Source of the DNA: Gigantopelta aegis
Taxonomy: Eukaryota; Mollusca; Gastropoda; Neomphalida; Peltospiridae
Assembly: GCF_016097555.1 (NCBI RefSeq)
Contig: NC_054703.1
Coordinates: 2,940,081 to 3,004,080, forward strand
Direction: 5' to 3'
Length of the DNA: 64,000 nt
A program made the translations under genes and the position numbers. Below the pieces are notes generated by a model, which saw nothing but the letters and a program-made list of their open reading frames with translations, was not told the origin of the DNA and did not search any database. Below are positions 1 to 64,000 of the stretch, in pieces; the stretch's first letter is position 1, and each line of letters begins with the position of its first letter.

Positions 1-264
1 CGTGTATGCGCTGAGGCAATCTCACGTACACGTGTATGCACTAAGACAATCTCACGCGTGTATGCTCTAAGGCAATCTCACGTACACGTGTATGCTCTAA
101 GACAATCTCACACGTGTATGCTCTAAGGCAATCTCACGCGTGTATGCTCTAAGGCAATCTCACGCGTGTATGCTCTAAGGCAATCTCACACGTGTATGCT
201 CTAAGACAATCTCACGCGTGTATGCTCTAAGACAATCTCACACGTGTATGCTCTAAGGCAATCT
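1..264. repeat. Minisatellite, ~26-31 bp unit
   Basis: About ten tandem copies of a unit built around TGTATGCTCTAAGGCAATC, alternating between 'aagg' and 'aaga' variants and between CACG and CACGCG/CGTACACG spacers. It runs off the left edge of the window, so its true length is unknown. Confidence 0.95.
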
Positions 265-335
265 TAAAACAAATTACATTTAAACCACAAACCTCTTGTT
301 ATAACCTGAGGACCAAATATTACTTTTAAAAAAAA

Positions 336-535
336 GTTTGTTTGTTTAACGACACCACCAGAGCACATTGATTTATTAATCATCGGCTATTGGATGTCAA
401 ACATATGATAATTTTGACACAATCATAGAGAGGAAACCCGCTATATTTTTTACACCATCCGATAGACAGGATGGCACATACCATGGCCTTTGGTGGTGCA
501 CTGGCTGGAACGAGAAATAGCCCAATGGGCCCAAA
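336..535 (-). mobile_element. SINE-A, A2 tail, 5'-truncated
   Basis: Reads on the minus strand from the tail (GTTTAACGACACCACCAG) through the 'atcggctattggatgtcaaac' segment to the core (GAACGAGAAATAGCCCAATG). Part of the core and the whole tRNA head are missing. The small ORF that crosses it is not a gene. Confidence 0.85.
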
Positions 536-647
536 CATTACTAAAGACAATCGCAACATCCCAAAAGGCATACTAAAAATATTTGTATCCGAATCAAATC
601 TTTATTTCTCTATATAGAATTTTAAAGAACATGGTACATTTTTAAAG

Positions 648-905
648 TTTGTTTGTTTTGTTTAACGACACCACTGGAGCGCATTCATTGATTCATCATC
701 GACTACTGGATGTCAAACATTTGGTAATTATCACACGTAGTCATCAGAGGAAACCCGCTACATTTTTCCTAATGCAGAAAGGGATCTTTTATATGCACTT
801 TCCCACAGACATGAAAGCACATATCACGCCCTCTGACCAGTTGATGTACAGTTGAATGGATCCACCGATGTGGTTCGATCCTGCGGTGCAAGCACCTCAT
901 GGATT
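648..905 (-). mobile_element. SINE-A, A2 tail, diverged
   Basis: Same order of blocks as other A2 copies, on the minus strand. It ends in a head-like block containing GTTCGATCCT, which matches the B-box region of the A2-type tRNA head. Confidence 0.8.
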
Positions 906-1114
906 TTAAAGGGTAGATAAGAACAGTTTTATATGTAATATGACTGTGAATAAAGACATGTATACAAACCAGAATTTCTGCCAGAGGGTAAAATTACGTA
1001 ACCTAAAATATTGGAAATTATACTTTTTAAAAAGACAACAGTAAGAGACAGAACTACTGATTAAAAATTGTCAAAGCACATAAAATGTCCAATTTCAAAA
1101 CCCTTGAAAGAAAG

Positions 1115-1262
1115 CACAGGGCTGTACCCTGGGTGGCGGTGGGGGGTGGGGGGGGGGGGGGGGCACTACTTTTTATAAACAAATGAAACAATATACAAAT
1201 TAAACCCTGAGATGTGTATGCTATTTTCTGGAGTAAAGAAAAAAGTGAGATTCTCAGGAGGC
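1115..1262 (+). mobile_element. Short element of the 'CAGGGC-GTACCCTG' family, with G-tract
   Basis: Begins CAGGGCTGTACCCTG, contains a poly-G run, then 'actactttttataaacaaatg' and 'gtgagattctcagg'. The same blocks in the same order occur at 3,705-4,017, where both inverted ends are visible. Non-coding. Confidence 0.65.
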
Positions 1263-1308
1263 AACCATAGGTAAATATATCGTTTCATAACCCTGTTAGG
1301 CTATTTCT

Positions 1309-1509
1309 CGTACCACGACTGGTATATCAATGTTGGTGGTGTCTGCTATACTGCATGCAGGCATATAAAAGATCCTTTGCTACTAATGGAAACTATTAGC
1401 AGGTTTCCTTTCTAAGACTATATGTCAAAATTACCAAATGTTTAACATTCAATAGCCGTTGATTAATTAATCAATGTGCTCTAGTGGTGTCGTTAAACAA
1501 AACAAACTG
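1309..1509 (+). mobile_element. SINE-A, A2 tail, head-truncated
   Basis: Core (GGCTATTTCTCGT, ATATAAAAGATCC) followed by the complete A2 tail ending GTCGTTAAACAAAACAAAC. No A or B box remains. Confidence 0.85.
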
Positions 1510-2130
1510 TTTTTCTAGTTGTGTGAAAAACAGGAATCCGTAATCAACCGAGATGTTGCGAACACAGCCGAATTTCCCGAAAAGCTTGATGTTGGTTAGC
1601 AACACAATCACGTGTTCAAAATATTCTACACAACTATTTATTACTTTTATTATTCAAACCGCTATATATTGTATTTCCAAAAACAACAACAATGCCAGAA
1701 TAAAAATGCTAAATAGTATAAAATGTGTTAAATGAAAGTTTTATTTTCTTTAAACTGTTTAGTCATTTATATTGTAAAAACGTAATAGCGTTTTAGAATA
1801 TAGTATCTACCGACAAGTGCCCCTTTTCGTTTTAATAATTATGTCAACACTAAATTGATAAATATGGTATCATAATTCAGTTGTTTTCGCGGTAAGTAAT
1901 GCAAATCATAAGTTATTGATCTCCGTCCGTCAGTGATTGTTACATATGTATTTTCAGTGTCTACAGTAAAGTAAGTACTAACGTTATCTGTTTGACAGAT
2001 TGTGTAGGCTACGAAGTGTCAAAAGTTTTGAGAATTCTCAGCAGTCAGAATTTCACTTTTCAACATGCTGTTGATGCAACACTTTCGATCATTTATGCAT
2101 AATAAACGCAACCGTTATTACTTTGATGCG
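1510..2130. other. AT-rich spacer, nothing recognised
   Basis: No repeat block shared with the rest of the window, no exon-like GC peak and only two ~60-codon open frames with no bias. It lies upstream of the first recognised coding exon and could hold a 5' UTR exon or promoter, but no signal supports one. Confidence 0.5.
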
Positions 2131-2136
2131 TTCTTA

Positions 2137-2335
2137 TTTTCGTGCTTATATACAATTAAGGTACAAGCACGCTATCCTGGGCTCACACCTCAGCTATTTG
2201 GGCTGTATGCCCAGGACAGTGGGTTAGTTGTTAGTGAGAGTTGTTAGTGAGAGAGATCTCTGCACAGGCCTTAACTACAAGCCTACCAGATTGCGAACCC
2301 TAAGGTCTGAAGGCTTAACCACTACCGGCTTAAGC
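2137..2335 (-). mobile_element. SINE-B, minus strand
   Basis: Contains the SINE-B body (CCTGGGCTCACACCTCAGC, CCCAGGACAGTGGGTTAG) and a diverged tRNA head (GGCTTAACCACTACCGGC). Full-length relatives sit at 2,867, 9,534 and 22,349. Confidence 0.8.
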
Positions 2336-2412
2336 CTGTTGGTATTACAGATTACAATTAAGGTCCATTCATTTCTTTCATTCGTTTATTGTTATTTTCT
2401 GCTTATATCCAA

Positions 2413-2824
2413 TTAAAGGGGCATACCATAGTTTCAACCCGTGAAAATTAACACTAAGTTTAGTTAATCTACAAACCTGTAACACATTTGGATAAAGGTT
2501 CAATTGAGTGAAACATGAGTCTGTGACTTTGAAATGGTGAAATACGCTCTAAAAATAGACTAAAACTGGACTCCATAACTGTTACTTCTCAGAGGCACGT
2601 GCATTTTTTAAAATATGAGAAATGCATTTTGTGATATTAAAAACACCAAGATAACCAAAAACACTTCAAATGTACGGAAATGGATAATCTAAACAATAAA
2701 ATCTCAGTAAAGTATGATTTCAGTTATCAAAAATGGCTCTAATAGTAAAAAATATACCTTAATGTTATACTTTAATAGTAAAAAATGTGCATTAACATTT
2801 AAAAACTAGGGTATGTCTCTTTAA
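2413..2824 (-). mobile_element. TTAA-flanked TIR element, family D
   Basis: Bounded by TTAA at 2,413-2,416 and 2,821-2,824. The ends are inverted (AGGGGCATACCATAG at left, CTAGGGTATGTCTCT at right). The interior shares blocks with the copies at 18,531, 19,014, 19,939 and 43,068, in opposite orientation. No coding capacity. A TTAA target suggests mobilisation by a piggyBac-type transposase (inference). Confidence 0.8.
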
Positions 2825-2866
2825 GGCAAGCTTCTATTCTATTCATTTTAACCCTCCACTGGCCTC

Positions 2867-3102
2867 GGTGGTGTCGTGGTTAAGCCATCGGACATACGGC
2901 TGGTAGGTACTGGGTTCGTAGTCCGGTACTGGCTCCCACCTAGAGCGAGTGTTAAGACCACTATATACCCTCGATCTTCTCTCTCACTAACAACTAACAA
3001 CTAACCTACTGTCCTGAACACACAGCCCACATAGCAGAGGTGTGTGTGTGCCCAGGACAGCGTGCTTGAACCATTTGATATAAGCATGAAAGTAAGTTGA
3101 AA
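2867..3102 (+). mobile_element. SINE-B, plus strand, near full length
   Basis: tRNA-like head with an A-box region (GTCGTGGTTAAGCC) and B box (GGGTTCGTAGTCC), then the B body and a 3' end reading 'ataagcatgaaagtaagttg'. Best plus-strand copy for seeing the pol III promoter order. Confidence 0.85.
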
Positions 3103-3459
3103 TGAGTTCGACCCGTACGCCCCCCCCCCCCCCCCCCATTCAATGGTTAGGGTAGTTTTAGGTATAGGGTTAGGGTTAGTCTTTAGAGCCTGTGATATAG
3201 AGGTGTACGCAGGGCTGGATTTAGACCTTGAGGGGCCTGGGGCAGGGGGGCCCGGGGCACTTTAGGTTCGGGGGCACCTCAACATAGAAATCCTCAACAT
3301 AGAAATTAAATTACAGAACAAATAAAAAAAATAAACTAATTTTATAATTATTACATTTTTTAAAATAAAAGTAGTCCTTAGCTGGGACGCCCCTCTGGCA
3401 GGGGTGCTCGGGGCAGTTGCCCCCTTATAAAACCGCCACTGGAGTTACGGGTCGAACTC
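3103..3459. mobile_element. Inverted-repeat element containing a nested short element
   Basis: GAGTTCGACCCGTACGCC at 3,103 is mirrored by GTTACGGGTCGAACTC ending near 3,459. Between them lies a C-tract, two telomere-like TTAGGG units, and a nested element at about 3,211-3,441 running from CAGGGCTGGATTTAG to AACCGCCACTG (hAT-like ends). Confidence 0.55.
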
Positions 3460-3704
3460 TTTCCTAATTGTAACCCTCCTTCCTGTCCCTAACTTAGCCA
3501 CAGGTGAAAGTCAGAGTTTAATCCCAGGATGGGCGTGTCTGAAACCTTCGTAGTACATGAACACGTACAAAGACTTCACTCACTCACTCACTATTCATTT
3601 GCAATTTCAGGGAACAAACACCCCCCCCCCCCCCCCCCAATCCCAGGTCAACTTACTGGCCATGCCAGAGATCAGACCTGGGACGGGTATATGAGTTATG
3701 AGTC

Positions 3705-4017
3705 AGGGCCGTACCCTGATCAAAATCCTGGGGTGGGGGGGGGGGGGGGCACTACTTTTTATAAACAAATGAAACATTCAATGGCATAGCATGGGTGGGG
3801 CACAAAATTCTGGACTGGTGGAAGGGATGCAGGGAGTGTTAACGGTCCACTGGTTAGGGGGCGCAATACTTGTCTTGCCCTGTGCACTGGCAACCCACTC
3901 TAGGCCCTACACCACTGGAAACACGATACAAATTAAACCTTGAGATCATCTCAATCTGATGTGTATGCTTTTTTCTGGAGTAAAAAAAGAAGTGAGATTC
4001 TCAGGGGGGTAACGGCC
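3705..4017 (+). mobile_element. Short TIR element (CAGGGCCGTA...TAACGGCCCTG) with nested insertion
   Basis: Inverted ends CAGGGCCGTACCCTG and GTAACGGCCCTG. A second element is inserted at about 3,778-3,923; removing it restores the block order seen at 1,115-1,262. hAT-like by its ends (inference). The ORF across it is driven by its poly-G run. Confidence 0.7.
3778..3923 (-). mobile_element. hAT-like MITE, nested
   Basis: Reverse-complement relative of the element at 5,588-5,741: shared blocks include 'ttctggactggtggaaggga' and a 'taacggtccactggttaggg' stretch. Flanked by GAAACA on both sides, compatible with a target duplication. Confidence 0.7.
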
Positions 4018-4183
4018 CTGCGAGTTCAAGTCTGAGGGAAACCTCTCCAAACTGGACAACCACAGGACAAAGTAAAAAGGCATAAGTGTATGGGGTGGGG
4101 GGGGGGTGGGGGAGCAACATTATTATTAATACAATTAATAATATTTTTTCCCAATCCTGTCTACACAGTAGTCTTATTGTGCA

Positions 4184-4409
4184 GTGGCATAGGAAGTGAG
4201 GGGTCACGGGGGCCTTGCCCCCTCCAATCAAACTTAATTTTTTTAAACTATTAAATTTTATAACATCATATATACATATATATATATATATATATACACA
4301 TACATATATATATACACATACATATATATATATATATATATCTATACACATACATATATACATACATATATATATACACATACATATATACATATATATA
4401 TTTATATAC

Positions 4410-4485
<76 letters not shown>

Positions 4486-4621
4486 ATATATACATACATA
4501 TATACATACATATATACATACATATATATATACACATACATATATACATACATATATACATACACATACATATATACATACATATATATATATACACGTA
4601 CATATATACATATATATATAC

Positions 4622-4712
<91 letters not shown>

Positions 4713-4812
4713 TACATATATACTTACATAGTGTGGGTTGCCCCCCTCCTCCAAATATCCCAAATATGGGATGCCTACCCCCCATAAAAAATATAATTCT
4801 GGTTACGCCAGT
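4184..4812. mobile_element. hAT-like short element hosting a TA/CATA microsatellite
   Basis: Left end CAGTGGCATAGGAAG and right end CTGGTTACGCCAGTG are inverted copies. Between them, 4,268-4,732 is a (TA)n/(CATA)n microsatellite. The long open frames of alternating I/Y/C/M residues on both strands are low-complexity artefacts. Confidence 0.7.
4268..4732. repeat. (TA)n / (CATA)n microsatellite
   Basis: 465 bp of alternating purine-pyrimidine sequence made of TA and CATA units in irregular blocks. Confidence 0.97.
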
Positions 4813-4925
4813 GTTGTTATGTATGACCCTACACAGTCTCGTAGGAAGCTTGTAAGCTTCTTTTTTTTTACACATTAATGTTTGCCATTGTAACCAAAAT
4901 GTAATATAGAGTTTGCACCCGATCC

Positions 4926-4942
4926 GTCAGTGCCCCCCCCCC
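4926..4942. repeat. C homopolymer tract
   Basis: A run of about 14 C flanked by C-rich sequence, ~100 bp upstream of exon 1. Confidence 0.8.
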
Positions 4943-5045
4943 CCCCTGCCCCCACCCCCACTCCCAAAGTCGTTCCTACGGGCCTGCTATAGAAGTACTT
5001 TAAACAGAATTAATCTGCTTTTCATAAATTTTTGTATTTTGACAG

Positions 5046-5209
5046 GAAGTGACATCACCATGTCGATGTATATCAGCAGTGTGTCTCTCATGGACCGAGG
5101 CGACGGACCCGCTCAAGCGGTGATTGACCGTAACGCTCGGTCGCTCGCACAGAGAATCGCAGACGACACCAAACAGGAACTGGAGAAAGTGCTCGGACGT
5201 GTGGACAAT
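5046..5209 (+). CDS. Exon 1 of coiled-coil gene (coding from 5,060)
   Basis: Acceptor 'ttgtattttgacag' ends at 5,045. ATG at 5,060 lies in a strong context (ATCACCATGT). It encodes residues 1-50, beginning MSMYISSVSLMDRGDG and ending KVLGRVDN, with an R/D/E/K-rich amphipathic second half. The donor is GTTAGT at 5,210, phase 0. The frame stays open upstream to 4,913, so the exon could also be internal; the Kozak match is why I place the start here. GC is clearly higher than in the flanks. An upstream exon with 5' UTR must exist but was not found. Confidence 0.78.
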
Positions 5210-5509
5210 GTTAGTTTTGTTTCTAAATTTTTACTTACAGTCCGTCCCACAGGGAATGCCTTTTTTCATACTATGAAATTTATTACAAGTTATTTATTTT
5301 TGGGCCGATTGATTTGTAAATTTCACACAAAAATAGTATTTTTTTGTTATTTCCAAAACACTTTTCTTTTTACGTCAAACCAAATTGAAATTATTTACAA
5401 AAAACATTATTTTAGAATTTTGGGACGGACTATAAATAGATTTTTTTTCTTAAATGTTTTACTTAAATACATGTATTTTGTTAATAGTGGTGTTCTAAAA
5501 AAATATTGT

Positions 5510-5940
5510 TTTGTTTGACAACACCACTAGAGCAAATTGATTTATTAATCAACGGCTATTGGTTGTCAAACATTTGGTACATATAGTCAGTGGCGTAGTG
5601 TGGGTTGCCAATGCCTGGGGCAAGGCAAGTATTGGGCCTCCTAACCAGTGGACTGTTAGCATTCCCCCGAGTCCCTTCCACCAGTCCAGAATTTTGTGCC
5701 TAGGACAACAGCCCCAGTGGCCCTTCCCACACTACGCACTGAATATAGTCTTAGAGAGGAAACCCACTACTTTTTTTATTAGTAGCAAGGGATCTTTTAT
5801 ATGCACCGTCCAACAGACAGGATAGTACATACCACTGTGTTTGATATACCAGTCGTGGTGCACTGGCTGAAACGAGAAATAGTCTAATGGGCCCACCGAC
5901 GGGGATCGATCCTAGACCAACCACGCATCAGGGGGCTAAG
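5510..5940 (-). mobile_element. SINE-A, A2 tail, split by a nested MITE
   Basis: Tail and 'tggttgtcaaacatttggta' block at 5,510-5,587, then a nested element (5,588-5,741), then the rest of the core and head to about 5,940 (GGGGATCGATCC B box). Confidence 0.85.
5588..5741 (+). mobile_element. hAT-like MITE nested in a SINE
   Basis: Inverted ends CAGTGGCGTAGTGTGGG and CCCACACTACGCACTG. Flanked by ATATAGTC on both sides (5,581-5,588 and 5,743-5,750), an 8-bp duplication typical of hAT transposition. 154 bp, no coding capacity. A relative is nested at 3,778. Confidence 0.85.
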
Positions 5941-5999
5941 TCCTGTCCCTTATAGTGGTGTGCTAAAATTGTAATGATTCATTAATAAGTACTTGGATG

Positions 6000-6325
6000 A
6001 GGGGCGGAACGTAGCCCAGTGGTACAGCGTTCGCTCAATGTGCAGTCGGTGTGAGATCGATCCCCATTGGTGGGCCCATTGGGCTATTTCTCGTTCCAGC
6101 CAGTGCACCACGACTGGTATACCAAAGGCCATGATATGTACTACCCTGTCTGTGGGATGATGCATATAAAAGATCCCTTGCTGCTAATTGGAAAGAGTAG
6201 CCCATGAAGTGGTGACAGCGGGTTTCCTCTCTCAATACCTGTGTGGTCCTTAACCATGTCTGATGTCATATAACCGTAAATAATATGTGTTGAGTGTGTC
6301 GTTAAATGAAATATTTCCTTCCTAT
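6000..6325 (+). mobile_element. SINE-A, full length, A1 tail
   Basis: Contains A box (GTAGCCCAGTGGTACAGC), B box (GAGATCGATCCCC), core and A1 tail ending GTCGTTAAATGAAATATTTCC. One of the more complete copies. Confidence 0.9.
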
Positions 6326-6558
6326 TGGTCTATTTCTCATTCAAGCCAGTGAGTGCACCACGACTGGTATATCAAAAGCTGTGGTATGTGCTATCCTGTC
6401 TGTCGGTTGGTGCATATAAAAGATCCCTCGCTACAATTGGAAAAATTTAGGTGTTTCTTTCAAAATATATGTGAAAATTACCAAATGTTTGAAATCCAAT
6501 AACCGATGATTAATAAATCAGTGTGCTCTAGTGGTGTTGTTAAACAAAACAAACCAAC
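6326..6558 (+). mobile_element. SINE-A, head-truncated, A2 tail
   Basis: Starts in the core directly after the previous SINE and ends GTTAAACAAAACAAACC. The two tails lie in tandem on the same strand. Confidence 0.85.
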
Positions 6559-7105
6559 TGAGAATGGATGGGTTCCAGCACCCTAATACTAATGATTAAT
6601 AACAAAAGCCATACATAATACCACATTATTTTCTTTTTGACCATTTTATTACATTGTTCTTATGAGAATTACAATATCAATACTATCTATAACATAGTCT
6701 TAGCATCCAGTATTTATAACATTGTAACACAATATTACTACAATATAAAACAATATTACTACATTGTAACACAATATTATTTTAATACACTGTTAGATAT
6801 TACACTTTCTTTTTTTTAAATAAACATTTATGTGTACAGTTGAATGAATGGCAATTTTTGTGCTTATATTTGAATAGAAGATTTTTTTTTTTTGCATATG
6901 TGATTATTTTTATAATTCACTAAAAAGTACTGTAGTGTTTTGGCTCCCTGTTTAGGTGGAGGGGTAGGGGAGATGTGTGATGTTTACCCAAATTAAACAA
7001 AATACATTGTAGAAATACATCTGAATTGCCAGGCTACAATTCGAAACACTTTGATTGATTACAAATAAATATAAACATAAATTTTACTTGTTTACAGATA
7101 TTCTT
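6559..7105. other. AT-rich intron 1 sequence, no repeat recognised
   Basis: Contains a short run of ACAATATTACTACA-like imperfect repeats at 6,660-6,800 and T-tracts. No exon-like segment. Confidence 0.5.
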
Positions 7106-7106
7106 G

Positions 7107-7560
7107 ACTCACTGGTATATATCAAAGGATGTGGTATGTGCTGTCTTGTGTGGGGATCCTTGCTACTAGTGGGAAAAATGTAGCAGGTTTCCTCTCTAAG
7201 ACTAGATGTCGGAATTTATCAACTGTTTGTCATCCAATAGCCAATGATGAATTTTTTTGTTTTTTCATTTTAACTTTGTTTTCATGCATATATCCAATTA
7301 AAGTTCAAGCACACTGTCCTGGGCACACACCTCAGCTATCTGGGTAGTTTGTCCAGGACAGTGGGTTAGTTGGTTAGTGAAAGAGAAGAGGGTGTGGTGG
7401 TGTTACACCTACCCACTGAGTTGTTAAAACTCGCTCTGTGTGGGTGGGAGCCGGTACCGGGCTACGAACCCTGTACCTACCAGCCTTATGTCCGATGGCT
7501 TAAGTACGACACAGCCAAGGTCGGTCATTGATGAATAAGTCAATGTGCTCTATTTTAATT
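7107..7560. mobile_element. SINE-A (A2) interrupted by a SINE-B
   Basis: The plus-strand A2 copy runs 7,107 to about 7,250 and resumes at about 7,528 (TGAATAAGTCAATGTGCTC). A minus-strand SINE-B occupies the gap. TGATGAAT on both sides is a short target duplication, so SINE-B arrived after SINE-A. Confidence 0.8.
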
Positions 7561-7764
7561 TATTAACTATTTAATATCTATTTTCTTTATGTACTCATGA
7601 AAACTAACCCAAACCCAAGCCTATTTACATCAGTTCTATCATCTACACTGGAGGAACAGCTACAGTTAACATTTATCCCACACAATCGATTACTGATTCT
7701 TATAATGGATCATCACACCATAATAAGCCAGTCCGATCAATTTTCGATTGTAATCATTAGGTTG

Positions 7765-8770
7765 AGAAAGAAAGAAAGAAATGTTTTATTTAACAACACA
7801 CTCAACACCTTTTATTTACCGTATATTGCCGTGTATTAGCCGACTTTTGAAGTCTAGAAATACCTTCCAAAAGAAGAGAGTCGGCTTATACATGGAGGCA
7901 ACAAATTGGAGCATAAAATTCCGATGGAAAATACTCCCGAATTAAGCTCATTATTAACATCACCGACTGAAAAAAAATAACATGAATTTTAGGACAATAA
8001 TTACTCCCACTATTGTCACATGACCATACCATATACAGTGAACAGCTGCAGTCACGGACCGCATGATCTTTTGTTTCTGTGTGTGTGTGGTGGGGGATTA
8101 AATGTGCCTCAATGATTTTACTTTTTGCTGTCCAGTGAATAAATTAATTACTTGTGTGCAGTGATATGTTGTTACAGCTTGAATTATTTATTTTTCTGTT
8201 ATGCTTTATTAGTTCTAAATTAATTTTCACGGCATGTTAGATGTTAGCATTGACTGCAATCGCGATTACCGTTTTTGTAATAATTAAAGGGAAAACAAAT
8301 ATAATGAACATGAAAAGCACAAGTCTATTTGTTGACAGTATTATTGAAATCGATACAACATAAAGGTGGAAAAAAGATGACTTCGGCTTATACACAATGC
8401 CGATGATTTTGTACTAGATATTTAGGGTCAAACTAAGAGGTCGGCTTATCCAAGGAGTCGGCTAATACACGGCAATATACGGTACGGTTATATGGCATCA
8501 GACATATGGTTAAAGACCACACAGATAATGAGAGAGGAAACCCACTGTCACCACTTCATGGGCTACTCTTTTTTTCGATTAGCAGCAAAGGATCTTTTAT
8601 ATGCACCATCCCACAGACAGGGTAGTACATACCACGGCCTTTTGATATACCAGTCGTGGTCCACTGGCTGGAACGAGAAATAGCCCAATGGGCCCACCGA
8701 CGGGGATCGATCCCAGACCGACTGCGCATAGAGCGAGCGCTTTACCACTGGGCTACATCTCGCCCCTGCT
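7765..8770 (-). mobile_element. SINE-A, A1 tail, minus strand, split by a TIR element
   Basis: Tail part 7,765-7,818 (GAAATGTTTTATTTAAC) and body 8,483-8,770 down to the tRNA head (CCACTGGGCTACATC). The 664 bp in between is a MITE that duplicated a TA in the SINE. Confidence 0.9.
7819..8482. mobile_element. TA-target MITE with 27-bp perfect inverted ends
   Basis: Left end CCGTATATTGCCGTGTATTA (continuing GCCGAC) has an exact inverted copy ending at 8,482. TA at 7,817-7,818 is repeated at 8,483-8,484. The interior is AT-rich with repeats of the TCGGCTTATAC motif near the ends. No transposase frame. Termini and TA target fit a Tc1/mariner or pogo-type non-autonomous element (inference). Confidence 0.9.
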
Positions 8771-9385
8771 ATTTATAATAAAGTTGAATGACAGCTTAAA
8801 CCCTGAGTGCCTACATGTATATATAACTCACCTCCAGAAATAGCCCAATGGGCCCACCGACGGGGATCGATCCCAGACCGACCGCACAGCGAGCGCTTTA
8901 CCACTGGGCTACATCTCGCCCCTGCTATTTATAATAAAGTTGAATGACAGCTTAAACCCTGAGTGCCAACATACATAGCCCAATGGGCCCACCGACGGGA
9001 TCGATCCCAGAACGACTGCGCATAGAGCGAGCGCTTTACCACTGGGCTACATCTCGCCCCTGCTATTTATAATAAAGTTGAATGACAGCTTAAACCCTGA
9101 GTGCCTACATGTATATATAACTCACCTCCAGAAATAGCCCAATGGGCCCACCGACGGGGATCGATCCCAGACCGACTGCGCATAGAGCGAGCGCTTTACC
9201 ACTGGGCTACATCTCGCCCCTGCTATTTATAATAAAGTTGAATGACAGCTTAAACCCTGAGTGCCTACATGTATATATAACTCACCTCCAGAAATAGCCC
9301 AATCGGCCCACCGACGGGGATCGATCCCAGACCGACCGCACAGCGAGCGAGCGAGTGCTGTACCACTGGGCTACGTCCAGCCCCC
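8677..9385 (-). repeat. Tandem array of SINE-A tRNA heads, ~160 bp unit, 5 copies
   Basis: TAGCCCAATGGGCC recurs at 8,681, 8,841, 8,976, 9,135 and 9,295 (spacing 160, 135, 159, 160). Each unit carries a complete head with B box and A box on the minus strand plus a unique spacer 'gttgaatgacagcttaaacc'. The head of the SINE at 7,765-8,770 has been amplified along with its flank. Confidence 0.9.
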
Positions 9386-9454
9386 ATTAGGTTGTGTGTT
9401 GTTATAGGACCATGTGTGTTTGACAGTTTAAAGAATGTTATTGTTTATTTCCAG

Positions 9455-9523
9455 GTGGTTGGATCGTACGAAATGACTACTGACATTTATGGGTCTTCCA
9501 ATCTGGAGTATGTTAATGACTTG
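9455..9523 (+). CDS. Exon 2 of coiled-coil gene
   Basis: Acceptor 'tgtttatttccag' and donor GTAAGT, phase 0 at both ends. Encodes 23 residues (51-73), starting VVGSYEMTTDIYGSS. Two tyrosines and an acidic tail, no coiled coil. The donor is embedded in the target-site duplication of the SINE that starts 11 bases into the intron. Confidence 0.8.
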
Positions 9524-9533
9524 GTAAGTGCAT

Positions 9534-9809
9534 TCATTCATTCATTCATTTCAACTTATTTCCATGCTTATATCCAATTAAGGTTCAAGCACACTGTCCT
9601 GGGCACACACCTCAGCTATCTGTCCAGGCCAGTGAGTTAGTTGGTTATTTGGTTAGTGGTTAGTGAGAGAGAAGAGGGTGTAGTGGCCTTACACCTACCC
9701 ATTGAGCTCTTAAGAACTCTCTCACTGGGTTAGAGCCGGTACCGGGCTGCGAACCCTGTACCTACCAGCCTGTAGTCTGATGGCTTAACCACTGCGCCAC
9801 CGAGGCTGG
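9534..9809 (-). mobile_element. SINE-B, full length, inserted at the exon 2 donor
   Basis: Minus-strand SINE-B with A box (TGGCGCAGTGGTTAAGCC) and B box (GGGTTCGCAGCCC) intact on that strand and a (CATT)n 3' tail. Flanked by TGGTAAGTGCAT at 9,522-9,533 and 9,810-9,821, a perfect 12-bp target duplication spanning the splice donor. Confidence 0.92.
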
Positions 9810-9851
9810 TGGTAAGTGCATGAGTTTTAACTCCGAATCAATGAATGGATA

Positions 9852-10260
9852 CAGGTAGCACTAAACCAAATAACTTCCGGCTGGGTTAAAGTTTGAGGTG
9901 CACCAAAATTTTGATAGAGAAGTTAACACCACAAGTCCTGTAATTGGTTATAAATGTGAGTGTTTTGGTTGTAAAAAATTTTTTTGGCTAAAACTGTATG
10001 CAATTTTATTTCTTCTAGTACCACTGTGTCATGTAGCCTTGTGCTTGAAACATGTATGGGGTACCTGTAAAAAAAAAGTACTCAAATTTTGTGCGAAACT
10101 AGTTATACCGAAAATGAGCCATGAAAAGTACAATTTTCTTCAGTTAATACTTTGAGGTAGGGGTTGTAGTACTGATATTTATGGGTCATAGTTTGGTTCA
10201 TATATTGCATATAGTGTTTTAAAACACAAACGTTAACATGGTCGCCTATGGGAGTTTATT
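9852..10260 (+). mobile_element. Family C interspersed repeat
   Basis: Begins GTAGCACTAAACCAAATAAC and contains 'aagtcctgtaattggttata', 'gaaacatgtatggggtacct' and 'ttttgtgcgaaactag'. Other copies: 35,996 (+), 52,580 (-), 59,952 (+, truncated). No inverted ends or tRNA boxes identified; class unknown. Confidence 0.8.
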
Positions 10261-10321
10261 TGGTATAGTCTTACCTACACTATTTATACTTAGTAGTTGT
10301 ATTGTAATAAGAATCAAAATG

Positions 10322-10555
10322 GAAGGAAGGAAGGAAATGTTTTATTTAACAATGCACTCAACACATTTTATTTATGGTTATATGGCATCAGACATATGGT
10401 TAAGGACCACACAGATACTGAGAGAGGATACCTGCTGTTGCCACTTCATGGGCTACTCTTTTCGATTAGCAGCAAGGGATCTTTTATACGCACCATCCCA
10501 TAGACAGGATAGCACATACCACAGCATTTGATGTACCAGTCGTGGTGCACTGGCT
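10322..10555 (-). mobile_element. SINE-A, A1 tail, head missing
   Basis: (GGAA)n-rich 3' end, then the tail (ATGTTTTATTTAACAATGC) and core to GTGCACTGGCTGGAG, where similarity stops before the tRNA head. Confidence 0.88.
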
Positions 10556-10559
10556 GGAG

Positions 10560-11115
10560 TGACAAATGAATCAAAATGGTTTCTTGATCTTAGCTACATG
10601 TATATCTCATAAACAAATCCATAAATTTTTTTTAGATTAGGCAATAGGTATATTTTAATTACATATAGTGGTGGAAAATAAATTAGTTTCTAAAATTGTT
10701 AGTTAGATTTTTATTTGAGTTGCAGAAAAATTGACTTCTCACATTAATGGGTTTTTAATCTGGAATATTTTACTGACTTAGTAGGTGAGAATATGCAGAG
10801 TTGTCTGTAATTAAATCATGAACCAAATACATCATTTTAGTAACAAACGAGGCAGTAGCTACATCATTTTAGTAACAAACGAGGCAGTAGATAATTAATA
10901 AAAAATATATTTTATTAAAGTTACAACAAAAATATTTTCTAAAAGATTGATCCATAGTAGAATTTTATAATTAAATAGGCTCATGCTGTTCATGGCATGA
11001 TTTTCAAATTAGCTTTTGGAGAGATAATAAAATAATGAAATATGTTTGCCAGAGTCATGCAGTTTTAATTTGGATTTGGGGAACAGCTGCTTTAAACCCT
11101 GATTATATTAAATAA
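10560..11115. other. AT-rich intron 2 sequence
   Basis: Only a short direct duplication (GTAACAAACGAGGCAGTAG, twice near 10,840 and 10,870) stands out. Nothing exon-like. Confidence 0.5.
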
Positions 11116-11119
11116 ACTT

Positions 11120-11211
11120 CAAAGGCGTAGGAAGGTGCCAAAAAGAGGGGGCCCACACCTCCCCCCCCCCCCACACACACACATCCCTCCCCACACACAT
11201 ACACACACACA

Positions 11212-11248
<37 letters not shown>

Positions 11249-11300
11249 AACCATCACTGCTGCTACTGGATCATGAAAAGTGTTTGGGGGGGGGGGGCAC
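11120..11300. mobile_element. Partial hAT-like element with CA microsatellite
   Basis: GGCGTAGGAAGGTGCC at 11,123 matches one end of the family at 17,783 and 45,114, followed by C-tract, (CA)n and G-tract. The other end is not clear. ORFs here are simple-sequence artefacts. Confidence 0.45.
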
Positions 11301-11422
11301 ACGGAAGACCGATATATAGTCTGTCCGATATATAGTTTTCCAGACTTTTTTTTTTTTTTACAATGCCTCAAGATAATAAAGCTCACATGTTGTGTGCAGC
11401 ATAACCATATACAGTTACAGAC

Positions 11423-12005
11423 CAAGTTTGACTTTGATGGGAATATTTACTCATTTTTGACAGTATTTACCCATTTTTGACAGTGTTATGGTCAGATGAA
11501 GTTTGACTTTGATGGGAATATTTACCCATTTTTGACAGTGTTATGACCAGATGAAGTTTGACTTTGATGGGAATATTTACCCATTTTTGACAGTGTTATG
11601 ACCAGATGAAGTTTGACTTTGATGGGAATATTTACCCATTTTTGACAGTGTTATGACCAGATGAAGTTTGACTTTGATGGGAATATTTACCCATTTTTGA
11701 CAGTGTTATGACCAGATGAAGTTTGACTTTGATGGGAATATTTACCCATTTTTGACAGTGTTATGACCAGATGAAGTTTGACTTTGATGGGAATATTTAC
11801 CCATTTTTGACAGTGTTATGACCAGATGAAGTTTGACTTTGATGGGAATATTTACCCATTTTTGACAGTGTTATGACCAGATGAAGTTTGACTTTGATGG
11901 TAATATTTACTCATTTTTGACAGTGTTATGGTCAGATGAAGTTTGACTTTGATGGGAATATTTACCCATTTTTGACAGTGTTATGGCCAGATGAAGTTTG
12001 ACTTA
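11423..12005 (+). repeat. 55-bp minisatellite, ~10 copies
   Basis: Unit contains GTTTGACTTTGATGGGAATA and 'ccatttttgacagtgttatg', period 55 bp, nearly identical copies. The unit is a segment of the family L core ('aagtttgactttcatggcga' elsewhere). Confidence 0.95.
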
Positions 12006-12014
12006 CAGGAGAAT

Positions 12015-12530
12015 TTATTCAAGGGCCGCATGAAGTGGCAACAGCGGGTTTTTTCTCTCAATATCTGTGTGGTCCTTAACCATATGTCTGATGCCATATA
12101 ACCGTAAATTAGCCAGTGCTCCACAACTGGTGTAACAAAGACCGTGGTATGTACTATTCTGTCTGTGGAATGGTGCATATAAAAGATCCCTTGCTGCTAA
12201 TCGAAAAGAGTAGCCCATTAAGTGGAGACAGTGGGTTCCCTCTCTCAATATCTGTGTGGTCCTTAACCATATGTCTGACGCCATATAACCGTAAATTAGC
12301 CAGTGCTCCACAACTGGTGTAACAAAGACCGTGGTATGTACTATTCTGTCTGTGGAATGGTGCATATAAAAGATCCCTTGCTGCTAATCGAAAAGAGTAG
12401 CCCATTAAGTGGAGACAGTGGGTTTCCTCTCTCAATGTCTGTGTGGTCCTTAACCATATGTCTGATGCCATATAACTAAAAATAAAAGGTCTTGAATGCA
12501 TCGTTGAATAAAACATTTCCTTCTTCTTTA
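12015..12530 (+). repeat. SINE-A (A1) core-tail tandem, ~187-bp period
   Basis: Two and a half tandem copies of SINE-A core plus tail; 'gtaaattagccagtgctcca' recurs 187 bp apart. The last copy ends in the true A1 terminus. Confidence 0.88.
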
Positions 12531-12874
12531 TTCAAGGGCCGTAATTGTCAAAAATAGAATGTTTCCATGTTTGACAGCATTGTAGCCCTTGAAATTTGGG
12601 GCTCGGTAGGGGACACATACATATGTATTGCTTTAGTATATAGTACTCTCAAAATGCTTATTTTGTGGTGTTATTGTTGGTAGTGTGGTGGGATTTTTGT
12701 TAGGGTTTTTGTTGGTGTTTGTCTATTTTTTTGTTTATTTGTTTGGTGGGGTTTTTTTGTTGGTTTTTTTGGGGGGGTGGGGTAGTTCAGTGATTCCATG
12801 CCCACATACTAAATTACAAAGGGGTGAATTTTTGGTCACATGAAATGATTTTACCATATTTTGAATCTTTTCAG

Positions 12875-12919
12875 AGTGAATTGGCAGAACTCCTAAAGGA
12901 TCAAGTGAAGAAAAAGAAA
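12875..12919 (+). CDS. Exon 3 of coiled-coil gene
   Basis: Acceptor 'tttgaatcttttcag' and donor GTATGT, phase 0 on both sides. Encodes only 15 residues (74-88): SELAELLKDQVKKKK, an amphipathic helix ending in a basic cluster. Supported by phase continuity with exons 2 and 4. Confidence 0.75.
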
Positions 12920-13092
12920 GTATGTTTATTTATTTTGTTGAAAACATAACTTGGCAAGTTGAGTCATTGCGTTTGGGGGGCTGGGGGTGTTGTTAATGGT
13001 ATTTCTGACATTAACATTTCCAGTCAGTTGATAATTGATTAAATCTACTGCTTAAGGTTTTTAAATTGTGTAATGATCTCTGAAATTTGCAG

Positions 13093-13309
13093 ACACGCTC
13101 GCTTGATATACAGTCGGTCTGGGATCGATCCCCCTCAGTGGACCCATTGGGCTATTTCTCGTTCCAGCCAGTGCACCATAACTGGTATATCAAAGGCTGT
13201 GGTATGTGCTATCCTGTCTGTGAGATGGTGCATATAAAAGATCCACTACCAATAGCCAATGATTATTAAATCAATGTGCTCTAGTGGTGACATTAAACAA
13301 AACAAACTG
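13093..13309 (+). mobile_element. SINE-A, A2 tail, internally deleted
   Basis: B box (GGGATCGATCCCC), core, then a jump from ATATAAAAGATCC straight into CCAATAGCCAATGATT of the tail. Confidence 0.87.
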
Positions 13310-13369
13310 CTTTTTTAAAATTGAAATTTGTATAGCGAATCACTACACAATACTGAACAAAATGTTCCC

Positions 13370-13515
13370 TGATGGTATGTGCTACCTTGTCTGTGAGAAA
13401 GTGCATTTAAAAAAATCTCTTATGCCAGAATTACCAAATGATTGACCTCCAATTAATAGCCAGTAATTAATAAATCAATATGCTCTAGTGGTGTCATTAA
13501 TCAGAATAAACTTTA
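13370..13515 (+). mobile_element. SINE-A fragment, A2 tail, old
   Basis: Diverged core (GGTATGTGCTACCTTGTCTG) and tail (AATATGCTCTAGTGGTGTC), ending 31 bp before exon 4. Confidence 0.75.
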
Positions 13516-13546
13516 AACTTTTCTTTGTCTTGTTTGTGAATTTCAG

Positions 13547-13630
13547 TATCAGCAGCAGGTGACGATATTCGTGGTTGGTTTCCAAGATGTGTGTGGTCAG
13601 CGGCTCACCCTGCTCAAACAAGTCAATGAG
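13547..13630 (+). CDS. Exon 4 of coiled-coil gene
   Basis: Acceptor 'cttgtttgtgaatttcag', donor GTGAGA, phase 0 on both sides. Encodes residues 89-116, YQQQVTIFVVGFQDV at the start and LLKQVNE at the end. TIFVVGF is the most hydrophobic stretch of the protein, too short for a membrane span. The last 18 bases plus the first 8 of the intron recur exactly in the downstream minisatellite. Confidence 0.82.
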
Positions 13631-14388
13631 GTGAGATTGTCACAGTAAAGAGATTGTCACAGTAAAGAGATTGTCACAGAAATGTAGTGAGATTGTCACA
13701 GTACAGGTAGTGAGATTGTCACAGTACAGGTAGTGTATTGTCACAGTACAGGTAGTGAGATTGTCACAGTACAGGTAGTGTATTGTCACAGTACAGGTAG
13801 TGAGATTGTCTCAGTACAGGTAGTGAGATTGTCACAGTCAAGAGCTTGTCACAGTACAGGTAGTGAGATTGTCACAGTAAAGGTAGTGAGATTGTCACAG
13901 TAAAGAGACTGTCACAGTACAGGTAGTGAGATTGTCACAGTATAGGTAGTGAGATTGTCACAGTAAAGGCAGTGAGATTGTCACAGTAAAGGTAGTGAGA
14001 TTGTCACAGTAAAGAGACTGTCACAGTACAGGTAGTGAGATTGTCATAGTAAAGGTAGTGAGATTGTCACAGTACAGGTAGTGAGATTGTCACAGTACAG
14101 GTAGTGAGATTGTCACAGTATAGGTAGTTAGATTGTCACAGTAAAGCTAGTGAGATTGTCACAGTATAGGTAGTGAGATTGTCACAGTAAAGGTAGTGAG
14201 ATTGTCACAGTATAGGTAGTGAGATTGTCACAGTAAAGGTAGTGAGATTGTCACAGTACAGGTAGTGAGATTGTCACAGTAAAGGTAGTGACATTGTCAC
14301 AGGACAGGTAGTGATATTATTACAGTAAAGGTAGTGGGATTATCACAATAAAGGTAGTGAGATTTTCACAGTAAAGGTAGTAATACTC
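13631..14388 (+). repeat. ~22-bp minisatellite starting at the exon 4 donor
   Basis: Starts at the first intron base (GTGAGATTGTCACAGT) and repeats it as TAGTGAGATTGTCACAGTA with 'cagg', 'aagg' and 'aaga' variants for about 750 bp. Confidence 0.95.
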
Positions 14389-17095
14389 AAACAAGTCAAT
14401 GAGGTGAGATTATCACATAAAGGTAGCAATATTGTCACAGTAAAGGTAGCAATATTGTCACATTAAAGCTAGTGATACTCAAACAAGTCGATGGGGTGAG
14501 ATTGTCACATTAAAGATAGTGATAGTCAAACGAGTCAATGGGGTGAGATTGTCAGATTAAAGATAGTGATAGTCAAACGAGTCAATGGGGTGAGATTGTC
14601 ACATTAAAGGTAGTGATAGTCAAACAAGTCAATGAGGTGAGATTGTCACATTAAAGATAGTGATAGTCAAACAAGTCAATGGGGTGAGATTGTCACATTA
14701 AAGGTAGTGATATTCAAACGAGTCAATGAGGTGAGATTGTCACATTAAAGTTAGTGATATTCAAACAAGTCAATGGGGTGAGATTGTCACATTAAAGGTA
14801 GTGATATTCAAACGAGTCAGTGGGGGTGAGATTGTCACATTAAAGACAGTGATAGTCAAACGAGTCAGTGGGGTGAGATTGTCACATTAAAGGTAGTGAT
14901 ATTCAAACGAGTCAGTGGGGGTGAGATTGTCACATTAAAGACAGTGATAGTCAAATGAGTCAATGGGGTGAGATTGTCACATTAAAGATGGTGATAGTCA
15001 AACAAGTCAATGGGGTGAGATTGTCACATTAAAGGTAGTGATAGTCAAACGAGTCAGTGGGGTGAGATTGTCACATTAAAGACAGTGATAGTCAAACGAG
15101 TCAATGGGGTGAGATTGTCACATTAAAGACAGTGATAGTCAAACGAGTCAATGGGGTGAGATTGTCACATTAAAGACGGTGATAGTCAAACGAGTCAATG
15201 GGGTGAGATTGTCACATTAAAGGTGGTGATAGTCAAACAAGTCAATGGGGTGAGATTGTCACATTAAAGATGGTGATAGTCAAACGAGTCAATGGGGTGA
15301 GATTGTCACATTAAAGATGGTGATAGTCAAACAAGTCAATGGGGTGAGATTGTCACATTAAAGGTAGTGATAGTCAAACGAGTCAGTGGGGTGAGATTGT
15401 CACATTAAAGACAGTGATAGTCAAACAAGTCAATGGGGTGAGATTGTCACATTAAAGACAGTGATAGTCAAACGAGTCAATGGGGTGAGATTGTCACATT
15501 AAAGATGGTGATAGTCAAACGAGTCAATGGGGTGAGATTGTCACATTAAAGGTGGTGATAGTCAAACGAGTCAATGGGGTGAGATTGTCACATTAAAGAT
15601 GGTGATAGTCAAACGAGTCAATGGGGTGAGATTGTCACATTAAAGATGGTGATAGTCAAACGAGTCAATGGGGTGAGATTGTCACATTAAAGATGGTGAT
15701 AGTCAAACAAGTCAATGGGGTGAGATTGTCACATTAAAGATGGTGATAGTCAAACAAGTCAATGAGGTGAGATTGTCACATTAAAGATAGTGATAGTCAA
15801 ACAAGTCAATGGGGTGAGATTGTCACATTAAAGATAGTGATAGTCAAACAAGTCAATGGGGTGAGATTGTCACATTAAAGGTAGTGATATTCAAACGAGT
15901 CAATGGGGTAAGATTGTCACATTAAAGGTAGAGATAGTCAAACGAGTCAATGGGGTGATATTGTCACATTAAAGGTAGTGATAGTCAAACGAGTCAGTGG
16001 GGTGAGATTGTCACATTAAAGACAGTGATAGTCAAACGAGTCAATGGGGTGAGATTGTCACATTAAAGACAGTGATAGTCAAACGAGTCAATGGGGTGAG
16101 ATTGTCACATTAAAGACGGTGATAGTCAAACGAGTCAATGGGGTGAGATTGTCACATTAAAGACGGTGATAGTCAAACGAGTCAATGGGGTGAGATTGTC
16201 ACATTAAAGACGGTGATAGTCAAACGAGTCAATGGGGTGAGATTGTCACATTAAAGACGGTGATAGTCAAACGAGTCAATGGGGTGAGATTGTCACATTA
16301 AAGACGGTGATAGTCAAACGAGTCAATGGGGTGAGATTGTCACATTAAAGACGGTGATAGTCAAACGAGTCAATGGGGTGAGATTGTCACATTAAAGACG
16401 GTGATAGTCAAACGAGTCAATGGGGTGAGATTGTCACATTAAAGACGGTGATAGTCAAACGAGTCAATGGGGTGAGATTGTCACATTAAAGACGGTGATA
16501 GTCAAACGAGTCAATGGGGTGAGATTGTCACATTAAAGACGGTGATAGTCAAACGAGTCAATGGGGTGAGATTGTCACATTAAAGACGGTGATAGTCAAA
16601 CGAGTCAATGGGGTGAGATTGTCACATTAAAGACGGTGATAGTCAAACGAGTCAATGGGGTGAGATTGTCACATTAAAGACGGTGATAGTCAAACGAGTC
16701 AATGGGGTGAGATTGTCACATTAAAGGTAGTGATATTCAAACAAGTCAATGGGGTGAGATTGTCACATTAAAGGTAGTGATATTCAAACCAGTCAATGGG
16801 GTGAGATTGTCACATTAAAGGTAGAGATAGTCAAACGAGTCAATGGGGTGAGATTGTCACATTAAAGGTAGTGATATTCAAACAAGTCAATGGGGTGAGA
16901 TTGTCACATTAAAGGTAGAGATATTCAAACAAGTCAATGGGGTGAGATTGTCACATTAAAGGTAGAGATATTCAAACAAGTCAATGGGGTGAGATTGTCA
17001 CATTAAAGGTAGAGATAGTCAAACAAGTCAATGGGGTGAGATTGTCACATTAAAGGTAGTGATATTCAAACAAGTCAATGGGGTAAGATTGTTAT
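14388..17095 (+). repeat. 47-bp minisatellite carrying copies of the exon 4 / intron 4 junction
   Basis: About 57 units. The first unit contains CTCAAACAAGTCAATGAG followed by GTGAGATT, identical to the last 18 exonic bases and donor of exon 4. Later units read CAAACGAGTCAATGGGGTGA. Unit subtypes differ just after CACATTAAAG (GACGG, GATGG, GACAG, GGTAG) and are clustered. A block near 16,090-16,720 is about a dozen identical GACGG units. The array stops ~20 bp before the exon 5 acceptor. Confidence 0.97.
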
Positions 17096-17113
17096 ATTAT
17101 TTGTTTTTTCCAG

Positions 17114-17310
17114 TTCTTTATGGAAAACTCAAAGTCGATCGAGGATGAGGACTGGTTTCCAAAGACTCCTGACCTTGACCTTGATGACGTACAGGACTCC
17201 ATCGAGGAGTCCCTCGACACAGCTTACACCCTGACGCGGCGACTCGGGGAACTGAACCGCGAGATCGTCGATTATCTCGCCACGTACGCAGAGAAGAAGG
17301 CTTCGAGCAA
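17114..17310 (+). CDS. Exon 5 of coiled-coil gene
   Basis: Acceptor 'ttgttttttccag', donor GTAAGC, entering in phase 0 and leaving in phase 2. Encodes residues 117-181 plus two bases of K182: FFMENSKSIEDEDWF at the start, a strongly acidic run (DLDLDDVQDSIEES), then a helix-prone region with RRLGELNREIVDYL. Highest GC of all exons. The last codon AA|A is completed by exon 6, giving ASSK-GKKKLEK. Confidence 0.85.
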
Positions 17311-17351
17311 GTAAGCATGTCTCACAGTGACGTTCATTGGTTCAGGGTATT

Positions 17352-17550
17352 AGTGGGCGGGATATAGGCCAGTGAAAAAATGCTCGCTTGATGTGTGGAT
17401 GGTCTAGGAACGATCCCCATCAGTGGACCCATTGGGCTATTTCTCGTCCAGCTAGTTCTAAGACTATACGTCAAAATTAACAAATGTTTGACATCCAAAA
17501 GCCGAACATTATTAAATCAATGTGCTCAGTGGTGTTGTTAAACAAAACAT
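17352..17550 (+). mobile_element. SINE-A, A2 tail, core-deleted
   Basis: Head (GGCGGGATATAGGCCAGTG, GAACGATCCCCATC) followed by a deleted core and A2 tail (CAGTGGTGTTGTTAAAC). Confidence 0.82.
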
Positions 17551-17782
17551 TGTTTCATTGTTTCATGTTTTTTACCTGATTATGTTTAGTTTTATACTGA
17601 CGAAACGTAGAATATTTTAAATGTTTTAATGTAAATTTTAAGGTGGTTTCGGTGGAAAGGTTTTATCTTTGTTTCAAAACAGGAGGCTGTTTATAATGCT
17701 ATAGTTTCCATAAACTCTGTAACATGTGCTGCATATCGTGTTACCATACATTTCAGCTTTACTGGTCTATCACAGATCCATG

Positions 17783-17917
17783 ATCACTGGTGTAGGAAGA
17801 GGGGGGCAAGGTGGGGGGGCATGTGTCCCCCTCTTTTCAGATATTTTGCTATATATTTGCTTTATAATAGTGTAAAAGTGTGTAAATATAAAAGTGTGCC
17901 CTTCCTACACCACTGAT
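17783..17917 (+). mobile_element. hAT-like MITE (CACTGGTGTAGGAAG ends)
   Basis: Left CACTGGTGTAGGAAG and right CTTCCTACACCACTG are inverted. Interior 'cagatattttgctatatatt' and 'gtgtaaatataaaagtgtgc' match the element at 45,114-45,262. Confidence 0.85.
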
Positions 17918-18047
17918 AATAGACCATTTGTGACTAAAAAAAAAAGAGTAAAGTTTTCATAAAAATTGCCATTGATCTATAGCCATTTGAGATAGTGGGA
18001 GACACCATTTTGAATTTATCTTTAGTTACGGAGTTGTCTCCTTTGAC

Positions 18048-18384
18048 TTAGGGCGGGATGTAGCCCAGTGGTAAAGCACTCGCTTGATGCGCAGTCAGTT
18101 TAGGATCGATCCCCATCAGTGGGCCTATTGGGCTATTTCTCGCTCCAGCCAGTGCACCACAACTGGTACATCAACGGCCGTAGTTTGTGCTATCCTGTCT
18201 GTGGGATGGTGCATATAAAAGATCTCTTGCTGCCAATCGAAAAGAGTAGCCCATGAAGTATTGACAGTGGGTTTCCTCTCTCGATATCTGTGTGGTCCTT
18301 AACCATATGTCTGATGCCATATAACCGTAAATAAAATGTGTTGAGTGCATTGTTAAATAAAACATTTCCTTCCTTTCTTTGACC
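18048..18384 (+). mobile_element. SINE-A, full length, A1 tail
   Basis: Complete order: A box (GTAGCCCAGTGGTAAAGC), B box (GGATCGATCCCC), core, 'gccatataaccgtaaataaa', terminus ATTGTTAAATAAAACATTTC and CTTT repeats. A good reference copy for the family. Confidence 0.93.
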
Positions 18385-18530
18385 CATGATTGACATTGCA
18401 GTCTCAAGACTGATGACGTTACCACAGAGATTGGTTGCTAGTATCTAAAATTTAGTCTGCAGTAACTTTCAGTATTTTGACTGGGATTTTGTTGAATTCA
18501 AATATAAATAATAGTAATATTATTACAAAG

Positions 18531-18911
18531 TTAAAGGGACAGGCCCTAGTGTTTAAACACTACAGCATATTGTTCACTATTAGAACCGTTTACGATCACT
18601 GAACTCAAACATTACTTATATTGCATTCTTTAGATTGTCCATTTCCGTAGAACCGAAGTGTTTTTGGTCATTCTGGTGTTTCTAATACCAAAAAATAGCA
18701 TTTTGAATATTTATAAAACCGCACGCTCGTCTGAGAAGTAGCGGTTTATTGATTCGAGTTCTAGTCTATTTTTAAAGAATATTTCCCGTTTTAATGTCAC
18801 AGACTCATCTTTCTCTCTATTGTAACTTTATCCAAATGAGTTACAGGTTTGTAAATTTACTAAACTTAGTGTCCGTTTTTACGGGTTAAAAACTAGGGTG
18901 TGCGTCTTTAA
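18531..18911 (+). mobile_element. TTAA-flanked TIR element, family D
   Basis: TTAA at both edges, ends AGGGACAGGCCCTAG and CTAGGGTGTGCGTCT. About 370 bp, no ORF. Confidence 0.85.
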
Positions 18912-19013
18912 CACATAAAAGAGCATATTCCTTTATGGGGCAAAAAAAATATCAATTATAATATTCATGAATCTACAAACTGTGGTGGGGTGGGTCTATG
19001 CCAGTGTATCATT

Positions 19014-19637
19014 TTAAAGTGACAGACCCTAGTTTTTAAACACTATGGCATGTTTTTAACTATTAGAACCATTTTTAATAATTGAAATAAGACGTTTAGA
19101 TTTTATTGTTCAGATTATCCATGTCCGTACATCCAAAGTGTTTCTGGTCATCCTGGTGTTTCTAATACTATGAAATGCATTTTTCATATTTTAAAAAATG
19201 TATGTACCTCTGAGAAGTAACAGTTAAGGATACAAGATCTAGTCTGTTTCTAAATATAAAGGGTATTCCCCTATTTCAACGTCACTGACTCTTATTTCAC
19301 TCTATCCATAACTGGTTCAACAAAGGCCATGGTTTGTGCTATCCTGCCTGTGGGAAGCACAAATAAACGATCCCTTGCTGCTAATCGGAAGAGTAGCCCA
19401 TGCAGTGGCGACAGCGGGTTTCCTCTCAAAATCTGTGTGGTCCGTAACCATATGTCTGACGCCATATAACCGTAAATAAAATGTGTTGAGTGCGTCGTTA
19501 AATAAAACATTTCTTTCTTTCTTTCTTATTTCACTATATATTGTAACTTTTTTAACAAATGTGATAACAGGTTTGCAGATTAACCAAACTTAGTATCTGT
19601 TATTTTCATGGCTTGAAAGTAGGATCTGTGTGTTTAA
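19014..19637 (+). mobile_element. TTAA-flanked TIR element, family D, with nested SINE
   Basis: TTAA at 19,014 and 19,634. Interior collinear with the copies at 18,531 and 19,939, except for a SINE inserted at about 19,304-19,524. Confidence 0.83.
19304..19524 (+). mobile_element. Chimeric-core SINE, A1 tail, nested in family D
   Basis: Core variant 'aactggttcaacaaaggcca' and GGGAAGCACAAATAAACG (the A/B chimera type) with an A1 tail. 'cttatttcact' on both sides is the target duplication. Confidence 0.85.
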
Positions 19638-19938
19638 AACACAAAATGTTGATAAAAGTACTCCTTACCAAATAAACATTTTGGATGTTTAAAATTAACA
19701 CAGTGGTAGGTGGGGGTGCCAAAATGAGTAGTGTTTGTACATATGTGAAAATATTGGTAGTTGTAAACGGTTCTCAAAAATAAAGGAGGAGGGGGCTGGG
19801 GTTGTACCAAGAAATATTAAAAAAATTATTGATAATTGCCGGGTTTTATTTGTAAAATTTGACTTGATGCCCATGGCTTTGTCTTTGGGAATTTTAGCTT
19901 TGTTTTACTAAATATTTGGAATTTTCAGTTTCATTTCA

Positions 19939-20317
19939 TTAAAGGGATATACCCTAGTTTTTAAACACTAAGGTATATTTTTGACTATTAGAGCCATTTT
20001 TGATAACTGAAATCAAACATTACTTAGATTTTATTGTTTAGATTATCCATTTCCGTACATTCGAAGTGTTTTTGGTCATCCTAGTGTTTTTAATATCACA
20101 AAATACATTTCTCATATTTTTAAAAGCACACATGCATCTGAGAAGTAACAGTTGTGCAATTAAGTTTTAGTCTATTTTTAGAGGGTATTTCACCATTTCA
20201 AAGACACAGACTCATGTTTCACTCAATTGTAACTTTATCCAAATGTATTACAGGTTAGTAGATTAACTAAACTTAGTGTTAATTTTCACAGGTTGAAACT
20301 AGGGTATGTCCCTTTAA
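19939..20317 (+). mobile_element. TTAA-flanked TIR element, family D
   Basis: TTAA at 19,939 and 20,314. Ends AGGGATATACCCTAG and CTAGGGTATGTCCCT are near-perfect inverted repeats. Third family D copy within 1.8 kb. Confidence 0.88.
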
Positions 20318-20439
20318 ACTAATTAAGTTAAAATTTAAAAGAGTAATACTATATATATACATTGTATATACATTGTACTTGTAATGTATTAAAATTAATG
20401 CATCTATTTTACATTATGAAGGAGGGCAATCTAATTAAG

Positions 20440-20960
20440 CTCCACTATTACCTGTGGATCTAACAGCAGCCCGTTGCAGCTCATGTCCCGTTGACCTTTC
20501 ATTCAACCAATCAAAACCTTACTTGCAAAATCATGCCAGTGATTTGAAAAGAATTTGAAAACATTCGGGATTATGCCGAGGGTATACGAAATGATTCGGG
20601 TGAATTACGAAGTATGCCGGAAACTAATTGCAAGATATCATTTTATATAAAATTTGTTTCAAGATGAAAAAACCCAATGTGATGGTATAGCCATAAAATC
20701 TGTTTATACTAGTATACAATCCAGAGTTTATTACTGTACTTTCCCCCCTGTTTTTTTCAATGTTGAAATAGACCAACAAGTTCGCCTATTGCATAAATAG
20801 CCTCACCTGATATTTTTAGAATTTGTATGCTCTCGAAAAACGCTATAAAAAGCGAAGTGTAATTGGTCGATATTTAAATTGTTATTCATAGATGAAATGT
20901 CACCTGGACATGGGAGTCCACGCAATGCTGTTAGATCTACTGGTAGACCAGTAGAGCTAA
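20440..20960. other. Unassigned segment with raised GC
   Basis: Contains a CpG-bearing stretch (GGGATTATGCCGAGGGTATA, 'acgaaatgattcgggtgaat') and a 65-codon open frame from 20,879. No homology to other parts of the window, no coherent splice sites in frame with the gene. Could be an old element or a regulatory segment. Confidence 0.35.
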
Positions 20961-21149
20961 TTTTAATCGGATTGAGTGGAGGGAAAGAGTGTTTGTCAAG
21001 TGTTATGTATTATTTTAAAAATATATCTTCATATAATAATAAAAAAAGGAATTATTTACATTCAGATTGGTAATTTTAGGGGTCCAAAATGGAGAATAAA
21101 AAATGACATAGCCTTTTGGGGAATAGTGGGAAATGATGCCGATTATTGG

Positions 21150-21540
21150 AATCATGGGCGTCGATCGGTAGAGGACAAGGGGGACACGTCCCCCTCACTT
21201 TTCAACGCCAGGGGACAATCTATATAAATGTCCCCCCCCCCCCACTTTTTCGTTTAGCAAAAGCAGCAACAACAACAACACCAACAACAACAGCAGCAAC
21301 AACAACAACAACAACAAAAAAAAGAAAGAAAAAAAGTGACACACGACGTACTGTTTTTAAACTGTTGGAGATCAACGTTTTCATTTGCAATTTGGATTTG
21401 TTTTCATGAATTAAAATTTTAACCACTAATGTGTAGCTTTATGATTTTTAATCACATTCCTTTATCACACACATACACACACAGACACACACACACACCC
21501 AGACACACACACACACACACACAGACACACACACACACAG

Positions 21541-21572
<32 letters not shown>

Positions 21573-21618
21573 ACACACTCTCACTTTTAAAGCCGGATTG
21601 ATGCCCATGATCGGAATT
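21150..21618. mobile_element. Inverted-end element full of microsatellites
   Basis: Left ATCATGGGCGTCGATCGG and right CCGGATTGATGCCCATGAT are inverted copies with a few changes. Inside: C-tract, (CAA)n at ~21,262-21,318 and (CA)n with CAGA interruptions at ~21,465-21,580. Confidence 0.65.
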
Positions 21619-22049
21619 TAGAAACATAGGTGAGAGGAACAATCCTCAAAAACGAGTGCTGTACTGTTAGTTAGTTTTTATTCAGACTGTTGTTCAATCC
21701 AGCAGTGTTTTGACTGGACAAGAAAGTCATGCAATAGTGTAACACTGTGCAGGCCTGTGCATAATAAACAGGTTTCTTCTTTCGTCTGTGCATTTCCTGA
21801 TGTGTTATTGAATCTCTTTAGAATGACCGAGGAAATGGCTTTCAAGTAAGTAACAGCCATGGTAAAATTTATTGTATTGCCATGGTTACCAAATAATATT
21901 GCCCTATTTTGTTTACCAGGTGCATTCTTGTTCCACACTTAAAAGAGACTTAATTAGCCTATATATTAAAAATAATTGAACATTTTTTAAAATAGCCACC
22001 AATATTGCATTCAATAATTTATTGCATATGTAATGTTCATCTAGTGTAT

Positions 22050-22152
22050 AATTTAATTTAATTTAATTTAATTTAAATTTAAATTTAAATTTAATTTTAA
22101 TTTTAATTTTAATTTTAATTTTAATTTTAATTTTAATTTTAATTTAATTTCA
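22050..22152. repeat. (TTTAA)n / (TTTTAA)n microsatellite
   Basis: 100 bp of AATTTAATTT passing into AATTTTAATTTT units, a shift of unit length within one array. Confidence 0.93.
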
Positions 22153-22348
22153 AACCATAGCCTGACCATCCCTGTTAAAAGGGCAAATGCATATTGAGGT
22201 TAATTCGATACATGTATGTATACACCTTAAATATATTTATGTATACAAAAGGTCACACCTTTTATTCAGTGTATTGATGATAAATAAATAAATAAATAAA
22301 TAACTTTATAAATAAATAATTTTTACGTTCATCAAGCAATGAACATGT

Positions 22349-22613
22349 TCATTTCAACTTATTTTCGTGACTTATATCCAATTAAGGTTCAAGTACGCTG
22401 TCCTGGGAACACACACCTCAGCTATCTGGGCTGTGTGTCCAGGACAGTGGGTTAGTTGTTAGTGGTTAGTGAGAGAGAAGATGGTGTAGTGGTCTTACAC
22501 CTACCCATTAAGTCGTTAAAACGTGCTCTGGGTGGAAGCCGGTACCGGGCTGCGAACCCTGTACCTATCAGCCTTATGTCCGATGGCTTAACCACTACGC
22601 CACCGAGGCTGGT
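22349..22613 (-). mobile_element. SINE-B, full length
   Basis: Minus strand, all SINE-B blocks including ACCACTACGCCACCGAGG (head) and 'tatccaattaaggttcaag' (3' body). The 72-codon ORF across it is not a gene. Confidence 0.9.
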
Positions 22614-22754
22614 TGATATTAACAAACTCCTGTTGCTATGTCTGGACCAATGGGATGATGTTATGCTGTATTGAATGTAACGGAAATTTAATCATACCCC
22701 GATGAACATAAAAGAAATAGCAGGCAGTGTTTAAATATTTATTACTAGCTGTTT

Positions 22755-23163
22755 GTAACCTTGCAAAACCAGACCCTCTGTAAACTGGAATCCCCTCAAA
22801 ACCAGACCCTCTGTAAACTGGAATCCCCTCAAAACCAGACCCTCTGTAAACTGGAACCCCTCAAAACCAGACCTTCTGTAAACTGGAATCCCCTCAAAAC
22901 CAGACCCTCTGTAAACTGGAATCCCCTCAAAACCAGACCCTCTGTAAACTGGAATCCCCTCAAAACCAGACCCTCTGTAAACTGGAATCCCCTCAAAACC
23001 GGACCCTCTGTAAACTGGAATCCCCTCAAAACCGGACCCTCTGTAAACTGGAATCCCCTCAAAACCAGACCCTCTGTAAACTGGAATCCCCACAAAACCA
23101 GACCCTCTGTAAACTGGAATCCCCTCAAAACCAGACCCTCTGTAAACTGGAATCCTCTCAAAA
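22755..23163. repeat. 33-bp minisatellite, 12 copies, open on both strands
   Basis: Unit CCTCTGTAAACTGGAATCCC plus 'ctcaaaaccaga', 33 bp, so both strands stay open with an 11-residue repeat (for example GIPVYRGSGFE). Not a gene: the downstream block (23,205-23,290) shows it descends from transposon-end sequence. Confidence 0.95.
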
Positions 23164-23194
23164 CCGAACGTTTCTTATGAGCCCTTTTTAAATA

Positions 23195-23292
23195 TCTGTG
23201 CAGAAGAGAACCTCTCTAAACCGGATACCTCTGTAAACCAGACTTTTTACTTGGTCCAGAGTGTGTCCGGTATAGAGGAGTTTCGCTGTATG
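23195..23292 (-). mobile_element. Transposon end, pogo/Tigger-like (remnant)
   Basis: 'cctctctaaaccggatacct' and GTATAGAGGAGTTTCGCTGT resemble inverted ends of pogo-like elements (known family trait: ends of CAGTNAAACCTC type). The neighbouring 33-bp array is a diverged tandem of the same motif. Confidence 0.5.
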
Positions 23293-23299
23293 TGTTTAT

Positions 23300-24465
23300 A
23301 GGGTTGTATAGATTTTGTTAAGATTACGTGAACAAGAATGTAGCCTACTTATTACCAACTTTACCCGGCACATATTTTTATCAGTCTTATTTCCTTACTT
23401 GCATGTTCTTAAAGGCATAAAATAATGTGCACATATCGTTATCGTTATATATTTAAAACACACAGTCTAGATGATATACAGTAAAACCTTCACACAAACA
23501 ATGTTTATTAGTTAAATTTACAGCACCTATACTTACAATTTAAAACATTTATTCAATTGTTTTTTAGTAAATTTTTGTATTAGGATATTTTTAGAAGAAC
23601 TGATGTTACTGTTATATTATTATCATGTTTTATACTATTATATTATTAACTTACACAAATGTTTTACTTAAAATGCTCACTGCACCAAATAACCTGTTAC
23701 ATTAGATGTGAAATTTTCTACGTGTTTAATTACTGACAATTTCATATCTGCACTTTTTACATTTTTAATGCACTTTGAAATTCAAAGTTCTTTTTACACA
23801 AAAATATCTTAGATAGTTTTTCAATGTTTTTTAAAAATTATATTTGCATGTGTTTACTTGCCAAACCAATATAATACTCGGATATTTTTATAATCCCGTA
23901 CTTTAAACCCATGTTTTTTAATTGCTTTTATATGTTAAATTCTCATTCCTTGATCTAAGAATACATATTCCGTTTGCCAAATTTTGCATGTATTTGAAAA
24001 TGTACATTATAGATACAATATGCAGCATTCCATAATAAAGCTTTCATTTATAGTGCATGTAATTTAGCAGTTAAAAAGTGACATTATATGTTTCAGTATA
24101 TCTTAATAAAGCATCCATTTATGCATGTATGTATATATATTTTTAGAAATTTATATTATGGCGCTTTTTTATGTTGCAATATGCATGTCTATTAAAAATA
24201 TTTAGACCTTTGATTAATTTTTTCGTACAGTCTTAATGAGATGTGTTTTTATTTTGAATTTCCTTTTTTGGGGAGGGGGGGGGGAAGTATGGATACAGAA
24301 TTCGAAAATGCGGAACTGAAAATAGTCATAGGAGGAGGTTTCTTCTCTAGTGTTTCAGACAGTTTTATAGATTAATCTTCTGATGATACATGTTTAAAGA
24401 AAACAAAAAAACTTTAAAAATAATAATTTACATGGCTGTAATACATGTACAAATGTATTAATAGC
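23300..24465. other. AT-rich intron 5 sequence, nothing recognised
   Basis: Over 1 kb with no shared repeat, no array and no exon-like peak. Confidence 0.55.
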
Positions 24466-24479
24466 CTCGCCACTCATTT

Positions 24480-24702
24480 TGCCATATGTTTTAAACTTCC
24501 TATAAAAGAGTTCCACGATTTACAAATGAAACTTGCTCAGGGGTTGCAATGGAATTCCCTCCATTTTGGTTCAATTAAAATATTTTTGGATATACAATAG
24601 CAAATTTTGGTATTCCAAATGAATGTAATTTTCGTTTATAATCCACATTTAGAGAAATGAGGCCCTGTAAATGATCGCAAATTTGTGACATAATGCCTTT
24701 AA
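24480..24702 (+). mobile_element. TTAA-type element, family F, 5'-diverged
   Basis: Collinear with 35,100-35,255: 'gaatgtaattttcgtttata', then TAATGCCTTTAA at the right edge. The left TTAA end is not clear. Confidence 0.6.
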
Positions 24703-24805
24703 TATCTTTTACAGTTAAATCTACTTTATCTGGTAGTAGGTGTAAGATCTAAGGCCCGCTTTCCCACAATGCAATTTTGTGTGTGTTTTTGCATGCGAGT
24801 TTATT

Positions 24806-24866
24806 GATATATATATTGATTGATTGATTGATTGATTGATATATATTGATTGATTGATTGATTGAT

Positions 24867-24903
<37 letters not shown>
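24806..24903. repeat. (GATT)n and (TA)n microsatellite
   Basis: Two blocks of GATTGATTGATT separated by TA repeats, then 30 bp of pure TA. Confidence 0.93.
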
Positions 24904-24907
<4 letters not shown>

Positions 24908-25184
24908 CTTTTTCATATAAAGATGCATTTCTGTGTTTGGACATTCAGCGCACAGAAAAAAAGTTGATATATTGGCAATTTCACAATGCACAATTTTTCA
25001 GTGTGGTGATGTCGTAACGTGTTTAATTACTAAGTACACTTTAATGACATCAAATTTGGTATATAGTAATCCACTTACTAGTAATCTGTGTGTTGAAATG
25101 TGTTAATGGATGCAGGTCTAACTCAGTTTGTAGCACACTTAATTGTCAGACGTGCATTCCATGGGACATATAGAATTGAAACTT

Positions 25185-25500
25185 GTTGGTGGGTTCCATT
25201 TTTTTTTATAGGATTTCCCCCACCTACCAACCAGTGTCCCATGACTGGCAATAAAAGACTGGGTATGTGGTTCCCTGTCTGTGGGAAAATGTGGAAAAGA
25301 TTCTCATGCTACTACAGGGCTTCTAGATTATGGTAGCCCCACTCCCATGGTTAGTGATATTCAATGTTGGGCTAGTAAATAACTAATATTGCCATGCCAG
25401 ACAGGACTTCTAGATTATGGTAGCCCCATTCCTATGGCTAGTGATATACAGTGTTGGGCTAGTAAATAGCTCTGTTGCCATGCCCAATGTTGTTAAACAT
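25185..25500 (+). mobile_element. Diverged SINE core followed by family G repeat
   Basis: 25,185-25,318 resembles an old SINE-A core (CCCTGTCTGTGGGAAAATG). From 25,316 the 'agggcttctagattatggta' repeat appears, duplicated at 25,405, and it is related (opposite strand) to 37,395-37,690 and 60,165-60,500. Confidence 0.6.
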
Positions 25501-25596
25501 CTATTCTATTCTATTATCTAGCAATACATGGGTTTTAGCTGTGTGTTGTTTGTTCTGTAACAGATAAAATCTTAACACATAATCTTTGAGAATAGG

Positions 25597-25808
25597 GGCA
25601 GAAAGTAGTCCAGTGGTAAAGCGATCACTTGATGTGCAGTCAGTGTGGGATCAATCCCCCTCATGATTGCAGTGGACCCATTGGGTTATTTCTCGTTCCA
25701 ACCAGTGCACCACGACTGGTATATCAAAGGCCACCAAATGTTTGACATCCAATAGCGATGATAGATTAATCAATGTGCTCTAGTGGTGTTGTTAAACAAA
25801 ACAAACTT
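25597..25808 (+). mobile_element. SINE-A, A2 tail
   Basis: Head (GTAGTCCAGTGGTAAAGCG, GGGATCAATCCCC), shortened core, A2 tail to GTTAAACAAAACAAAC. Inserted just after a copy of the segment preceding exon 6. Confidence 0.88.
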
Positions 25809-25964
25809 CTGGTCCCGATGGTATCCCATTTAGAGGAGTTTCACTGTATATCGTTTCTGATAATTAATGTTAAAGTTTCATATTTAGATCAGTTTCTCAC
25901 AAACTAGAAGTCCTAGGTCATTATGGTAGGTGAGACAAGAAATTTCCCAGAATTCTTGTAACTG

Positions 25965-26096
25965 TGTGCTGTTTGTTCTCTAATAGATACGCTCTAAACA
26001 AATAATCATTAAATCTTTGAAAATATATTGTATCCAGTTGTTTAATTATTCAGCTCATTGCTTTCAGAGAGAAGAAGAACATGTTACATTAGTCTT
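25965..26096 (+). pseudogene. Decayed tandem copy of the exon 6 acceptor region
   Basis: Repeats the ~120 bp ahead of exon 6 and continues into exon-like bases: acceptor 'cattgctttcag' at 26,067, then AGAGAAGAAGAACATGTTAC against AGGGAAGAAGAAGCTGGAG in exon 6, with a short deletion. A further partial copy of the upstream part is at 25,508-25,596. The copy is frameshifted relative to exon 6. Confidence 0.7.
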
Positions 26097-26218
26097 TATC
26101 TAGCAGTACATGGGTTTTTGCTGTGTATTGTTTGTTCTGTAACAGATAAAATCTTAACACATAATCTTTGAGATTATACTGTATCCAGTTGTTTAATCAT
26201 TCATCTCATTGCTTACAG

Positions 26219-26304
26219 AGGGAAGAAGAAGCTGGAGAAACTGTTACAGCAAACCAAGGACGAGGTGTTCAGCCTTCAGGAGAAACTTTTAAATCTTCAG
26301 ACCG
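26219..26304 (+). CDS. Exon 6 of coiled-coil gene
   Basis: Acceptor 'catctcattgcttacag' and donor GTTAGT, phases 2 in and 1 out. Completes K182 and encodes 183-210 plus one base of E211: GKKKLEKLLQQTKDEVFS, then LQEKLLNLQT. The start of the long coiled coil, with leucines at heptad spacing. A one-base shift of the acceptor would give an implausible frame, which supports this border. Both its upstream and its downstream borders have been duplicated into the introns. Confidence 0.85.
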
Positions 26305-26354
26305 GTTAGTAGTTAACCCTTTAGCAACTACAGTCAGGCCCATAGCATGGTGGA

Positions 26355-26395
26355 CATTATTGGGGGGGGGGGGGGGGGGGGGGGGTGGGGGGCAC
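26355..26395 (+). repeat. G homopolymer tract
   Basis: A G run of about 25 followed by TGGGG, 50 bp into intron 6; potential G-quadruplex on the transcribed RNA. Confidence 0.9.
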
Positions 26396-26611
26396 AACTG
26401 AATGAGTGCCAAATGCGTGAGTTATTTTGGGGGACCAGGGGAACGATTCAAAGGTTATTTGCCCATTACTGGAACTCGTTGATAATCTCGATCCGTTAGT
26501 CTCGATCTGTTAATCTTGATCCGTTAGTCTCGATCCGTTAGTCTCGCTACAACTTTTACATTCAGTCGAGATGTAAAGGTTATCAAAAAAAACAAAAAAA
26601 ACTGTGTTTGA

Positions 26612-26860
26612 GAAATCACAAACTTTTAAACCTTCAGACCAGTTAGTAGTTAATCCTTTAGCTACTACAGTTCTTCATTACACTCGCCTTGATGTTGAGG
26701 CTGTCTTCTGGTGGAAAGTAGACAGAATTAAAAGGGTTAAACTGTGTTTGACAAATCACAAACTTTTAACCCTTCAGACCGGTTAGTAATTAATCCTTTA
26801 CCTGCTACAGTTCTTCATTACACTCTCCTTAATGTTGAGGTTCTTGTCTGGTGGAAAGTA
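26612..26860 (+). repeat. Two tandem copies of the exon 6 / intron 6 junction (~144-bp unit)
   Basis: Copies at 26,617 and 26,757 contain 'aacttttaaaccttcagacc' and 'aacttttaacccttcagacc', followed by AGTTAGTAGTTAATCC and GGTTAGTAATTAATCC. The real junction reads AACTTTTAAATCTTCAGACC then GGTTAGTAGTTAACCC. A third, diverged copy lies at 27,855-27,910, beyond a MITE. Confidence 0.9.
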
Positions 26861-27821
26861 CCGTATATCTTCGCCTGTAAGTCGATCTCGGCTATAAGTC
26901 GAGTCCCTAATTTCAAGCCCTGAAAACTTATTTTTTTATTGACCTGTTTATAAGTCGACCCATGAAAAACAACGTATAAATATTGAAGTATTTCTTATTT
27001 TCAGCACATGAGAATAATAATGTTCAATATCTGAACAAAAGAAAATTATTTTACAAACTTCGTTTTTCACGTTTTGTACATCGCAATAATATTCCAATCA
27101 AACTACATAGCATCAAAACGAAATATTCCCTTAGTAGAGAGTGAAAGCTGTTTGACTGTTACTGTATGGCACTGTACAGCATGGTTTTGTGCAAAGACAA
27201 CAACTTTATTTATAAACACTGACAACAGATCACTACGATAAAACTGAAAGTATCATCGGTTAATCACATGTTTTGCCGCCATATTAATACATGTAAGGAG
27301 GATAACTCTGGAAAGTATACTGGTTTTTGTACCAAATGATGTGTGTCCCTATTGCTCTAGTGAACTGCAGAGATCAGTCTATTTTAAGGGAAAGCTCAGT
27401 AATATTCATGAAGTTAATCACCGACAAAACATTGTTTGAACAACCATTAATGCCAGTGACCAGATTTCAAAATAAACTCGGGCAACAGGTAGTTAGTATT
27501 GTTTACATTTTTGCTATTAGTGATGACTGTTATTTTAACTAAGTGGACTGTTGTCTTGGCATGTGAGTGAGATCGCACGCCTTTTCAAATAACCAAAACC
27601 GTTATAATGGCAAAAAAAAAAGGTTATAAAAAAATAAATGTGTCAAATTAACATATTTGAGTATAAATACAGGGCATACTTCAACAATAAAACTTGTAAA
27701 ATAATCCCCAAAACGGTAATATTTTTGGGTGAAATTTTTTTACCCTCTTATAAGTCGACCCCCCAAGTTATAAAATAATTTTGGGGTGAAAAAAATTCGA
27801 CTTATAGGCGAAGATATACGG
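26861..27821. mobile_element. TA-target MITE with inverted ends
   Basis: Ends CCGTATATCTTCGCCTGTAA and TTATAGGCGAAGATATACGG, TA at 26,859 and again at 27,822. 961 bp; sub-terminal TATAAGTCGA motifs repeat. A 71-codon open frame inside (27,327-27,542) has no recognisable domain. Ends resemble, but are not identical to, the element at 7,819. Confidence 0.9.
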
Positions 27822-27960
27822 TAGTTCATAGAATTGATAGGTTTAAAATGTGTTTCACAAATCACTTCTGTTACAGACTAGTGAATAGTTAACCCTTTCA
27901 CATCTACAGTGTTATTATTAATTCTCTTTGTATGTTGTGTAACTGTGTTTTAATGTGTAG

Positions 27961-28217
27961 AGGTTTTTCGTGCTGGGGTGTCGTTAAACATCTATTCTAT
28001 TCTAATTTGTAGAGGTTTTTCGTGCTGGGGTGTCGTTAAACATCTATTCTATTGTAATGTGTAGAGGTTTTTCATGCTGGGGTGTAGTTAAACATCTATT
28101 CTAATCTGTAGATGTTTTTCTTGCTGGGGGGTGTCGTTAAACATCTATTCTATTCCAATCTGTAGATGCTTTTCGTGCTGGGGTGTTGTTAAACATCTAT
28201 TCTATTTTAATATTCAG
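27961..28217 (+). repeat. 52-bp array in register with the exon 7 acceptor
   Basis: Units begin AGAGGTTTTTCGTGCTGGGG and end 'taaacatctattctattcta' plus ATTTGTAG. Unit starts at 27,961, 28,013, 28,065, 28,112, 28,166; the next start would be 28,218, which is the first base of exon 7. The unit resembles the tail of another SINE family (compare 58,515-58,590 minus). Confidence 0.92.
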
Positions 28218-28318
28218 AGGTGGAAGAGAAGGAAGACAAGATGCAGGCTCTGTTCCGACAGCTCGAGTCGAAGACCTTCGAGATCCAGCGATTCAGAACA
28301 GCCGCCGAGGTCGCCAAG
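28218..28318 (+). CDS. Exon 7 of coiled-coil gene
   Basis: Acceptor 'attttaatattcag', donor GTAACA, phase 1 in and 0 out. Completes E211 and encodes 212-244: VEEKEDKMQALFRQLESK, then TFEIQRFRTAAEVAK. Continuous coiled coil, no proline or glycine. GC-rich compared with the flanking array. The exon starts exactly where another 52-bp repeat unit would start. Confidence 0.87.
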
Positions 28319-28365
28319 GTAACATGTGTGATGATGACAGCCATTTTGTAATTGTCTGTCTATCG

Positions 28366-28805
28366 GACTGGCTTTCTATCTGGCTGACTGGCTGGCTGGT
28401 TGGCTGGCTGTTTCTGTCTGTGTGTCTGGTTGGCTGGCTGACTGTCTGTCTTTCTTTCTAGCTGGCTGGCTGACTGTCTGTCTGTCTGTCTAGCTGGCTG
28501 GCTGTTTGTCTGTCTTTCCAGCTGGCTGGCTGTCTTTCTAGCTGGCTGGCTGACTGGCTGTCTGTCTTGCAAGCTGGCTGGCTGGCTGGCTGTCTGTCTT
28601 GCTAGCTAGCTGGCTGGCTGTCTTGCTAGCTGGCTGTCTGGCTGTCTTGCTAGCTGGCTGGCTGGCTGTCTTGCTAGCTGTCTGTCTGGCTGGCTGTCTT
28701 GCTAGCTGTCTGGCTGTCTGGCTGATTGACTGACTGACTGTCTTACTAGCTGGCTGGCTGGCTGGCTTTCTGTCTGTCTGTCTGTCTGTCTGTCTGTCAG
28801 TCTGT
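28366..28805. repeat. (CTGG)n / (CTGT)n compound microsatellite
   Basis: Irregular mix of GGCTG, GTCT and TAGC tetramers over 440 bp. Open frames here are low-complexity artefacts. Confidence 0.95.
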
Positions 28806-28984
28806 TTGACTGACTCACCGTCTGTCTGTGAGAGATTCCTGTCTGGGAGTTCTTTCAGTTTATTTATTTGAAAAAAGTTCTATTGTATACAAACTCCTGC
28901 ATGCTTACATGCTAGCCCAGTGCTTGATGATTCCCTGTTATTAACGGGACATATCCTGTTATACTCGTCTCATATATTGACACT

Positions 28985-29540
28985 GTAGTCTGCTGAGCAT
29001 GATCTGTATGTGCATGCTGCTCGGTCACACCTCGCTTGCATGATCACACAACTTAATTTAACTCTCAGTACAAATCTGTGTAAAAAACAAATATTAAGAA
29101 ATTGTTAAATTTTAAACAATTTCACTTACATGCTAAGCATGATCTGTACTTGCATGCTGCCCTTGCACACATGGCTTGCATGGTCACTCAGCTAATTTAA
29201 CTCTCAGTACAAACTTGTGTAAAAAACAAACAATAAGAAATTGTTAAATTTTATACAACTTCACTGACATGCTAAGCATGATCTGCACTTGCATGCTGCT
29301 CAGTCACACTCGCTTGCATGATCACACAACTCACTTAACTCAGTACAAATCTGTGTAGAAAACAAACATTAAGAAATTGTTAAATTTTAAACAATTTCAC
29401 TGACATGCTAAGCATGAAATGTATTAACTTGCATGCTGTCCTGGCACACATTGCTTGCACGATCACACAACTTAATTTAACTCTCAGTACAAACTTGTGT
29501 AAAACAAACATTAAGAAATCGTTAAATTTTAAAGAACTTC
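28985..29540. repeat. ~137-bp tandem repeat, 4 copies
   Basis: Landmarks ATGCTAAGCATGATCTG and 'aacttaatttaactctcagt' recur around 28,990, 29,131, 29,268 and 29,405, with moderate divergence. Confidence 0.9.
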
Positions 29541-29544
29541 ACAT

Positions 29545-31390
29545 CAACATCTGCTGACACCAACATCTCACACAAACAATTTCTCACAAATATCTGCCAT
29601 AAATCACAAATGTCTAGCATCAACATTTCACACTTCACAACAACATCTGCTGATCTCAAAGTCTCACATGAACAAATTGTCACAAATATTTATCAAAGAT
29701 TTCAAGCAACACAAACTAGCATCAACAGATGACACTAAAAACTGATATCAGTATATTCTCAGATCTATCAACATCTCGCACCAGTACCTTTACAGAAATT
29801 TCATTTCACAGCAACATATCACACAAGATCTTATGAAAATAACTTCTCTCTCCAACACAAGTATACACACATATTCACGTCTTAATGAGCATCTCACATC
29901 AACATTGCATATCATTTCAATTTATCACATCAATATCTTACATCAACATCTCACATCAACATAACATATCAATATATCACATCAGTATCTTACATCAACA
30001 TCTCACATCAACATAACATATCAATATATCACATCAATATCTTACATCAACATCTCACATCAACATCTCACATCAACATAACATATCAATATATCACATC
30101 AATATCTTACATCAACATCTCACATCAACATAACATCAATATATCACATCAATATCTTACATCAACATCTCACATCAACATAACATATATCAATATATCA
30201 CATCAATATCTTACATCAACATCTCACATCAACATCTCACATCAACATAACATATCAATATATCACATCAATATCTTACATCAACATCTCACATCAACAT
30301 AACATATCAATATATCACATCAATATCTTACATCAACATAACATATCAATATATCACATCAATATCTTACATCAACATCTCACATCAACATAACATCAAT
30401 ATATCACATCAATATCTTACATCAACATCTCACATCAACATAACATATCAATATATCACATCAATATCTTACATCAACATAACATATCAATATATCACAT
30501 CAATATCTTACATCAACATCTCACATCAACATAACATCAATATATCACATCAATATCTTACATCAACATCTCACATCAACATAACATATCAATATATCAC
30601 ATCAATATCTTACATCAACATCTCACATTGACTTCTTACACCAACATCCTACATAAACGTTTGACATAAAAATCTCTCATCAACATCTCACATCAACATC
30701 TGACATCAACATTTCACACTAACATCTCACATCAACATCTTACACCAATGTCCTGCATCAACATTTCACATACAATCTCATATCAACATCTGACATCTAC
30801 ATCTTACATCAACATCTCACATCAACCTATCACATCAACATTTCACACAAACATCAACATCTGACATCAACATATCACATCAACATTTCACACAAACATC
30901 TCACATCAACATCTTACACCAACATCCTACATCAACATTTGACATAAAAACTCACATCAACATATCAACATCTGACATCAGCATCTTACATCAACATATC
31001 ACATCAACATCTTACATTAACATCTCACATCAACCTATCACGTCAACATTTCACACTAACATCTCACATCAACATTTCACACTAACATCTCACATCAACA
31101 TCTTACACCAACATCCTACGTCAACATTTCACATAAAAATCTCGCATAAATGTCTTACCCCAACATCCTAGGTCAACATTTCACATAAACTCTCACATCA
31201 ACATATCAACATCTGACATCAACATCTTACATCAACATCTCACATTAACATCTCACATTAACATCTCACATCAACATTTCACACTGACATCTCACATCAA
31301 CATCTTACACCAACATCCTGCATCAACATTTCACATAAAAATCTCACATCAACATCCGAAATCTTCTGAAATCTCACTTCAACATCTCGG
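29545..31390. repeat. ACATCAACATCTC satellite, 1.8 kb
   Basis: Basic ~12-13 bp unit ACATCAACATCTC. Between 29,930 and 30,620 it forms a higher-order unit that includes AACATAACATATCAATATAT; outside that block it is irregular, with TTACACC and TCCTACATC variants. Confidence 0.95.
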
Positions 31391-31439
31391 ATGAAGATTT
31401 GAAAAGTGAAATAAATATCTCATCACACATTTATATTTT

Positions 31440-32680
31440 ATCACTGGTCAAGATCTCACATTAGTAGGCTTGATTTCCAGTGTATATATGCATGTACTTG
31501 TATTCTTGACATAAACCTGTTATGTATAGCGGCTGCTTATACATGGCCCGTTTCCAATGTATATATATGCATGTACTTGTATGCTTGATATGAACCTGTT
31601 ATGTATAGAGGCTGCATATACTTGGCCCATTTTTCTCATGGCTAAAATTCAGGGGTGTGAGAGCTATGTGGAAATGCGTAAATGCACTTTTCCATTTCAT
31701 CAACAACATGATGTTCAATACTGTTGACCACACAAGGTTCATTTGCATGTTTTCATGGTTTCAAGTTTATGATGTGTGCCTTATATTATAACTTATAACC
31801 AGTTTAGATTTGTTAGCATTGAATGCAATTTTTGGCAGTTCCAGGGGTTGCAGATAACAATTTTCCTTCAGGGGCTGCAGTAAGCTTTTTTGTTCCAGCC
31901 TCTCTCACATCCCTGAAAATTAATGGAAGGGGGTACAGAGTTAACTCCTCCCACCACCACAGTCATATTTCAGACAAAATAACTTTCAGAGTATTTCTGG
32001 AATGAATTAATGTTAAAAAAAAAATATACATATATGCAGCTTTTGAATCAGACCAGTAGGCAGTATATAACAGGTTTATGTCATAGTCATTATATATCTG
32101 TCTTTTTTCACAGTCTCCACACTGCATGGTGCATGCCAAGAAAACATGAAATTAAGTCAAACACAGCCATTCTTTTTTTTTCTTTCTTTTTTTGGTTATA
32201 TTACAATACTGCTTTTTTGGGATATTAAAATAAAAATTATCAATTAAAAAATAAAATCAGTAAACAAACTGTTAATATATTTTCAAAATCACATCTCTGC
32301 CCAATGCAGAGTTCAAAGGATGTTTTTTTACCAGGCTGTGATTGTATCATGAATCACTGTCAGACCTGTGTCTATTATTTAGGAAGACTATACAACTTCA
32401 AAGCTGATACAAAATCCTTCAATGACTGGGTATCTGATTAATAAAACAAATTTATAAAGACTGAGTCTAAAATATTTTTTTAATATTTACAAAAAAAACA
32501 AAAAACAATTGACATTGAAGACTAACAGTATGGTTTTCTTACAGTTATTGTTCTCTTGAATGGCTTTTGTTGTTTTACTTAATTTAGTGTTGCTTTGAGG
32601 ATACATTTTAATGAAATTGGAAACTTGGAAATATTCTGTATTGTGCTTGAGTCATCTCATCAAACCTCCTTGACAGACCA
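31440..32680. other. AT-rich intron 7 sequence
   Basis: Only a diverged direct duplication of ~105 bp (GTATATATGCATGTACTTGT at 31,480 and 31,558) is visible. Nothing exon-like. Confidence 0.5.
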
Positions 32681-32689
32681 GTTGAGGGT

Positions 32690-32914
32690 TTTTCCCAGCC
32701 CAACCATTGCCACAAGACTTGCATATCAAAGTCTGTGGCATTTACTGCCCTGTCTGTGGGAAAGTACATTAAAAGATTCCTTGCTGCTAATAAGAAAATG
32801 TACCAGGTTCTATGTGAAGAACATGCATCATAATTACCAAATGTTTGATGATATCCAATAGCCGATGTTTAATAAATCAAAGTGCTCTAGTGGTGTCATT
32901 AAACAAACCAAACT
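32690..32914 (+). mobile_element. SINE-A, A2 tail, old
   Basis: Diverged core (CTGCCCTGTCTGTGGGAAAG) and A2 tail ending GTCATTAAACAAACCAAAC. Confidence 0.8.
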
Positions 32915-32966
32915 GCAGGGTTTGACCAGTCCACTATCCCTCTGTCCCAGCTAATGGCTTTTTGGT

Positions 32967-33243
32967 CGGGGAAGGAAGGAAATGTTTTATTTAACGATGC
33001 ACTCAACACATTTTATTTATGGTTATATGGAATCAGACATATGATTAAGGACCACACAGATATAGAGAAAGGAAACCCGCTGTTGCTACTTCATGGGCTA
33101 CTCTTTTCGATTAGCAGCAAGGGATCTTTTATATGCACCATCCTATAGATGAGAAATAGCCCAATGGGCCCACCAACGGGGATCAATCCCACACTGACCG
33201 TGCATTGAGCGAGTGCTGTACCACTGGGCTATGTCCTGCCCCC
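32967..33243 (-). mobile_element. SINE-A, near full length, A1 tail
   Basis: From (GGAA)n and ATGTTTTATTTAACGATGC to the head (CACTGGGCTATGTCCTGCCC), with an internal deletion between ATCCTATAGA and TGAGAAATAGCCC. Confidence 0.9.
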
Positions 33244-33407
33244 CTCCCCCCCCCCACAGCCAAAGCTTCCATGAGGGCTAGTGACTTTTTTCAAAAATCT
33301 TTCAAGCACTACCAAACTGTACTTTTATTTCCTAGTTTCCTCATATAAGTTAAAATGTATCTTCTAAACAAATGTATCTGTATTTGCAATTTCTGTACTA
33401 CTAACAG

Positions 33408-33575
33408 AAGAATATGCAGGATGCCGAAGCTTTGAAAGCTCAAATCGCTAGTCGTGATGAAAAAATCCAAGAAATGAGACAGCAGATAAGTCGTTTAGAA
33501 ATCGAACTGACCTCATCCAATCATAGCAAAGATAGAAACGACTCCAAACTCATGCAGGAGAGCGAAGAAACACAG
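33408..33575 (+). CDS. Exon 8 of coiled-coil gene
   Basis: Acceptor 'tactactaacag', donor GTTTGT, phase 0 on both sides. Encodes residues 245-300: KNMQDAEALKAQIASRDE, then KIQEMRQQISRLEIEL, followed by an S/N/D/K-rich linker (TSSNHSKDRNDSK) and ending QESEETQ. The linker probably breaks the coiled coil near 279-290. AT content is higher than in exons 5-7. The end of the exon and its donor are repeated, diverged, twice downstream. Confidence 0.85.
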
Positions 33576-33900
33576 GTTTGTATAGTAACCTCCACCCCCC
33601 ACAGTTTGAGTTGGTACATTCTAACTGCACTGTTTTGGATTGGTCTATTTTATATATTGGGTAATTTCTTTTGTTTGGCTTTTAGATGATTCTGCTTGTA
33701 GAATGAAAACCAAAGGGTTGTGTAGTGACATCAACCCCCACAGTGTAAGTTGGTACATTCCTAGTGCACATTTTGGATTGGACTATTTTGTATCTTGGGT
33801 AATTTGTTTTGTTTTGTTTGGCTTATATAGATAATTCTGCTTGCAGAATGAAGACCGAATGTTTGTATAGTAATGTCTACCTCACAGTTTGAGGTTAATA
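33556..33900 (+). repeat. Three ~143-bp copies beginning at the exon 8 donor
   Basis: Junction-like starts at 33,576 (GTTTGTATAGTAACC), 33,717 (GTTGTGTAGTGACATC) and 33,861 (GTTTGTATAGTAATG), spaced 141 and 144. Each is preceded by a purine-rich stretch like the exon end (GAATGAAAACCAAAGG, GCAGAATGAAGACCGAAT versus GCGAAGAAACACAG). Confidence 0.82.
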
Positions 33901-34117
33901 CCCCAGAATATTTTGTTTTAAAATTTTGATTAGTGATAATTAGTGATCAGTTAAAATTTAGTTGAAACTACTATTTAATGTTTTAGAATTGCATAGCAAT
34001 CACTGAAATTTGTGTAGCAAATAACAATTCAATTCCCTAAATACAGTTTTAAATCAGTGGGGGTTGCAGTGGGGAAAGGGTTAAAGATCAGTTCCAGTCA
34101 AAGTACATGTACTTAAA

Positions 34118-34545
34118 TTGTACGATGGTATACCAGTCTATAATTACACAGAAAAGATCACGCAATAAAAGTCTAGCTTATTTAAAATCATGCTGTGGTA
34201 TACCAGTCTATAATTACACAGTCTAGCTTATTTAAAATCATGCTGTGGTATACCAGTCTATAATTACACAGAAAAGATCACGCAATAAAAGTCTAGCTTA
34301 TTTAAAATCATGCTGTGGTATACCAGTCTATAATTACACAGAAAAGATCACGCAATAAAAGTCTAGCTTATTTAAAATCATGCTGTGGTATACCAGTCTA
34401 TAATTACACAGAAAAGATCACGCAATAAAAGTCTAGCTTATTTAAAATCATGCTGTGGTATACCAGTCTATAATTACACAGAAAAGATCACGCAATAAAA
34501 GTCTAGCTTATTTAAAATCATACTTTGGTATACCAGTCTGTAATT
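34118..34545. repeat. 70-bp minisatellite, ~6 copies
   Basis: GTCTAGCTTATTTAAAATCA at 34,171, 34,221, 34,291, 34,361, 34,431 and 34,501. One unit is shortened by 20 bp; central copies look identical. Confidence 0.95.
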
Positions 34546-34909
34546 ACACAAGAAAGACCAATAAAATTCTAGGGTATTTAAAATTATTCCAAAAAAATGT
34601 TTTGTACGGTACATCAAATGCAAAAAATATGTTCACTGTTATACAAGTCTAAAATCACATAAAAGAGACCCCAGCCTATCAAAAACACAAAACAAAACAT
34701 GTGGAAAATCACTCCTTCAATGCATTTATTTAAAAAAGACCTCTGACAAAAGAATATTAGATATTTCTTATGTGTCTAAATACACTAAAATATCATCTAG
34801 TGTTTTTCAGTTATATTTAAATATCTTTTATTATTATTATTAGTTTTGTGCATTAATGTATCTAGAACATACTTTTTAACAGTAATTTCAAGGTTGTGGT
34901 CTGCAGTGA

Positions 34910-35255
34910 TTAAAGGCATATTGTCACAGACTACTGACCTATTAAATGGCCTAACAAAGTATTACGTGAAACATATGTATTTCATTTGTCCCTAAATGTA
35001 CTTTATTCAACAGTCTACGTAACCACCATACTCCACTTATTAATGATATTTTGTAAAAAAAATAATTGAATTATGGCAATGGTCCATAATTTAAAAATTA
35101 ATATTGCCAAGAGGATTGACATGGATTTCACTCCATCATGGTTTAGTTAAGATGATTCAATAGCCCGATTTGGTTTCTAAACATTGATGTAATTTTCATT
35201 TATTATTCACTTTTGGAGAAGTAAGGTCCTTAAATCAGTGACAGTATGCCTTTAA
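34910..35255 (+). mobile_element. TTAA-flanked TIR element, family F
   Basis: TTAA edges, ends AGGCATATTGTCACAGAC and GTGACAGTATGCCT inverted. Related to 24,480-24,702. No ORF. Confidence 0.82.
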
Positions 35256-35838
35256 AGGGTTAACTTTTAGTGTGAAATTTATGTTTTGTGTGTGTTTTGT
35301 ATGTGTGATTCGTGTTTTTTTATTTGTTTATTTTTGATATAATAGCTACTGATAAGGATAATTGCAAGGATGTATTTCTTTAAATGGGCAGAAAATGTTT
35401 TTAGGACTGCTATGTGGAGCTTTTCTAATTCTGATTGCAAATTAGAATTGAAAATGTAACAGTCTATCTTCTACTAGAGGTTTGATTGAATATTTCTGAA
35501 TTTTTAAATTTTTATAAAAAATTTAAAATTAAAATAATAATTTAACATTGGTAGTTTTTACAAATTAATGAATGATCTACTACTGACAAAAGTGAAAATT
35601 GAATAGCGAAGCTCTATAGGCCAATAGACCTCTTGAATTAGCTACAAAACCTCGTAAGCTTTAGATTTTTAATGTACTGAATATATATGTTTGGGAGTTG
35701 TGAGGCAAATATATCAATTTATTACCCCCAGCAGTCACACATAACAGGGAAAATATTTTCCATACTTTCTCAGTGAGAAATATTCTGCATTGGTGTAAGG
35801 TACACTACTATTGCATGATTTGACACTTACAAACCAAT

Positions 35839-35956
35839 GACTTTGTCGGTACTAAATATGTTGTCATCGACTTTGTCGGTACTAAATATGATGTCATCGA
35901 CTTTGTCGGTACTAAATATGATGTCATCGACTTTGTCGGTACTAGATATGGCGTCA
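35839..35956. repeat. 30-bp tandem repeat, 4 copies
   Basis: Unit GACTTTGTCGGTACTAAATA plus 'tgatgtcatc', period 30. Confidence 0.92.
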
Positions 35957-35995
35957 TCATGATTTGGTAAACACACAAAATGATATCACTTAGTA

Positions 35996-36425
35996 AAGGT
36001 AGTACTAAACCAAATAACTTCCGGCTGGGTCAAAGTTCGAGGTGCACCGAACTTTTGATAGAGAAGTGAACACCACAAGTCCTGTGATTGGTTATAAATG
36101 TGAGTGTGTTGGTTGTAAAAAATAATAGTTTCATCTGGGTAAAAAAAATTTGCAATTTTATTTCATCTAGTACCAATGTGTCAAGTAGCCTTGTGCTTGA
36201 AACATGTATGGGGTACCTGTAAAAAAAAGTACTCGAATTTTGTGCGAAACTAGGGTAGTCATAGACGCTACACGTTATCTCAGAAACGAGCAGCTTGACC
36301 CCCATTTTTTTCTGATTCACTTTAAGTGTAAGGGGTGGTAGTATTTATATCCGTGGCGTTTATGTCGGTTGATACGTTGCAGGTAGGAGTTTTAGCCACA
36401 TATGTTACTATTGTCATCTATGGAA
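35996..36425 (+). mobile_element. Family C interspersed repeat, near full length
   Basis: From GGTAGTACTAAACCAAATAA to 'tatgttactattgtcatcta'. The minus-strand copy at 52,150-52,580 shares both limits, so the element is about 430 bp. Confidence 0.88.
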
Positions 36426-36720
36426 TTTGATTTGGTAGTATACACCCTATAAAGAGTTTGAGTTTACGTCTCTCTATTTTCAGTGTTAAATTTATAACAA
36501 AATGTCATTTTTAATGCAATTCATTATATATTTTTTTTAGCAGAATAAAGAGAACTTTTGTTTTTGAAAATTATCTGTGAACTTGATTAAATACAAAGTT
36601 ATAGCAATATTCAGAAAAGTGTGTAAAGTGGTTTATATCATTTTTTGTACGTGATGTGTGTCGAAAATAAAGGCTTTTAGAGAAAAAATAGCTCAGGTAA
36701 TAAACAGAATAACAATCTCG

Positions 36721-36838
36721 GTACCAGTTATTATCAAATGTATGTCCCTCATGAAATTATTTTCATTTGTCACTTGCTAAAGCTCATGACAAGTGAAAAT
36801 TATTTCATTCAGGACATAAATTTTATAATAATTGGTAA
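36721..36838. repeat. Long imperfect hairpin, ~50-bp arms
   Basis: Left arm from GTACCAGTTATTATCAAATG, right arm ending TTTTATAATAATTGGTAAC, loop ~14 bp. The 'gtccctcatgaaattatttt' part resembles the hairpin at 50,058. Confidence 0.82.
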
Positions 36839-37394
36839 CTTGTCTATTATCCTCTATATACATGTATGCCACCAGTAACATTCTTGTTTTACATTTAAAT
36901 AAATATTTTAATTAATTATATTAGCATTAATCTTTACAAATAGTCACATTTAGTTTAGTTAGAAAACCTGTAATTTTGTACGAACATGTCTTAACAACAT
37001 ATATAGCCTTAAAATCATTCTATTATTATAGGAAAACAAATTTATTTGCTTATAAATATTATTTACAGAATATCATCTTTTTTATTTGTGTTTATAATTT
37101 ATTTTATGGTTTTACTTTTTCTTTTGGATTATAGAGAAAAAAGGTAATTACAGTGTTTTCGCTCATGTGTAATAAATAAAGTGTATAATTCATTAATATA
37201 TCCCAAACAATCAGTAGTTGTCTCCCTTTCACAGCCATCCTTTTCAACTTATTTATCACCACATTTTTTAAAGTTTCCTTTTTACAAATTAAACAAAGCA
37301 GGAACATGCCAAACAAAATCTCAGTGTACCAGCTGATAGAAAGAATAAAAACAAATATAGGAATTATTATTGTTATTTTATATATATACATGTA

Positions 37395-37693
37395 GGGCTT
37401 CTAGAATTTTTATAAAATCCACTAGTCATGGGATCAGTGATTTAAAACATTCACTAGCCACAATTAAAAATTCACTAGCCCTACTTTACTTTAAGTTAAT
37501 ACAATTTTACTAAATAATAGTAATAATCACTAACATGTGGGGGTTGGGGTGGGGGCAGGATAGTCCTATTTACAAAATAGACTTAACTGCAACATTTGAC
37601 AAAAACATTTCACTAGCCGTCGGGCATGGCAATAGTAATTATTTACTAGCCCAACATTGAATATCACTAGCCATGGGAGTGAGGCTACAATAA
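37395..37693 (-). mobile_element. Family G repeat
   Basis: Starts AGGGCTTCTAGAATTTTTAT and ends GCCATGGGAGTGAGGCTAC; the pieces 'cactagccatcgggcatgg'-like and 'tttactagcccaacattg' recur at 60,165-60,500 and 25,316-25,490. Confidence 0.75.
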
Positions 37694-37703
37694 TATAGAA
37701 GCA

Positions 37704-37751
37704 TATATACATATATACATACATACATACATACATACATACATACATACA

Positions 37752-37800
<49 letters not shown>
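37704..37800. repeat. (CATA)n then (TA)n microsatellite
   Basis: About 20 CATA units followed by 10 TA units and a CT-rich stretch. Confidence 0.96.
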
Positions 37801-38441
37801 TTCTTTTCTTTTCTTTTTTTTAATTTTTTTTGGTACAATATTGTACAAAACAAATTTTATGTAGATTTTCCAGCACTTTGGTTTGATATTAAATTCTACA
37901 CAAAATCAGAAATAGAGCAGCCATAAATCAGACACATACATGTACAGTCCCACTAATAATAAACAAGAAAATGAAATACTATTAGAAATATATATATACA
38001 TGTATACACATTTTATAATTGTTTCTAATAAATGTTATTTAAAATTTTTAATATATCAACAAATTATGCTTCCAGCCATGCAGTTTGGTATATATATTAA
38101 GTAGTAAGCAAGGTACATTTAGATCAATTAATAAATGATTTCATTCAATTTCCAACACTAATATTCAGTAAATTTTGTTTGATTAAATTTGAAAAATTAC
38201 AAAATTATGAAACATCAACATACAGGATTTCACGGAAACGATTTTCTCTCATCCTCAGGTATATATGGGACAGAGCTATCCCATGAAAGAAAGCTATGTA
38301 AGAAATTTCTATCTTACATGGGATATCACACACTTGCGTTTAACATGACCATACATGTATCTTGCATACAGATGCATACAGGACCATCAAACCTCACATG
38401 TAGGAACACCTTAAGATCGCGGTGTGTCGCGTACTATTATT

Positions 38442-38456
38442 AGGTCACTGTGACCT
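38442..38456. promoter_or_regulatory. Perfect estrogen-response-element palindrome (copy 1)
   Basis: AGGTCA-CTG-TGACCT matches the consensus IR3 element bound by steroid-type nuclear receptors. Identity is seen; function here is unproven and a 15-bp match deep in an intron may be chance. Confidence 0.4.
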
Positions 38457-38587
38457 ATTTTTCATGGTCTACTGCACATAACAGTAAATCATTGTCTGGA
38501 TCATATCTTGCATACAGATGCATACAGAACCATCAAACCTCACATGTAGGAACAACTTGGGATGGCGGTGTGTCGCATACTACTACT

Positions 38588-38602
38588 AGGTCACTGTGAC
38601 CT
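38588..38602. promoter_or_regulatory. Perfect estrogen-response-element palindrome (copy 2)
   Basis: Same AGGTCACTGTGACCT, 146 bp downstream, carried by the tandem duplication; unchanged although bases around it differ slightly between copies. Confidence 0.4.
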
Positions 38603-38881
38603 ATTTTTCATGGTCTACTGCACATAACAGTAAATCATTGTCTGGATCACATCTTGCATACAGATGCATACAGGACCATCAAACCTCACATGTAGGAACA
38701 ACTTATTTGCATGTGTATAGGCCTACAGCTGTTTTAAAAAATAATTGTGTTTGGCTAAATGTAACTTAAATTTAAATTCAAGTTACATTTAGCCAAATTG
38801 ACTTCAGATTTTTCTGATCAAATTCACCAAATTGCATTTAATTTTTAGCGTCCAGCTTAAATTCTAAATAAATGCCCCCAT

Positions 38882-40345
38882 AATCACCATATCAAAGGCT
38901 ATGGTATGTGCTGTCCTGTTTCTTGGAAATTAAGTGTATATAAAAGATCCCTTACTACTTTTTTCAGTATGGGTAATGTATGTGACGGAAGCAGATTTCC
39001 TTTCTTGACCAAGTGTTAAAATGGGGCAGGATCTGGTCTAACAAAGTTGTGGTATGTACTGTCCTGTTTGCGAGATTGTGCATATAAAAGATCCCTTGCT
39101 ACTTTTTTCAGTATGGGTAATGTATGTGACGGAAGCAGATTTCCTTTCTTGACCAAGTGTTAAAATGGGGCAGGATCTGGTCTAACAAAGTTGTGGTATG
39201 TACTGTCCTGTTTGCGAGATTGTGCATATAAAAGATCCCTTGCTACTTTTTTCAGTATGGGTAATGTATGTGACGGAAGCAGATTTCCTTTCTTGACCAA
39301 GTGTTAAAATGGGGCAGGATCTGGTCTAACAAAGTTGTGGTATGTACTGTCCTGTTTGCGAGATTGTGCATATAAAAGATCCCTTGCTACTTTTTTCAGT
39401 ATGGGTAATGTATGTGACGGAAGCAGATTTCCTTTCTTGACCAAGTGTTAAAATGGGGCAGGATCTGGTCTAACAAAGTTGTGGTATGTACTGTCCTGTT
39501 TGCGAGATTGTGCATATAAAAGATCCCTTGCTACTTTTTTCAGTATGGGTAATGTATGTGACGGAAGCAGATTTCCTTTCTTGACCAAGTGTTAAAATGG
39601 GGCAGGATCTGGTCTAACAAAGTTGTGGTATGTACTGTCCTGTTTGCGAGATTGTGCATATAAAAGATCCCTTGCTACTTTTTTCAGTATGGGTAATGTA
39701 TGTGACGGAAGCAGATTTCCTTTCTTGACCAAGTGTTAAAATGGGGCAGGATCTGGTCTAACAAAGTTGTGGTATGTACTGTCCTGTTTGCGAGATTGTG
39801 CATATAAAAGATCCCTTGCTACTTTTTTCAGTATGGGTAATGTATGTGACGGAAGCAGATTTCCTTTCTTGACCAAGTGTTAAAATGGGGCAGGATCTGG
39901 TCTAACAAAGTTGTGGTATGTACTGTCCTGTTTGCGAGATTGTGCATATAAAAGATCCCTTGCTACTTTTTTCAGTATGGGTAATGTATGTGACGGAAGC
40001 AGATTTCCTTTCTTGACCAAGTGTTAAAATGGGGCAGGATCTGGTCTAACAAAGTTGTGGTATGTACTGTCCTGTTTGCGAGATTGTGCATATAAAAGAT
40101 CCCTTGCTACTTTTTTCAGTATGGGTAATGTATGTGACGGAAGCAGATTTCCTTTCTTGACCAAGTGTTAAAATGGGGCAGGATCTGGTCTAACAAAGTT
40201 GTGGTATGTACTGTCCTGTTTGCGAGATTGTGCATATAAAAGATCCCTTGCTGATAATCGGAAAGCATAGCCCATGGAGTGGCAAAAGCAGGTTTCTTCT
40301 CTCATTATCTGTGTGGACCTTAATCACATGTTTGATGCCATATAA
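38882..40345 (+). mobile_element. SINE-A whose core was expanded as a 144-bp array
   Basis: CATATAAAAGATCCC recurs at 39,081 and every 144 bp to 40,233 (a diverged first copy at 38,937 keeps the phase). The last copy continues into an ordinary A1-type tail. Units appear identical over most of the array, pointing to recent expansion or homogenisation. Confidence 0.95.
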
Positions 40346-40540
40346 CCATAAACAAATTCGAGTTGAGTGTGGCTATATATCTGGATAATATGTGAATAAA
40401 TACAACATTTTAACTGTTACTAAGAAAATAATGCTCTATAACCTTTTTGAAACTTTCTGTGCATCCTTATAAAATGAAAGTTTTTGGCTATTGATATCAT
40501 ATATTAATAGAATCTATCACCGTTGTGATGATATATTAAT

Positions 40541-40655
40541 AGAATCTATCACCGTTGTGAGGTATAGATACGGCTGTTCCAATCCTCAGGACAAAATGTT
40601 TTTGTCCCTCGGGTTGGAATAGCCTTATCTATACCTCACAACAGTGATTGATTCT
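40541..40655. repeat. Long hairpin, ~55-bp arms
   Basis: Left arm from AGAATCTATCACCGTTGTGA to CAGGACAAAA, right arm from TTTTTGTCCCTCGGG to GATTGATTCT; a handful of mismatches, loop of a few bases. A 30-bp direct repeat of the outer part (ATTAATAGAATCTATCACCG) precedes it. Confidence 0.9.
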
Positions 40656-40794
40656 TTTTCTTGCCCAATTTAATTACAGTAACAAAACATTAATTTTGTA
40701 AGCTACGGCCTGTTTATTGTAGAACAATTCGTATATATTTTACCTGCAAACTCATTTAATCATACGCGGATATGAGGTGATTTTGTCGTAGGAT

Positions 40795-40912
40795 CAAACC
40801 TCCGCGGTGGATCCTTTCAACTGTTTTCTCTCTCGTTCATTTGACAACCAATAGCCGATGATTAATTAATCATTGTGCTCTAGTGGTGTTGTTAAACAAA
40901 ACAAACTTTAAT
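40795..40912 (+). mobile_element. SINE-A fragment, A2 tail
   Basis: Short head piece (GTAGGATCAAACCTCCGCGG) joined to the A2 tail (TCATTGTGCTCTAGTGGTG). Confidence 0.8.
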
Positions 40913-40965
40913 ACATAGGATGCAAATTAACATAATAACTCATCCCTGTATATTTGTTTATGATT

Positions 40966-41820
40966 GGGCGAGATCTAACTCAGTTGGTTGAGCGCTCGCT
41001 TGAGGTACTTGCATCATAGGATCAAATCACCTCAGTGAACCCATTCTGTAATTGAGTTTTTCTCTGTCCCAACCAGTTCACCACAACTGGCATATCAAAA
41101 CACATGGTATGTACTATCCTATCTGTGGGAAAGTGTATATACACTGTAAAAGATCCCTTGCTACTTACTAATGGAAAAATGTAGCAGGTTTCCTCTGTAA
41201 GAATAGATGTCAGAATTAACAAATGTTTGACGTTCAATAGCCGATGATTAATAAATCAATGTGCTCTAGTGGTGTCGTTAAACAAAACAAACTTCTTTTT
41301 CCAATAGCCGATGATTAATAAATCAATGTGCTCTAGTGGTGTCGTTAAACAAAACAAACTTCTTCTTCCAATAGCCGATGATTAATAAATCAATGTGCTC
41401 TAGTGGTGTCGTTAAACAAAATAAACTTCTTTTTCCAATAGCCGATGATTAATAAATCAATGTGCTCTAGTGGTGTCATTAAACAAAATAAACTTCTTCC
41501 AATAGCCGATGATTAATAAATCAATGTGCTCTAGTGGTGTCGTTAAACAAAATAAACTTCTTTTTCCAATAGCCGATGATTAATAAATCAATGTGCTCTA
41601 GTGGTGTCATTAAACAAAATAAACTTCTTCCAATAGCCGATGATTAATAAATCAATGTGCTCTAGTGGTGTCATTAAACAAAATAAACTTCTTTTTCCAA
41701 TAGCCGATGATTAATAAATCAATGTGCTCTAGTGGTGTCATTAAACAAAATAAACTTCTTTTTCCAATAGCCGATGATTAATAAATCAATGTGCTCTAGT
41801 GGTGTTGTTAAACAAAACTT
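40966..41820 (+). mobile_element. SINE-A with a second type of tRNA head; tail expanded 9-fold
   Basis: Head ATCTAACTCAGTTGGTTGAG...TAGGATCAAATC looks like an ordinary tRNA A/B box pair and differs from the common SINE-A head. Core and A2 tail follow. From 41,241 the last ~67 bp are repeated: CCGATGATTAATAAATCAA at 41,241, 41,308, 41,375, 41,442, 41,506, 41,573, 41,637, 41,704 and 41,771 (spacing 67 or 64). Confidence 0.92.
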
Positions 41821-42078
41821 TAACTTTTTGTTTATGATTGATTATATTGTGTCTGATATCAAGAAAATGTTAATTTTTCAAATATATTAATTGTTTGCAG
41901 TACGGTATTTTTAATATTGTTTTAATTAGACCATTAATTAATATAAAACCAGAAGGAAGGTTGTGTCTCGTTTCCAATGAGTTTATTATGTTTCAGATAT
42001 TTCTTAACAGGATTAGAATTAATTGATGTATGTCATAATTATTGATTTATATTTCATGTGAAACAGAATTTGTGGATG

Positions 42079-42468
42079 TTAAAGGGACATTCCTGAGTTT
42101 GCTGCACTTTTTAAGACGTTATCGACTAACAAAGACTTTTAATGATTACAATTACATATCAAATATATCTTTCTGCATAAAATATTAGTGGCTGCATATT
42201 AAACGTTTTTCTGATTGTTCTACTATTTGTACTAGGTTAAATTTAATTTTATTTCCAAAAATAAAATTTTTTCGTACGTACGAAATTATTTGAAGACAAA
42301 ATCCAGTTTGGACTTTTTACAAATATTAAGACGACCAGAAACACATTCAATATACAGACACTGATATTCTAAACAAGAAAATATATTTAATATGTAAGTT
42401 TAATTGTGGAAATATTTTATTAGTCGGAAACATCTTACAATGCAAAAAAATCAGGAATGTCCCTTTAA
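42079..42468 (+). mobile_element. TTAA-flanked TIR element, family E
   Basis: Ends AGGGACATTCCTGAGTTTG and AATCAGGAATGTCCCT, TTAA outside both. Different interior from family D. Confidence 0.85.
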
Positions 42469-42469
42469 A

Positions 42470-43065
42470 TTCTAACAGGAATATTAAATGATGGTTTTCT
42501 TATTTTAAGAATTTTATACTAACTCATACATGTAGTTTAGGCCAGACATTTTTAATTTTCACACAAAACAATGGTGGGAATCAGAATTAAAATAAAATTA
42601 AAATACAAGGAAATTATATTAAATGCAATGTCACAAAATATAAGAGTTGATATAATTTATATTCCCTATGTAATATAACATGTTACTTATTTCACGCATA
42701 TAACACTGTATTTATTAACTGAAAACTGTATTCAAATTAAAATGCTAACTTGTTTTTAAAAAAATTAACATGTGCATTTGATAAATTAATTGTATTGAAG
42801 GCAATAAAAAAGAGCTTTTTTTTTTTTTCAATTTTTTTTTTATTCTAAATTGAGAAAATTCATGTTGGCAGGCTTGTAAAAAATAGAATAAAGAATGTCT
42901 GGCCTTATCTCTATAATTGATTTTGCTTCTTCACTAACACATAGCACTGTTGTTATTTTTTTTATCTAGTGTAATCAAGCTTAAATTATGAATCATTTTT
43001 GTGGTTGTATTTACATTTGTACTGCTTTAGAGTGATCATACATGTAGATCGTTTTTTTACAGGTA
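42470..43065. other. AT-rich intron 8 sequence, nothing recognised
   Basis: T-tracts and AT-rich sequence without shared blocks or exon-like segment. Confidence 0.5.
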
Positions 43066-43067
43066 AG

Positions 43068-43291
43068 TTAAAGGGACATACCCTGGTTTTTAAACACTAC
43101 AACATATTTTTCGCTATTGGAACCGTTTATTAACACTGATATCAAACATAACAGGTAGAGTTTATTAATTCGAGTTCTAGTCTATCTTTTAAGGATATTT
43201 TCTGCTTTTAATGTCACAGACTGTTGTTTCACTCTGTTGTAACTTTATCCAAGTGTGTTTTACGAGTTGAAACGAGGGTCTGTACCTTTAA
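43068..43291 (+). mobile_element. TTAA-flanked TIR element, family D, internally deleted
   Basis: TTAA at 43,068 and 43,288, ends AGGGACATACCCTGG and ACGAGGGTCTGTACCT. About 150 bp shorter than other D copies. Confidence 0.83.
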
Positions 43292-43429
43292 TATGCGAAG
43301 GTTTTGACACTGGTGTATTTTTAGAAAATGTTATAGCATAACTAGTACTAAAAATACCACCCAAATATACTGCAGCTGTGTGAATTGTGAATATGCCTTC
43401 ATGTGTATTTGTGATTGGTATAGTAATAC

Positions 43430-43800
43430 TTATATATACAAGTCCTGCATTATATGTATACTAGGTAATTATAAATCAAAATACAGAGGTAATTTTTAAG
43501 CAAAATACATCCTAGTTAATTTTTAAGCAAAATACATACTAATTTTTAAGCAAAATACATAGGTAATTTTTAAGATAATGGTAATTTTTAAGCAATATAG
43601 TTTGTCCCAGTTAATTTAATTTAAACTCAGCCTAAGAGTGTATTTGTGATTGGTATAGTAATATATATAGTATATATATACAAGTCAAATGCATGTAATA
43701 TATATAGTATATACACATGTATATACAAGTCAAATGCATACTAATTTTTAACATAATGGTAATTTTTAAGCAATATAGTTTGTCCCAGTTTGACTTTTAA
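43430..43800. repeat. Short tandem repeats (TTTTTAAGCAAAATACAT)
   Basis: Four copies near 43,490-43,580, plus a duplicated segment containing 'gtgattggtatagtaata' (43,415 and 43,647) and GGTAATTTTTAAGCAATATA (43,580 and 43,760). Confidence 0.75.
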
Positions 43801-43990
43801 AGACTTTTACACACCCATTGGTGAGAACATCATTCGTTATTTTTGATAACACATACTGTTAACACACATATGTGCGATAACATTTTAAAGACATGACTGG
43901 CTGCTCCTAGGTGATGACCAGGTTACCAATGCCATACATCCAATGAAAGAAAAAAAGCACAGTTGAATCGATCACTCTGTGATGTCACTT

Positions 43991-44010
43991 GGGTCACTTA
44001 GGTCATGACC
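43991..44010 (+). promoter_or_regulatory. Cluster of nuclear-receptor half-sites
   Basis: GGGTCACTTAGGTCATGACC holds two direct half-sites with 3-bp spacing and an abutting inverted one. 300 bp upstream of exon 9, in otherwise unremarkable sequence. Could be chance. Confidence 0.25.
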
Positions 44011-44303
44011 ACGGAATAGCCAATCACAAGTCTTAGAAGTGATCTCCAGAATATGTATCAAAAATCACAATAGCTGATGGCATATCGTGACAGGCCTGCA
44101 TAATGTATAGCCAGTGTTTCTAGAATACTGTATATTCCTGGATATAATATGTGGATGAAAATATTTTCATCCGAACTCAATGTATAACAATTACAAATTC
44201 TCTTGTCATGGACCATTTTTCTTATTTTATAATCCTAGCTATGTACTTTCTGTTTAGTTTTTACGTATACATATTATTTGAACGTATTATGTTTTTCTTC
44301 TAG

Positions 44304-44370
44304 CACCGAATGGCAGAGCTGGAGAAGGAAGTAGAGGAGAAAAGACTGGCCATAGAAAATGTCAGGAGAG
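44304..44370 (+). CDS. Exon 9 of coiled-coil gene
   Basis: Acceptor 'tatgtttttcttctag', donor GTCAGT, phase 0 in and 1 out. Encodes residues 301-322 and one base of D323: HRMAELEKEVEEKRLAIE, then NVRR. Pure coiled coil. The preceding intron is the longest complete one (10.7 kb). Confidence 0.83.
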
Positions 44371-44464
44371 GTCAGTCAAGGGAGATAATCCTCTTTTTTT
44401 TTCATTGTGATAATTATTGACATTGACAAAACTATATCATTTAACAAGCATTCTGAGAGTACTG

Positions 44465-45110
44465 CTAAAGCGAGACATATGTGTCTCGTGCCGGACCCAA
44501 TTTGTATTCATGCCTCCTTAGTTTAAGGGCCATAACTCTGTGACTAATGGGTAAATCGACATAAAGGTTAAACTAGATCTGTAATAGTAGTTAATAAAGC
44601 TATATACCAAATTTTATCTCAGTATCTTCAGGCATTGGAGAAAAACAAATCTGGAAAACTAATTTTCATATCTCCTAAGTTTAAGGGCCATAACTCTGTG
44701 AAAAATGGGTAAATTGACATGAAAGTTAATCTTGATTTGGAATAGTACATAACACAGCTACATGTATATACAAAATTTCATCTCAATATCTTCAGGAATT
44801 GGAGAGAAAAAAAGTCTCGAAAACATATATTTTCATATCTTCTACATGTAAGTTCAAGGGCCATAACCCTGTCAAAAATCGGTAAATTGTTACGAAAGTC
44901 AAATTTGATCTAAAATAGAACATGATAAAGCTATACACAAAGTTATAACTCAGTATATTGAGGTATTGGGACACAGTGCGTAAAATAAATTTCCGTATTT
45001 CCTAACTTCAAGGGCAATAACTCTGTCAAAAGACTTAACAAAACCAAAATTCTCTTTACTAATGTCAGATTTCTGATGTTCTGTTGGAAACAGGGTGTAC
45101 ATGTAGCTTA
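44465..45110 (-). mobile_element. Family L element, minus strand
   Basis: Four diverged copies of 'aagggccataactctgtgaa' with 'tctcagtatcttcaggcatt' in between, the reverse complement of the core repeat at 45,400-47,200. Confidence 0.8.
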
Positions 45111-45113
45111 GTC

Positions 45114-45262
45114 ATTGGCGTAGGAAGCAGGGGGGGGCAAGGTGGGGCATGTGCCCCCCGTTTTCAGATATTTTGCTTTATATTTGCTTTATAATAGTGT
45201 AAAAGTGTGTAAATATAAAAGTGTGCACCCCACCACTTTTTGGCACCTTCCTACGCCACTGT
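45114..45262 (+). mobile_element. hAT-like MITE
   Basis: Left CATTGGCGTAGGAAG, right CTTCCTACGCCACTG. Interior shared with 17,783-17,917, plus a CACTTTTTGGCACC insertion. Confidence 0.87.
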
Positions 45263-46278
45263 TAGTGGTTTCATTATTTTTATGACTGATTAAAAGTGTC
45301 CTACGGGTCCAACGGGAGGGGACTATAGGTATTATCCCTGTCCTTCTGTCTGTCCGTCTGTCTGTCTGTCCCACATATAGTTTTACCAATGTTTTTTTTC
45401 TCATAAACTTAGAACTTAGACATACAAAAATGTGTTTTCCAGCTTTTGTTTTTGCAATGCTTCAAGATATTGAGCTGAAATTTTGTGTACAGATTTATCA
45501 TGTACTGATACAGATAAAAAAAGTTTGACTTTCATGGCAATTACCTATTTGACTGGAAATAAGCCATGGGGGCCAAGACAACTCATTGTTAGCTTAGCAT
45601 GGGGTGGGCTTATTCCCAGACAAGGGGCCAGTTTTGTTGAGAATTTTTTTTAATAATAATAATAATTAAAATAAATAATAATTAAATTAACTAGGAAGAA
45701 AACAAAAAACGTTCAGTAGCACATCTATTAATTAGTGTTCCATTTGTTATTAATAAATAATAATTGTTTATTAATTAAATTGATTTTTTTTTTTTACTAG
45801 TATCTAATTATCAGAAACACCACTTCTATGTTACAATTACTTACCAGTGCTGTTTATTTACATCCAAAATTTAATGTTGAGAAGACTTAAAACAACAGCA
45901 ATTAACAACAAACTCAATAGGGTATACACACATTTCTGATACAGGCAGCCAGCTAACACTACAAAGAATTGTCGATCGAGGTCATTGTTCTTAGCCAATC
46001 AGAATAAGGTATTTGCTTAATTAGCATTACCTGCGGACCCAGTGTGATGGTAAAAATAGACATTGGTTTTAGTTCAGACTTGGGCTGTGTACTTCAAAGA
46101 AATACTGCAGGCATGAAATTGAAAACAATGTTACACACTGTTACTGTTAGACTGCTAAATCTCACTGGTGGTAAAATATTGTGTTACATTTGTGTTTCAT
46201 TATCTGCAGGAGGTATGACCTTTTAAAAGAACTTTGAGCAAACTTGTAATTTCGAGTTATTTATAAGGTGACGAAGTT

Positions 46279-46362
46279 GGGGGGGGGGGGGGGGGGGGGC
46301 TTATTTACGAATGAGGGCCTAATTTCTTAAATGCTATCAAAATGGGAGGGGGGGGGGGGCTT
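46279..46362 (+). repeat. Two G homopolymer tracts
   Basis: Runs of about 21 and 13 G, each followed by CTTATT, inside a duplicated ~65-bp segment. Confidence 0.9.
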
Positions 46363-47229
46363 ATTCAAAGACATGAGCTAATTTCTGGTCAAATAGGGTA
46401 ATTTTACCCATTTTTTCACAGAGTTATGGCCTTTGAACTTAGAAGATATGAAAATTTGTTTAACAGAAATTTTTTTGTTTGTTTTTGCAATGCCTTAAAA
46501 TTTTGTATATACCTTTATCACTTACTGTTACAGATCGTAACGATTTACCCATCATGTACTGTTACAGACCAAGTTTGATTTTCATGATGCTTTACTAATT
46601 TTTAACACAGTTGTGGCCCTTGAAAGTGATACAGACGTGTTTTCCAGAAAACAAATTTCCGCAGTGACTCAGGATATTGAGCCAATATTTTGTGTATAGC
46701 TTCACCACATACTGTTACAGATCAAGTTTGACTTTAATGGTGATTTATCCATTTTTCACAAAGTTATGTCCCTTGAACTTACAAGAGACAAAAAAATTCC
46801 AGAATTTGTTTCACAATGCCTCAGAATATTGAGCTGAAATTTGGTGCATAGCTTTATCATGTTCTGTTACAGATCAAGTTTGACTTTAATGGCGATTTAT
46901 CAATTTTTCACAAAGTTATGTCCCTTGAACTTAGAAGATACAAAAAAAATGTTTTCTTGAATGCCTAAAGATACTGAGCTGATATTTTGTATATAGCTTT
47001 ATCGTGTACTGTTGACTTTCATGTCAATTTACCCATTTATTTCTCAGAGTTATGTCCCTTGAACTTAGAATTAAAAAAAAAAAAATCTTGAATGCCTCAA
47101 AATATTGAGCTGAAATTTTTGCTATAGCTTTATCATGTATTGTTAACTTTCATGGCGATTTACCCATTTTTTTCAAAGTTAGTCCCCTATCATTTGAACT
47201 GGAGGGGACTATAGGTTTCATCTCCATTC

Positions 47230-47985
47230 TTCTGTCTGTCTGTCTGTCTGTCCATATGTCAGTCAGTCTGTCTGTCCGTCCGTCTGTCTGTCAATCTGTC
47301 TGTCTGTCTGTCCATTTGTCTGTCCGTCTGTCTGCCTGTCCATCTTTCTGTCTGCCTGTCTGTCTGTCCATCTGTCTGTCCATCTGTCAGTCTGTCTGTC
47401 CATATGTCTGTCTGTCCATATGTCTGTCTGCCTGTCCATCTGTCTGTCTCTGTCCATCTGTCTGTCTGTCCATCCATCTGTCTGTCTGTTCATATGTCTG
47501 TCTGTCTGTCTAACCATCTGTCTGTCTGTCGGTCTGTCTGCCTGTCCTGTCTGTCTGTCTGTCCATATGTCTGTCTAACCATCTGTCTGTCCATCTGTCT
47601 GTATGTCTGTCCATCTGTCTGTATGTCCATCTGTCTGTCTGTCCATATGTCTGTCTGTCCATCTGTCTGTCTGTCCATATGTCTGTCTGTACATCTGTCT
47701 GTCTGTCTGTCTGTCTGTCCATCCATCCATATGTCTGTCTGTCCATCTCTCTGTCCATCCATCTGTCTGTCTGTCCATCTATCTGTCCATCCATATGTCT
47801 GTCTGTCCATCTGTCTGTCCATCTCTCTGTCCATCCATCTGTCTGTTCATCTGTCTGTCTGTCTGTCCATCTCTCTGTCCATCCATCTGTCTGTCCATCT
47901 GTCTGTTCAGCTGTATGTCTGTCTGTCCATCTCTCTGTCCATCCATCTGTCTGTCCATCTGTCTGTTCATCTGTCTGTCTGCCCC
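47230..47985. repeat. (TCTG)n / CCATCTG compound microsatellite
   Basis: 750 bp of TCTG with CCAT and ATGTCTG interruptions; in the second half it forms longer units (CATCTCTCTGTCCATCCATC). All six frames are partly open, so long C/L/S and D/R/Q/T frames appear without meaning. Confidence 0.97.
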
Positions 47986-48179
47986 ACATTGTTTTTTGAA
48001 TGTTTTATTTACAGTGCCTCAAGATAATGAGCTGTAGGTTTATTAGGTTTGACAGAGTTATTGCCCTTGAACTTAGGAGATTCAAATATTTGTTGAGCCT
48101 CATAGGGCACATGTATTGCTTTAACATTACTCTCACTGGGCAGAACTATCAACTCAGCTGCCCCTAATGATAGTCCACG

Positions 48180-48566
48180 GAAAGAAAGAAATGTTTTATT
48201 TAACGACGCACTCGACACATTTTATTTACGGTTATATGGCATCAGACATATGGTTAAGGACCATACAGAGTTTGAGAGGAATCCCGCTGTCGCCACTACA
48301 TGGGCTACTCTTTCCGATTAGCAGCAAGGGATCTTTTATTTGTGCTTCCCACAGGCAGGATAGCACAAACCATGGCCTTTGTTGAACCAGTTATGGATCA
48401 CTGGTCGGTGCAAGTGGTTTACACCTACCCATTGAGCCTTGTGGAGCACTCACTCAGGGTTTGGAGTCAGTATCTGGATTAAAAATCCCATGCCTCGACT
48501 GGGATCCGAACCCAGTACCTACCAGCCTGTAGATCGATGGCCTAACCACGATGCCACTGAGGCCGT
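48180..48566 (-). mobile_element. Chimeric SINE (B-like head, A core, A1 tail)
   Basis: Minus strand: head with GTGGTTAGGCCATCGATC and GGGTTCGGATCCC boxes, a linker ('tgggtaggtgtaaaccactt'), then the A core in its 'aactggttcaacaaaggcc' variant and A1 tail (GTCGTTAAATAAAACATTTC). ATGATAGTCCACGG and ATGATAGTTCATGG flank it, an imperfect 14-bp target duplication. Confidence 0.9.
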
Positions 48567-48616
48567 TTGATGATAGTTCATGGATTTGGTTTCTTTATAA
48601 CACAAAAATAAACCTC

Positions 48617-48690
48617 CATTCAAGGGATTTGAACCTGAGACCCTCACTATTAAGAGTGCAGCACTCCACCAACTGAGCTAATAGGGAAAT
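48617..48690 (-). tRNA. tRNA-Lys(CTT)-like sequence, probably a pseudogene or SINE head
   Basis: Minus strand: TAGCTCAGTTGGTGGAGTGC (D-arm/A box), GCACTCTTAATAGTG (anticodon arm reading CTT), GGTTCAAATCC (B box). The T stem is weak and the 5' TTCCCTA has no pairing partner at the 3' end, so a functional tRNA is unlikely. Confidence 0.5.
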
Positions 48691-48788
48691 TCCCACTAGC
48701 TACTGCTAGTAGGAGAACTTTATACCAACACTACTACATGAAATCTCCCAGAATGCTTGTTTTTATATTATTTTATTTTTATCTTCAG

Positions 48789-48895
48789 ACCTGGAGAAGA
48801 TGCATGAGGGTCAAATTCAGTCGATAATGGAGCAACATCGACAAGAGATGGAGAAGCTCAAGAAACAGCACCAGGAAGAACTGAAGAAACTACAG
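48789..48895 (+). CDS. Exon 10 of coiled-coil gene (last in window)
   Basis: Acceptor 'ttattttatcttcag', donor GTAACG, phase 1 in and 0 out. Completes D323 and encodes 324-358: LEKMHEGQIQSIMEQHRQ, then EMEKLKKQHQEELKKLQ. Very regular heptads with an H/Q/K/E composition. No stop codon; the next exon is not identified in the remaining 15 kb. The last 8 exonic bases and the donor are the seed of the array that follows. Confidence 0.87.
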
Positions 48896-50030
48896 GTAAC
48901 GTGCATTGTTTTATTTCACTGTCACCCCAGTGCTGTAACTATAGGTAACGTGCATTGTTTTACTTCACTGTTACCCCAGTGCTGTAACTATAGGTAACGT
49001 GCATTGTTTTACTTCACTGTCACCCCAGTGCTGTAACTATAGGTAACGTGCATTGTTTTACTTCACTGTCACCCCAGTGCTGTAACTATAGGTAACTGCA
49101 TTGTTTTACTTCACTGTCACCCCAGTGCTGTAACTATAGGTAACGTGCATTGTTTTACTTCACTGTCACCCCAGTGCTACATCTATAGGTAACGTGCATT
49201 GTTTTACTTCACTGTCACCCCAGTGCTACAACTATAGGTAACGTGCATTGTTTTACTTCACTGTCACCTCAGTGCTGTAACTATAGGTAACGTGCATTGT
49301 TTTACTTCACTGTCACCTCATTGCTGTAACTATAGGTAACGTGCATTGTTTTACTTCACTGTCACCCCAGTGCTACATCTATAGGTAACGTGCATTGTTT
49401 TACTTCACTGTCACCCCAGTGCTGTAACTATAGGTAACGTGCATTGTTTTACTTCACTGTCACCCCAGTGCTATAACTATAGGTAACGTGCATTGTTTTA
49501 CTTCACTGTCACCCCAGTGCTACATCTATAGGTAAACTGCATTGTTTTACTTCACTGTCACCCCAGTGCTGTAACTATAGGTAACGTGTATTGTTTTACT
49601 TCACTGTCACCCCAGTGCTACATCTATAGGTAACATGCATTGTTTTACTTCACTGTCACCCCAGTGCTATAACTATAGGTAACGTGCATTGTTTTACTTC
49701 ACTGTCACCCCAGTGCTGTAACTACAGGTAATGTACATTGTTTTACTTCACTGTCACCCCAGTGCTACATCTATAGGTAACATGCATTGTTTTACTTCAC
49801 TGTCACCCCAGTGCTATAACTATAGGTAACGTGCATTGTTTTACTTCACTGTCACCTCAGTGCTGTAACTACAGGTAACGTGCATTGTTTTACTTCACTG
49901 TCACCCCTGTGCTGTAACTACAGGTAATGTGCATTGTTTTACTTCACTGTCACCCCAGTGCTACATCTATAGGTAACATGCATTGTTTTACTTCACTGTC
50001 ACCCCAGTGCTATAACTACAGGTAACCTGC
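48896..50030 (+). repeat. 49-bp minisatellite carrying the exon 10 donor, ~23 copies
   Basis: GGTAACGTGCATTGTTTTA recurs every 49 bp from the true donor (48,896; then 48,945, 48,994 and on to 50,022). Each unit is preceded by AACTATAG or AACTACAG, as in the exon (AACTACAG). Each also contains 'tttacttcactgtcacccca' ending in CAG, an acceptor-like signal 14 bases before the next donor. One more diverged piece sits at 50,411-50,445. Confidence 0.97.
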
Positions 50031-50057
50031 TTATAGCATATTAAATGACCTTTCATT

Positions 50058-50162
50058 TCGTATCATGTTTATGTCCCGTGTTAAATAATTTTCAACTGTC
50101 ACAAGTTTTAGCGAGTAACAATGATAATTATTTCACAAGGGACATATAAACATGATACGGGA
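50058..50162. repeat. Imperfect hairpin, ~32-bp arms
   Basis: CGTATCATGTTTATGTCCCG at left, GGGACATATAAACATGATACG at right (one base inserted). Related in its inner part to the hairpin at 36,721. Confidence 0.82.
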
Positions 50163-50810
50163 TGGTAGCGAGTTTAATATCTATATTTATTACCCATAAT
50201 TGATCTTAATTTATATCACTGAACTCATTTGGATGAGGTTCCTGCAAGATTGTAGTGCGCCAATCGATGACGTCATCGTCTGACTTGGAAGTGTTACCAT
50301 ATAAATGTGTAATACAAATGTCAAATGTCATAGTATAACAGTCTAGCATACTATAAACTTGTGCAATAAACAACATGGGAAAATTACTGGCATGTAGTTC
50401 TGTATATTTACATGTACTTCACTGTCACCCCAGTGCTGAAACTGACAGGGTGGTAATTACAGGCCCATAGGAATTTAAGGAAGAAAATGTACATTTGTTT
50501 GTTCCACGTGTAATTATATAATTACAAACTTCCAGCCATTATACAATTTACATTATATAATTACAAACTTCCTGCCATTATACAATTAACATTATACAAT
50601 TTACATTACACAATTTACATTATACAATTTACATTATATAATTTACACTTAAAAACTGAATGTTATCCATCGAAAAACCTCAGAAAATTACATCATAACG
50701 TCGTTACGTAAAACAGATCATGGACAGGATGTTAGAAACTTATTTATATGTAAGTTTAACTAAATAAGTTGTGTTGTTTGCAGATATAAAAATTCTTTGA
50801 CATTTTTTGT

Positions 50811-50864
50811 AATTTATCGATGTATAACAGTCACAAATTTGTGACTGCTATACGTCGATAAATT
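50811..50864. repeat. 54-bp near-perfect palindrome
   Basis: AATTTATCGATGTATAACAG on one side, CTGCTATACGTCGATAAATT on the other, centre CACAAATTTGTG with no loop. Confidence 0.92.
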
Positions 50865-50984
50865 CACAACAAAAAAAAGAGAAACAATTCATATATAAAT
50901 AAAAATATGGTTGTACCTTCTTAATTCTCCCCAATACAGATTGTGTCCCATACTTTAGATACCATGCCTATGGGCAAGATGGAG

Positions 50985-51495
50985 TGCAGTACCCCCCCCC
51001 CCCCCAACAAACACCCCCCCAAAAAAAAACCCACACAAGAAACCCCCACCAAAAACCCCAAAACAAACAACAACAAAAATCAAATTTGTCCAGTTTGCTC
51101 GTTTAAATTTTTGTCTAGCTACATACACATGTAGATTATCTCCCTTCATTTTCAATGGTTTGGTTTGGTTTGGTGGGGAATACTGTAACAATTTGTAACA
51201 TACTGATGGAAAAGAAATAATTAAAGGATCTCACCAACACCTACAGCACAATCCCTCCCCCCCCCCCCCCCCCAAACAAACAACAACAAAAATCAAATTT
51301 GTCCAGTTTACTCGTTTGAATTTTTGTCTAGCTACATACACATGTAGATTATCTCCCTTCATTTTCAATGGTTTGGTTTGGTTTGGTGGGGAATACTGTA
51401 ACAATTTGTAACATACTGATGGAAAAGAAATAATTAAAGGATCTCACCAACACCTACAGCACAATCCCCCCCCCCCCCCCCCCCCCCCCCCCGGT
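50985..51495. repeat. ~217-bp duplication separated by long C-tracts
   Basis: 'caaacaacaacaaaaatcaa' to 'acctacagcacaatcc' occurs at about 51,065 and 51,282, each copy ending in a C-run (16 and ~26 C). A further C-run is at 50,992. Confidence 0.9.
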
Positions 51496-51499
51496 CGCT

Positions 51500-51700
51500 A
51501 GTGCCAGCAAGTTAACAGTATTGCTGATATCCAGTGTCATGTTACTCACATTTAGTCCCAATTTATAACTCTGTGCGTCATCAGAGCTAGCGGGGTGTGC
51601 AGGGGCAACCGTAATTATGTACCACATTATTGAATAATAGTAACAATTCAGGTGAAACTGCCTACATTGGCTGTTCCAGCATTTTGTCCTCACCCATGTA
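51500..51700. other. Moderate-GC segment, unassigned
   Basis: Minus strand carries a 79-codon open frame (51,454-51,693) whose first part runs out of unique sequence into a poly-glycine tract made by the C-run. No splice-compatible link to the gene. Not called as coding. Confidence 0.35.
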
Positions 51701-51900
51701 TTAAAAATGAGATTTAATCAATACAATTTGGTGGTAATTTGTTAAAAACAAATCTGTTTTAAAATTTACAGACATCTGTTTGTAAAAAAACCATATTATG
51801 GGAGTTAGTATGGGTTTAAAATTTAATACATATACATGTAATATGTTTTTATATGAGTTTTAGAATTATTTTGTATATATGTTAAACACCTAATAACCAT

Positions 51901-52058
51901 ACAGTAAACCAGAATTCCTCTCTCAACTGGGCATTTTTTTATTGTCCTGTTTTATATATCAGTACAAAAAAAACCCTCTACAAACCAGACACCTCTTTAA
52001 AAATAAATATAGTTTTTACTTGATCCTGTAGATATCCATTTTAGAGACGTTTCACTGT
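51901..52058 (+). mobile_element. Short pogo/Tigger-like TIR remnant
   Basis: ACAGTAAACCAGAATTCCTC on the left, 'atccattttagagacgtttc' plus ACTGT on the right, with 'ctctacaaaccagacacctc' inside. Similar ends occur at 25,815-25,848 and 23,205-23,290. Confidence 0.5.
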
Positions 52059-52149
52059 CATTTTTAAGGAAACCTCTTTTACATAAAAATGTTTAGTGAA
52101 AAAATGTTATGTGAGTTGCTGTGGGTTTAAAACTCAATATGTTTGTAAG

Positions 52150-52580
52150 GGTGTATAGATGACAATAGTAATATATGTGGCTAAAACTCCTACCTGCAGT
52201 GTATCAATTGACATAAACGCCACGGATATAAATACTACCACTCCTCACCCTTAAAGTCAATCAGAAAAATATTGGGGGTCAAGCTGCTCATTTCTGAGAT
52301 AACAGGTAGCTTCTATAACTACTCTAGTTCTGCACAAAATTCGAGTACTTTTTTTTTTACAGGTACCCCATACATGTTTCAAGCACAGGGCTACTTGACA
52401 CATTGGTACTAAATGAAATAAAATTAAATACATTTTTTGCCCAGATGAATTTTTTTTTTTTACAACCAACACACTCACATTTATCACCAATCACAGGACT
52501 TGTGGTGTTCACTTCTCTATCAAAAGTTTGGTACACCTCGAATTTTGACCGAGCCGGAAGTTATTTGGTTTAGTACTACC
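52150..52580 (-). mobile_element. Family C interspersed repeat, full length
   Basis: Reverse complement of 35,996-36,425 throughout ('agtaatatatgtggctaaaa' to GGTTTAGTACTACC). Confidence 0.9.
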
Positions 52581-52974
52581 TTAAATGATGTAGTATATGG
52601 TATAGTGATGTGCCAATTCATCGCTTTCCTTTTGATGCAAACAGACATTACTTATCTTATTCTTTGTTTTTCACAATTTTGAACACAATAACAGTGTTGT
52701 ATGTTGATATTTTCTTAGAAATTCTGAATAATGATGAAAACAAATAGGCCTACAAACATATATATTTATTCCTTTTCTGTTGCTGTTCTCGTGGGGATGT
52801 GAATATTTATTTTGCAGCTGTAGTCTTCTTTTTAGCCTCCATGTTTAAATTAAACATAATTATGCTTCTCTTCAGATTTCTTTAAGGGGCCATGTAATAA
52901 TTACCTAAATCAAAATCTGGCAGTTTTATACCCCCTCCCCCAGTGTAATGTAATTCTGTAACACTAAGAGAACT

Positions 52975-53190
52975 GGCCCATCTACAGTTATGTAATACTC
53001 AACAACACCCCATCTACACTTACGTAATATTCAACAACACCCCATCTACAGTTATGTAATATTCATCAACACACATACGCACCATCTACAATGACATAAT
53101 GATCATCAACACCCCATCTACAGTTATGTAATATTCATCAACACCCCATCTACACTTATGTAATATTCATGAACATCCCCACCCACTACT
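52975..53190. repeat. ~33-bp minisatellite, 6 copies
   Basis: Unit ACACCCCATCTACACTTATG plus 'taatattcatca', mildly diverged. Confidence 0.92.
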
Positions 53191-53344
53191 TTCTCTGCCA
53201 CTGTAATGTAATTTTACCAACATTTTTATTATTTTTATTTATTTTTATTTTATATAATAGTGCTTGGTGTAAAATGGGGATTTTATTAAACTTAAAACAT
53301 ATTAATATTTTTATAACTATTATACTTTGTTGCTGTAATTAATA

Positions 53345-54525
53345 AATAAATAAAAATATTTGATTATTATCTATAATTATACTTAGTTTTTGTATAATAA
53401 CATTTTGCATCAAGGATACACACATGTACATAGTGTCTCACTATAAATACTAACAACATGTAGACGCAATCAGCATTATTAAAAATACAAAATGTCTGAC
53501 TTTAAATATTTTTAAAAATATATATAATACCTATATTAGAAGTTTACTAACAACATGTAGGCCTAATCTGCATAATTTAAAATATATGATTAATGTTTAT
53601 AATTATACTAAATTTTTGTATAATAACATTTTGCATCAAGGATACATACAAAATGTCTGACTTTAAATATTTAAAAAAATACATAATATATAATATCAGA
53701 AGTTTACTAACAGCATGTAGGCCTAATCAGCATTATAAAAAATATATGATTATTATTTATAATTATACTTTGTATAATAACATTTTGCATCGAGGATACA
53801 TACAAAATGTCTGACTTTAAATTAAAAAAATAAATATAATACATATATCAGAAGTGTAATAACAACATGTAGGCCTAATCTGCATTATTAAAAATATATG
53901 ATTAATGTTTGTAATTATAATTAGTTTTTATATAATAACATTTTGCATCGAGGATACATACAACATGTCTGACTTTAAATATTTAAAAAATATACATACT
54001 ACATATAACAGACGTTTACTAACAGCATGTAGGCTTAATCATAATAATAAAAAAAAATATTAATGTTTATAATTATACTTATAGTTTTTGTATAATATTT
54101 TGCATCAAGGATACATACAAAATGTCTGACTTTAAATATTTAAAAATATATATATAATACATGTATGAGAAGTGTAATAACAGCATGTAGGCCTAATCTG
54201 CATTATTAAAAAAATATATGATTAGTATTTATAATTATACTTTGTATAATGACATTTTGCATCAAGGATACATACAAAATGTCTGACTTTAAATTAAAAT
54301 TTATATATAAATATAATACATGTATCAGAAGTGTAATAACAGCATGTTGGTGTAATCAGCATTATAAAAAATATATGATTATATTATTTATAATTATACT
54401 TTGTATAATGACATTTTGCATCAAGGATACATACAAAATGTCTGACTTTAAATTAAAACAAATATATATATAATACATGTATCAGAAGTGTAATAACAGC
54501 ATGTAGGAATATAATCAGCATATCT
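53345..54525. repeat. ~160-175-bp AT-rich tandem repeat, 7 copies
   Basis: Landmarks AACATTTTGCATCAAGGATA, AAAATGTCTGACTTTAAAT and AACAGCATGTAGGCCTAATC recur in order. Unit length varies through A/T-rich slippage. Confidence 0.95.
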
Positions 54526-54576
54526 ACAGTATATAACACCTCCCACCCTGGAATCTGTAGGTCAATATTTATTTGT

Positions 54577-54830
54577 TTAAAGGTTAAAAAAATAGACTGG
54601 CCACGTGTACAATGGTTCTTTGTTGTCGGTGGTGAGAATGTAGATTACGGGTAATAACGTCTCTGACTGTCGAGCACCGGTGCCAGCGCGAGATGAATTG
54701 TTTTCAAGCCATGTCTCTGTCACGTTTGGCTGTCGGCGGCCATTGTGAGTGCCTAGCAACCGCCTTGCATGTGGCATGGACCTCCTTTGTGTTCATGCTA
54801 GGGTGACTGTTGTTTTAAAGTGTAAAGGGT
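54577..54830. other. GC-richer unique island in intron 10
   Basis: Stands between two AT-rich arrays. Carries a minus-strand 66-codon frame (54,577-54,777), and on the plus strand a donor-like CCATTGTGAGTGCC. No acceptor gives a frame that continues the coiled coil. Left unassigned. Confidence 0.3.
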
Positions 54831-54859
54831 GAATGGCACAGCTGAAGCATGATAAGGCG

Positions 54860-56470
54860 TGTCGAGATTAAGGATGTAGAATTTAACACCCAGTTGGAGA
54901 TTATGGATCTAGAACACCCGGTGGGAAATTAAGGATCTAGAAGAGGCTGTTGGAGATTATGGATCTAGAACACCCAGTTGGAGATAAAAGATCTAGTTAC
55001 CTGGTTGGGGATTAAAGATCTAGACTACCTGGTTGGAAATTAAGAATCTAGACTACCTGGTTGGAGATTAAGAATCTTGAGGAGTCTGTTGGAGATTATG
55101 GTTCTAGAATGCCCAGTTGGAGATTAAGCATTTAGACTACCTGGTTGGAGATTAAGAATCTAGAAGAGTGATGGAGATTATGTATCTAGAACACCCAGTT
55201 GCAGATTAAGGATCTAGACTACCTGGTTGGAGATTAAGAATCTAGATGAGTCAGTTGGAGATTATGGATCTAGAACACCCAGTTGGAAATTAAGAATCTA
55301 GAAGAGTCAGTTGGAGATTATGAATCTAGAACACCCATTTGGAGATTAAGAATCTAGACTACCTGGTTGGAGATTAAGAATCTAGATGAGTCAGTTAGAG
55401 ATTATGGATCTAGAACACCCAGTTGGAGATTAAGGATCTAGACTACCTGTTTGGAGATTAAGAATCTAGAAGAGTCAGCTGGAGATTATGGATCTAGAAC
55501 ACCTGTTTGGAGAGATTAAGGATCTAGACTACCTGGTTGGAGATTAATAATCAAGAAGAGTCAGTTGGAGATTATAGTTCTAGAACACTGGTGGGAGATT
55601 AAGAATCTAGAAGAGTCTGTTAGAGATTATGCATCTAGAACACCCATTTGGAGATTAAGAATCTAGAAGAGTGTGAGAGATTATGCATATAGAACACCTG
55701 GTTGGAGATTAAGAATCTAGATGACCTGTTTGGAGATTAAGAATCTAGAAGTGTCATTTGGAGATTGTGGATCTAGAACACTTGGTTGGAGATTAAGATC
55801 TAGAAGAATCTGTTGGAGATTATGGATTTAGAAGATTTATTTGGAGATTAAGCATTCAGAACACCCAGTTAGAGATAGGGATCTAGAATACAGCATTGGA
55901 CTTTGAGATTAAGCATCAATAACACTTGGATGAAGATTATGGAACACCCAGTTAAAAATCTAGAAGAGTCAGTTAGAGATTAATGTAGATTAAACATCTA
56001 GTACACCTGATTAGAGATAGGAATCTAGAAAACCTGGTTGCAAATTAAGGAACTATAACAGCTGGTAGGTTATTAAGTAAGTATAGATAGAAGACCCAGT
56101 TGGAGATTAAAGATCTAGAAGACCCAGTTGGAGATTAAAGATCTAGAAGACCCAGTTGGAGATTAAAGATCTAGAAGACCCAGTTGGAGATTAAAGATCT
56201 AGAAGACCCAGTTGGAGATTAAAGATCTAGAAGGCCAAGTTGGAGATTAAAGATCTAGAAGACCAAGTTGGAGATTAAAGATGTTGAGATTAAAAATCTG
56301 GAAGATCAAGTTGGAGATTAAAGATCTATAAGACCAAGTTGGAGATTAAATATCTAGAAGACCCAGTTGGAGATTAAAAATCTAGAAGACCCAGTTGGAG
56401 ATTAAAGATCTAGAAGTCCAAGTTGGAGATTAAGAATCTAGAAAACATGGTAGGAAATTAAGAATGCAAG
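54860..56470 (+). repeat. ~28-29-bp minisatellite, over 50 copies
   Basis: Unit GTTGGAGATTAAGGATCTAG plus 'aacacccag' or 'aagagtcag' or 'actacctg'. The first kilobase alternates three unit types irregularly; the end (56,090-56,440) is a homogeneous AAGACCCAGTTGGAGATTAA block. Confidence 0.96.
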
Positions 56471-56589
56471 AAGATTAAGCTGGATATGCTTACCATTCAT
56501 GAATACCTAATATCATTACTGTGTGGATAGTGACTTGCTGCTAATGGAAAAATGTACCGGCTTTTCTATAAAGACCACATGTCAGAAAT

Positions 56590-57652
56590 AACAAATGTTT
56601 GACATCCAAGTGCCGATGATTAATAAATCAATGTGCTCCAGTGGAGTCATTGAACACAAAAATTATCAAATATTTGACATCTAGTAGCCGATGATTAATA
56701 AATCAATGTGCTCTAGTGGTGTCATTATAAACACAAAAATTATCAAATATTTGACATCTAGTAGCCGATAATTAATAACTCAATGTGCTCTAGTGGTGTC
56801 ATTATAAACACAAAAATTATCAAATATTTGACATCTAGTAGCCGATAATTAATAACTCAATGTGCTCTAGTGGTGTCATTATAAACACAAAAATTATCAA
56901 ATATTTGACATCTAGTAGCCGATAATTAATAACTCAATGTGCTCTAGTGGTGTCATTATAAACACAAAAATTATCAAATATTTGACATCTAGTAGCCGAT
57001 AATTAATAACTCAATGTGCTCTAGTGGTGTCATTATAAACACAAAAATTATCAAATATTTGACATCTAGTAGCCGATAATTAATAACTCAATGTGCTCTA
57101 GTGGTGTCATTATAAACACAAAAATTATCAAATATTTGACATCTAGTAGCCGATAATTAATAACTCAATGTGCTCTAGTGGTGTCATTATAAACACAAAA
57201 ATTATCAAATATTTGACATCTAGTAGCCGATAATTAATAACTCAATGTGCTCTAGTGGTGTCATTATAAACACAAAAATTATCAAATATTTGACATCTAG
57301 TAGCCGATAATTAATAAATCAATGTGCTCTAGTGGTGTCATTATAAACACAAAAATTATCAAATATTTGACATCTAGTAGCCGATAATTAATAACTCAAT
57401 GTGCTCTAGTGGTGTCATTATAAACACAAAAATTATCAAATATTTGACATCTAGTAGCCGATAATTAATAAATCAATGTGCTCTAGTGGTGTCATTATAA
57501 ACACAAAAATTATCAAATATTTGACATCTAGTAGCCGATAATTAATAACTCAATGTGCTCTAGTGGTGTCATTATAAACACAAAAATTATCAAATATTTG
57601 ACATCTAGTAGCCGATAATTAATAAATCAATGTGCTCTAGTGGTGTCATTGA
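56590..57652 (+). repeat. 77-bp array of a SINE-A (A2) tail, 14 copies
   Basis: GCCGATAATTAATAACTCAA recurs every 77 bp from 56,687 to 57,611 (first copy 75 bp earlier). The unit is the A2 tail (TGTGCTCTAGTGGTGTCATT) plus 'atcaaatatttgacatctag'. Copies are nearly identical. Confidence 0.96.
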
Positions 57653-57659
57653 AAAACAG

Positions 57660-57745
57660 CATCTTTTGTTTGGACAGTAACCGTATAACTGTAAATAAAA
57701 TGCATTGAGTGTGTCATTAAATAAAACACTTCCTTTCTTTCTTTT
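57660..57745 (+). mobile_element. SINE-A A1 tail fragment
   Basis: 'ccgtataactgtaaataaaa' to GTCATTAAATAAAACACTTC with CTTT repeats, directly after the A2-tail array. Confidence 0.8.
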
Positions 57746-57942
57746 CTACACCACACGTTTCTCAATGAAGTTTACACAAACGATACTATAAACATATTCA
57801 AGGCAGCTATATAACCAAAATATTCAAACATGTATTTTAAAATTAAATTATGTGAAAAACACCAATGATAAGAAATGACCCCAAGTATTTTCTGGTTTAT
57901 ACAAGTATGAATTGAAAGAACAATGTGCACACTTTTTGCATG

Positions 57943-58216
57943 AGATGCTAGCCTAGTGGTAAAGCACTCACCTGATGTTCAGTCTGTCTAGGATCGATCC
58001 CCATCAGTGGCCCATTGAGCTATTTCTTAATTCAGCCAGTGCACCACGACTGGTATATCAAAGGCTGTGGGGTGGTGCATATAAAATATCTCTTACTACT
58101 AATGGAAAAATGTAGTAGATGTTCCTCTAAGACTATATGTCAGAATTACCTAATGTTTGACATCCAATAGCTAATGATTAATAAATCAATGCGATCTAGT
58201 GGTGTCATTAAACAAA
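57943..58216 (+). mobile_element. SINE-A, full length, A2 tail
   Basis: A box (CTAGCCTAGTGGTAAAGC), B box (AGGATCGATCCCC), core and A2 tail to GTCATTAAACAAAAAC. Confidence 0.9.
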
Positions 58217-58507
58217 AACAGAGAGACAGTCAATCAGCTGATCAGAAGGTCATGACCTCTCCGTGGGTGTCACGTTGAGGTTTGTGGAAAATATCACATG
58301 AGTATATCTTCCACCGCATTGTCATATGACTAAACATAATGCCAGTATTAGGTATATATTGTTCGTTATTGTTCTCTCAAATGTTATTGGGCAGAACTAG
58401 TAACTACTCAACTATCTCTAGTCCACAGCTCGTGTTCCTTTACACCAAATCAGTTCCAGTGCTGACAATGTTAACATCGGCTGATAAAACTCATAATCAA
58501 TGTAATG

Positions 58508-58592
58508 AATGAATGAATGTTTAATGACACCCCCAGCACAAAAAATACATTGGCTGTTGGGTGTCAAACTATGGTAAATGCAAAATTCGTAA
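58508..58592 (-). mobile_element. Tail of a further SINE family (H)
   Basis: (GAAT)n, then GTTTAATGACACCCCCAGC; on the minus strand this reads GGGGGTGTCATTAAAC, the same tail seen in the 52-bp units before exon 7. Confidence 0.65.
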
Positions 58593-58865
58593 TCAGTGTA
58601 CCAACACACCCAGGAAGTACAGAAAATGGGATGTATCCAGGTTGAAAGTTACATTAAATATCATAGTGGTCATCTGTGACAGACAGAAAAAGATTACTGG
58701 TTCTTATTAAATTTAATTATAGCCATCATATTACTGTATTTTAAAGCAGATACACTCACTAGTAGATAAAAAAAAGACCCCCCCCCCCCCCAAATTAATT
58801 ATTATTATTTTTTTTTTTTTAAACCATCAACAACCGTTGGCCAAATTATCATATCACATTTGTAA

Positions 58866-58897
58866 CTGTAGGGGACTATAGGTTTCATCTCCATCCT

Positions 58898-58942
<45 letters not shown>

Positions 58943-59205
58943 ACCACAAATAGTTTTCCAGACTTTTTTTTTAATTGTTGCTTCAAGATACTGAACTGAA
59001 ATTTTATGTGAAGCTTAATATTACCATGTGCTGTTACATACCAAGTTTTACTTTCTTGGCGATTTTATTTACCCGTTTTTCATATGGTTATGGCCCTTGA
59101 ACTTAATTAGGAGATATGAAAATTTGGGGGGGGGGGGGGGGGGGGACCCGGTAGGGGACATGTATTGCTTTAGCAGTTCTTCTTTCAGAATGCTTGTTTA
59201 ATAAA
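58866..59205 (+). mobile_element. Family L element, short copy
   Basis: Complete but unexpanded: GGGGACTATAGGTTTCATCT, (TCTG)n, one core unit, G-tract, GGTAGGGGACATGTATTGC and 'gcagttcttctttcagaatg'. Best reference for the family's limits. Confidence 0.8.
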
Positions 59206-59271
59206 AGTTTTTCTTGGTCAAGAAAGGTCTACTAATTTTCAACTTCAAAAGCTGTGAATGAAAAAACCGTA

Positions 59272-59665
59272 AAGTTTGTTTTATTTAATGACACCACTAG
59301 AACAGATTGATTTTTAATCTTATCATCGGCTATTGGACGTCAAACATATGGTCATTCTGACACTGTTTTTTTTAGAGGAAACCCGCTGTCGCCACATAAG
59401 CTACTTTTTTATGACAGGCAGCAAGGGATCTTTTATTTGCACTTCCCACAGGCATGATAGCACAAACCATGGCCTTTGTTGAACCAGTTATGGATCACTG
59501 GTCAGTGCAAGTGGTTTACACCTACCCTTTGAGCCTTGAGGAGCACTCACTTAAGAGTTTGGAGTCGGCATCTGGATTAAAAATCCCATCCCTCGACTGG
59601 GATCTGAATCCAGTACATACTAGCCTGTACACTGATGGCCTAACCACGCCGCCACCGAGGCCGGT
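59272..59665 (-). mobile_element. Chimeric SINE (B-like head, A core, A2 tail)
   Basis: Same head and core as 48,180-48,566 but with the A2 tail (GTTTTATTTAATGACACCACT). Confidence 0.9.
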
Positions 59666-59906
59666 AAGGCCACACAGATAATGAGAGAGAAAAATCTGTT
59701 GCCACCACACAATGGGCTATTCTTTTTCAATTAACAGCAACATATCTTTTATAAATGCAGCATCCCACTTGCAGGATAGCACATACCATGGCCTTTGATA
59801 CACATGTACCAGTTGTGGTGCACTGGCTGGAACGAGAAGTAGCCAAATGAGCTCACTTACAGGACATCAGGAGAGCGCTTTACAATTTGGCTATATCCAT
59901 TCCCAC
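59666..59906 (-). mobile_element. SINE-A, minus strand, tail-truncated
   Basis: Core from CCACACAGATAATGAGAGAG to a diverged head (AGCGCTTTACAATTTGGC). Confidence 0.8.
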
Positions 59907-59951
59907 ATTCATCAAGTAGATAGAGAATATTATAGGAATACTACACTTTGC

Positions 59952-60170
59952 AGGTAGTATTAAACCAAATAACTTCCGGCTTGGGTCAAAGTTCGAGTTG
60001 CACTGAACTTTTGATAGAGAAGTGAACACCACAAGTCCTGTGATTGGTGATAAATGTGAGTGTTGGTTATAAAAAAAAAAAAAAGTTTCATCTGGGAAAA
60101 AAATGTATGCAATTTTATTTCATCTATTACCACTGTGTCAAGTAGCTTGAAACATGTATCGGGTACATGG
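59952..60170 (+). mobile_element. Family C interspersed repeat, 3'-truncated
   Basis: GGTAGTATTAAACCAAATAA to GAAACATGTATCGGGTAC, then family G begins. Confidence 0.82.
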
Positions 60171-60500
60171 GATCAGTGATTTTAAAAATTTACTAGCCAC
60201 AATTCAAAATTCACTAGCCCTACTTTACTTTGTGTTAATACAGTTTTACTAAATAATAGTAATAATCAGATATGTCACCTAAAGAGGGAGATAGAGCTTA
60301 AAAGCACTAACATTTGGGGATTGGGGTGGGGTCAGGATATTCATATTTACAAAATAAGACTTAACTGAAACATTTGACCAAAAACAATTCACTAGCCATC
60401 GGGCATGGTAATAATAGTTATTTACTAGCCCAACTAGCCATGGGAGTAATACTAGAGGCTGGGGGGGGGGGGGGGGGGGCGGCTACCATAATCTTGAAGC
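60165..60500 (-). mobile_element. Family G repeat with G-tract
   Basis: 'tttactagccacaattcaaa', CACTAGCCATCGGGCATGG and a G run of about 19 (60,462), ending CTTGAAGCCCTGG. Confidence 0.72.
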
Positions 60501-60504
60501 CCTG

Positions 60505-61040
60505 GTTCAAGCATGCTATCCTGGGCACACACCTCAGCTGGGTTAGTTGTTAGCTGTTATTGGTTAGTGAGAGAGACGATGGTGTATAGTGGTCTTACAC
60601 CTACTCACTGAGTTGTTAAAACTTGCTTTGGGTGGAAGCCAGTACCAGGCTGCGAACCCAGTACCTACCAGCCGTATGTCTGATGGCTTATAACCACGAC
60701 ACAGGTAAAGTGTTCGCTTGATACGCGGTCGATCTGGGATTGATCCCCATAGGTGGGCCCATTGGGCTATTTCTCGTTCCAGCCAGTGCACCACAACTGG
60801 TATATCAAGGCCCTGGTATGTACTACCCTGTCTGTGGGATGGTGCATATAAAAGAACCCTTGCTGCTTATCAAAAAGAGTAGCCCATGAAGTAGCGACAG
60901 CGGTTTCCTCTCTCTTATATCTGTGCGGTCCTTAACCACATGTCTGATGCCATATAACCGTAAATAAAATATGTTGAGTGTGTCGTTAAATAAAACATTT
61001 CCTTCTTTCTTTATAACCACAACACCACCGAGGCCGGTGC
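60505..61040. mobile_element. SINE-B (-) with a full-length SINE-A (+) inserted in its head
   Basis: SINE-B runs 60,505 to ~60,703 and resumes at ~61,012 (CACCACCGAGGCCGG). The inserted SINE-A (A1 tail) occupies 60,704-61,010. TTATAACCACGACAC and TTATAACCACAACAC flank it, a 15-bp duplication with one change. Confidence 0.9.
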
Positions 61041-61044
61041 TATG

Positions 61045-62805
61045 AGCACCATACATGAGATAAACTTGTAATGGCCTGACTATGCATAAAATAAACTTGT
61101 AATGGCCTGACTATACATAAGATAAACTTGTAATTGCCTGACTATACATAAAATAAACTTGTAATGGCCTGACTATACATAAGATAAACTTGTAATTGCC
61201 TGACTATACATAAAATAAACTTGTAATGGCCTGACTATACATAAGATAAACTTGTAATTGCCTGACTATACATAAAATAAACTTGTAATGACCTGACCAT
61301 ACATGAGATTAACTTGTAATGGCCTGACTATACATGTACATAAGATAAACTTGTAATGGCCTGACTATACATAAGATAAACTTGTAATGGCCTGACTATA
61401 CATAAGATAAACTTGTAATTGCCTGACTATACATAAAATAAACTTGTAATGACCTGACCATACATGAGATAAACTTGTAATGGCCTGACTATGCATAAAA
61501 TAAACTTGTAATGACCTGACTATACATGGGATAAACTTGTAATTGCCTGACTATACATAAAATAAACTTGTAATGACCTGACCATACATAAAATAAACTT
61601 GTAATGACCTGACCATACATGAGATTAACTTGTAATGGCCTGACTATACATGTACATAAGATAAACTTGTAATGGCCTGACTATACATAAGATAAACTTG
61701 TAATGGCCTGACTATACATAAGATAAACTTGTAATTGCCTGACTATACATAAAATAAACTTGTAATGACCTGACCATACATGAGATAAACTTGTAATGGC
61801 CTGACTATGCATAAAATAAACTTGTAATGACCTGACTATACATGGGATAAACTTGTAATTGCCTGACTATACATAAAATAAACTTGTAATGACCTGACCA
61901 TACATAAGATAAACTTGTAATTGCCTGACTATACATAAAATAAACTTGTAATGACCTGACCATACATGAGATTAACTTGTAATGGCCTGACTATACATAA
62001 AATAAACTTGTAATGACCTGACTATACATGTACATAAGATAAACTTGTAATGGCCTGACTATACATAAAATAAACTTGTAATGACCTGACCATACATGAC
62101 TTGTAATGTGCACTAAGATAAAAACTTGTAATGACCTGACCATACATGAGATAAACTTGTAATTGCCTGACTATACATAAAATAAACTTGTAATGACCTG
62201 ACCATACATGAGATAAACTTGTAATGGCCTAACTATACATGTACATAAGATAAACACGTAATGGCCTGACTATACATAAAATAAACTTGTAATGGCCTGA
62301 CTATACATGAGATAAACTTGTAATGGCCTGACTACATAAAATAAACTTGTAATGACCTGACTATACATGTACATAAGATAAACTTGTAATTGCCTGACTA
62401 TACATAAAATAAACTTGTAATGGCCTGACTATACATGAGATATACTTGTAATGGCCTGACTACATAAAATAAACTTGTAATGACCTGACCATACATGAGA
62501 TAAACTTGTAATGGCCTGACTATACATGTACATAAGATAAACTTGTTATGGCCTCACTATATATAAGATCAACTTGTAATGGCCTCACTATACATAAGTT
62601 AAACTTGTAATTGCCTGACTATACATAAAATAAACTTGTAATAGCCTGACTATTCATAAAATAAAATTGTAATGGTCTGACTATACATGAGATAAACTTG
62701 TAATGGCCTGACCATACATGAGATAAACTCATAATGGCCTGACTATACATAAGATCAACTTGTAATGGCCTCACTACACATAAGATCAACTTGTAATGGC
62801 CTGAC
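61045..62805. repeat. 31-bp minisatellite, ~55 copies
   Basis: Unit AAACTTGTAATGGCCTGACT plus 'atacataagat', with GGCC/TGCC/GACC and aaaat/gagat/agat variants. A ~320-bp block of mixed units is repeated (61,290-61,570 against 61,615-61,890), so expansion also worked at a higher order. Confidence 0.96.
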
Positions 62806-62975
62806 CCTTGCACCTGCCAGTGCAGGTGGTCTCTCCTTCACCCACCCCAACCCTTTCCTGTCCTGGACAGAAGAACCGGCTGAGGCCGGTACTTGTGCCC
62901 AGGACAGGTGTGCGCTACAACAGCTTGCTCTGAATGTGCACGTTAAACAATTTTCCATTCCATTCCAATGGCCTG
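62806..62975 (+). mobile_element. Further SINE-like family (I)
   Basis: Contains 'aggacaggtgtgcgctacaa', 'gctctgaatgtgcacg' and ends TGCACGTTAAACAATTTTCC with (CCATT)n. The end matches the GTTAAAC motif of other SINE tails. No clear A/B boxes. Confidence 0.5.
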
Positions 62976-62979
62976 ACCA

Positions 62980-63285
62980 TTCTGGTCGACTGGTTTCCAG
63001 TGATGTGTGTCGTGATGTTTTGATAGCTGTTTATCTTGTACAGCGTCCAGCGATCACGCTGAGAGGGCGGGATTACTCCTCAACAGTATCCACATCAATA
63101 GTCGCATTGTCTGATAATCCCGGGATTAATCGTGTTTGTCTTTGGGTCCAGTCATTTGTTGTCAGCTACTTGAACTTGTTGATAAGATCACAGACACAAC
63201 GGCTTACACTAATGGGGATCTTGAAGTGCACAGACTATGGAACACCAAAGTGTCAGATGTTAGAGATTTTACAAATGGTTTACGC
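62980..63285. other. Unassigned moderate-GC segment
   Basis: No shared repeat. Part of a 198-codon open frame, most of whose N-terminal half is repeat. A coding exon cannot be excluded, but none continues the gene's coiled coil. Confidence 0.3.
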
Positions 63286-63289
63286 TAAC

Positions 63290-63464
63290 GGTGGCGTAGC
63301 AAAGGGTGGGAAAGGGGTAGGGAGGGGGCATGAATTCTTGAAAACTTTTTTACCATATTAAATTTTATAAAATCATACATAGATACATACATACATAGTG
63401 TGGGTCGGCTCCCCCCAATAGTGGGTTGCCCCCTCCCCGAGTATAAAATCCTGGCTACACCACT
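63290..63464 (+). mobile_element. hAT-like short element
   Basis: Left GGTGGCGTAGCAAAGG, right CTGGCTACACCACTG. Contains 'ttttaccatattaaatttta' and 'catagtgtgggt', shared with 4,184-4,812. Confidence 0.75.
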
Positions 63465-63489
63465 GTATGCTAATGCAGTGTTAAAAATT

Positions 63490-63700
63490 TGTTTTGTTTA
63501 ATGACAACACTAGAGTACATTGGTTGATTAATTATTGGCTAATGGATATCAAACATTTGGTCATTCTGACACACAGTCTATTGGATGTCAAACATTTGGT
63601 CATTCTGACACACAGTCTATTGGATGTCAAACATTTGGTCATTCTGACACACAGTCTATTGGATGTCAGACATTTGGTCATTCTGACACACAGTCTAAAG
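63490..63700 (-). mobile_element. SINE-A (A2) tail followed by a 45-bp tandem block
   Basis: GTTTTGTTTAATGACAACAC then four copies of CAAACATTTGGTCATTCTGA with 'cacacagtctattggatgt' (45 bp, hence open in frame). Confidence 0.87.
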
Positions 63701-64000
63701 CTAGATTCGTACTTCACCGCCGACTCTTGTCGGCGAGGAGTTGACTTGCCCAGTTCTGGACCCATATTCACAAAACATCGTAAGCCTAGTTTTACACGTA
63801 AACATAAATCTACGACTGAAGAGCTATTCACGAAACAACGAAAACATAAGTTATGTGTAAAGTTGGACGTAAATATAAGAGTGCTTAAGGTTGCAACTAA
63901 TGCTGCACCTAAGTTGTGTACATATAATAAATCAAGCACGATCGCTGTTATTTACTATTATTTACGGAAACTAGCAGCATTTCCAATAAATGAAGCAGTT

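Follow-up and report, generated by a model that had tools for sequence, protein, structure and literature searches.

Tandem copies of exon-intron borders in the vent snail Gigantopelta aegis, and their probable origin in tolerated intronic duplication

Results

The stretch of DNA analysed here (the window, 64,000 nucleotides) comes from the vent snail Gigantopelta aegis, and the RefSeq protein P0001 matches exons of a single gene within it. The P0001 model gives exons at 3662-3686, 5046-5209, 9455-9523, 12875-12919, 13547..13630, 17114-17310, 26219..26304 and 28218..28318, and a last exon from 32114; because it includes 3662-3686, its exon numbers seem to run one above those of the original prediction. 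Molluscan homologs, among them those of Nucella and Lymnaea, add exons at 33408..33575 (+ strand), which is absent from P0001, and at 48789..48895 (+). Homology with Nucella predicts a further exon between 33575 and 48789, apparently present in the earlier model too; a motif scan did not find it. Since its only Pfam matches lie below the curated cut-offs, the gene stays an uncharacterised coiled-coil-like protein.

Tandem copies that clearly span an exon-intron border, which we call mirages after the amphioxus cases discussed below, stand at three donors of this gene, 13631, 26305 and 48896. At the first, 47-bp units over 13631..17099 (+), where shorter, mostly intron-only units come first, repeat the 5' splice site together with the final ~17 bases (all or part of CTCAAACAAGTCAATGAG) of the exon 13547..13630 (+, exact in P0001); TRF reports 58 units at 14357-17099, border alignment gives 38, 67, 72 or 77 copies depending on the search, and GT is retained in 77 of 77. 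The exon 26219..26304 (+, P0001 and border alignments) is copied at both ends. Downstream of it, TRF and alignment find two ~140-bp copies at 26599..26860 (+) carrying AAACTTTTAAACCTTCAGACC(G/A)GTTAGTA, and 22 exonic bases recur at +337, +477 and ~+1576 from the donor, the third copy, near 27880, being degenerate. Its acceptor border has a single copy at 26046..26090 (+), 151 bp upstream, with the copied exon start at 26068. Finally, the exon 48789..48895 (+) is followed by a 49-bp array at 48888..50030 (+), for which TRF counts 23.3 units, each AACTATAG then GTAACGTGCATT, and which holds 22 border copies; here only ~8 exonic bases are copied (AACTACAG vs AACTATAG).

Two further arrays are less clear. 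Donor 33576 has two copies downstream, at +140 and +285, within 33576..33920 (+); both are degenerate (identity ~0.78), with alignment scores that pass 22 but fall short of our counting threshold of 24. A 52-bp array found by TRF at 27951..28211 (+) adjoins the 3' splice site of exon 28218..28318 (+), but alignment across that border gives 0 spanning copies, and the exon sequence is uncopied. The original prediction had claimed five cases among ten introns, one of them this array, said to be in exact phase with the 3' splice site. Three of the five are clear, one is weak, and the array does reach the splice site without carrying the border, while a sixth case, the acceptor of exon 26219, had been missed. 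For the predicted units of 47, ~144, ~143, 49 and 52 bp we find 47, ~140, ~143, 49 and 52 bp. We count mirages at 4 of 18 window borders (donors 13631, 26305 and 48896 and acceptor 26219); RefSeq donor 3687 and the junction with the alternative last exon are left out of this count, and exons 33408 and 48789 are included. A tandem, minisatellite-like character is seen in the 47- and 49-bp arrays; at 26305 and 26219 the copies are few.

TRF repeats make up 34.6% of the window, and thus arrays that touch borders are unsurprising in themselves. The border copies do exceed what unrelated DNA yields: at score 24, 15/105 donors and 9/103 acceptors (window included) match their own neighbourhood, against 0/105 and 1/103 for an unrelated 4-kb region.

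We compared the window with seven myosin-gene regions (A-G) of the same genome, so that the sample comprises one gene superfamily plus the window, and counted a border copy at an alignment score of at least 24. Before counting we dropped 1 of 28 modelled introns in region A (33527, poor splice scores), 1 of 21 in D (donor 139, doubtful first exon; acceptor 2352 was retained), 7 of 17 in B, where alternative-looking exons contributed 4 donors and 2 acceptors, each added singly, 8 of 14 in F, 3 of 13 in E, 0 of 11 in C and 0 of 10 in G. The reasons were tiny exons, poor splice scores or uncertain tails, and the selection was made once the crude result was known. A low-complexity or edge filter removed another 2 of 107 donors and 3 of 106 acceptors. 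In the seven regions, border-spanning copies occur at 12/96 donors and 8/94 acceptors, so the window gene, to which the pattern had first been ascribed, is not exceptional. Mirages recur on several chromosomes and affect both 5' and 3' borders, with units of varying length, roughly 36-180 bp, and a median copy-to-border identity across arrays of 0.73 to 0.97. The 20 counted include weak cases, such as A 47035 (a single copy with identity 0.76 and GT not kept), F 2807 (0.80) and D 35038 (0.73).

Are borders duplicated more often than the introns around them? The original prediction had proposed such a comparison genome-wide; in our sample, outside the window, 20/190 borders are duplicated against 453/1543 intronic positions, and a cruder 30-mer test points the same way (6/82 borders, 396/1599 intronic positions). 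Outside the window, on the donor side of introns 1.1 kb or longer, duplication coverage climbs from 0/52 at -60 and 4/52 at -30 to 9/53 at the border, 12/51 at +15 and 20/47 at +300. In these introns coverage shows no peak at the border, for donors or acceptors; it simply rises from exon to intron. Moreover, the border rate of a gene tracks its intronic duplication (Spearman 0.81, p = 0.015, over 8 genes; with the window left out, 0.75, p = 0.052).

An array-edge control gives, uncorrected, 12/96 donors against 79/1543 positions (p = 0.009); once extra copies are removed and the window is excluded there is no significant excess (donors p = 0.06, acceptors 0.69, combined 0.11), whereas with the window included donors reach p = 0.02. 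Short introns have no excess (borders 4/79 vs 47/681). Long introns do (16/105 vs 121/1643, p = 0.008), with the reservation that mirages themselves lengthen introns, and where the intron measures 1.1 kb or more, array edges fall at +15 in 23/97 cases against 44/644 deep positions (p = 2e-6). Dilution of the deep intron by transposons may account for this long-intron excess beside borders.

As to which copy is spliced, the exon-proximal one is used at 15 of 15 borders in annotated (predicted) proteins, the 15 being the counted borders for which an exact annotated protein exists. In 7 of 8 hand-picked donors, splicing at the next copy would cause a frameshift or a stop. One unit, of 36 bp, keeps the frame and has no stop. 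Copied sites often equal the real site in splice strength, and GT is kept in 42 of 42 copies at the myosin VIIa donor 31821. Over 13 hand-picked arrays, the GT or AG of the copies lies at a mean percentile of 0.52 of intronic dinucleotide conservation.

Discussion

Our analysis suggests that mirages probably arise from passive tolerance of frequent intronic tandem duplication rather than from a dedicated system. We propose that introns of G. aegis often gain and expand local tandem duplications. Where such a duplication covers the end of an exon together with the 5' splice site, the original exon end would stay in place and the extra copies would become intronic; where it covers an acceptor, the extra copies would sit upstream. 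If the copy nearest the exon body keeps being spliced, the duplication would be close to neutral and the array free to grow, while selection would remove duplications within exons. The near-neutrality of border duplication would follow from the use of the proximal copy; the choice of site would presumably depend on proximity or exon definition, and the growth of the array on slippage or unequal exchange. Tolerance of this kind had been suggested in the original prediction on the ground that every copy could act as the border. The tolerance itself is supported, but interchangeable copies are not what we see, given proximal use in the annotated proteins at all tested borders and next copies that, in most donors tested, would break the frame or introduce a stop.

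The same prediction offered a second explanation, namely that exon borders seed tandem duplication. Borders might actively start or bound it, for instance by way of R-loops or of DNA breaks linked to transcription or splicing, with arrays starting preferentially at splice sites. We consider this unlikely, and as the main cause it is not supported: coverage by duplication is lower at borders than inside introns, the border peak is absent, short introns lack an excess and the border rate follows general repeat density. The observations that speak for it are the uncorrected donor excess, one myosin VIIa intron in which copies of the donor fill the 5' part and copies of the acceptor the 3' part, and, in long introns, the crowding of array edges within ~15-30 bp of a border, because of which there may be a modest border bias. 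A stronger form takes splice borders as the true start or boundary points of tandem duplication, given that arrays begin 2-4 times oftener beside exons than deep in introns, and has introns grow to a good extent inward from both borders, as the myosin VIIa intron suggests; it likewise strikes us as doubtful.

Could the copies instead be kept for a function, as spare or alternative splice sites or as decoys that tune splicing? The retention of GT or AG in nearly all copies of many arrays, the strength of the copied sites and the open 36-bp unit would fit, and units of the human IFI6 minisatellite do act as donors (PMC4526556). Since, however, GT and AG are no more conserved than neighbouring dinucleotides, and the frame and the annotated proteins both speak against use of the further copies, we hold this to be very improbable. 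Least credible of all is that assembly errors produced the arrays or that the exon borders are wrong: tandem arrays are hard to assemble and copy numbers may be off, but the copies differ mutually, the borders agree with exact RefSeq proteins in all 15 cases, the window exons agree with homologs from several molluscs and the pattern recurs across chromosomes.

Mirages stand at about one border in ten of this mollusc sample, while the literature searched describes them for single amphioxus genes; with enough cases for statistics and a background rate at hand, the cause of border duplication becomes directly testable. The border-copy scan can be applied to any long-read genome. For annotation there is a caution, in that runs of near-perfect pseudo splice sites may flank the real ones.

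The original prediction knew of no named system of this kind, but one exists: the "mirages" of amphioxus, border duplications described in the globins BflGb6 and BflGb9 and in Adh3 (PMC3087553), to which TnC and PGBD5 were added (PMC3902484). As far as the available text of these papers goes, the likeness is close. In both animals exon-intron borders undergo minisatellite-like tandem duplication on donor and acceptor sides, each intron has its own unit (10-72 and 150-160 bp in amphioxus, PMC3087553, vs roughly 36-180 bp in G. aegis), and many though not all copies keep AG/GT. The hosts differ, one being a cephalochordate and the other a gastropod mollusc, and so does the evidence: in amphioxus RT-PCR showed normal splicing and allele comparison showed instability, whereas for G. 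aegis we have annotated (predicted) proteins from one assembly and a rate measured against background. Among gastropods, the available portions of work on hemocyanin (PMC7931591) and on abalone TSSK1, which has a 27-bp intronic minisatellite (PMC6905558), do not describe border copies.

Two human cases complete the comparison, again from partial texts. The minisatellite of IFI6 (6-16, G1P3) likewise places tandem units with splice donors at an exon end, but its downstream units serve as donors, giving three mRNAs (PMC4526556), whereas the annotated proteins of G. aegis use the proximal copy only, where tested. At exon-intron boundaries in human, internal tandem repeats represent minisatellite expansion (PMC2812944), and the Rogers model, as cited in PMC3087553, derives intron gain from AG/GT duplication. 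Both propose new introns, whereas in G. aegis it is existing introns that grow.

Results

Tandem duplications spanning an exon-intron border, which in amphioxus were named mirages, are present in the window gene and are not peculiar to it. Comparing 60-base border windows with the surrounding 4 kb and counting matches at score 24, we find border-spanning copies at 4 of 18 window borders. Chance matches at this score are rare (unrelated-region control: donor windows 0/105, acceptor windows 1/103). Of the arrays originally predicted, those at donors 13631, 26305 and 48896 do carry such copies, the copied exonic part at 48896 being only about 8 bases; donor 33576 passes at score 22 but stays below 24, with identity near 0.78; and at the 52-bp array before exon 28218 no alignment spans the border. 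Acceptor 26219, absent from the predicted cases, has a border-spanning copy at score 24.

Tandem repeats (TRF) occupy 34.6% of the 64-kb window, or 31.8% for periods of at least 20 bp. A recurrent GTGTCGTTAAACAAAATAAACTT-like motif, which looks like a molluscan SINE tail, occurs at 41235-41817, where it is tandemly amplified in 67-bp units (TRF), and at 13460-13515; the 52-bp array before exon 28218 (27951-28211) has a similar GGTGTCGTTAAACA motif.

The window lies at C5:2940081-3004080 of the 1.15-Gb assembly of this peltospirid snail, and the RefSeq protein of its gene, P0001, is 'uncharacterized protein LOC121373472 [Gigantopelta aegis]'. All 10-residue words of our spliced model are present in P0001, to which the model was fitted by construction. 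Gastropods, bivalves and an annelid have related proteins, and P0001 matches no Pfam family above the family cut-off. Its last exon (32114-32146) is an alternative one; since the downstream exons 33408-33575 and 48789-48895 are conserved and match homologs of other molluscs, the P0001 model looks truncated, or one isoform.

The comparison set consists of seven other regions of this genome (A-G, 270 kb in total) with matches to the myosin head family, chosen by family and by clustering of matches, repeats playing no part. Their genes were modelled with a spliced aligner; two models follow exact annotated proteins (myosin VIIa, P0020; non-muscle myosin, P0026), and the other five are based on homology. 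The sample is one gene superfamily plus the window, its genes picked for easy exon finding. In these regions 12 of the 96 donors have border-spanning copies, as do 8 of the 94 acceptors; some of these cases are weak (A 47035, F 2807, D 35038). The pattern is not confined to one gene. The window's rate of 4/18 resembles those of myosin VIIa (region D, 9/40) and region F (3/12); region B has 3/24, and the copy-poor regions A, C, E and G have 3/52, 1/22, 1/20 and 0/20. Units measure 47 and 61 bp at myosin VIIa donors, 79 bp at a region-C donor and 36 bp at a region-A donor, while a region-B myosin donor is followed by eight copies spaced 80 bp apart. Among 102 introns, both borders are copied in 3, one in 17 and none in 82.

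The myosin VIIa intron C1:27074373-27076854 (region D 24373-26854) consists mostly of about 15 donor-border copies, often 128 bp apart, in its 5' part; at least four acceptor-border copies follow in the 3' part, built on a unit unrelated to that of the donor set. Region B (12802-17446) has three alike myosin exons near 12802-12912, 13821-13916 and 17351-17446, which look like mutually exclusive alternatives.

Discussion

Do exon borders seed tandem duplication, one of two options in the original prediction? Without the window, borders are duplicated less often than intronic positions (20/190 versus 453/1543; deficit p = 4e-9), by a plain coverage control that is generous because an intron array may extend both ways, though hardly into the exon. 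Coverage rises from exon to intron with no peak at the border. A stricter edge control, restricted to positions that fall in a terminal unit of an array (first or last), gives an uncorrected excess for donors (12/96 versus 79/1543, p = 0.009) and none for acceptors (8/94 versus 89/1543, p = 0.26). With the extra copies removed from the denominator, p is 0.06 for donors, 0.69 for acceptors and 0.11 combined, or 0.02, 0.85 and 0.06 with the window included. In these counts positions inside one intron are non-independent, and some introns were removed after the crude test result was known.

The excess is absent from short introns (4/79 versus 47/681, p = 0.8) and present in those of at least 1.1 kb (16/105 versus 121/1643, p = 0.008), a split confounded by mirages themselves lengthening introns. 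In the latter, array edges at +15 number 23/97 versus 44/644 at deep positions (p = 2e-6). Later insertions dilute the deep intron, and a repeat content such as that of another G. aegis assembly, which an excerpt of PMC7736800 puts at 64.17%, could explain an excess of about this size. The border rate per gene tracks intronic duplication (Spearman 0.81, p = 0.015; with the window removed, 0.75, p = 0.052).

The other suggestion was tolerance because any copy can serve as the border. That reason is not supported: in the annotated (predicted) proteins all 15 borders compared (myosin VIIa 9, non-muscle myosin 3, window 3) use the copy nearest the exon. For 7 of 8 donors, splicing at the next copy would change the frame or run into a stop; the remaining one, in region A, has a 36-bp unit that is open and in frame. 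Across 13 arrays, GT/AG varies among the copies about as much as adjacent dinucleotides of the intron do (mean percentile 0.52), and the copies' splice scores, from a weight matrix written from general knowledge, often equal the real site's and are lower at the three window donors. We infer that the copies may be nearly neutral and that splice sites would be chosen by proximity or exon definition.

The original prediction gave no named system of this kind; such repeats are already named mirages, and the excerpted text of PMC3902484 ascribes them also to TnC and PGBD5. In excerpts, human IFI6 has repeat units acting as donors (PMC4526556) and human exon-intron boundaries carry tandem repeats (PMC2812944). 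No mollusc mirage was recognised among the matches listed in open-licence PMC text. As far as these searches reach, within the open-licence text covered, the snail case is a fresh occurrence of an already named phenomenon.
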